A stretch of 28,198 bases of DNA, taken from positions 1 to 28,198 of the IMG/VR virus record IMGVR_UViG_3300037119_008205; one strand, 5' to 3'. The notes under the pieces are model-generated. The model was not told where the DNA came from. It worked only from the letters and a program-made list of their open reading frames with translations, and did no database searches. Origin of the DNA: a virus. Shown in pieces: positions 1 through 28,198 of the stretch (position 1 is the stretch's first letter; every line of letters starts with the position of its first letter). The translations under genes and the position numbers were made by a program.

Positions 1-29
1 GCTGATTGGCTTGATATGACATTACTCAT
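1..29 (-). CDS. Start of a truncated gene, product unknown
   Basis: An ATG at 29-27 shares one base with the stop codon of the upstream gene (TAATG), and the frame stays open to the window edge. Only nine residues are visible (MSNVISSQS), so no function can be given. The one-base stop-start overlap is seen several times elsewhere in the window and is the only support for this start. It would be the next gene of the leftward structural operon. Confidence 0.4.
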
Positions 30-391
30 TATTTACCTATTACGCTTTTCATTGACTCGAAGATAGCAAGATATCGCGTGAGCTTTTCCTCCTTTTCTTT
101 CAAAGCGTTTGCATACACGTTAAGAGCAGATTCCTTTTGAGCAATCTTTTCTTCCCTCTCATTTAAAGAAGATATTTTCGAAATCTGTTCCGTTTCAACT
201 CTTTCCAACTCTGCTTTTGCAGCAAGTATCCGAGTGACGATAGTCTGTTCTTCTGATTCCTTCGTCTTTACCGAAGTATCAAGATCAAGAAATCTCCTCT
301 CAAGAAGAGAAATTGATTCATGTACAGCGGCCACTCGCTGTTCGAGATCTTCCGGCAAATCTGTTGATGGTGTTTTTCCTATTGAGCTCAT
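29..391 (-). CDS. Coiled-coil protein, 120 aa, virion region
   Basis: Almost the whole protein after residue 12 is heptad-like and charged, with stretches such as EEKIAQKESALNV, which predicts a long coiled coil. There is no signal peptide or membrane segment. The start follows an A/T-rich leader ending AAATATATG, the typical start context here. It lies 4 bp downstream of another coiled-coil gene (396-986) in the same transcript, after the capsid genes, so the two may form a pair. A fibrous virion part, a head-tail spacer or a tail assembly factor would all fit. I do not recognise the family. Confidence 0.75.
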   Translation of the reverse strand: MSSIGKTPSTDLPEDLEQRVAAVHESISLLERRFLDLDTSVKTKESEEQTIVTRILAAKAELERVETEQISKISSLNEREEKIAQKESALNVYANALKEKEEKLTRYLAIFESMKSVIGK

Positions 392-395
392 ATAT

Positions 396-986
396 TTATA
401 TTCTTTCTCTTATTAATTTATGTCTTTGCAACTCGAGAAGCATTGCAGGTAGCTTATCCAACACAAGATTGGTAGCTGCCACATTTTTGTTGTTAATATC
501 GACAATTTCTTGTGATCCTTTCTTTATTGTCTCAAAGAACCCCTCGACAACAGTAGCGTTCTTTTCACTGATGAGAGAGACTCTTTCAACAACTTCATTC
601 AACAGAATGGTGCGTGCCTCTGCGGAATCCTTTACCACGACAAGCAACTCGATATCTTTTGAAAGAGCATCTTTTTGAGAAGAAAGTACCGTAACCATTT
701 TTGAAAGATTCGATACTTCCGTTTCCAAAAAGGTCTTATGAGACTCCAATGCTGCAGATTCTTTCGAAGTAAGAAGGGCAAATTCTTTCTCCTTCTTTTC
801 AAATTCTTCGATCTGTCCCTGTAGGTAAGAAAGTCTATTTTCAATAGCAAGACCTGATTGAGCGAGTTCTCGATTCTCTTTTACCAACCTCTGTTTTTCA
901 CCCTCTAAAATAGAAACCTCCGACAGAAGGGAATCCCTCTTTTCGGCCCATGTCTTTAGATTTTCTTCTTGAGAGATAAGCGGCAT
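396..986 (-). CDS. Coiled-coil protein, 196 aa, virion region
   Basis: Residues 5 to about 110 form a heptad-rich coiled coil. The C-terminal half (about 110-196) is less charged and more amphipathic and contains VEGFFETIKKGSQEIVDINN. No enzymatic motif is visible. The start ATG follows AAGATATTAAA. The gene begins 1 bp after the stop of the 118-aa structural gene and ends 4 bp before the 120-aa coiled-coil gene, so the three are translated from one message. A structural or assembly role is inferred from position. It is too short for a tape measure protein. Confidence 0.75.
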   Translation of the reverse strand: MPLISQEENLKTWAEKRDSLLSEVSILEGEKQRLVKENRELAQSGLAIENRLSYLQGQIEEFEKKEKEFALLTSKESAALESHKTFLETEVSNLSKMVTVLSSQKDALSKDIELLVVVKDSAEARTILLNEVVERVSLISEKNATVVEGFFETIKKGSQEIVDINNKNVAATNLVLDKLPAMLLELQRHKLIRERI

Positions 987-987
987 T

Positions 988-1344
988 TTAATATCTTAGT
1001 GAATAGTGACAAGCTCCATTGAAGGTTCCTCCAGTAACTCGAAGAACTAGATCTTCTCCTGGTACGAGTTCAAATCGAGGACGGTTGTCTTCTCCTGGTT
1101 CGTCTTGAAGAGTAATACCCTGACCTGTATCAAGTGTGAAAGCTGCGAGAACTCTTTCTACTGCAGCTTCATTTATAGCGAGAATCGTTAGATTTCCAGC
1201 CGCAGCTAGATCTCCGATCAATTCATGGACATAGGTCCAGTGACTTCCGGCCGAAGCTCCAACAGTATCAGCAATGACAACAGTATCCCCGACGGGGGCT
1301 GTCACCGGTATAGATACTTTCCGACTGTGTGCATCTTGTAACAT
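988..1344 (-). CDS. Small beta-rich phage structural protein, 118 aa
   Basis: The sequence alternates hydrophobic beta strands with turns, has no charged helix, and ends in GTFNGACHYSLRY. The pattern of a strand-rich start, a central LQDEPGEDN turn, a PGEDLVLRV strand and a final Y-rich strand resembles small jelly-roll or beta-sandwich phage proteins used as head decoration or baseplate pieces. That is pattern recognition, not a database hit. The start follows AATAACATATATG. It is the first gene after the major capsid gene, separated by 86 bp that contain two hairpins. It could be a second decoration protein or a head-completion protein. Confidence 0.65.
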   Translation of the reverse strand: MLQDAHSRKVSIPVTAPVGDTVVIADTVGASAGSHWTYVHELIGDLAAAGNLTILAINEAAVERVLAAFTLDTGQGITLQDEPGEDNRPRFELVPGEDLVLRVTGGTFNGACHYSLRY

Positions 1345-1370
1345 ATATGTTATTAAAAATTATTTCTAAA

Positions 1371-1416
1371 TAGGCGTTGTTAATCTGCCTATCCAAACCC
1401 CCGTAAAGGGGCTTGG
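1371..1416 (-). other. Two small hairpins between capsid gene and next gene
   Basis: A stem of 1393-1401 with 1408-1416 (CCAA, one mismatch, CCCC; 6-nt loop) is followed in the leftward transcript by a 5-bp stem of 1371-1375 with 1387-1391. Neither is followed by a clean U run, so a full terminator is doubtful. A partial terminator or a processing/stability hairpin 3' of the highly expressed capsid gene is more likely. Confidence 0.45.
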
Positions 1417-1430
1417 TAGGAAGACTACGA

Positions 1431-2468
1431 TTAGGTAGTTGATCCGTCTCCGGCTGACCACATCCAGCCTCGGGTGTCCGATGCTCCGAATGTTGCAAGC
1501 GAGTTGAAGTTAAGGACGAGATCCTGGTTACCCAAGAGGTCAATAACTGCAGGCTCTGCTCGAGTAGGAAGCGCTTCGATGTAAAGGAATCCGTAATCCT
1601 GATTCTTCATCTTGGAATCGAACATACCCCACATCAAGCCAGTCATACCCTGGTTTTCAAACGGACTCAACTCGACAACATTGAAGGTGTCAGTAGCTGG
1701 GGCGTTATTGAACAGGTTAGTCTGTTGAGGCGCAAGACCCTTGTCGATAGTGCCTTTGATGGTCTTCGCAAACTGCGCTGATGTAGAACCTGCGCGTACT
1801 ACGAGAGTATCGAGGTTAGACATCAAAGGCATTCCACGACCATCCTTCTTCAAAGACTGCTGTCGGCGAGCCGCAAGAAGAGACGAGTAGGTGAACTGTG
1901 GAGATGCGACGACATCAACGATGACGTTGCTCCAAGTAGGACCTCCCGCTTCATTGGGGTGAACCGCAGACCAGTAAGGAAGAGCATCCGCTCCGAGGGT
2001 TGAGATCGGAGTAGGTGTTCCTACACTGTTGATAGGAACCCATGTGAATGAAGTTCCGAAGCCTTGAGAAAGAAGACACTGCGCGAGGTAGTTCTTCGCA
2101 AGCTCAATAGCATTCTTACCGTCAAGAACCTTGCTTTTAACAGTGTCCTTGATTTTCGCAGCTGCGCTCTCAAAGAGGAAGAAGTTTGACTGAAAGGTCA
2201 AACGAACCTTTTTGGTGAAGTGCATCTGGGTATAGTTCTTCGAGTATCCCTGTACAGGGGCATCCGAGACTCCTACACCACCGTCAGGAATGATTTCGGC
2301 CATTCCCAAACCTGTCACACCAGTATCTGAATAGATTCGCTGGTTGTCCGTCACCTTGTACATGAAGTCAAGGTACTCCGCCTTGGTAGTAGGAGCGACT
2401 TTTGGAGCAATGTGTTTGAGCACATTGTTCACAATGACGGCATAGTCTTGAATTGTTCCGTAAGCCAT
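1431..2468 (-). CDS. Major capsid protein, HK97-like fold, 345 aa
   Basis: This is the main shell subunit. The N-terminal part has a long helix-rich arm (residues 1-60), then the strand-turn segment GYSKNYTQMHFTKKVRLTF, typical of HK97-fold coat proteins of the type with a conserved QGYxKxYTQ-like loop, followed by a helical P-domain (about residues 100-130) and a C-terminal A-domain. The length of 345 aa is normal for the family. The position after a decoration and a scaffold gene supports the call. No separate head protease is visible in the window and no long N-terminal delta domain is obvious. The leader is A/T rich with no Shine-Dalgarno sequence. Confidence 0.88.
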   Translation of the reverse strand: MAYGTIQDYAVIVNNVLKHIAPKVAPTTKAEYLDFMYKVTDNQRIYSDTGVTGLGMAEIIPDGGVGVSDAPVQGYSKNYTQMHFTKKVRLTFQSNFFLFESAAAKIKDTVKSKVLDGKNAIELAKNYLAQCLLSQGFGTSFTWVPINSVGTPTPISTLGADALPYWSAVHPNEAGGPTWSNVIVDVVASPQFTYSSLLAARRQQSLKKDGRGMPLMSNLDTLVVRAGSTSAQFAKTIKGTIDKGLAPQQTNLFNNAPATDTFNVVELSPFENQGMTGLMWGMFDSKMKNQDYGFLYIEALPTRAEPAVIDLLGNQDLVLNFNSLATFGASDTRGWMWSAGDGSTT

Positions 2469-2493
2469 ATAAGTTGAATTTTAAAGGTTACTA

Positions 2494-2913
2494 TTAAGCA
2501 GTGTTCAAGAATCGGACAAGAATCTTCTTGTCTGTGTTTGTTCCGTAAACTCCGACCTGCTGTACGATACCAGTTGCGCTGGTTGTTCCAGTGTTGTTTA
2601 CGATTCCTCCGTTCGCACCGAGGATCATCTTCTGACCGTTGTGGGTAGCATCCGAATTGTTTGTTGAATCAGCAATCCAAACATCGTTCTGAAACGCTTC
2701 AATCACAGGAACTATTGCTAGTGCCTCCGCTGCAGCGATAGTCTGGTTACAAACTCCGATCACTTCTGCGACAACAGTCGAAGAGGTGGCTAGAATTGCA
2801 AGTCCAGAAGAATATGCCAATACATACCCCTTTGTCATAACAGTAGAGGTACCTTTAGCGACATCCTTTAGAGAACGTGTAGGATTTTTGATTACGGCTT
2901 GTATGAAGCTCAT
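2494..2913 (-). CDS. Head decoration protein, 139 aa
   Basis: A strand-rich protein with many Ala, Thr, Val and Gly and little charge. It resembles small capsid decoration proteins encoded beside the coat gene: an N-terminal arm, a ValVal-rich beta core (about residues 25-75) and a glycine/threonine loop region GGIVNNTGTTSATG, ending in a VRFLNTA strand. The start follows GAAAATATATG. It sits between scaffold and coat, 25 bp upstream of the coat gene, the usual place for a decoration or stabilising protein. The family cannot be confirmed without a search. Confidence 0.68.
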   Translation of the reverse strand: MSFIQAVIKNPTRSLKDVAKGTSTVMTKGYVLAYSSGLAILATSSTVVAEVIGVCNQTIAAAEALAIVPVIEAFQNDVWIADSTNNSDATHNGQKMILGANGGIVNNTGTTSATGIVQQVGVYGTNTDKKILVRFLNTA

Positions 2914-2943
2914 ATATTTTCAAAAAAATTACTTGAGGGTAAT

Positions 2944-3858
2944 TTATTCTGAAAGGAGTTCAACAGCTTTCTCTTCTGACATTCCGACAGCTTTCATCTC
3001 CTCGATGGATTTCTTCATCTCGGGTGAGTATTCAACTTTCCCTCCAGTTCCACCAGGGAACTGCATGGCGTTGACTTTCTCTTGAACACCGGCGCCTTTC
3101 AGTACGCGCTCTTGGATGGTTTCCGAAGGACGAAACATCGTCTCGTATGCCATTCCAAGGACTGCCTTGAGCTCTTTTCCGCTTTTGCCTTGCCAATTGT
3201 AGTTAGCATCGACGAAATCGAAGAAGACCTCTCGAACATCTGGATCGCTTAATTCCTTAGTTTTTTCTACGAAATTCTTGATATCAGATGCCACTTCTTG
3301 CGTCAGCCGTTCTTGCTGAATAACTTCCTTAATGTCTTCTTTAGTAGCTCCTCCGAGCTCTTTTAATCGAGCTTGGTCCGCTTCTAAAGCGAGCTGTTCT
3401 GCTGATTTCTCCGTCCCAGGTTTCAATTCCTCAATCTTGGGTTGGATAATTTTTTCCGGGGCACCTAGAGTCCGCAGTTCGCCTTTGGCCTTTTTGATGT
3501 CTTCGGAAATCGCCGCTTTTGCTTCGGGAGTGGTAGCAGCCTTTCGCCTTTTTACAAGATCGAATAGTTCAATGCGTTTTTCATACGCTTCGTCAGATTC
3601 AAACTTGCCCTTGTTAGGAATGCGAAGTTCTGATTCCCCCGTCTCGCCAGTAGCTTGAGAGTCGCCGGATGTCTCTCCTGTAGATCCTGTCTCTCCGGTT
3701 GGAGCGTCGCCGCCGTCCGCAGGTCCAGTTTCCCCAGTCTGACCTTGAGGCTGTGCCTCAAGAGTCTGTCCAGCTTTTAACGAATCAATTGATGCGTTCA
3801 GTTCTGCATCGAGAGCTGACTCATCGTTCGCTTCATTGTTTTGTGGTGCATCACTCAT
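2944..3858 (-). CDS. Capsid scaffolding protein, 304 aa
   Basis: The N-terminal 80 residues are acidic low complexity with repeated GETG units (TGETGPADGG, TGETGSTGETSG), likely disordered. The middle (about 80-240) is highly charged helix and coiled coil. The C-terminal 60 residues form a compact basic and acidic helical end (SPEMKKSIEEMKAVGMSEEKAVELLSE), which matches the coat-binding helix-turn-helix tail seen in P22-type scaffolds. Position before decoration and coat genes fits. Scaffold is the inference; it could also include a cryptic protease, but no Ser-His-Asp signature is visible. Confidence 0.75.
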   Translation of the reverse strand: MSDAPQNNEANDESALDAELNASIDSLKAGQTLEAQPQGQTGETGPADGGDAPTGETGSTGETSGDSQATGETGESELRIPNKGKFESDEAYEKRIELFDLVKRRKAATTPEAKAAISEDIKKAKGELRTLGAPEKIIQPKIEELKPGTEKSAEQLALEADQARLKELGGATKEDIKEVIQQERLTQEVASDIKNFVEKTKELSDPDVREVFFDFVDANYNWQGKSGKELKAVLGMAYETMFRPSETIQERVLKGAGVQEKVNAMQFPGGTGGKVEYSPEMKKSIEEMKAVGMSEEKAVELLSE

Positions 3859-3923
3859 ATTTGTATCCGACCGTATCGTGGTCGTGACGTTGAGTTACTG
3901 ATAATTGTATAACCTGTGCCGGA

Positions 3924-4535
3924 TTACGCAAGTGGTTCCTTGCTAATCGAAGGATGGTTGGCGACCTTTGTGAGTTTCATTTTAAGAGATTCGAGGTTGA
4001 CGGAACCTTCATTCACAAATGAAAGGGCATGACGCTGAAATCCTCCGGGAGTCGATTCATTATATTTACCGATAGTAACCGCATACTTCAATGGGATGAT
4101 AATGAGATAGACTTCCTTATCTTGAGACTTGTAAAACAAGAACTTTTTCTTTTTAGGAAAGATATTATTGAATACCTCAAGAAGATCTTCTCGTTCAACA
4201 GGAAGACCGCATACTTTGTTGAAATAGACAGGGGCAGTTTCTGTAGTCGCAGCAAGAATCTTTCCATCATTGGTCTTTTCATCCTTTACTCGAGGATAGA
4301 AATAATCCTTCTGTTCTACTTCTTCACCGTCAGTGTCTTTCAAAACAATCTGTCTCTTCTTCGCTTCAAGAGCTGCTTGTTTCTCCTCTTCTTTCTTTAT
4401 CTCGTTTTGCTGTCTCTCTGATTCGATCTTCTCTTCTTCTTCGCTGATAAGAGTATCGAGTTCGTCTTCGGTAACATCATCCTTAAATTCGATCTTCAAC
4501 TTCTTCGCCTTCTTTTTTTTCTCTGTAAGAGACAT
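3924..4535 (-). CDS. Hypothetical protein, 203 aa, charged N-terminus
   Basis: Residues 1-65 are a very lysine/glutamate-rich helix (EKKKKAKKLKIEFKDD, then EEEEKIESER). Residues 75-203 look folded and beta-rich, with KKKKFLFYKSQDKEVYLIIIPLKYAV and a single Cys in the segment VCGLPVER. I do not recognise the family. It lies between the 159-aa protein and the scaffold gene in the head operon, so a minor capsid or portal-associated role is possible. Its 5' leader contains a 5-bp hairpin (ATGGC/GCCAT) followed by TTTT, which might slow transcription just before the ATG. Confidence 0.72.
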   Translation of the reverse strand: MSLTEKKKKAKKLKIEFKDDVTEDELDTLISEEEEKIESERQQNEIKKEEEKQAALEAKKRQIVLKDTDGEEVEQKDYFYPRVKDEKTNDGKILAATTETAPVYFNKVCGLPVEREDLLEVFNNIFPKKKKFLFYKSQDKEVYLIIIPLKYAVTIGKYNESTPGGFQRHALSFVNEGSVNLESLKMKLTKVANHPSISKEPLA

Positions 4536-4574
4536 ATTTTAAAATGGCTATCCTGCCATCAAGGGTTCTTAATA

Positions 4575-5054
4575 TTAATTCTTTCTCTTGAATAAGCCTT
4601 TGAAAGACTCATACAATCGACTAATAAACTTCTTCTGATGAGGAGTGATTTTCGATTTCACTTCTTCCAGATACTCTGCCGTCAGAGTGAATACCGGCAC
4701 ATCTTTATTTATCTTTGCGATCTTCATACCTTCTTCAATGATCGCAAACTCGACCGGGTACGGATGCGTGTAATCCAGTCGGATCTCTTCTCCTTTCTGG
4801 ATATCACGGTCCGCACGCACTCGGAGTTGCCTTGTCACTTCGACCACATTCACTCGATCCGTCTCGACGAATACCGCTTCAAGGACTTCCGAATTCACCT
4901 GACCAACGAGCATGGTCATCATCTCATCAGCACTGATTTCAAATTCATCACCTGACGGAGTAATGAATTTCATCAGCTTCTTCTGCTCCGCTTCTTCGGA
5001 GTAGTTTACTTGCACTGTGTACTTTTCTTTTTTTAGTTCTACTGCTTTTTTCAT
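4575..5054 (-). CDS. Hypothetical protein, 159 aa
   Basis: An acidic/basic mixed protein with a predicted beta-rich core (residues 25-110, VNVVEVTRQLRVRADRDI and RLDYTHPYPVEFAII) and a basic amphipathic C-terminal helix (FISRLYESFKGLFKRKN). No catalytic motif or membrane span is visible. It overlaps the preceding 80-aa gene by 4 nt (ATGA), so the two are probably translationally coupled. Its position between portal and scaffold suggests a head assembly accessory function, but this is inference from order only. Confidence 0.72.
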   Translation of the reverse strand: MKKAVELKKEKYTVQVNYSEEAEQKKLMKFITPSGDEFEISADEMMTMLVGQVNSEVLEAVFVETDRVNVVEVTRQLRVRADRDIQKGEEIRLDYTHPYPVEFAIIEEGMKIAKINKDVPVFTLTAEYLEEVKSKITPHQKKFISRLYESFKGLFKRKN

Positions 5055-5293
5055 GGCATTTTAATTATGTGAAGTGCTCCTTTTCTAATATTTTCCAAGT
5101 AATCGACCATACCAGAAATCATCGACGCTTTTACGTCGAAGGTTATGGCATTTTTTATTGTTTCAAATTCAGTCTTTCCAATGAGATTCATAGACTCCTG
5201 ACTTGCGACATCTTTTAGGAGTTCAATAATAATGGGAGCATGCTCGCTTTGAGCGAGCGCAATTTTCTTTTGGTTTAGTGTTTCGTTTTCCAT
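5051..5293 (-). CDS. Hypothetical small helical protein, 80 aa
   Basis: Mostly helical, with an N-terminal QKKIALAQSEHAPIIIELLKDVASQESMNL segment and a C-terminal DYLENIRKGALHIIKMP helix. It starts 28 bp after the portal gene stop and overlaps the next gene by ATGA. No family is recognised. The size and place directly after portal recall small head-assembly or capsid-completion factors in other phages, but nothing in the sequence proves that. Confidence 0.68.
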   Translation of the reverse strand: MENETLNQKKIALAQSEHAPIIIELLKDVASQESMNLIGKTEFETIKNAITFDVKASMISGMVDYLENIRKGALHIIKMP

Positions 5294-5321
5294 GAAATTG
5301 GTTATTTAATTTATAAAACTA

Positions 5322-7574
5322 TTATTGCGGAAAGAATCCGTTCCCGGCGGCTGCTCGGCCTACGCTTGCGTCAGTCGCGCTCCCCATCGGGGACTGCGGT
5401 CGAGGAAGAGATTCGGGGCTCTTTGCTCGAGAGGCTTTTGGATCATCACTCGCTGCAGGATTGACTCTTTTTTCCGGAGGAATGGTTCCAGGGGTTGCAG
5501 GAGGAAGATCGTCAGATACAGACTTCTGGAGTCCAGCCGCCTCTTCGATCTGTCGCTGTACATCGGCAGGAGCATCTTTATAAAGTTTTGCGATATCAAC
5601 ACCTGGCCCCTTATCAGGAATATTCTGTGGAGGTTGTAGAGCAATGATCGCATCGTAAACTGTCTTTGGAATGTAGTCGTAAATATTTTCTTTCTGGATT
5701 TTAAGCAATCTTTCAAATGCGCGAAGCTGTGAAGCAGCGGCTTCCGGGTCTGCATTTCGAAGTTCGAAAATGACATTGATCTGGTTGGTGATGATCGGAG
5801 AAATCGCCATGTAGTTCTGCTTCTGGATCTCGATCGAAGGCACGAGCATAGAATCAGGATCAATAACGAATTCGAGGTACTGCTTTTTATGACCATGCTC
5901 ACCCATCTCATCAAAGAGTTTCTTCGCTGAAATAGTTCGAGTTGGAACATCCTCAAGGAGTTTTCCTTCGGAAGTGAAATCGAAATTAAGACGGAGGTTT
6001 CGGGACGCCGCTGCAACATATCCAACCACCTCATCATTATCTCCGCGGACCTCTTGCGATTCGATAAAGTAATCTGGATTTGCCTGCGCGAATGCCTGCA
6101 CATCCTCGTCAGAGTCGATCATAAATACCTTGTCCACCGGATAGGTCTGTTCGATCCATGACATCGCAATATGAGCATCAGTCTGGAGTGCATTCATCAT
6201 CGAATTCTTCGGAGGAGTGAGACGGTTGTATGCAGCTTCTTTCAAGATCACTGTTGATCCAAGGGTAGACTCGGCATTATTTCCGGCAACGATATTGTTG
6301 ATACCGGTGTTCTCTTCAATTGCCTGCTTTTGCTGTTGTGCGAACGCGATTCCTTGCTGGATATTTCCGGTAGTTTTCACTACGTCGATATTGGTTCCCG
6401 GGTTCTTTGGGTTGATGAAGTTCGGTGATCGCTTGTATGTATTGGTACCATTCTGAACCTGTGGTCCGAAAAGAAGAGGGAAGATTTCCGCTTCCACTTG
6501 CTGCGCATTAAGTGAGTTAATATAGGTGAAAAGAGCAGTATTTCCTCGCATCATTTCATAGATTCCCACACCGTATGGATCGAGAATATTCTTTGAGAAG
6601 CATCGAGCAACGACGATAGATCCGTAATTCTCTTCATTTGGAAGTTCTCCATCGAAGATCACGAATTTTCCACACTTCACGATGTATCGGTTCAAAAGTA
6701 CATTTTCGTAATATCCGATAGTGACAGAGTGTTCAGCTTTCACCTGATTCTCATCCTTTGCTTCATCCGAGGTAGAGCAATACTCGAGCTTTTTCTTATT
6801 TTCTTTTGCCCCTGGAACCATCTTGAAGAATTCATCTTTCAGAATATCCTTCTCGTAATAGACTTCGAACTGTGACCAGTAATCTCCAACAGTCTGTCCA
6901 AGACCAAGCCATGTTCGATCTGGATCCATCGGTTCTCGATAGATGTCATCAAAAAGAATTTTGTCGATCCCGTTCCTCTTCACCGATACGCGGCGAGGAT
7001 AGGTACGGAACGCCATCCATCCGTAAGTGAGAAGATTTTGATATGAACGCTCGAGAGTATTCTGTCCATTTCCACCTTTGAGAACCCATGTGCGCTTCCA
7101 CAATTCGTAAGCTGCTTTCGCATACACCTTGTCATCACAAACCACTTGCGCATCAGGTACTTTTCCAGCAAGGACCGAAGTAGCAATAAGAATCTTCGAA
7201 AGAGCGATAGGCTCCTGTGAAACAGGAACTCCAGATCGGTTCTGATCTCGATCTCCGAGCTTTTGAGGATAGACATTGATGTCATACGCACCGTTCGACA
7301 TCTTGTTGTACATGACCATCGAACCCCATCCGGTCTTTTCATAAATCTTTTCACCGTAAGAAACGGTAGTATTGATGATATTCAATTTGATCTCCGCAGA
7401 AAGCGCATCGAATCGTTCTCGATACTGCGACTTCTTCATGTCTTTCTTTTTCTGTTCTACAAATTCGTATGATAGTTTGTCTTTATCAAGAGACTTCTTT
7501 TTTACAACCTTTTTAGGGTTGGTGCCATCATCAAGTGTGGTGATGGGATCGGAATCTTCTATTTCTTCTTTCAT
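5322..7574 (-). CDS. Portal protein, about 750 aa
   Basis: The portal forms the dodecameric channel through which DNA is packaged. Supporting evidence is its place directly after the terminase, its large size (close to P22-type portals of about 725 aa) and family-like segments such as NNIVAGNNAESTLGSTVI and a long central helix with QQVEAEIFPLLF. The C-terminal 90 residues are a Pro/Ser/Ala-rich tail. I chose the ATG at 7574. A TTG at 7625 overlaps the stop of the upstream small gene (TTGA) and would add 17 mostly hydrophobic residues; this alternative cannot be excluded. Confidence 0.87.
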   Translation of the reverse strand: MKEEIEDSDPITTLDDGTNPKKVVKKKSLDKDKLSYEFVEQKKKDMKKSQYRERFDALSAEIKLNIINTTVSYGEKIYEKTGWGSMVMYNKMSNGAYDINVYPQKLGDRDQNRSGVPVSQEPIALSKILIATSVLAGKVPDAQVVCDDKVYAKAAYELWKRTWVLKGGNGQNTLERSYQNLLTYGWMAFRTYPRRVSVKRNGIDKILFDDIYREPMDPDRTWLGLGQTVGDYWSQFEVYYEKDILKDEFFKMVPGAKENKKKLEYCSTSDEAKDENQVKAEHSVTIGYYENVLLNRYIVKCGKFVIFDGELPNEENYGSIVVARCFSKNILDPYGVGIYEMMRGNTALFTYINSLNAQQVEAEIFPLLFGPQVQNGTNTYKRSPNFINPKNPGTNIDVVKTTGNIQQGIAFAQQQKQAIEENTGINNIVAGNNAESTLGSTVILKEAAYNRLTPPKNSMMNALQTDAHIAMSWIEQTYPVDKVFMIDSDEDVQAFAQANPDYFIESQEVRGDNDEVVGYVAAASRNLRLNFDFTSEGKLLEDVPTRTISAKKLFDEMGEHGHKKQYLEFVIDPDSMLVPSIEIQKQNYMAISPIITNQINVIFELRNADPEAAASQLRAFERLLKIQKENIYDYIPKTVYDAIIALQPPQNIPDKGPGVDIAKLYKDAPADVQRQIEEAAGLQKSVSDDLPPATPGTIPPEKRVNPAASDDPKASRAKSPESLPRPQSPMGSATDASVGRAAAGNGFFPQ

Positions 7575-7621
7575 GGGGCTAATTGTAATCTTTATTAATT
7601 GGTAAAACAAGTGGCAAACTG

Positions 7622-7798
7622 TCAATATTTCAAATATTTCACTTCAATTCCATATTTTTTTTGCATTTTGTATCTCAAAAACTCTAAAGTGGGGGGACTT
7701 TTCCTCTTTCTATTCTTTTTTGACCGATGTTCTCGATGAAAAATGACATTCTCACCTTCTCGCAGATTATGATGAAGAGATTTGTATCTCCGCGCCAT
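7622..7798 (-). CDS. Small very basic protein between terminase and portal, 58 aa
   Basis: A 58-codon frame starts with ATG at 7798, 7 bp after the large terminase stop, and ends with TGA at 7622, touching a possible TTG start of portal. It fills a gap of about 230 bp that would otherwise be empty in a very compact operon. The product is strongly basic (18 Lys/Arg against 5 Glu), begins MARRYKSLHHNLRE and has an RSKKNRKRKSPP stretch. This suggests DNA binding or contact with the packaging motor. No family is recognised. Confidence 0.62.
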   Translation of the reverse strand: MARRYKSLHHNLREGENVIFHREHRSKKNRKRKSPPTLEFLRYKMQKKYGIEVKYLKY

Positions 7799-7805
7799 GT
7801 GATTT

Positions 7806-9596
7806 TCACAACTCCCGGACTCCCTCCAGACTCTCGATCTTCTCCATTGCCGGCATGGGCATCGTAGAAGGCTGCGACTCCCCGAAGATTGATTTCATGT
7901 GAGAGAATCCCTCCCCTGGACCGGAAGTGTCCACATATTTCCCGATCTCTTGGAGAACCGCATACCCGATCGCTGATGCCATCACCACGTCATCGTTCTT
8001 TCCCGCGAGAGCTTCTGGACGCCCTTTGGCATTGCGGAGGAATGTCACCATTTCAGAAAGAAGAGAGGAAGCAAAGCCACTATTTTTCCGTAGAAATACC
8101 GCTTTGAGCGCAGCAAGACAAAACGGCCGAGTGGCGGAGGTAGTCTTCCACCCGAAGAACTTCGTCACGTTCTTAGTGATGTCATCGAACACTTTTCGAT
8201 AGTAGAGGTTGATATATCCGAGCTTGTCCAACCCATCATTCACCCACAATCCGTCCTTGTTGGACTCGATCGCAAGAAGCGCCCAGTTATAGAATTTCCC
8301 GATATTGTATGCGTCCGTAATGAATTCATCCGGCGCCACATTCGATCGGTACACTCCGTCACATTCTTCCGTCTGGTGATTGATGATATAAAGCACCTGC
8401 GCGTCCCCATGTGCGAGACCTTCCGCGGTATCTCCTCCGATGATATATCTCGTTCCGAGTTTCGGTCTATTGAATAGCTCCAAGCGCCCTGTGGATAGCT
8501 CTTGAAATACAAGATCCCCTGCGGCATTCAAAATCAACTCTCCTCGGGTTCCTGGGGTTGCGGTAGCAAGCATAGAGAACACTTTGCTCGTAGGAAAATA
8601 TGTCTGACCAGTAGAAAGGAACGCTTCTTCCGGAGTGGTCGGGAATTCTTGGTGTAATTTATGCACGGCGTCAGGAGAGTTTTTTCCTCCCATCTGCAGA
8701 TATTTCATGTAGTAATAAGTGATCTCCTTGTCGGTCAGGTTGTGCTCTTTCTGGTATTCAGCGAAATCAATCTCTCCCACTTCCATCGAGGAGACGGGGA
8801 TGTTTTCCGAGATCTTATCCATTTCCATGTCGTCGTACTGCCAGTTATAAAAATGCGGTAGGAACTTGACCCGGGAAAGCATCGGGGTGATGAGATGGCG
8901 TGTCAGCCAATTGTCGTGGAACATCTCATAAAATCGACCTGCCATACCTTCCGCTGTGGACTCAATAAAAATGAATCCGTCCATCGGCACTGCCGGGAAT
9001 GTTCCCGTCTCCACCTCCAAAGCCTTCTGCGGATAGGCAACGCAGAGCTTCGCAAACTCGGAGATGTGCACATAGAAATAGGTTCCAGATCGTCCGGATG
9101 AGGATACCTGCAAGCTCGAGGTGGAACCTTTATCGGGCCCATAGTCGATCACTGCCTGGATCTTTTTTGCGGAGTTTCGTACCAATTTGAAGTACGCCCC
9201 TTTCACCATCTCCGCCATGTTTCGAATGGCATAGTCGATTTTTCGATCGAAGATCTCTTTCGCATCTTCCACCTTATGAGCAATCACAAGCCCCTCTCGG
9301 TTGGTATGAAAAAGAATCTCATCGAGAATATACAAGTCGATGAAGGTAGTGAATCCAAGCTGACGGGATTTGAGCACGATATGCCGATGATAAACGGAGC
9401 CTGAATTTACGAGAAAATTCTCAAAGAAGTGACTCTGCGCTCGGTTCATTTTGAACAGTTCTCGGGTACCGCTTTTCGTCACGATCCAATAGAGATTCGT
9501 CATTCTCCATCTCTTATCATTGATGAGTTCGGGATTTGCAACGAGTTGTTGGACGATTTTCTCGTCGTGCTCCTTTTGAAATTGGTAATTGCTCAT
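7806..9596 (-). CDS. terL: Terminase large subunit, 596 aa
   Basis: The ATP-driven packaging motor and nuclease. The N-terminal ATPase has the Walker A-like KSRQLGFTT at residues 76-84, a Walker B segment ending VHISE at 180 and the coupling-type motif ESTAEG at 212-217. The RNase H-like nuclease shows D389 (GGDTAEG), E444 (AIESN) and D535-D536 (NDDVV), the expected acidic metal-binding set. Length is normal. It begins 3 bp after the stop of the small terminase-like gene. All key residues are present, so it is probably functional. Confidence 0.95.
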   Translation of the reverse strand: MSNYQFQKEHDEKIVQQLVANPELINDKRWRMTNLYWIVTKSGTRELFKMNRAQSHFFENFLVNSGSVYHRHIVLKSRQLGFTTFIDLYILDEILFHTNREGLVIAHKVEDAKEIFDRKIDYAIRNMAEMVKGAYFKLVRNSAKKIQAVIDYGPDKGSTSSLQVSSSGRSGTYFYVHISEFAKLCVAYPQKALEVETGTFPAVPMDGFIFIESTAEGMAGRFYEMFHDNWLTRHLITPMLSRVKFLPHFYNWQYDDMEMDKISENIPVSSMEVGEIDFAEYQKEHNLTDKEITYYYMKYLQMGGKNSPDAVHKLHQEFPTTPEEAFLSTGQTYFPTSKVFSMLATATPGTRGELILNAAGDLVFQELSTGRLELFNRPKLGTRYIIGGDTAEGLAHGDAQVLYIINHQTEECDGVYRSNVAPDEFITDAYNIGKFYNWALLAIESNKDGLWVNDGLDKLGYINLYYRKVFDDITKNVTKFFGWKTTSATRPFCLAALKAVFLRKNSGFASSLLSEMVTFLRNAKGRPEALAGKNDDVVMASAIGYAVLQEIGKYVDTSGPGEGFSHMKSIFGESQPSTMPMPAMEKIESLEGVREL

Positions 9597-9599
9597 TTT

Positions 9600-10079
9600 T
9601 TAAAAATCCAAATCAGGTTCAACGACAGTAGCCTCGATTGGAGGGGTGGCGGGAGCCGCTTTGGTCCCGGGCATATTGATAGTCTGGTTCTCGACCTTTT
9701 GAATGATGGCACGACGCAATGGATTCTCTTCGGGGTCCTTGGTCCTTGCTGGAGCACGACTCTTTTCAATACGGTCCCAAGCAGTCGATACAGCATTCAC
9801 TGCGCTGTTCAGTTCGGTGTTGGAGAAGTCTTTTACCCCTCGGATCTGGTATTCAGCGAGGATAGCACCGAGAACATTATGAGATTTGGTAGCAAGGTCC
9901 AGCATGGCGTTCTGGTATCCCTCCGTTGATTCGATCTTATATTTAGCATTCTCTGCCATATTTTTTGAGTATCCGGAAAGCAAAGCCATCTCTTTCTTGC
10001 TTCTACCCCCACCGGTGAGACGACGATGAGCGTATGCGTACTGTTTTGTTGTAGATCCATTCTTGGGTCTTTTGGGCAT
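9600..10079 (-). CDS. Terminase small subunit-like protein, 159 aa
   Basis: The N-terminal 60 residues are basic with a helix-turn-helix-like segment (SKKEMALLSGYSKNMAENAKYK), followed by helices and a Pro/Ala-rich tail ending VVEPDLDF. It lies directly in front of the large terminase and is the first gene of the leftward operon, as expected for the DNA-recognition subunit that starts packaging. The start ATG lies 6 bp after a TATGAT hexamer, so its mRNA may be leaderless. The C-terminal DLDF is shared with the SSB-like protein at 15601-16233. Confidence 0.75.
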   Translation of the reverse strand: MPKRPKNGSTTKQYAYAHRRLTGGGRSKKEMALLSGYSKNMAENAKYKIESTEGYQNAMLDLATKSHNVLGAILAEYQIRGVKDFSNTELNSAVNAVSTAWDRIEKSRAPARTKDPEENPLRRAIIQKVENQTINMPGTKAAPATPPIEATVVEPDLDF

Positions 10080-10085
10080 GTGAAA

Positions 10086-10094
10086 ATCATACCA
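10086..10094 (-). promoter_or_regulatory. Candidate late promoter, extended -10 (TGGTATGAT)
   Basis: Read leftward, TGG then TATGAT (five of six -10 bases, with an upstream TG) ends 6 bp before the terminase small subunit ATG. No good -35 lies 17 bp above it; instead the repeats at 10095-10167 occupy that place, as at an activator-dependent promoter. Transcription would begin almost at the ATG. Confidence 0.5.
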
Positions 10095-10167
10095 TGAGAA
10101 TTTTTACTTGGGAATTTTTTATGGGGACTTTTTATATGGGGATTTTTTATGGGGGACTTTTTTTATA
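10095..10167. repeat. About five 14-bp repeats (GGGGAnTTTTTTAT) above the late operon
   Basis: Units begin near 10095, 10109, 10122, 10137 and 10150, each a short G run followed by A(C/T) and five to seven T, then AT. Spacing is 13-15 bp and similarity to the consensus falls toward the gene. On the minus strand they read AAAAAnTCCCC. They sit directly upstream of the leftward -10 element, so they are candidate binding sites for a late activator or bent DNA. Packaging-signal repeats for the adjacent terminase are an alternative. Confidence 0.65.
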
Positions 10168-10226
10168 CCGAAAGGAAAGTTTATTTCTAGCGAGGGGGTA
10201 CAGGTACTTTTTTATAAATGAAAGGG

Positions 10227-10275
10227 GGAGGGTGATCGAAAGGGGTGATGGCCTCGCCTTTTTTTCTCGCCCTCC
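10227..10275 (+). terminator. Nested hairpin with T run (rightward terminator-like)
   Basis: An inner stem GGTGA (10244-10248) with TCGCC (10254-10258, one wobble) is followed by seven T at 10259-10265. It is enclosed by a second stem of 10227-10235 with 10267-10275 (GGAGGG with CCCTCC plus three more pairs, one a wobble). It would stop rightward transcription, but no rightward gene is evident to its left. It may shield the origin region or act on an unseen small RNA. Confidence 0.45.
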
Positions 10276-10472
10276 AAACACCACGCACCACAACAATGCG
10301 CTCTCTTTTCACATCATCATCACAAAATGGGCATCGCAAAAATATGGCTAACAATATAGAGACGCACTTGACAAAGTGTCAGGGGCATGGGGGCACAAGA
10401 TTTGAGAAAAAGTTAATGCTTCATATATTTTAAAATAATCCTTACACGGAATTATATTTGAAAAAGTATGCC
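10276..10472. other. Non-coding DNA with small dyads left of the iteron array
   Basis: No convincing gene is seen on either strand. It contains a perfect dyad TGACA-AAG-TGTCA at 10369-10381, a partial GGGGCAT site at 10382-10388, and the left arm (10339-10352) of a 14-bp inverted repeat whose right arm is at 10656-10669. Confidence 0.55.
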
Positions 10473-10715
10473 CTTATGCCCCGTTTAGAGAGAATATGGC
10501 CAAGGTAAGCCGTAAAAGACCTCGGGGCATAAGCGGGGCATAAGCGGGGCATAACTCTTATGCCCCGTTTGAGCCTTATTCCTGCGTGGCCTGTTTTCAG
10601 AACTTTTGACGCTGTTTCATGTGTAACACATTTTTGATCAGAAGGCTCGACGAAAGTTAGCCATATTTTAGGGGCATAAGAAAATGAAATTCTTATGCCC
10701 CGCGTCTTATGCCCC
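10473..10715. repeat. Iteron-like array of GGGGCATAAG sites, candidate origin
   Basis: Eight 10-bp sites are present. Forward copies are at 10524-10533, 10535-10544, 10546-10555 (one mismatch) and 10671-10680; inverted copies are at 10473-10482, 10557-10566, 10692-10701 and 10706-10715. Three forward copies are in tandem with an 11-bp period, about one helical turn, and the next inverted copy keeps the phase. The pair at 10671/10692 extends to a 12-bp perfect dyad with a 7-nt spacer. An AT-rich stretch and a DnaA box follow, the usual layout of an iteron origin; an operator array for a repressor is the alternative. Confidence 0.75.
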
Positions 10716-10749
10716 GTTATAAACCCTACCTATAGTCCTACCTTATGGG

Positions 10750-10796
10750 GATTACATAACACATATATATAACGTCAAATAAAAGGCATAAAAAAG
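10750..10796. other. AT-rich stretch, possible DNA unwinding element
   Basis: This stretch is almost entirely A and T, includes alternating ACATATATATAA, and lies between the iteron array and a DnaA box. The position and composition match an origin melting region; there is no direct proof. Confidence 0.4.
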
Positions 10797-10805
10797 TTAT
10801 CCACA
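10797..10805 (+). promoter_or_regulatory. DnaA box TTATCCACA
   Basis: A perfect match to the standard DnaA box. It lies 28 bp above the -35 element of the rightward promoter and next to the AT-rich stretch. Similar boxes are found above two other promoters in the window (15439 and 24655), so a regulatory rather than only replicative role is possible. Confidence 0.6.
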
Positions 10806-10824
10806 CCCCACACTATAATGACAC

Positions 10825-10853
10825 TTGACACCGACACCGACACCATATAAGAT
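10825..10853 (+). promoter_or_regulatory. Rightward early promoter (TTGACA-17-TAAGAT)
   Basis: A perfect -35 hexamer at 10825-10830 and TAAGAT at 10848-10853 are separated by 17 bp holding ACACCG repeats. The same two hexamers and the same 17-bp spacing, with a different spacer sequence, occur at 24673-24701. It is placed to drive the early operon that starts at 10909. Confidence 0.7.
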
Positions 10854-10908
10854 AGGTAATAGAGGGCAGTCGAGCTCTCACAATTAACAACAAAATAACC
10901 ACATAACA

Positions 10909-11088
10909 ATGCAAACAAAATTAAGAATGATGACGGAAGAAGAGCGAGAAAGCAATATAAAAGAAATGATTATAGAGCAGAGAAAATCAAACTTTTGGAG
11001 GGGCTTTAGAGCTTCATTGCTTTGTACTCTACCCATCATCGCGGTGCTTGTGTACCTTACCTATAAGTTGGTAATGGTAACCGTTTAA
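10909..11088 (+). CDS. Small membrane protein, 59 aa
   Basis: Charged helical N-terminus (residues 1-30, rich in Glu, Arg and Lys) followed by one membrane span at about 36-58 (SLLCTLPIIAVLVYLTYKLV). It has no signal peptide and is likely tail-anchored in the inner membrane with the N-terminus in the cytoplasm. It is the first gene of the early transcript, about 50 nt below the -10 element; the leader has no Shine-Dalgarno sequence (ACCACATAACAATG). First-expressed membrane proteins in phages often affect superinfection or host physiology; this is inference only. Confidence 0.6.
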   Translation: MQTKLRMMTEEERESNIKEMIIEQRKSNFWRGFRASLLCTLPIIAVLVYLTYKLVMVTV

Positions 11089-11098
11089 GCAGTCAGTG

Positions 11099-11148
11099 GC
11101 TTGTGTCCTCTCACCATCATTTCTACTCACAAGCGGGAATGATGGTGA
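11099..11148 (+). ncRNA. Structured RNA element with two crossing stems
   Basis: Stem A pairs GCTTGTG (11099-11105) with CACAAGC (11128-11134). Stem B pairs TCACCATCATT (11111-11121) with AATGATGGTGA (11138-11148); both are perfect. The stems interlock, so they form either a pseudoknot or two exclusive folds. No U run follows, so it is not a simple terminator. It fills the gap between the first and second early genes. Confidence 0.55.
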
Positions 11149-11181
11149 AAGGAAAAGACCTTATCAAATAACACTATCAAA

Positions 11182-11355
11182 ATGAAATACTTCAAATTAA
11201 AGTTTAAGGACGGCACGATTGAGATCAAGAAAGCGGAAAGCGTCTTAGCTCTTATCAAAGAGCATGATCTTGCAACAAAGAAGCATATCAGCACTAGTAT
11301 CTTTGAACTTTCCGGCGAACAGTTGGCTATTGCGCAGTCGAATGATTCAGAATAA
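11182..11355 (+). CDS. Small hypothetical protein, 57 aa
   Basis: A compact frame starting MKYFKLKFKDGTIEIKKAES, with an N-terminal beta hairpin pattern and a central helix (VLALIKEHDLATKK), ending EQLAIAQSNDSE. The start lies just after an ATCAAATAA leader motif. It resembles many small phage early proteins in size and style, but no family is recognised. It shares a 13-nt exact repeat (TATTGCGCAGTCG) with the next gene in a different reading frame. Confidence 0.6.
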   Translation: MKYFKLKFKDGTIEIKKAESVLALIKEHDLATKKHISTSIFELSGEQLAIAQSNDSE

Positions 11356-11389
11356 TAACAGCATTATCAAATAAATTAATATCAAATAT

Positions 11390-11515
11390 ATGTCTATAAA
11401 AATGCACAAAGAGGGATGGTATTGCGCAGTCGGTAAGATTTACGGGATCACAGTGTGCGGTTTCGGTATTACACACGAACTGGCTTTGCGTGACGCGCTG
11501 GGCCTTGATAAATAA
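11390..11515 (+). CDS. Micro-protein, 41 aa
   Basis: The frame MSIKMHKEGWYCAVGKIYGI continues to ALRDALGLDK. The start has an ideal context for this genome (ATCAAATAT directly before ATG). The pattern GWYCAVG..YGI...G.T...AL.DAL looks like a short beta hairpin plus a helix, which recalls small phage proteins of the double-strand-helix type that act on a target enzyme. No function can be assigned. Confidence 0.5.
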   Translation: MSIKMHKEGWYCAVGKIYGITVCGFGITHELALRDALGLDK

Positions 11516-11525
11516 CACTATTAAA

Positions 11526-12029
11526 ATGAATACAAAAATACCAGACGAAAAAGGATACACACAAGGAGCATGGAAGGGAGCAATGTTTGATCGCAACCTT
11601 GATATAAAAGAGATCGCGGAACGCATAAAGCATTTTTGCAAGAAGCAATATCCCACTTGTAAGTTTTCTATCACTATACAACGCTACAGTGGCGGGCAAG
11701 CTATGCATCTTGCACTTATGGGCGCACCATTCGACATATTCGCAACACCGGAAATAGAGAAAGTACCATTCTCATTCTTTGGAGGGGTAGAGCGAGGTCT
11801 TGAATACTGGAAAGATAGCATCACGCGAGGACATCATCAGGTAAATAGCTATCATTTGAAAGATGATTTTTACCTAAATGAAAAAGGAAAGGAGATTATG
11901 CGGTTTCTTATCGACGCGACAAATGTCTATAACTACGATGACAGCGATGCGCAGATTGACTATTTTAACACTAACTTTTATACCCATTTCGCGGTCGGCA
12001 AGTGGGATAAGCCTTTCACCATCAAATAA
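11526..12029 (+). CDS. LPD29-like domain protein, 167 aa
   Basis: The segment IKEIAERIKHFCKKQYPTCKFSI followed by a TIQRYSGGQAMHLAL strand matches the pattern of the large polyvalent-protein-associated domain 29 (a helix, then FPxxKFSVRxxxYSGGxSI). That domain is widespread in mobile-element proteins and small stand-alone proteins. The C-terminal half contains an FYTHFAVGKWDKPF end. I took the ATG at 11526 after ATTAAA; upstream in-frame starts overlap the previous gene. It is probably an accessory protein acting against host defences or in early takeover, which is inference. Confidence 0.62.
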   Translation: MNTKIPDEKGYTQGAWKGAMFDRNLDIKEIAERIKHFCKKQYPTCKFSITIQRYSGGQAMHLALMGAPFDIFATPEIEKVPFSFFGGVERGLEYWKDSITRGHHQVNSYHLKDDFYLNEKGKEIMRFLIDATNVYNYDDSDAQIDYFNTNFYTHFAVGKWDKPFTIK

Positions 12030-12030
12030 C

Positions 12031-12330
12031 ATGACAAACATCACACAAGCATACAAGGATCTCATGGAAGCGGATCGAAAGATAAAGAAGCGACACCGAT
12101 ACGCATGCGGGATCGAACAGGAAGCAGACGCGGAGCAGTTAAAAGACGGGAAGGCATCGCTCTTCTTTTCTTCGCCGGACGGCCAGAACGGAGAATTGTA
12201 TTTCGAATTGCAAAAGCTAGGGTGGTCTGGCGGTGGATACAAAGCGCCCTACGATTGGAGGATATCGAAAGACGGTGACATTATTCAGTATTGCGAAGGG
12301 GATATCTATTTAACAGCCAACAACAAATAA
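12031..12330 (+). CDS. Hypothetical protein, 99 aa
   Basis: The start ATG follows ATCAAATAA-C, the stop of the previous gene. The N-terminal helix (ITQAYKDLMEADRKIKKRHR) is followed by a mixed region and a beta-rich C-terminus with GWSGGGYKAPYDWRIS and KDGDIIQYCEGDIYL. The second half resembles small phage proteins with a Tyr/Trp-rich strand core. Unknown function; genomic coupling to the LPD29-like gene suggests a shared early role. Confidence 0.6.
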   Translation: MTNITQAYKDLMEADRKIKKRHRYACGIEQEADAEQLKDGKASLFFSSPDGQNGELYFELQKLGWSGGGYKAPYDWRISKDGDIIQYCEGDIYLTANNK

Positions 12331-12331
12331 A

Positions 12332-12550
12332 ATGACCATCACACTATCAAAGAAAGAAGCGGATATTCTGCTCTCGATACTTGAAAACAAGTCCGAAGAA
12401 ATAGGAAATTTCGATATGGGGGAAGACGAATCAGAAGATGACATATCGACAATCGACACCATCATCGACAAGATCGAAAATCCGCAAGACATGTCGCGGA
12501 GCGATTGGGAAAAGATGGGGTTTAGAAATGACTGGGGGTTGCTACGATAA
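12332..12550 (+). CDS. Hypothetical acidic protein, 72 aa
   Basis: Begins one base after the previous stop. The N-terminal LSKKEADILLSILENKSEEI helix is followed by an acidic linker (MGEDESEDDISTIDTIIDKI) and a short C-terminal WEKMGFRNDWGLL segment. Probably soluble and helical. No motif is recognised. Confidence 0.58.
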   Translation: MTITLSKKEADILLSILENKSEEIGNFDMGEDESEDDISTIDTIIDKIENPQDMSRSDWEKMGFRNDWGLLR

Positions 12551-12560
12551 TCACAAATAT

Positions 12561-12818
12561 ATGAAAATTATTAAAACAAACGAAGAAACGCGCATTCTTA
12601 TCATCAAAAAAAGTATCACACACGACTTTTTGGTAAACGGTAAGAAAGTAACGGTCAGAGAGTATGTCCACGAAAACAACATTATAAACGAATACGAGAA
12701 TGACGCCGACATTATCGGGGATACACGCCACCTAACAAACGAGGAGCTTGAAGCAATCGGCGAGAATTTAACAGAAAATCTCCTCTTGGAAGTTGGAGAG
12801 GAAACAATAATCGAATAA
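12561..12818 (+). CDS. Hypothetical protein, 85 aa
   Basis: The start follows ACAAATATATG, the strongest start context of this genome; longer in-frame extension upstream overlaps the previous gene and is unlikely. The protein has a beta-rich N-terminus (MKIIKTNEETRILIIKKS), a VNGKKVTVREYV strand and an acidic helical C-terminus (LTNEELEAIGENLTENLL). Unknown function. Confidence 0.6.
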   Translation: MKIIKTNEETRILIIKKSITHDFLVNGKKVTVREYVHENNIINEYENDADIIGDTRHLTNEELEAIGENLTENLLLEVGEETIIE

Positions 12819-12820
12819 TT

Positions 12821-13036
12821 ATGTACGAAAAAGAATATATTGTTCGGTCATGGCAGTACGGTACGAAAGTGAAGCATGATGATAAAGAATATACCGTTCA
12901 CAAAATGAGTTACGGTGACTACTTTTTAGAGCCTACATCATGGCAAGGTGGAGAAAAGGACGGGTTTTCAAAAGGAACGATATGGCTTGAAAAGGAAATA
13001 ATTAATAATAAAGTCTACTACAAAATAAATATATGA
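12821..13036 (+). CDS. Hypothetical protein, 71 aa
   Basis: Starts 2 bp after the previous stop and overlaps the next gene by ATGA. Aromatic-rich and likely a small beta barrel: YIVRSWQYGTKVKH, EYTVHKMSYGDYF and a C-terminal NKVYYKINI strand. Lacks any known catalytic motif. Probably an early host-takeover protein by position. Confidence 0.6.
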   Translation: MYEKEYIVRSWQYGTKVKHDDKEYTVHKMSYGDYFLEPTSWQGGEKDGFSKGTIWLEKEIINNKVYYKINI

Positions 13037-13272
13037 CAAAACAAATTGTATTTCTTATCAAAGCGGACAATGGAAAAGAAGCGGTCATGCGTTTGCCGGT
13101 GGATAGGTACCAAGGCATCACAGCCAAAGGGCACCAAATAATCAGACAGCGCTTTTATGACGGTTCGGCGAAGGTGTATCACGGTCTAAAATATGCCTTG
13201 AATCTCGAAGCGTTCACGAATGGCGAAGACTTGATGCAAGCATTATCAAATTATCAAAAAAGCATTATATGA
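13033..13272 (+). CDS. Hypothetical protein, 79 aa
   Basis: The start ATGACAAAA follows AAATAAATAT and overlaps the previous stop by four bases. Predicted strands VFLIKADNGKEAVMRLPV, then a basic mid part (KGHQIIRQRFYDGSAKVYHG) and a C-terminal helix. It overlaps the next gene by ATGA. No family is recognised. Confidence 0.6.
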   Translation: MTKQIVFLIKADNGKEAVMRLPVDRYQGITAKGHQIIRQRFYDGSAKVYHGLKYALNLEAFTNGEDLMQALSNYQKSII

Positions 13273-13460
13273 ACTACGCATATCTTATCCCAGTCGAAGA
13301 CGATTGCGGGAGCGACGATTACAGTGACAAGGAGTTTCAAGAGATAGCACGACGAAAAGGGAACGTGTTCACACTCTCGGAGTTTCAAGATTGGTACAAT
13401 TACGAAAGCGAAGTTGTGCGCGAAGATTGGTACGTTCGGTTCTTTTATCAGATAAATTAA
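13269..13460 (+). CDS. Hypothetical acidic protein, 63 aa
   Basis: Acidic and tyrosine-rich (NYAYLIPVEDDCGSDDYSD), with a helix FQEIARRKGNVFTLSEFQDWYN and a C-terminal WYVRFFYQIN. The layout resembles small phage proteins of about 60 residues with a FTLSEFQ-type helix that often modulate host factors; I cannot name the family. ATGA overlap with the previous gene supports the start. Confidence 0.58.
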   Translation: MNYAYLIPVEDDCGSDDYSDKEFQEIARRKGNVFTLSEFQDWYNYESEVVREDWYVRFFYQIN

Positions 13461-13464
13461 AACA

Positions 13465-13707
13465 ATGGACACAAAAATACAGACGGTTGTCAGTGAACAG
13501 TTGAAGATATACAACAAGAAGCCCACACCACAGAACATGGAGCGATTGCAGGAGGTTATTGGTTTTGATCGCCACCAAAGGGGCGTAAAGCTCTCGATGG
13601 ATATCATCGCCTACCTTTCAAATTATTGCGGGGTATACGATGACCACGAGATTGAATTGATGCAAAAGGCACTCGACTTATTGGAAGAGACGGAGAGGTT
13701 TCATTAA
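13465..13707 (+). CDS. Hypothetical helical protein, 80 aa
   Basis: Starts 4 bp after the previous stop (TAAAACAATG). All-helical pattern: a leading helix DTKIQTVVSEQLKIYNKK, then NMERLQEVIGFDRH, and a C-terminal IELMQKALDLLEETERF. Two Cys/Tyr residues occur near the middle (NYCGVYDD). No recognised domain. Confidence 0.6.
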   Translation: MDTKIQTVVSEQLKIYNKKPTPQNMERLQEVIGFDRHQRGVKLSMDIIAYLSNYCGVYDDHEIELMQKALDLLEETERFH

Positions 13708-13729
13708 TTTATCAAGTAACAAAATCGAC

Positions 13730-13960
13730 ATGAATCAAAAAAAGGAAGGTTTCGATCAGTTGGCGGAGGTTTACGGATATACCCCCGTCATAAGTAAGAA
13801 TCCGTATATGTGGTCATATGTGAATGAAGACGGTAAGCGCATCAACCACTATTTCACGACAGGCACGACGACAGTCCAGACGGTCGACTGGAAAGCGAGG
13901 ACTTACAGAAATGTCCTCATCGAAATGGACTTTGAGAAAGTATTAATAGATAACAAATAA
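13730..13960 (+). CDS. Hypothetical protein, 76 aa
   Basis: Soluble and aromatic, with a beta-strand run NPYMWSYVNEDGKRINHYF and TTTVQTVDWKARTYRNVLI. The leader is ATCAAGTAACAAAATCGACATG, a variant of the common ATCAAATAA leader. Function is unknown. The next gene begins 3 bp after its stop. Confidence 0.6.
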   Translation: MNQKKEGFDQLAEVYGYTPVISKNPYMWSYVNEDGKRINHYFTTGTTTVQTVDWKARTYRNVLIEMDFEKVLIDNK

Positions 13961-13963
13961 TTT

Positions 13964-14125
13964 ATGGACACATATCAGTTCAAAATAATTTATGTCGGAG
14001 AAAGAATGACACCGTCAGATAGAGATAGGTATGAAGCAGTGCTCGACAAATACGGTATGGAAGGTTTTTATATAGTCAAGATCGAAAATGGCTATGTATT
14101 CATGCAGAGTTTCACTAGACTTTAA
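13964..14125 (+). CDS. Small hypothetical protein, 53 aa
   Basis: A frame of 53 codons starting MDTYQFKIIYVGERMTPSDR and ending FYIVKIENGYVFMQSFTRL, so a beta-rich fold with a single helix. It fits exactly between two neighbours (3 bp after one, 25 bp before the next). Its stop codon lies inside a 16-bp palindrome. Function is unknown. Confidence 0.55.
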   Translation: MDTYQFKIIYVGERMTPSDRDRYEAVLDKYGMEGFYIVKIENGYVFMQSFTRL

Positions 14126-14138
14126 TAATTAATTATTA
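14123..14138. promoter_or_regulatory. Perfect 16-bp AT palindrome
   Basis: TAATAATTAATTATTA is fully self-complementary. It starts at the stop codon of the preceding gene and lies 13 bp before the ATG of the exported-protein gene. A similar AT core, ATTAATTAAT, lies at 24719-24728 before the ribbon-helix-helix regulator. Operator or start-region structure are both possible. Confidence 0.4.
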
Positions 14139-14150
14139 CATAATTCGAAT

Positions 14151-14450
14151 ATGAAAAACATCAAATTGATAGTGGCGACGACAGTCATCACGGGGATCAT
14201 ATTTATCGGCGGTACGGCTTACGGTGCGTTCAGTCTCCCGTCGATCGTTGGTGGAAAGAGTACGCAAATCGACACGGTGCCAAAGGTGGAAAAAACTGAA
14301 AGAGAGATCGAAGAAAAGAAAGCACAAGAAGAGTGGGTAAAGGCCGAACAGCTTATGCCGGAAACTTTTGGAGTAGCACCATCGACATTCGAGGAACGAC
14401 TTTACAGTCTCGAATTACGGGTTGCGGAGTTAGAAGCTAATCAAAGATAA
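14151..14450 (+). CDS. Exported or membrane-anchored coiled-coil protein, 99 aa
   Basis: Residues 1-27 form a basic start and a hydrophobic segment (IKLIVATTVITGIIFIGGTAYGAF) that reads as a signal peptide or N-terminal anchor. The rest is a soluble acidic/basic helix with a C-terminal heptad run (EERLYSLELRVAELEANQ). This is a typical layout for an envelope-spanning or periplasmic accessory protein. A spanin-like role with the next gene is conceivable because the two overlap by one base (TAATG), but both lie far from the endolysin. Confidence 0.65.
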   Translation: MKNIKLIVATTVITGIIFIGGTAYGAFSLPSIVGGKSTQIDTVPKVEKTEREIEEKKAQEEWVKAEQLMPETFGVAPSTFEERLYSLELRVAELEANQR

Positions 14451-14617
14451 TGTATAAAATATTCAAACCACAACTTCTGTTCATCGTAATACTTCTCGCA
14501 TTTCTCTCTATTGCAATGACGAACTCACGGCTCACGCGAATCGGTGACGAGCTACAGCGAAGCAATGACTCTTTCGATCGGGCATTCGGGACATCAACAG
14601 CATCTTTAATCAAATAA
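14450..14617 (+). CDS. Small single-span membrane protein, 55 aa
   Basis: The ATG shares its A with the stop of the preceding gene. One membrane span (about residues 7-24, PQLLFIVILLAFLSIAM) is followed by a polar tail (TRIGDELQRSNDSFDRAFG). Likely type II or tail-out inner-membrane protein. Coupled translation suggests it acts with the preceding anchored protein. Confidence 0.58.
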   Translation: MYKIFKPQLLFIVILLAFLSIAMTNSRLTRIGDELQRSNDSFDRAFGTSTASLIK

Positions 14618-14619
14618 CT

Positions 14620-14808
14620 ATGGACAAATATACAATCACAACAGATCGAGAAGTACTCACAGTAAACGGAATAGTAAAGAGCGATGAGGTAGAAATCAAA
14701 ATAAAAAAGGGAAATTCTTTGTTTGTAAGCCAAATCACTATCGACGTAGAAGCGATTGAACCATTAATAGAAGCGCTTAAAAAATACTGGAATGGACACA
14801 ACAATTAA
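14620..14808 (+). CDS. Small hypothetical protein, 62 aa
   Basis: Starts after an ATCAAATAA leader. Beta-rich first part (YTITTDREVLTVNG, VEIKIKKGNSLFVSQITI) and a C-terminal helix EPLIEALKKYW. It overlaps the following 57-aa gene by 17 nt; the two proteins share size and a similar strand-helix plan and may be distant relatives. Confidence 0.58.
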   Translation: MDKYTITTDREVLTVNGIVKSDEVEIKIKKGNSLFVSQITIDVEAIEPLIEALKKYWNGHNN

Positions 14809-14965
14809 AATCGAGACGGACATGGTGACAGTGATCCGAAGGAAAGACGAACTTATTGCAATCATAGTGCGAGACGCAACGACACGAAAGGCGCTCACCT
14901 ACATGATAAAAGACGCAAAGGTCGAAGATATCGCAAAACTTATCAGCAACAATAACGAAGAATAA
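14792..14965 (+). CDS. Small hypothetical protein, 57 aa
   Basis: A 57-codon frame starts inside the end of the previous gene. It has MDTTIKIETDMVTVIRRKDE strands and a TRKALTYMIKDAKVEDIAKLI helix. The strand-helix plan and ending (…ALTYMIKDA) resemble the 62-aa neighbour. Unknown function. Confidence 0.52.
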   Translation: MDTTIKIETDMVTVIRRKDELIAIIVRDATTRKALTYMIKDAKVEDIAKLISNNNEE

Positions 14966-14969
14966 ATAT

Positions 14970-15032
14970 ATGTGGGAAATTGTACTTGTAATACTCGCTA
15001 TCATTGTCTTCTTTATCTGGCTATTCAATTAA
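14970..15032 (+). CDS. 20-residue membrane micro-protein
   Basis: A complete frame of 20 codons, MWEIVLVILAIIVFFIWLFN, is nearly one membrane helix. The start has the best context of this genome (AATAAATATATG), it follows the previous stop by 4 bp and precedes the AT-hook gene by 4 bp, so it fills the space exactly. Very short frames occur by chance, so the call rests on the leader and hydrophobicity. Confidence 0.45.
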   Translation: MWEIVLVILAIIVFFIWLFN

Positions 15033-15036
15033 GGAA

Positions 15037-15213
15037 ATGCCACGAGGACGCCCAAGGAAGAATCTGTACGAGGAACCGAAGGAGCGCATCATACGAATTG
15101 GAGACGAAGACGAGATAGATTTTATGGAAGACCTTGATTCTTATATCATCAAGGCGCAGGAAGAGGAGCCCGAGGAAGAGTACGAGCCGGATGTGGAACT
15201 CGAAGAAGCATAG
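15037..15213 (+). CDS. AT-hook protein with acidic tail, 58 aa
   Basis: The N-terminus MPRGRPRKNLYEEPKER contains a classic AT-hook core (PRGRPRK), which binds the minor groove of A/T-rich DNA. The rest is acidic (about 20 Asp/Glu after residue 20), ending EEEPEEEYEPDVELEEA. It has a rare purine-rich leader (AAGGAAATG). It may bind the AT-rich origin or promoter DNA of phage or host; the acidic tail could contact a protein partner. The AT-hook is seen; the role is inferred. Confidence 0.65.
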   Translation: MPRGRPRKNLYEEPKERIIRIGDEDEIDFMEDLDSYIIKAQEEEPEEEYEPDVELEEA

Positions 15214-15226
15214 TACGCAAATCGAC

Positions 15227-15418
15227 ATGATTAATAAATACAAGGGAAATTGTTTCAAATGCAAGACCTATGTGGATGTTGGTCAGGGTCATTTTCAGAT
15301 CATAAGAGAAGGCGATGGGTTATTGAGAGAAAGGTACCCGAACCGCAAATGGGTTTTACGATGCAAATCGTGCGTCGGGACCGGAAATTTGAAGAAGAAA
15401 GATATTGCCAAGCTGTAA
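15227..15418 (+). CDS. Small zinc-finger-like protein, 63 aa
   Basis: Two CxxC pairs (NCFKCKTYVDV near residue 9 and RCKSCVGTG near residue 46) frame a short beta-rich core, a typical zinc ribbon arrangement. The rest is basic (KKKDIAKL at the C-terminus), consistent with nucleic-acid or protein binding. Start ATG at 15227; no Shine-Dalgarno sequence. Probably a regulatory or adaptor protein; no family named. Confidence 0.62.
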   Translation: MINKYKGNCFKCKTYVDVGQGHFQIIREGDGLLRERYPNRKWVLRCKSCVGTGNLKKKDIAKL

Positions 15419-15438
15419 GATGTGGGTTCTGGGATCAG

Positions 15439-15483
15439 TTATCCCCACTTATTGCTTGCACCGCCAGCGACACATAGTATAAT
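15439..15483 (+). promoter_or_regulatory. Promoter module for the replication block
   Basis: TTATCCCCA (15439-15447, one base from a DnaA box) is followed by TTGCAC with CACCG/GACAC-type repeats and a perfect TATAAT at 15478-15483. The -35 is weak (CTTGCA with a 17-bp spacer). The order of parts matches the modules at 10797-10853 and 24655-24701, so it is read as a divergent copy driving the genes from 15601. Confidence 0.55.
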
Positions 15484-15524
15484 CAGCGAAGGTTTAGATT
15501 CTCCTAGTCCGAGATCAAAATCTG

Positions 15525-15570
15525 GTGGGGATGTTCCCACTCATTATCACAAACATCCTTGCGGAGCAAG
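15525..15570 (+). ncRNA. Structured 5' leader, possible pseudoknot
   Basis: A hairpin GTGGG (15525-15529) with CCCAC (15536-15540) has a 6-nt loop GATGTT that is fully complementary to AACATC at 15552-15557. A second hairpin CTTGC/GCAAG (15558-15562/15566-15570) follows at once. This is the topology of an H-type pseudoknot stacked on a hairpin, in the leader of the SSB-like gene. With no spare loop base the first pair may stay open. Confidence 0.5.
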
Positions 15571-15600
15571 ATGCCCCGAAGGGAATAATTTATCAAATAT

Positions 15601-16233
15601 ATGGGTCTACAAAATAGAGAAGGTGGAAAGTATTTTACAATCATGGGTGGAAAGTTTTCAGTTCGTGTTCCCGAAGGAACACCGAAGGCCGTCACCCGTG
15701 TCAACAAGAAAGGAGTAACGGTTCACGAAGTCTTCTATGATTCATTTACCGGCAAGCTCGTTGCGATAAAGACACAAGACTCTCCATACGGAAAGAATTG
15801 GGTTTTTAGTTTCAAAGATGGTGCAGAGGTATATAATCTCCAGCTCTCATATTCAAACAGCTATGCAACAAACCTCTTGAAGATGCTTCCGAACATCGAC
15901 CTTACAAAAGAGATGAAGGTTCAGCCTGCAGAGAAGATCGACGCGGACGGAAAGAAGAAGTCATCACTCTTTATCAACCAAGAAGGCAATTCGATCAAGC
16001 ATGCATATACCAAGGATGTTCCTAACGGAATGCCACCTATGGAGCAGATAGTTGTAAAAGGTCTCCCACAGTGGGATGATACGAAGCGCATCGAGTTTCT
16101 TCATGCAATGGTGGTTCGGGATATCCTTCCGAAATTGCCAAAGGATGAATCGGTGACAGCTTCTCCGGCAGACGAAGCATTGGCAGTCGATGATTTCGAT
16201 GCGAAGAAGGAGGCGGAAGATTTAGATTTTTAA
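15601..16233 (+). CDS. SSB-like single-stranded DNA-binding protein, 210 aa
   Basis: The N-terminal 150 residues are beta-rich, with a KGVTVHEVFYDSFTGKLVAI and KNWVFSFKDGAEVYNLQLSY pattern seen in phage proteins annotated as ssDNA-binding. The C-terminus is a disordered acidic tail ending DDFDAKKEAEDLDF, the SSB-type partner-binding tail (acidic residues, final Phe). It is the first gene of the replication block, just before primase-helicase, which fits. The start follows ATCAAATATATG. Function is inferred from tail, size and neighbours; the OB fold itself was not verified. Confidence 0.65.
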   Translation: MGLQNREGGKYFTIMGGKFSVRVPEGTPKAVTRVNKKGVTVHEVFYDSFTGKLVAIKTQDSPYGKNWVFSFKDGAEVYNLQLSYSNSYATNLLKMLPNIDLTKEMKVQPAEKIDADGKKKSSLFINQEGNSIKHAYTKDVPNGMPPMEQIVVKGLPQWDDTKRIEFLHAMVVRDILPKLPKDESVTASPADEALAVDDFDAKKEAEDLDF

Positions 16234-16255
16234 TAGTTAATTTATAGTAAAATAT

Positions 16256-16447
16256 ATGGGTGAAGAAAATAACGACGGTCTACAGGTTCCTGTCATTGCA
16301 GACACAGAAGCTAAGGAAGTATCTGACATCAATCCATCCGGAGAATCTGGAGAGGACGGTGCAACAGCAAGCGAAGACGAATCAACAGTATCGGGAGAGA
16401 CCGCAGAAGAAGGTGGAGTGGACGGATCTGAAAATGTAGTAGAATAA
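16256..16447 (+). CDS. Extremely acidic small protein, 63 aa
   Basis: Nineteen Asp/Glu and a single Lys in 63 residues, with Gly/Ser-rich repeats (GESGEDGATASEDES) and no hydrophobic core, so probably disordered. The start follows GTAAAATATATG. It sits between the SSB-like gene and primase-helicase. Possible roles are a DNA mimic, or a competitor or chaperone for the SSB-like protein. It could also be a low-complexity protein with no folded function. Confidence 0.55.
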   Translation: MGEENNDGLQVPVIADTEAKEVSDINPSGESGEDGATASEDESTVSGETAEEGGVDGSENVVE

Positions 16448-16458
16448 GCGCTTCAACA

Positions 16459-16611
16459 ATGAAAAATAATACCATCACACTACAACAGAATATTGTCACC
16501 AAGAATCAGGACGGATGTTTCAATGGAGTTTTGCCCCGTGATGGGGGCTTTCATTCCAAAGACGCATCCGTCCTGTTTTTTGTTGATAATCCTAATTATA
16601 AAATCCTATGA
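16459..16611 (+). CDS. 50-residue ORF overlapping a terminator, possible leader peptide
   Basis: A frame of 50 codons starts MKNNTITLQQNIVTKNQ and ends DNPNYKIL, with its TGA overlapping the primase-helicase ATG (ATGATG). The hairpin at 16507-16581 lies inside it, so a ribosome translating the ORF would open the terminator stem. It has no strong A/T start motif (TTCAACAATG). It may be a regulatory leader ORF rather than a gene with a stable product. Confidence 0.45.
   Translation: MKNNTITLQQNIVTKNQDGCFNGVLPRDGGFHSKDASVLFFVDNPNYKIL
16507..16581 (+). terminator. Terminator or attenuator in front of primase-helicase
   Basis: CAGGACGGATG (16507-16517) pairs perfectly with CATCCGTCCTG (16565-16575), followed by six T (16576-16581). 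The 47-nt loop carries an inner stem GCCCC (16533-16537) with GGGGC (16544-16548). The T run begins 32 bp before the primase-helicase ATG. It is a strong factor-independent terminator shape and would reduce transcription into the replication genes unless opened. Confidence 0.7.
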
Positions 16612-19016
16612 TGGCACCAAAGAAAACAAAATTCTTGGATAGCTTCCCCGGCCACGTCTATCGCTATATCGACCAGACTGGCGAAAATCGCCCACCGGTA
16701 TCATCGGAAGAACGGCGCGACGATCTCAACAAAGCAGGGTATGAAGCGTACTTTACAGTGAACGGTTTCAAAGGAGCCCCAGATGCAAAGAAAGAACACT
16801 GCTCTTCCATCAACGCCTTCTTCGTCGATATCGACGGACGCAAGGACCCGGGGGAGCTCGAAGCGATAAAAGAAAAGCTCATGCCGTCATTCATCTTGGA
16901 GACCAAGAACGGTTTCCATGTGTATTGGCTTTTGGATGAGAGTATATTCAAAGAAGAAAAGACCCCCGACGAATGGGAAAGCGCCGTACTTCGATGGGAG
17001 AGAATCGAACAGTCGATCGTGACTTCTTTGAACGCCGATCCTGTAGTGAAAGACCTCACTCGCATATTGCGTATTCCGGATACTTACTATTGGAAGAAGT
17101 CCGGTGATGCGTGGAAAGGCGGAGTGGAGAAGGCACCGTTCAAGATCAAAGGGATCCACAAGAATACGAATGCGAATTACTCAATGGATCAGATGGCGGA
17201 GGCATTCCCTGAAAAAGAGACTGCGATCGCGCCGTTCCCCAAAACCCCACAAGGAGAGAGCATGGCGAAGTACGCTGATGCGGAAAAGAAAAACTTTTTC
17301 GAACTGGTCAACAAGGCATATCCGATGGAAGAGCGTGATAGCTTCATGTCTCTTATATCGGGAAAAGCAGGAACCTTGCCACCAAACCTCGTCTCTCGAA
17401 ATCAAGCGCTTCTTATCACCGCGACACTGATGAGACAAGCTGGGTGGACCAAGAGCAAAGCGATCAGGCATATCGACGAAGTGGGATGGCATGGCATCGA
17501 AGCAGAGCGAGGTGGAAAACAGGAGATCGTGAACACGATCAATTCCGCATACGATACCGGTTACACCTATTCATACAAGAACGAGATCATTGCTTTCAAC
17601 ATGACCCCCGAAGAGCAGATGAAGATCCAAGCCGCCTATACTGCAGTTGCAAAAGCGAGAAAGGAAGTCGATAAGACGAGATTCAGCAATTACGAATATG
17701 AAGTGGCGAGTCGGTATCCGTATCTTAAAAAGAATGAAATCGGTATCGTGTTCAATTACGTCGATGGGGTATATAAAATGCTTACCGATCAAGACCTCTC
17801 GAATATCATTCTCACGATGCTCTACGAAGACATGCTATGGGGATATCGAACGAAAAGAAATATCGCGGACAAGGTGGCGTGTCTCGTTTCCATCATTCCC
17901 GATCTCGTGCTCACTGATGACAAAGGAGATTATTTCAATGTGCGCAATGGCCTGTATCAGATCTCGACGGGAGAGCTCAAGCCCCACACTCCTGATTTCG
18001 TGTCGCTTGTGCAGTCGCCGGTTATATACGATCCCGATGCAATCGCACCGACATGGAATGCATGTCTTGAAGCGTGGATGCATGGACCGGAGCGAGCGGA
18101 GAAGATGGAGATGCTACAGCAATTTGCGGGGTATCTTCTGACTTCTTCAATGGTGCATGCGAAAGCGCTCTTCTTGGTGGGAGACGGAGGAAACGGAAAA
18201 TCGACATTCGCGGACACTCTCGGAATGGTTATCGGTGAACAGGGAACCTCTCGCATCGACCTCGAAGATCTTTATGGAATGTTCGGACTCAAAGGTCTTA
18301 TCGGTAAGCGATTGAACATCATTGAAGAGGTGGGCGGAAATTACTATCAGTCGCACAAATTGAAGAAGCTCATTTCCGGAGAAGATCTCACCATCAATAT
18401 GAAGTTCAAGGATCAGTTCAAGTTTCGTCCTACGGCAAAATTCATCTTCGCAGTGAACACTATGCCGCGTGTCGATGATTCATCGACTGCTACAGAGAGA
18501 CGCATCGCAGTGGTGCAGTTCAATAATAACTTCCGAAACATGCCGAACACCGAGCTTCGATTCAGTGATGGACTTCTTGCACAGGAGCTTCCCGGAATCC
18601 TTAATTGGATGATCGAGGGAATCAAGAAACTTCGAAAGGCGAAGAAGTTCACCATCACGCAAGAACAGCAAGTGGCGCTTCTTGAGTACCGAGAAGAGAA
18701 CTCATCGGTCGAAGGGTTTGTTGGGGAGTGTTGTGTCTTCGAAGCGGGAAAAGTTATCACCGCTCGAGAGTTGTATTCGGAGTACAAAGATTACTGCATT
18801 AAGGATGGTCGAAAGTTTAAATCGGCGATCGCCTTCACCAAAGAGATCAAGGCGCTCGGAAAGAGATTTGAGAAGTTTCAGTTTATTGATCGAACCAACG
18901 GTCACTCCACCGCACGATTCGAAGGGGTGCAGATCAATAAGCATTGGTCGGGAGACAGCTTGCATTTTGAGAAAGAGGAGGACGCTTATTCATTACATAA
19001 AGACGATGAGCTCTAA
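16608..19016 (+). CDS. Primase-SF3 helicase (P4-type), 802 aa
   Basis: A two-part replication enzyme. The N-terminal primase-polymerase part shows FFVDIDG at 71-77 (metal-binding aspartates) and KNGFHVYW around 100-107, as in RepB/archaeal-type prim-pol domains. The C-terminal part is an SF3 helicase: Walker A GDGGNGKST near 525-533, Walker B-like RLNIIEEV near 567-574 and a sensor KFIFAVNTMPR near 614-624. A winged-helix-like C-terminal region follows. It is the central replication protein, acting with the SSB-like protein and possibly loading at the iteron region. Confidence 0.93.
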   Translation: MMAPKKTKFLDSFPGHVYRYIDQTGENRPPVSSEERRDDLNKAGYEAYFTVNGFKGAPDAKKEHCSSINAFFVDIDGRKDPGELEAIKEKLMPSFILETKNGFHVYWLLDESIFKEEKTPDEWESAVLRWERIEQSIVTSLNADPVVKDLTRILRIPDTYYWKKSGDAWKGGVEKAPFKIKGIHKNTNANYSMDQMAEAFPEKETAIAPFPKTPQGESMAKYADAEKKNFFELVNKAYPMEERDSFMSLISGKAGTLPPNLVSRNQALLITATLMRQAGWTKSKAIRHIDEVGWHGIEAERGGKQEIVNTINSAYDTGYTYSYKNEIIAFNMTPEEQMKIQAAYTAVAKARKEVDKTRFSNYEYEVASRYPYLKKNEIGIVFNYVDGVYKMLTDQDLSNIILTMLYEDMLWGYRTKRNIADKVACLVSIIPDLVLTDDKGDYFNVRNGLYQISTGELKPHTPDFVSLVQSPVIYDPDAIAPTWNACLEAWMHGPERAEKMEMLQQFAGYLLTSSMVHAKALFLVGDGGNGKSTFADTLGMVIGEQGTSRIDLEDLYGMFGLKGLIGKRLNIIEEVGGNYYQSHKLKKLISGEDLTINMKFKDQFKFRPTAKFIFAVNTMPRVDDSSTATERRIAVVQFNNNFRNMPNTELRFSDGLLAQELPGILNWMIEGIKKLRKAKKFTITQEQQVALLEYREENSSVEGFVGECCVFEAGKVITARELYSEYKDYCIKDGRKFKSAIAFTKEIKALGKRFEKFQFIDRTNGHSTARFEGVQINKHWSGDSLHFEKEEDAYSLHKDDEL

Positions 19017-19437
19017 ATACATAATCCCATTGATGAATATGCTTATTTATACCAAGGCAAAGCGGTATAAGCCGTCGCGTCTTCCCGATGATATCGAAGA
19101 GGGGGATATTGGAGACTGCTTCGATCACTGTCTACTTCAAGCGGTGAAGTCATGTGGAAAGTATCAATACTGCGAAGGGATGGCGCTTGTCGGTGGTAAA
19201 TGGATCCATCATGCGTGGCTCACCGATCGAGAAAAGATTTATGCATATGATCCGACATGGAAAATGATAGTGCCCGAAGGAGTTCCGATTCCCGGTTATG
19301 TCATTTATTACGTTGGAGCGGTACTCAATCTGGATCTCGTGACGGAGTTTGTGATAAAGACCGGATACAAATCACCGATAGCGAATGCCGATAAAGATCG
19401 TGATCTTGCCCATAAAATATATGAAAGCGCAAAATAA
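19006..19437 (+). CDS. Cys-His-Asp enzyme-like small protein, 143 aa
   Basis: Three conserved-looking points suggest a papain/transglutaminase-type triad: Cys38 in GDCFDHCLLQAV, His69 in KWIHHAWLT and Asp82 in YAYDPTW. The same order (Cys, HAW, DPxx) occurs in transglutaminase-like and lasso-peptide B2-type protease folds and in small uncharacterised phage proteins. The start overlaps the end of primase-helicase by 11 nt, and its end overlaps the SF2 helicase gene by 17 nt. A peptidase or cross-linking role is possible; catalysis is inferred from motif order alone. Confidence 0.6.
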   Translation: MSSKYIIPLMNMLIYTKAKRYKPSRLPDDIEEGDIGDCFDHCLLQAVKSCGKYQYCEGMALVGGKWIHHAWLTDREKIYAYDPTWKMIVPEGVPIPGYVIYYVGAVLNLDLVTEFVIKTGYKSPIANADKDRDLAHKIYESAK

Positions 19438-20746
19438 CATCGAACATACGATCAGTGAAATTGAGCGAATAGGAGGATTCAAATTCTATGATATCCAAAA
19501 GACGATTATTCGTGACGATAGAGAAAAGACGGGAATATTTCTCGGTACCGGAGTCGGAAAGACTCTCCCCTCTCTCGTTCTCTCCGAAGGATCAACACTT
19601 GTTGTGTGTCCGAAACAGCAAAAGCTCGATCGCACTTGGCAGAAGAATGACTTGAAATTCAGTCTTGGAAAATTCATCACCGTTGTATCAAAAGAGGAGT
19701 TCCGAAGGGATTGGGAAAGTTACGGATTATTTACCACCGTTGTTTTCGATGAATGTCATAACATGCTCGGGGTCTCACCAGAGACGCGACAGCGAAATAG
19801 GATACAGATCCCGAAGACATCACAGATATTTGAAGCATGCCTTCTTTATCTCCGAAAGCATCCGCCGAATCGGTTCTATATGGTGTCTGCGACTCCGGTA
19901 ACGAAGCCGATGAATATGTGGGCCTTGGCGAAGCTGTTCGGAAAGGATTGGGACTTCTTCAAATTCCGTTCCACGTTCTATTTCCCGACGATGATGGGCC
20001 GGCGCCAAGTATGGCTTCCGAGGAAGGATGATGTGACGAAGCAGAGACTGGCGCTGAATGTCCAGAAGTTCGGATACACCGGAGCCCTCAAGGACTTCAT
20101 GGATGTGCCGGAACAGACCCACATCGAGAAGCATATCGAGCTCTCGGATGAACAGAAGCATGCGATCAAGAAATTGAGTGAAGAGGAAGCAGATCCATTG
20201 GTGCGGAGATCTCGCATGCGGACCATAGAGAACGGGGTACTTTATGGGAAGAAAGTGGAGGAGATATCCGAAAAGGTCGATCGGATGGTGAAAGATACGA
20301 TCTTCTTCAAGAACGGGAAAATCGAATACATATTGGAGCGGGCTGTGGAGTTTCCGAAGATGATGGTATTCGCGGCCTATACGGCACAGGTTGAGGCTAT
20401 AGCGACGGCATTGCGGGAAGAGGGTCACAAGGTCTTTACGGTCACAGGGGCCACCAAGGACCGTTCTACGGTCTTTGAAGAGGTGGAAGCACTGGATGAG
20501 GGTATCATCGTGGTCGCGGCCCAGATCTGCGAGGGGTATCGAGTACCATCTGCCCCCTGTATGATCTTCGCTTCGAAGTCGAACAGGTTCCTTCATTACG
20601 ATCAGGGGAAGGGGCGTATTCTTGACGGCCAACACCTCAAGAAAAACCTCTATATCCATCTGATCGTACCCGACGGGGCCGATGAGGACTGCCATGAGTC
20701 GATCATGTCAGGTCAGGATTTTCAGGAAAAATTATCAGTATTATAA
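19421..20746 (+). CDS. SF2 (SNF2/DEAH-like) helicase, 441 aa
   Basis: ATP-dependent helicase or translocase. Walker A is GTGVGKT (42-48), the DEAH-type motif II is DECH (110-113), motif III is SATP (156-159), and the C-terminal half has a QGKGRILDGQ stretch near 394-403 equivalent to motif VI. The chosen start has AAAATATATG; a longer in-frame start at 19385 would overlap the previous gene more. Such helicases aid phage replication or recombination. The 3' half uses more G/C-ending codons than the 5' half. Confidence 0.9.
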   Translation: MKAQNNIEHTISEIERIGGFKFYDIQKTIIRDDREKTGIFLGTGVGKTLPSLVLSEGSTLVVCPKQQKLDRTWQKNDLKFSLGKFITVVSKEEFRRDWESYGLFTTVVFDECHNMLGVSPETRQRNRIQIPKTSQIFEACLLYLRKHPPNRFYMVSATPVTKPMNMWALAKLFGKDWDFFKFRSTFYFPTMMGRRQVWLPRKDDVTKQRLALNVQKFGYTGALKDFMDVPEQTHIEKHIELSDEQKHAIKKLSEEEADPLVRRSRMRTIENGVLYGKKVEEISEKVDRMVKDTIFFKNGKIEYILERAVEFPKMMVFAAYTAQVEAIATALREEGHKVFTVTGATKDRSTVFEEVEALDEGIIVVAAQICEGYRVPSAPCMIFASKSNRFLHYDQGKGRILDGQHLKKNLYIHLIVPDGADEDCHESIMSGQDFQEKLSVL

Positions 20747-20750
20747 AAAA

Positions 20751-21035
20751 ATGAAAAAAATAGAATTTAAGACGGGGTTGATTCCCGAACAAACGGTTTA
20801 CCTTGCTTTAGGAGAAGTTATGACAGAAGAGAGGATCAAGGAGATATCAAAAGGATTGAAGGGATTGGTGGATACTTTGAAGGCGAGAATAATGGTGGGT
20901 CACTTTGAAATAATTCCATCCCATTGCCCCGAGGGGAGAACTGGTTGTTGTGTGTATCACACTCGACAAGTAAAAAGAGATCTTAATGTCGGTGAAATTA
21001 CCAAATTAATTGATGAAATATTCGCAATAAAATGA
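20751..21035 (+). CDS. Hypothetical protein, 94 aa
   Basis: The start ATG follows TTATAAAAAA. A soluble helical protein with an interesting Cys/His cluster SHCPEGRTGCCVYH (residues about 59-72) that could bind a metal. The rest is a standard helix-rich fold (ERIKEISKGLKGLVDTLKAR and EITKLIDEIFAIK). It overlaps the next gene by ATGA. Unknown function. Confidence 0.6.
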   Translation: MKKIEFKTGLIPEQTVYLALGEVMTEERIKEISKGLKGLVDTLKARIMVGHFEIIPSHCPEGRTGCCVYHTRQVKRDLNVGEITKLIDEIFAIK

Positions 21036-21160
21036 AAACAATAATAGAACTTTTCGGGATAGTATTGGGATTCCTATTTCTGACACTATTCTATCTTGCA
21101 CTGACAGCTGGACCCGTGGTCGTGATTGTCTGGGTCATTTGGAAATTATTTTTCAATTAA
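21032..21160 (+). CDS. Small membrane protein with one or two spans, 42 aa
   Basis: Almost entirely hydrophobic: a first span about residues 5-24 and a second about 27-39, with a GP turn between (LTAGPVVVI), ending WKLFFN. The start overlaps the previous gene by ATGA. This resembles a tiny holin-like or membrane-disturbing protein, but also the other micro-membrane proteins in this genome; the ending FN is shared with the 20-residue protein at 14970. Confidence 0.55.
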   Translation: MKTIIELFGIVLGFLFLTLFYLALTAGPVVVIVWVIWKLFFN

Positions 21161-21161
21161 A

Positions 21162-21338
21162 ATGAAACAACCTACATCTACTAAGAGAGTGAAGGGAAAG
21201 GTGAGGAAGGTGATGGAGCTTGCACATCAACTTCAAAAGGATTGGATGAAAGTACATAAAGACTGGAGAACACCTGTTTGGGGTTACTTCAGAGACGAAG
21301 CAGAAAGAATCTTACCCACTACTAAATCAAAGAAATGA
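21162..21338 (+). CDS. Basic small protein, 58 aa
   Basis: Basic, Trp-containing helical protein: residues 1-15 rich in Lys/Arg, then KVMELAHQLQKDWMKVHKDW and a C-terminal YFRDEAERIL helix. Starts 1 bp after the previous stop. This is the first of a run of genes using AGA/AGG arginine codons rather than CGN. Reminiscent of small phage proteins with two amphipathic helices; no function assigned. Confidence 0.55.
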   Translation: MKQPTSTKRVKGKVRKVMELAHQLQKDWMKVHKDWRTPVWGYFRDEAERILPTTKSKK

Positions 21339-21634
21339 AAGACGCAATCACCAAGGCTATAGAGGGAGGATGGAAGATGTCAGAGACTGAAACAATCTAT
21401 GTTGCGAATAATATACCTTTTGTGAATGATTCTTTTCTTCTCGACCCCCTCTTCTGGTCAGCACTAGGGAAGAGTTTGGGGTGGGAAGTATGGGACAAGA
21501 AAGCACTTGAGGATTCTGTAGCTGTTGGAGGGAAGATTAAATACTGGTGGCAGATAATGTGGCACCGCTTCATAGACCACCTAGCAGAAGGAAAAGACGC
21601 AGATTCATTCTTTACTAACCTCCTCCCCAGATAA
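21335..21634 (+). CDS. Conserved phage protein of the DPLFW type, 99 aa
   Basis: Contains the recurrent phage pattern LLDPLFWSALGKSLGWE and, at the C-terminus, WHRFIDHLAEGKDADSFF, a set I recognise from many uncharacterised phage and plasmid proteins. Function is unknown. It overlaps the previous gene by ATGA. A diverged paralogue with the same plan is at 22257-22586. Confidence 0.65.
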   Translation: MKDAITKAIEGGWKMSETETIYVANNIPFVNDSFLLDPLFWSALGKSLGWEVWDKKALEDSVAVGGKIKYWWQIMWHRFIDHLAEGKDADSFFTNLLPR

Positions 21635-21648
21635 CTTAATCAAATAAT

Positions 21649-21879
21649 ATGAAGGAAGACACAACAGAGAAAGTAGACGTTCCAGCAGAAGAACACGGTA
21701 TTAGAGTGAAATATATGGGTCAGTGGACAGAAAGGATGAGCTTTCAATACTTCCAAGATCACTATTCCGAGAGATTTCCGCAGGTCGAAGCCTTAGAAGT
21801 CAACCAGATGCTTACAAGAGATGAGTTTGAATCACTTTATCCAGAAGTAATTATCACTAACCATATAGAGAAACTATGA
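21649..21879 (+). CDS. Hypothetical protein, 76 aa
   Basis: Starts after ATCAAATAA-T, a standard leader. Acidic and helical (VDVPAEEHGIRVKYMGQW, RMSFQYFQDHYSERF), with a C-terminal DEFESLYPEVII segment. It overlaps the next gene by ATGA. No family is recognised; arginine codons are mainly AGA/AGG. Confidence 0.6.
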   Translation: MKEDTTEKVDVPAEEHGIRVKYMGQWTERMSFQYFQDHYSERFPQVEALEVNQMLTRDEFESLYPEVIITNHIEKL

Positions 21880-22160
21880 AAGACAAAGACTACGGACAAC
21901 AGAAGCCTAAAGATATATATGCTGCACATCAACAGCAGACCACCTCTAACTCACACCAGAAAGGATGGCCCATTGAATTTCAAGAGAGATTCGTTAGAAA
22001 GCAAAACGATAGTGGACAGTTTATCAATGGAACTCCTGTCGAATGGGAATACATTAGTGGCAAGGTTGAAGACCTTAAATCCTTCATCAAAGAAGTAGAA
22101 GAAGAAGCATATCAACGTGGGAGAAAGGAATGTAGAGATAAATGTTCTACACACTTCTAG
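21876..22160 (+). CDS. Hypothetical protein, 94 aa
   Basis: A polar N-terminus rich in Gln (AAHQQQTTSNSHQKG), a short central strand region and a C-terminal helix (VEDLKSFIKEVEEEAYQRGR) ending KECRDKCSTHF. The C-terminal Cys/His pair may bind metal. Arginines are AGA apart from one CGT. Its last 19 nt overlap a small membrane ORF. Confidence 0.58.
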   Translation: MKDKDYGQQKPKDIYAAHQQQTTSNSHQKGWPIEFQERFVRKQNDSGQFINGTPVEWEYISGKVEDLKSFIKEVEEEAYQRGRKECRDKCSTHF

Positions 22161-22249
22161 AGATACTCCTGGTCACCATACTCCTCATAGGGAATGTACT
22201 GTGGGAAATAAGTGGATGGGTATATAATTTATTCATTAAAAAAGATTGA
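22142..22249 (+). CDS. Membrane micro-protein, 35 aa
   Basis: A frame of 35 codons starts inside the previous gene: MFYTLLEILLVTILLIGNVL, then a short amphipathic end (EISGWVYNLFIKKD). One membrane span. It stops 7 bp before the next gene. Being two genes before the lytic peptidase it could be a holin-type protein, but nothing proves this. Confidence 0.48.
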   Translation: MFYTLLEILLVTILLIGNVLWEISGWVYNLFIKKD

Positions 22250-22256
22250 TAAAACA

Positions 22257-22586
22257 ATGGAACATTTAATTAAATTAGCGGTACGGTTCGGATGGAGGAA
22301 TAGCAAAGACATTGATGTCGAGCATGTGATTCTCACTGATCCGGAGATCTTCTTCGATAAAGAGTTTTGGAAGGCAATCTCTCGAGCGAAAAAGTGGCAG
22401 GGGATAAAATGTTACCCCTGTGGCGGACACCACGATGTATCGGATCTGTGGGTGGATGAAGGGAATCCCTGCTCAAAACATGTAGCGATGAGATTCTATG
22501 AAATCGTTTACCATTATGGACTTGATGTGGCGATAGATCTCTTGCAACAGACGATGAGCAAGAAGTCGGATAGTTTAATAACATAA
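22257..22586 (+). CDS. Paralogue of the DPLFW-type phage protein, 109 aa
   Basis: Shows the same plan as 21335-21634: an ILTDPEIFFDKEFWKAISRAKKW block, a cysteine pair in IKCYPCGGHHD and a C-terminal MRFYEIVYHYGLDVAIDLLQ helix equivalent to the WHRFIDHLAEGKD helix of the other copy. The cysteine/histidine insertion is specific to this copy. The ATG at 22257 follows GATAAAACA; upstream in-frame starts overlap the micro-protein. CGG/CGA arginines show that codon use has returned to the genome norm. Confidence 0.62.
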   Translation: MEHLIKLAVRFGWRNSKDIDVEHVILTDPEIFFDKEFWKAISRAKKWQGIKCYPCGGHHDVSDLWVDEGNPCSKHVAMRFYEIVYHYGLDVAIDLLQQTMSKKSDSLIT

Positions 22587-22595
22587 TATAAATAT

Positions 22596-23705
22596 ATGCC
22601 AACAAAAAATAAAAAAGTTAATTTGTCAGGATTCAAGACGGGAGGGCTTGTCGATAATCGACCAAAGGAAAAGAAGCAGAAAGACTTCGATCCTCGGGAA
22701 GCATTCGCATCAGCAGCACCTCTCGATTGGAGAGAAAAGACCATCGAAGAGGTGGAAGCGGAGATCATGGCGACAAGCATCAGTCAGCACCAGACATTCC
22801 GATGTGTGTCCGAATATGCCGGAATCTTTTTCGAATGGGCGGAGTATCTTGAGAATGGTGTTCGAAAGATCTTTTCGAGACGCGATGTGTACGGACGACG
22901 ATTCAATTTCCCGGGAGGTGGAATGATGATGCACGACCTATTCAAAATCATGCGGGAAGGATCGTGTCTCGAAGAACAGCTTCCTTCAACCGCTTCAACC
23001 GAGAAGCAGATCAATCTTCCGTATGAGGTGACTGCTGACATGAAAGCGATTCGAGCAACTCATGCTGCAGACACGAGTTTCACATGGGACACTTGGACAA
23101 TCGACGATTTGGCGCAGATGATCGAACAGAAGATACCACAATGCCTTTTCTGGTATTTCGATAACAATACTCGGAATGAATGGTGGAATAAATCTCCGAA
23201 AGTAGTGACGAAGAAGATCGACCTTTACGCCGAAGACACTGGAAGGCATCAAGCGACCGGCGTGTCATATCTTTTGAAAGACGGAAAGAAATGCATTGCG
23301 GTGATGGATTCCGCTGGTCAGGGAACAGGTCTTGGAAAACAGAAGAATATCCGTTTCGTGTCGGAAGATTTCATCAAGGCTCGAAACTATGCTGCGGGAT
23401 TTGCTATTGACAAAAAGAATCTCGATTACAAGCCGATAGAGACCATTCGATATACCTTCATGCGCAATTTGAAGAACGGGGATAATGGAGAGGATGTGAA
23501 AATTCTTCAAAAGATCCTTGTACTCGAGGGATGCCTGGCGATCAAGACTCCTACACTTTTGTACCGAGGTATGACTGAAATGGGAGTGAAGAAATTACAA
23601 GAGAAGTATGCGAAAGAGATCCTTGCGCCACTCGGACTCAAGATAGGAACGGGAATGTTTTGGGATGCGACCCGAAAATTTATCAACAAGAAATACGGAG
23701 TCTGA
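22596..23705 (+). CDS. Papain-like peptidase with peptidoglycan-binding domain, probable endolysin, 369 aa
   Basis: Residues 45-270 fit a C1A-type cysteine peptidase: Gln64 and Cys70 in ISQHQTFRCVSE keep the six-residue papain spacing, His218 lies in GRHQATGVSY, and Asp238 lies in IAVMDSAGQG, where papains have the Asn of NSWG. A linker leads to a PG_binding_1-like domain (about 291-366, NGEDVKILQKIL to GMFWDATRKFI). This pairing suggests cell-wall or cross-bridge cleavage at lysis. I recall similar fusions in phages of candidate-phyla bacteria. The start follows ATAAATATATG. No signal peptide is present, so a holin or other export route is needed. Confidence 0.8.
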   Translation: MPTKNKKVNLSGFKTGGLVDNRPKEKKQKDFDPREAFASAAPLDWREKTIEEVEAEIMATSISQHQTFRCVSEYAGIFFEWAEYLENGVRKIFSRRDVYGRRFNFPGGGMMMHDLFKIMREGSCLEEQLPSTASTEKQINLPYEVTADMKAIRATHAADTSFTWDTWTIDDLAQMIEQKIPQCLFWYFDNNTRNEWWNKSPKVVTKKIDLYAEDTGRHQATGVSYLLKDGKKCIAVMDSAGQGTGLGKQKNIRFVSEDFIKARNYAAGFAIDKKNLDYKPIETIRYTFMRNLKNGDNGEDVKILQKILVLEGCLAIKTPTLLYRGMTEMGVKKLQEKYAKEILAPLGLKIGTGMFWDATRKFINKKYGV

Positions 23706-23734
23706 TATCAAAATAGAAAATAGGGGAGTATAAT
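23680..23734 (+). promoter_or_regulatory. Weak promoter candidate after the peptidase gene
   Basis: A perfect TATAAT at 23729-23734 follows an 11-base match (ATAGGGGAGTA, 23720-23730) to the sequence below the promoter at 24673, and TTATCAACA lies at 23680, inside the peptidase gene. There is no clear -35 hexamer. It may be a decayed copy of the promoter module. Confidence 0.3.
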
Positions 23735-23768
23735 TAAATTCGGAAGAACCTTTACAACCCAACTTTCT

Positions 23769-23903
23769 ATGAAGCCGTACAAGCGCCGTCAATTCACTTT
23801 GACAATGGTCTGCTTCGTGCGGCCTAAACTCAAATTCACCTGTGTCAACATCAAGCTGAAAAGCGGACGTTGGTATATCACTGGCAGATTCACCCAAAAT
23901 TGA
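23769..23903 (+). CDS. Very small basic protein, 44 aa
   Basis: Frame of 44 codons, MKPYKRRQFTLTMVCFVRPK to YITGRFTQN, basic and strand-rich. It is followed directly by another ATG (TGAATG). The leader is not the usual A/T motif, and this may be chance. It opens a set of tiny overlapping frames after the peptidase gene. Confidence 0.33.
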   Translation: MKPYKRRQFTLTMVCFVRPKLKFTCVNIKLKSGRWYITGRFTQN

Positions 23904-24017
23904 ATGAAAAAACCACCGTACCGAAACCAACCCCACCGACAACTCATCCACAAATGGAAACGAAATCAGACACGCAGGATATACCACTGGCAATCGCCGG
24001 TATCACCCTCCTTTTAG
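23904..24017 (+). CDS. Tiny basic ORF, 37 aa, doubtful
   Basis: Begins immediately after the previous stop. Very basic and polar (KPPYRNQPHRQLIHKWKRNQ), no membrane segment. It overlaps the membrane ORF at 23954 in another frame, so at most one is the main product in this stretch. Listed because stop-start abutment is typical of this genome. Confidence 0.2.
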   Translation: MKKPPYRNQPHRQLIHKWKRNQTRRIYHWQSPVSPSF

Positions 24018-24046
24018 GCTTCATCGCTTGGTGGAGGATCAAGTGA
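23954..24046 (+). CDS. Membrane micro-protein, 30 aa
   Basis: METKSDTQDIPLAIAGITLL continues to GFIAWWRIK, a short polar start plus one clear membrane helix and a basic end. It lies just after the probable endolysin. Its TGA overlaps a GTG start (GTGA). A very small holin-like or other membrane protein is possible; short length limits confidence. Confidence 0.38.
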   Translation: METKSDTQDIPLAIAGITLLLGFIAWWRIK

Positions 24047-24129
24047 AAAGTTACCAACTTCTTCTCTTCTACCCGAAGATGGGGGGAGGGTGGCACTACT
24101 GGGTCTCAATTCCGAAATGGGCATATTAG
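24043..24129 (+). CDS. Tiny ORF with GTG start, 28 aa, doubtful
   Basis: GTG overlaps the preceding stop codon by four bases. The frame VKSYQLLLFYPKMGGGWHYW continues to VSIPKWAY. Aromatic-rich and possibly membrane-interfacial. It could be chance; the overlap is the only support. Confidence 0.2.
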   Translation: MKSYQLLLFYPKMGGGWHYWVSIPKWAY

Positions 24130-24152
24130 AAAGGAAAGGTGATAACAATCCC

Positions 24153-24177
24153 GATGGGCACACAACGCATGCCCATC
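24153..24177 (+). other. 8-bp perfect hairpin
   Basis: GATGGGCA (24153-24160) pairs with TGCCCATC (24170-24177) with a 9-nt loop. No T run follows. With the terminator 55 bp further on it forms a structured, apparently gene-free 3' region (24130-24293). Confidence 0.45.
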
Positions 24178-24232
24178 CATAGCGAAACAAAACAATTTCA
24201 GTTGCCGACGGAGTTCGCTACCTCTAGGCGCC

Positions 24233-24269
24233 AGCAGCTGATCTCTTCCGAAGGGGTCAGCTGCTATTT
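24233..24269 (+). terminator. Strong rho-independent-type terminator
   Basis: AGCAGCTGA (24233-24241) pairs perfectly with TCAGCTGCT (24257-24265), and the intervening bases extend the stem to 15 bp (two wobble pairs) with a CCG loop. ATTTT follows. It closes the transcript containing the peptidase gene. Confidence 0.7.
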
Positions 24270-24293
24270 TAAAAATCATCAAAATATTGAACT

Positions 24294-24671
24294 ATGAAGA
24301 AAGTTGAGTCAAAATCTAACGAAATATTGAACCAATATCTCCGAGTGAAGAGGTTCTATTGCTACTACGAGATCAAGGTGATGAAGGGAAACACTCTCAA
24401 TTTCAAAGCTATCGAGGAGAACCAGGATGAAGGGCTTCCAGCTCTTGAAAAGGAAGGACTGGTGTGGAAATTGTCCGATGAGGATTCCCGAAAGAAGCCC
24501 TGCGACGGGTTCTGTACTCCTCCCCTCCCCGCTTACCTTGCGATCAAAAAAGATAGGACTTTTTACATGGTTCGGTATGAATATATCTTACGAATGAAGG
24601 AGGCCGGAGAAAAGTCCATCACTCGAGAAGAAGCGGAATCTCTAGCGGATAAAGTTATCCACATGGGGTAA
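24294..24671 (+). CDS. Hypothetical protein, 125 aa
   Basis: A soluble protein with a basic helical start (SKSNEILNQYLRVKRFYCYYEIKV), a central acidic region and a C-terminal helix (EEAESLADKVIHMG). It has Cys-containing CDGFCTPPLP in the middle, a possible metal site. It lies between a strong terminator and the next promoter, so it depends on read-through or an unseen promoter. Its last codons overlap the DnaA-box-like TTATCCACA. Confidence 0.62.
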   Translation: MKKVESKSNEILNQYLRVKRFYCYYEIKVMKGNTLNFKAIEENQDEGLPALEKEGLVWKLSDEDSRKKPCDGFCTPPLPAYLAIKKDRTFYMVRYEYILRMKEAGEKSITREEAESLADKVIHMG

Positions 24672-24701
24672 CTTGACACCGACACCGCCATATAATAAGA
24701 T
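24655..24701 (+). promoter_or_regulatory. Promoter module with DnaA-box-like site
   Basis: A perfect TTATCCACA (24655-24663) sits inside the end of the preceding gene, then TTGACA at 24673-24678 and TAAGAT at 24696-24701 with a 17-bp spacer starting CCGACACCG. The spacer shares the CCGACACCG part with the early promoter at 10825 but then differs, while keeping its length. Drives the regulator at 24736. Confidence 0.68.
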
Positions 24702-24735
24702 AGGGGAGTAAAGCAATTATTAATTAATCATCATT

Positions 24736-24903
24736 ATGCCAGCAAAAAAGACATCATATAAGCGGTTCAATACGAGGATTCGTGAGGACCAGCAGACCTT
24801 CATAAAGAAGAAGGCGAAAAAAGAGGGAGTTACCGAAGGGGATGTTCTCCGAGGGATCATTGATTCCTATATTAGCAGTGTAACAGCAAAGAAAAATGTC
24901 TAA
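24736..24903 (+). CDS. Ribbon-helix-helix DNA-binding regulator, 55 aa
   Basis: The frame MPAKKTSYKRFNTRIREDQQ continues to a helical part with GVTEGDVLRGIIDSYI, matching the strand-helix-helix pattern of Arc/CopG/MetJ-type regulators, in which the strand (FNTRI) dimerises and enters the major groove. It is the first gene under the promoter at 24673; a 10-bp palindrome ATTAATTAAT (24719-24728) between them suggests autoregulation. It overlaps the next gene by 8 nt. Confidence 0.7.
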   Translation: MPAKKTSYKRFNTRIREDQQTFIKKKAKKEGVTEGDVLRGIIDSYISSVTAKKNV

Positions 24904-25189
24904 CCTATACGAAGAGTATGCAATTCTCGAATCCGAGATAAAAGCGCTCGAAGCGAAGAAGGAGCAACTACGACCGCACATTTTGAAAATGATGGTGGAT
25001 CAGGGAGTTGAGAATTTAGAGACAGCGGTTGGAAAGTTTTCAGTGACCAAGCTCAAGAAGTGGTCATACCCAGAAGAAGTCATTGAACTTGAAGATGATT
25101 TCAAAGCGGCAAAAGCAAAAGCACAGTCAACGGGAGAAGCGACATATGAAGAAACGGAATCTCTTCGATTTACCATAGCAAAACTTTAA
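24896..25189 (+). CDS. Gp157-like coiled-coil phage protein, 97 aa
   Basis: Begins LYEEYAILESEIKALEAKKE, a coiled coil, then MMVDQGVENLETAVGKFSV and a KWSYPEEVIELEDDFKAAK segment. This order (coiled coil, ETxxGKF strand, WxYP) is typical of common phage proteins of the Gp157/DUF-type found beside recombination genes. A role with the downstream nuclease is possible. Overlap with the regulator gene supports the start. Confidence 0.65.
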   Translation: MSNLYEEYAILESEIKALEAKKEQLRPHILKMMVDQGVENLETAVGKFSVTKLKKWSYPEEVIELEDDFKAAKAKAQSTGEATYEETESLRFTIAKL

Positions 25190-25200
25190 TATCAAAAAAC

Positions 25201-25806
25201 ATGCCTAAAACAAAAGCACCAAAACAGCAGATCGAAGTAAGAAAGGTGGAGACAAAGAAAGTAGCTCCAAAGCCAAATAAAGAAAAGAAAGTTATTAATA
25301 GAGAAAACAAGCCGGAGTTCGTACAGATCGTGGTCCGCGCGGTGATTCCTACACAACAGTATGGAAACATCCAGCCAGAGGTCACCGTCAAAGGTGGAAC
25401 TTTCGAACAGGCTCGAGACTTCGCTATGCCGATGATCGAACAGCTTTATCAGCATTATGCGGAGATTCCTGTGAATGGTGTCGTGCCGAAGTTTTTCAAC
25501 AAAGCTAGCGTTACAGCGGTTGAGAAGAAGGTGGATGTCCCTGCTACAGTCGCCCCTGCAGTTTCAACTCCGGCGAGTTCTCTCCCCGGTTACAATCCAG
25601 ATAAGCTCGGATTCGATAAGAAGGAAGAGCCGAAGATCGTAAAGAACGAAGCATATCTCAAAGCGGAAAACGCTATTGGAAGCGCTCACAGCTCCGAAGC
25701 TCTTGATCTAATTGAAGAGCAGATCCAGAAGTCAGTGAAGATCTCTCCAGATGATAAGCCGTTATTGCTCACTATCCTTCTTAAAAAGAAGAAGGACCTC
25801 AAATAA
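25201..25806 (+). CDS. Hypothetical protein, 201 aa
   Basis: Residues 1-40 are a very basic disordered start (KKVAPKPNKEKKV). The middle (40-90) is a compact domain with VQIVVRAVIPTQQYGNIQPE, EARDF-like helix EQARDFAMPMIEQLYQHYAE. A Pro/Ala/Ser linker (115-140) and a helical C-terminus follow. The middle part resembles conserved phage proteins that precede recombination genes, but no function can be named. Confidence 0.62.
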   Translation: MPKTKAPKQQIEVRKVETKKVAPKPNKEKKVINRENKPEFVQIVVRAVIPTQQYGNIQPEVTVKGGTFEQARDFAMPMIEQLYQHYAEIPVNGVVPKFFNKASVTAVEKKVDVPATVAPAVSTPASSLPGYNPDKLGFDKKEEPKIVKNEAYLKAENAIGSAHSSEALDLIEEQIQKSVKISPDDKPLLLTILLKKKKDLK

Positions 25807-25916
25807 TGAGACCTACATTCTTTATAATGGTGGTACTCTTATTGGCAATGATCGTGATGAGCTTCTTCACTGCCATGTTATTCTTCCCTGTTAAATTGAC
25901 GGTATTAATTCATTAA
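25806..25916 (+). CDS. Membrane micro-protein, 36 aa
   Basis: MRPTFFIMVVLLLAMIVMSF continues to FTAMLFFPVKLTVLIH. Almost entirely hydrophobic, one long or two short spans. Start shares the A of the previous stop (TAATG), as for several other genes here. One of at least seven such proteins in the window. Confidence 0.52.
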   Translation: MRPTFFIMVVLLLAMIVMSFFTAMLFFPVKLTVLIH

Positions 25917-25925
25917 TTTCACTTT

Positions 25926-26114
25926 ATGTCATCAAAGAAACCTGTTATGAAAAAGGATACCGGAGTCATCAACCGGACATTCCACTACGAACTCGATGGA
26001 ACTACCTTGCGATTCACTCTCCGGATCGACGTGAAAAAGGAACTCAAGGCGTATGAAGAGCTTTTGAAGATCGCTCTCAAAGATGTATCAGATCAGCTAA
26101 AAGAATCAAAATGA
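25926..26114 (+). CDS. Hypothetical small protein, 62 aa
   Basis: A strand-rich part (GVINRTFHYELDGTTLRFTL) and a C-terminal helix (KELKAYEELLKIALKDVSDQ). Basic N-terminus. The last 4 nt overlap the next gene. Unknown function. Confidence 0.6.
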   Translation: MSSKKPVMKKDTGVINRTFHYELDGTTLRFTLRIDVKKELKAYEELLKIALKDVSDQLKESK

Positions 26115-26491
26115 TAAACAAATTAACCCTCGTGTTCTGGGATAAGATCGCAAACAAAGAATGGTGGAAATTACAGTTCAAGTTTCGTGATAGCTTTTTC
26201 CTTCTTTATGCTGTATGGATAGCGTATGGAGCATGGCTCTTGAGTGTTGCTATTCTGGAAGTCTTCTATAATGTTGATTATCACGCCGGGTATATTATCG
26301 CCTTCATTTGGTTCCTATTTTATTGTTTGATAGTTATTCACTCAAGAAATCATAACAAAATGATGGAAGGATTTTTGAGAATATCTTGGGAACACACTGA
26401 TCGCGCGACTAAAGGATGGGATGAAGCCTTGAAATATGCCCAAAGACTTGAAAAAGAATTAGAAATTGAACGAAAATCACATGAGAAATAA
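26111..26491 (+). CDS. Membrane protein with two spans and a coiled-coil tail, 126 aa
   Basis: Two hydrophobic segments (about residues 30-50, FFLLYAVWIAYGAWLLSVAI, and 62-78, YIIAFIWFLFYCLIVI) are followed by a charged helix ending KYAQRLEKELEIERKSHEK. Likely inner-membrane protein with a cytoplasmic coiled coil. It starts on an ATGA overlap. It could be a holin-like or superinfection-exclusion protein; no family is recognised. Confidence 0.62.
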   Translation: MINKLTLVFWDKIANKEWWKLQFKFRDSFFLLYAVWIAYGAWLLSVAILEVFYNVDYHAGYIIAFIWFLFYCLIVIHSRNHNKMMEGFLRISWEHTDRATKGWDEALKYAQRLEKELEIERKSHEK

Positions 26492-26651
26492 AAGACCAAA
26501 AAGAGATATCGCGGTGAAGAACATGACGAAAAGTGAACGAGCGGAGAATGAGTCTCCCTTCGATTCAAAGTCTTGGTGGAGAAGGTCGGAAGACAAGAAG
26601 CTAAAGAGGATGAGAAAAAATGAAGAAAAAAACATCCAAAAAGTACGATAA
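26481..26651 (+). CDS. Very basic small protein, 56 aa
   Basis: Starts 11 nt inside the end of the membrane gene. MRNKRPKRDIAVKNMTKSER continues to WWRRSEDKKLKRMRKNEEKN. About one third Lys/Arg, probably disordered and nucleic-acid binding. It overlaps the next gene by 32 nt. Confidence 0.45.
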   Translation: MRNKRPKRDIAVKNMTKSERAENESPFDSKSWWRRSEDKKLKRMRKNEEKNIQKVR

Positions 26652-26898
26652 GCAAGTCACTCCCCCGTATGAGATTATAAAAAATGAAAATAATTTTTTC
26701 CTGATTTGTAGAAATCAGGACGAAGTTAAAATGTTAAAAAAGCTCCTTGCCCATAGCGAAGATGGAAGAGACAGAGAGTCGATGCTTGAAATAAATAAAA
26801 TCAACAATGCCAAATCAATATCCCAAAATAATACTCCCCAAACCCCATCTGTCATGGACACAGCTCTCATGCTGGATCTCGAATCCGACCCGCTATAA
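26620..26898 (+). CDS. Hypothetical protein, 92 aa, overlaps the nuclease gene
   Basis: KKKTSKKYDKQVTPPYEIIK is followed by a hydrophobic strand NNFFLICRN, a helix and a disordered tail (SQNNTPQTPSVMD). Its last 92 nt lie over the first 92 nt of the nuclease gene in another frame, an unusually long overlap for this window. Alternatively only the first 60 residues matter and the tail exists because the nuclease gene start moved. No function known. Confidence 0.5.
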   Translation: MKKKTSKKYDKQVTPPYEIIKNENNFFLICRNQDEVKMLKKLLAHSEDGRDRESMLEINKINNAKSISQNNTPQTPSVMDTALMLDLESDPL

Positions 26899-27436
26899 AA
26901 AGGAATATTTCGAGAATGGAGACAAGCTCGACACTCGATTCCTTCGGTTCGGAAAGAATATCGCCACATTGATCGAGGAGGGAAAACATCACGCTCTTCT
27001 CCCTGATCTTGAGACCTATGACACTCCCGAACACAAGATCGAAGTGAGGGTGAAGCACATCATTCCTTGTCTTTCATTCCTCGATTCATATGATTCGAAG
27101 CTGAACATCTTCCGGGAATACAAGACGGGGAAGATTCCGTGGACAAAGGTGAAGGTGCAGAAGCACGACCAGCTCGTGTTCTATGCCACCACACTCAAAT
27201 GGTCGACGGGGAAGATGCCGGAGTATTGCGATCTCGATTGGATCGAGACCAAGGAAAGCCAGGAAGAGACGGTTGATTTTTGGAGGGAAAACAATAAGAT
27301 TATCAATGTGACAGGTAGGATCATCTCCTTCCACAGAGAGTTTGATGAAAGAGAGATCGAACGTATGGAAGAATTAATAGTGAAGGTCGCATGGGAAATA
27401 AGTGATAGCTACCAGAGCTATCTTGCTGAAATATGA
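26807..27436 (+). CDS. PD-(D/E)XK-type exonuclease, 209 aa
   Basis: The N-terminus LSWTQLSCWISNPTRYKKEYF matches the SxSxLxxxxxCPxxY motif of RecB/Cas4/AddB-like nucleases. Candidate catalytic residues are D93 or D96 (FLDSYD), E104 and K106 (REYKTGK) and the QxxxY motif at 122-126 (HDQLVFYA). Length fits a phage recombination exonuclease. The start at 26807 is required because the first motif begins at residue 15. A single-strand annealing partner is not obvious nearby. Confidence 0.8.
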   Translation: MPNQYPKIILPKPHLSWTQLSCWISNPTRYKKEYFENGDKLDTRFLRFGKNIATLIEEGKHHALLPDLETYDTPEHKIEVRVKHIIPCLSFLDSYDSKLNIFREYKTGKIPWTKVKVQKHDQLVFYATTLKWSTGKMPEYCDLDWIETKESQEETVDFWRENNKIINVTGRIISFHREFDEREIERMEELIVKVAWEISDSYQSYLAEI

Positions 27437-27984
27437 TTAATTCAAAGACAAAAGAATATAATCGTTCTTGGGAGATGAATCACAGAAAAGAGCGTAACGA
27501 GTATCGTAGAAAATATAATATTCTTAATAAAGAAAGGATATCTGAACTTAGAAAAATTAGATATCAAAAAGATATTATAAGTCTTCGAAAAGCTAGTCGA
27601 GTTAGAGATAGAAAGTACTACCAAAGTAACAAAAATCGAAAATTCTCTTATCACTATGATAGGATTGCCACGGATGATTCTTACAGGTTCCGGGTAAGAT
27701 TGAGAAATAGACTTTATAAGTTTTTGAAATTAAAGGGTTTTCAAAAACAATGTAAGTTTAATGATTATGTGGGATGCACCTTAGAAAACTTAAAAATTCA
27801 CATTGAAAAAAGGTTCTCAAAAGGTATGAATTGGTTGAATTATGGGGAATGGCACATTGACCATATCGTTCCTTTGGCAAGTGCCAAGACAGAGAAAGAA
27901 ATTTACAAGCTGTTTCATTATTCTAATTTACAACCCCTTTGGGGAATTGATAATATTAGAAAAGGAAGCAAAATTATTATCTAA
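27433..27984 (+). CDS. HNH endonuclease, probable homing type, 183 aa
   Basis: The C-terminal 50 residues hold the HNH signature: H141-D143-H144 in EWHIDHIVPLAS, N165 in YSNLQPLWG and N174 in IDNIRKGSK. The N-terminal 100 residues are basic helices (KERNEYRRKYNI), a DNA-binding part as in stand-alone homing endonucleases. The gene is far more A/T rich than its neighbours and uses AGA for most arginines, a sign of recent transfer. It starts on an ATGA overlap directly behind the nuclease gene. Confidence 0.83.
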   Translation: MINSKTKEYNRSWEMNHRKERNEYRRKYNILNKERISELRKIRYQKDIISLRKASRVRDRKYYQSNKNRKFSYHYDRIATDDSYRFRVRLRNRLYKFLKLKGFQKQCKFNDYVGCTLENLKIHIEKRFSKGMNWLNYGEWHIDHIVPLASAKTEKEIYKLFHYSNLQPLWGIDNIRKGSKIII

Positions 27985-27998
27985 AAGAAATATAATTT

Positions 27999-28198
27999 AT
28001 GAGCATGACAACAGAACAGGTTAAGAAACGAAGTCAGGAAAAATTGCAACAGATCAGTGATTTTATGAGAGCTCTTCATTTGAATCCCGAATGTAAGAAG
28101 CGGGTGGATCTTCGATCAGGTCTCATCGAAGATGTAGTGATCTTCAATGATCTTGAGGCTTACGATATCAAAGACCCTGAACCGGTTCCAACACCGGA
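27999..28198 (+). CDS. Truncated gene at right edge, product unknown
   Basis: An ATG at 27999 after ATATAATTT opens a frame that runs off the window. At least 66 residues are visible: helical MSMTTEQVKKRSQEKLQQIS, an acidic-basic middle and a Pro-rich end EPVPTP. No family is recognised. Codon use returns to the genome norm. Confidence 0.6.
   Translation, partial: MSMTTEQVKKRSQEKLQQISDFMRALHLNPECKKRVDLRSGLIEDVVIFNDLEAYDIKDPEPVPTP

Follow-up and report, generated by a model that had tools for sequence, protein, structure and literature searches.

Gene layout and promoters of the locus

The window, by which we mean the whole stretch of DNA analysed here, is a virus record of 28,198 bases in which the portal and terminase genes are read leftward and the replication genes rightward. 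The original prediction described three related promoter modules in it, each with a DnaA-box-like site, -35 and -10 elements and CCGACA spacer repeats, and all three sites together with their hexamers and repeats are present where they had been placed. The features of the locus are as follows.

7806..9596, minus strand: terminase large subunit, the marker defining the clade
10797..10805, plus strand: P1 DnaA-box-like site TTATCCACA, 19 bp above the -35
10825..10853, plus strand: P1 early promoter, TTGACA 10825-10830, 17-bp spacer CCGACACCGACACCATA, TAAGAT 10848-10853
15439..15447, plus strand: P2 DnaA-box-like site TTATCCCCA, 8 bp above the -35
15456..15483, plus strand: P2 promoter of the primase operon, TTGCAC 15456-15461, 16-bp spacer CGCCAGCGACACATAG, TATAAT 15478-15483
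15484..15600, plus strand: P2 leader RNA with hairpins, with covarying pairs in relatives
15601..16233, plus strand: first gene of the P2 operon, conserved (phrog_19605)
16608..19016, plus strand: D5-like primase/helicase (DUF5906, D5_N, Pox_D5)
19385..20746, plus strand: helicase
24294..24671, plus strand: Holliday-junction-resolvase-like gene (phrog_843, E 4e-7), its 3' codons overlapping the P3 box
24655..24663, plus strand: P3 DnaA-box-like site TTATCCACA, 9 bp above the -35
24673..24701, plus strand: P3 promoter, TTGACA 24673-24678, 17-bp spacer CCGACACCGCCATATAA, TAAGAT 24696-24701
24736..24903, plus strand: 55-aa Arc-like ribbon-helix-helix (RHH) protein, candidate autoregulator at the CGACA repeats

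With TTGACA/TATAAT-like hexamers 16-18 bp apart, all three have the form of sigma-70 promoters, the -35 of P2 (TTGCAC) being weak. P1 marks the junction of structural and early genes. As had been proposed, rightward blocks of genes begin at the promoters, and the primase operon and the RHH gene are among them. The P1 spacer CCGACACCGACACCATA carries GACACC repeats and is a candidate RHH operator, as is the P3 spacer CCGACACCGCCATATAA; in P2 the CGACA core occupies 15468-15472. The P3 box shares bases with the final codons (K-V-I-H) of the open reading frame at 24294-24671, a detail absent from the original prediction. A degenerate further trace suspected near 23680-23734 did not hold up, as its TTATCAACA lies inside the open reading frame at 22596-23705 and the TATAAT near 23729 is accompanied neither by a -35 element nor by a CGACA repeat.

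The leader RNA behind P2 has both sides changed in 8 of 10 consensus pairs among relatives; the stability of the window's own leader is not unusual (z -0.58), and an Rfam search of the window gave 0 matches.

Within the window, TTATCCMCA occurs three times, always on the plus strand, against 0.38 expected, a count reached by 1 of 100 shuffles, and CCGACACCG has exactly two copies, at P1 and P3. These counts alone are modestly unusual, and it is the positions and the relatives that carry the case. Chance or ordinary promoter composition could be read into such modest numbers, but against it stand the syntenic recurrence, the control patterns, the Fisher test and the phased gap reported below, and we regard it as a negligible prospect.

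Recurrence of the module in a phage clade

The module pattern TTATCCACAN{4,30}TTGACACCGAC was searched in 2.9 million viral contigs with the reversed box as control, and found 12 stretches against 2 with the reversed box. The 12 stretches represent 11 distinct contigs, 9 of which carry a close terminase relative (67-100% identity); the remaining two are G007, a fragment without terminase, and G011, with a distant terminase match only, while neither of the two reversed-box control records contains a terminase relative. A terminase profile, which made no use of the promoter pattern, gave at least 190 viral relatives, of which the best 80 were taken. The search of relatives for the module, which the original prediction had called for, showed that all three promoters recur by synteny: P1 lies in many relatives on the strand opposite the terminase, 1.3-2.6 kb upstream of its start, P2 recurs ahead of homologues of 15601-16233, often with a weak -35 of the TTGCA- type, and P3 is found ahead of the RHH gene or, one gene earlier, ahead of the Holliday-junction-resolvase-like gene. 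The module is a shared trait of an uncultured phage clade, whose terminases are 68-80% identical, and no local oddity. Kinship among the phages inflates such counts, and counts per cluster were used where possible.

The annotated collection holds no close phage, only distant relatives of the terminase and primase, and when bacterial and archaeal genomes were first scanned for the complete CCGAC module plus a -10 element, there were 0 matches. One terminase fragment was found in a Dehalococcoidia MAG, a weak link to a host; since 400 genomes of the phylum contain no further close relative and no box promoter, the fragment is treated as a possible binning error.

Spacing and conservation of the DnaA-like box

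The DnaA box consensus of E. coli is TTWTNCACA (PMC5835720). At the correct place in the clade we found the variants TTATACACA, TTTTCCACA, TTATCCCCA, TTGTCCACA, CTATCCACA and TTATCAACA; in TTATACACA and TTTTCCACA the TTATCC(A/C)CA box varies much like a DnaA box. The consensus accommodates TTATCCACA, present twice in the window, as well as TTATACACA and TTTTCCACA of the relatives; TTATCCCCA (the P2 box) and CTATCCACA fall outside this E. coli consensus, which may not be the host's.

Most boxes are 7-10 or 16-19 bp from the -35, on a single face of the helix. The distance from box to an exact TTGACA in the clade was 8-10 bp in 13 cases and 16-21 bp in 9, with none at 11-15 bp, in a count that allowed one promoter several boxes and included some loci from the pattern search; on the opposite side, an equivalent test gave a scatter of single matches. 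Because some of these loci were pattern-derived, the association of box and repeat was examined again in records not found by the pattern, where a box lies within about 30 bp of 15 of 46 repeat promoters and of 2 of 230 other promoter-like sites (Fisher p 2.6e-11). Phasing is weaker in this pattern-independent subset but present, with a period of 10-10.5 and a Rayleigh p of about 0.002 for 15 sites in related sequences. Over the clade and all viruses the gaps cluster at 8-11 and 16-21 bp and not between, positions and a helical phase that would allow contact with RNA polymerase, as expected of a DnaA-activated promoter.

It had been argued beforehand that relatives retaining the promoters without the box or the repeats would speak against the module. 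The answer was split: the repeats proved to be widely kept, with changed letters, and the box is retained in about 60% of the recognisable junction promoters and absent from about 40% (hand count). The P3 box of relatives frequently shares sequence with the V/L-I-H codons at the 3' end of the gene before it. In both G416 and G002 it lies past the stop codon of that gene and still 7 bp above the -35, which suggests that what is selected is the DNA site rather than the coding.

Box promoters in unrelated phages

Outside the clade, the pattern TTATCCACAN{6,10}TTGACAN{16,18}TATAAT matched 72 viral-contig stretches, against 7 with the reversed box, and the gaps in that set were 8 bp (n=20), 9 bp (n=25), 10 bp (n=22) and 6 bp (n=4), with none of 7 bp. 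In a wider count (gaps of 0-30 bp, spacer of 17 bp, once per contig cluster), which covered 80 of 116 stretches, there were 3 at 3-7 bp, 27 at 8-11, 3 at 12-15, 18 at 16-21, 3 at 22-24 and 18 at 25-30. The bare 15-mer TTGACACCGACACCG was discarded as a query, being too unspecific with more than 118 stretches. Altogether the box promoters belong to about 99 contig clusters, from phages that are otherwise unlike. Few of these phages have a marker protein in common with the window, the first genes after the promoters come from many families with no dominant one, and for two isolate-derived contigs carrying box promoters there was no near match among phages or plasmids. A spacer of the CGACA type occurs in just 5 of 71 of these general box promoters; as the box is mostly found there without the repeat, the box promoter is the more general of the two elements.

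Given this distribution across many unlike phages, the most economical reader of the box would be a host protein with TTATCCACA as its target in many bacteria; DnaA is the known one and, judged from sequence, host DnaA is the best candidate. The DnaA-box-like site is a genuine promoter part, and the spacer repeats are equally real. A DnaA mimic encoded by the phage might instead bind the box, leaving the repeats as RHH operator. The absence of the full module from the first scan of cellular genomes would fit such a mimic, but no DnaA domain IV was detected in 19 phage records (the positive controls were found in 12 of 14 reference genomes), and the many clusters of unlike phages favour a shared host protein, so that we hold the mimic to be quite unlikely.

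Host DnaA may also repress these promoters, or be titrated at their boxes, rather than activate them. Many promoters are repressed by DnaA (PMC5835720), and many of the box promoters, in a set selected by pattern, have consensus -35 and -10 elements that need no activator; against this, the box is positioned above the core promoter without overlap and in helical phase, and at P2 it is paired with the weak -35 TTGCAC. Repression or titration appears to us unlikely, less so than the mimic. Searches of the open-access literature turned up no account of early phage promoters with a phased DnaA box.

Spacer repeats as a separate input

The spacer units are GACACC, GACAGC, GACATC, GACAGT or TGTCGACA-like inverted forms, and they keep the register set by GACA in the -35. 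At P2 of relatives the unit is CGACA or TGTCG, inverted in L008 (GGTGTCGGTG) and L047; this inversion indicates that the repeat is no by-product of the -35, and it would be expected if a protein binds there. The CGACA repeats are a hallmark of the clade and are present in the promoter of the RHH gene itself. Within a phage the spacers resemble one another more (7.63) than they do between phages (6.38), with a permutation p of 0.0002 that is to be taken as indicative, since several P2 and P3 cores were added by hand and 12 sites judged intragenic were left out. The repeat is kept though the box is lost in L040, L044, L062 and L068. Repeats without a box, together with the likeness within phages, suggest that a phage factor acts on them in trans and that it is not the protein reading the box.

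The module has two separable inputs, box and repeat. The original prediction had assigned both to one regulator, DnaA or a phage protein using the same sites; host DnaA survives as the best candidate at the box, but not a single regulator for the whole module. A phage-encoded regulator of both parts would account for their strong co-occurrence in the clade, and we nevertheless consider it highly improbable, because unrelated phages, which rarely carry the repeats and seldom share marker proteins, have the box at this same spacing, and relatives carry the repeats without the box.

A DnaA box next to short direct repeats also resembles iteron origins, and the modules could be conceived as replication origins with iteron-like GACACC repeats and a promoter providing transcriptional activation; P2 precedes the primase operon, and in phage lambda the firing of the origin is linked to DnaA and transcription (PMC8203912). 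An iteron origin is expected as a single origin with an initiator gene and a repeat array, and the modules do not fit this: there are three modules per phage, each heading a gene block, and the repeats are confined to promoter spacers, fixed between -35 and -10, where they vary and may be inverted. A coarse scan found no GC-skew switch at P2 or P3. An origin function is to be thought very improbable.

The ribbon-helix-helix protein

The hint that the 55-aa RHH protein is involved gained weight, as its gene is kept in the clade, usually directly behind one such promoter. It is recognisable in 18 of 37 records, with one match each, and in the window and most relatives a repeat promoter lies directly upstream, which is the gene order of Arc-type systems. 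The RHH gene is without a repeat promoter directly upstream in G419, G417, G425, G423 and G433; in G417 and G425 the repeat promoter is one gene further up, ahead of the resolvase-like gene.

Profile searches matched the protein to PHROG Arc-like repressors (E 4e-4), and weakly to ParG, NikA, TacA1 and AvtR. The RHH fold has a short N-terminal strand ahead of two helices and forms a dimer. An AF2 monomer model (pLDDT 80.7) has helices at residues 17-30 and 34-53 after an extended N-terminus, with the strand not assigned, and its top structural matches, TacA1, CopG, Arc (1par) and AvtR, are all RHH proteins at E values of 0.28 or above, which are not significant. In our own reading, the N-terminal R-F-N-T-R stands opposite the Arc contact residues Q9-F10-N11-L12-R13. 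These contact residues vary in some phages (R-Y-G, R-N-Y, R-N-H), the CGACA core being without obvious change. From the gene order and the sequence matches, it is probably the phage's own small RHH regulator that binds the CGACA repeat inside the promoter.

A model of promoter control and its relation to known systems

Given the established presence of the modules, their conservation in synteny, the phased spacing, the separable parts and the linkage of P3 to the RHH gene, the reading that we favour, and hold to be somewhat probable, is that these promoters are of the host sigma-70 type, stimulated by host DnaA and subject to Arc-like repression by the phage RHH protein. Binding by both proteins, and the sign of each effect, we infer. 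Counting against it are the junction promoters that have lost the box, the boxes outside the E. coli consensus, the RHH contact residues that change while the CGACA core shows no obvious change, and the five RHH genes with no repeat promoter directly before them. Host RNA polymerase would transcribe from P1-P3 of this podovirus-like phage, and DnaA at a box some 50 or 60 bp above the start, on the polymerase's helical face, would most likely stimulate it. The CGACA run from the -35 through the spacer would serve as operator of the Arc-like protein, which, accumulating from P3, would then shut the promoters by covering the -35 and spacer, namely those of the early genes (P1), the primase operon (P2) and its own gene with the recombination genes (P3).

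Transcription activation by DnaA is known for host genes, nrdAB among them, and for pR/ori of phage lambda (PMC8203912). The proposed control would be alike in that the host initiator acts through DnaA boxes on transcription of phage or replication genes; it differs in having one box at a fixed, phased distance above the -35, at several promoters per phage and in many unrelated phages. Lambda and few other phages are known to have their transcription controlled by DnaA.

In phage P22, the arc gene sits behind Pant, the promoter that contains the Arc repressor's operator. Here too a small RHH gene comes first behind a promoter with a candidate operator between -35 and -10, and autoregulation would be expected; unlike at Pant, the operator would be a CGACA run, direct or inverted, starting from the -35 and common to several promoters, with a DnaA box added. 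An RHH repressor of the CopG, omega or ParG type covers its promoter by binding short repeats, which are direct or inverted. The short repeats over the -35 and spacer in front of the regulator gene are similar, whereas the hexamer period GACANN and the role in phage early control differ from those plasmid copy or partition systems.

The results suggest that in these phages early gene expression may be coupled to the host replication machinery. Taken more widely, it is possible, and we put it forward tentatively, that a widespread class of phage promoters reads DnaA via one box at a helically fixed distance, about 9, 18 or 28 bp above the -35, so that early transcription would depend on the replication state of the host, and that in this clade an Arc-like spacer repressor is added to form a two-input switch at three promoters. 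The RHH protein of the clade and its repeat operator offer a second compact pair that can be tested. If the phased DnaA box in many unrelated phages is what it appears to be, then phage sensing of the host replication state at early transcription would become directly testable, with a defined sequence rule.

Leader and intergenic repeats

15484-15600, mRNA leader of P2 (the promoter before the primase operon), with small hairpins, upstream of the gene at 15601-16233
10669-10715, CTTATGCCCC repeats, inverted and direct, lying between P1 (the promoter at the structural/early junction) and the structural operon that runs leftward

The window's P2 leader contains small hairpins such as GTGGGGATGTTCCCAC, and these recur (for example, ATGGTGGTAGTCCACCA) in the leaders of relatives, taken upstream of the 15601 homologue in viral contigs L006, L008, L021, L032, L047, L049, L052, L055 and L075. 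The hairpin pairs covary, with both sides changed in 8 of the 10 consensus pairs, and the P2 leader is possibly a regulatory one; an Rfam search of the window gave no match. Near P1, the repeats are arranged as AGGGGCATAAGAA..TTCTTATGCCCC, followed by TCTTATGCCCC, and may constitute a terminator or an operator.

In the relatives L083, L067 and L051, there are promoter-like sites where inverted repeats of the form GACA...TGTC lie on each of the two strands (for instance, L051 2129/2141); perhaps these represent divergent overlapping operators.

Genes around P3

24294-24671, Holliday-junction-resolvase-like gene (phrog_843, E 4e-7)
24896-25189, Pam3 gp33-like DUF7307 protein, in the P3 gene block
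27433-27984, endonuclease-VII-like protein, also within the P3 gene block

The resolvase-like gene has a conserved position immediately upstream of the ribbon-helix-helix gene, and its final codons overlap the DnaA-box-like site of P3.

Occurrence beyond the window

Among 84,980 genomes searched, the single terminase relative was L099 (JAUUZT010000063.1), a 5.6-kb contig from a Dehalococcoidia MAG; this contig is probably a piece of a phage genome, and its host is uncertain. DnaA-box promoters with 8-10 bp between box and -35 occur in many unrelated phages (viral contigs L181-L251 and L374-L450), about tenfold above the control with the box reversed, and the genes behind them are varied; among them are members of the primase, ligase, Sak4 and integrase families.
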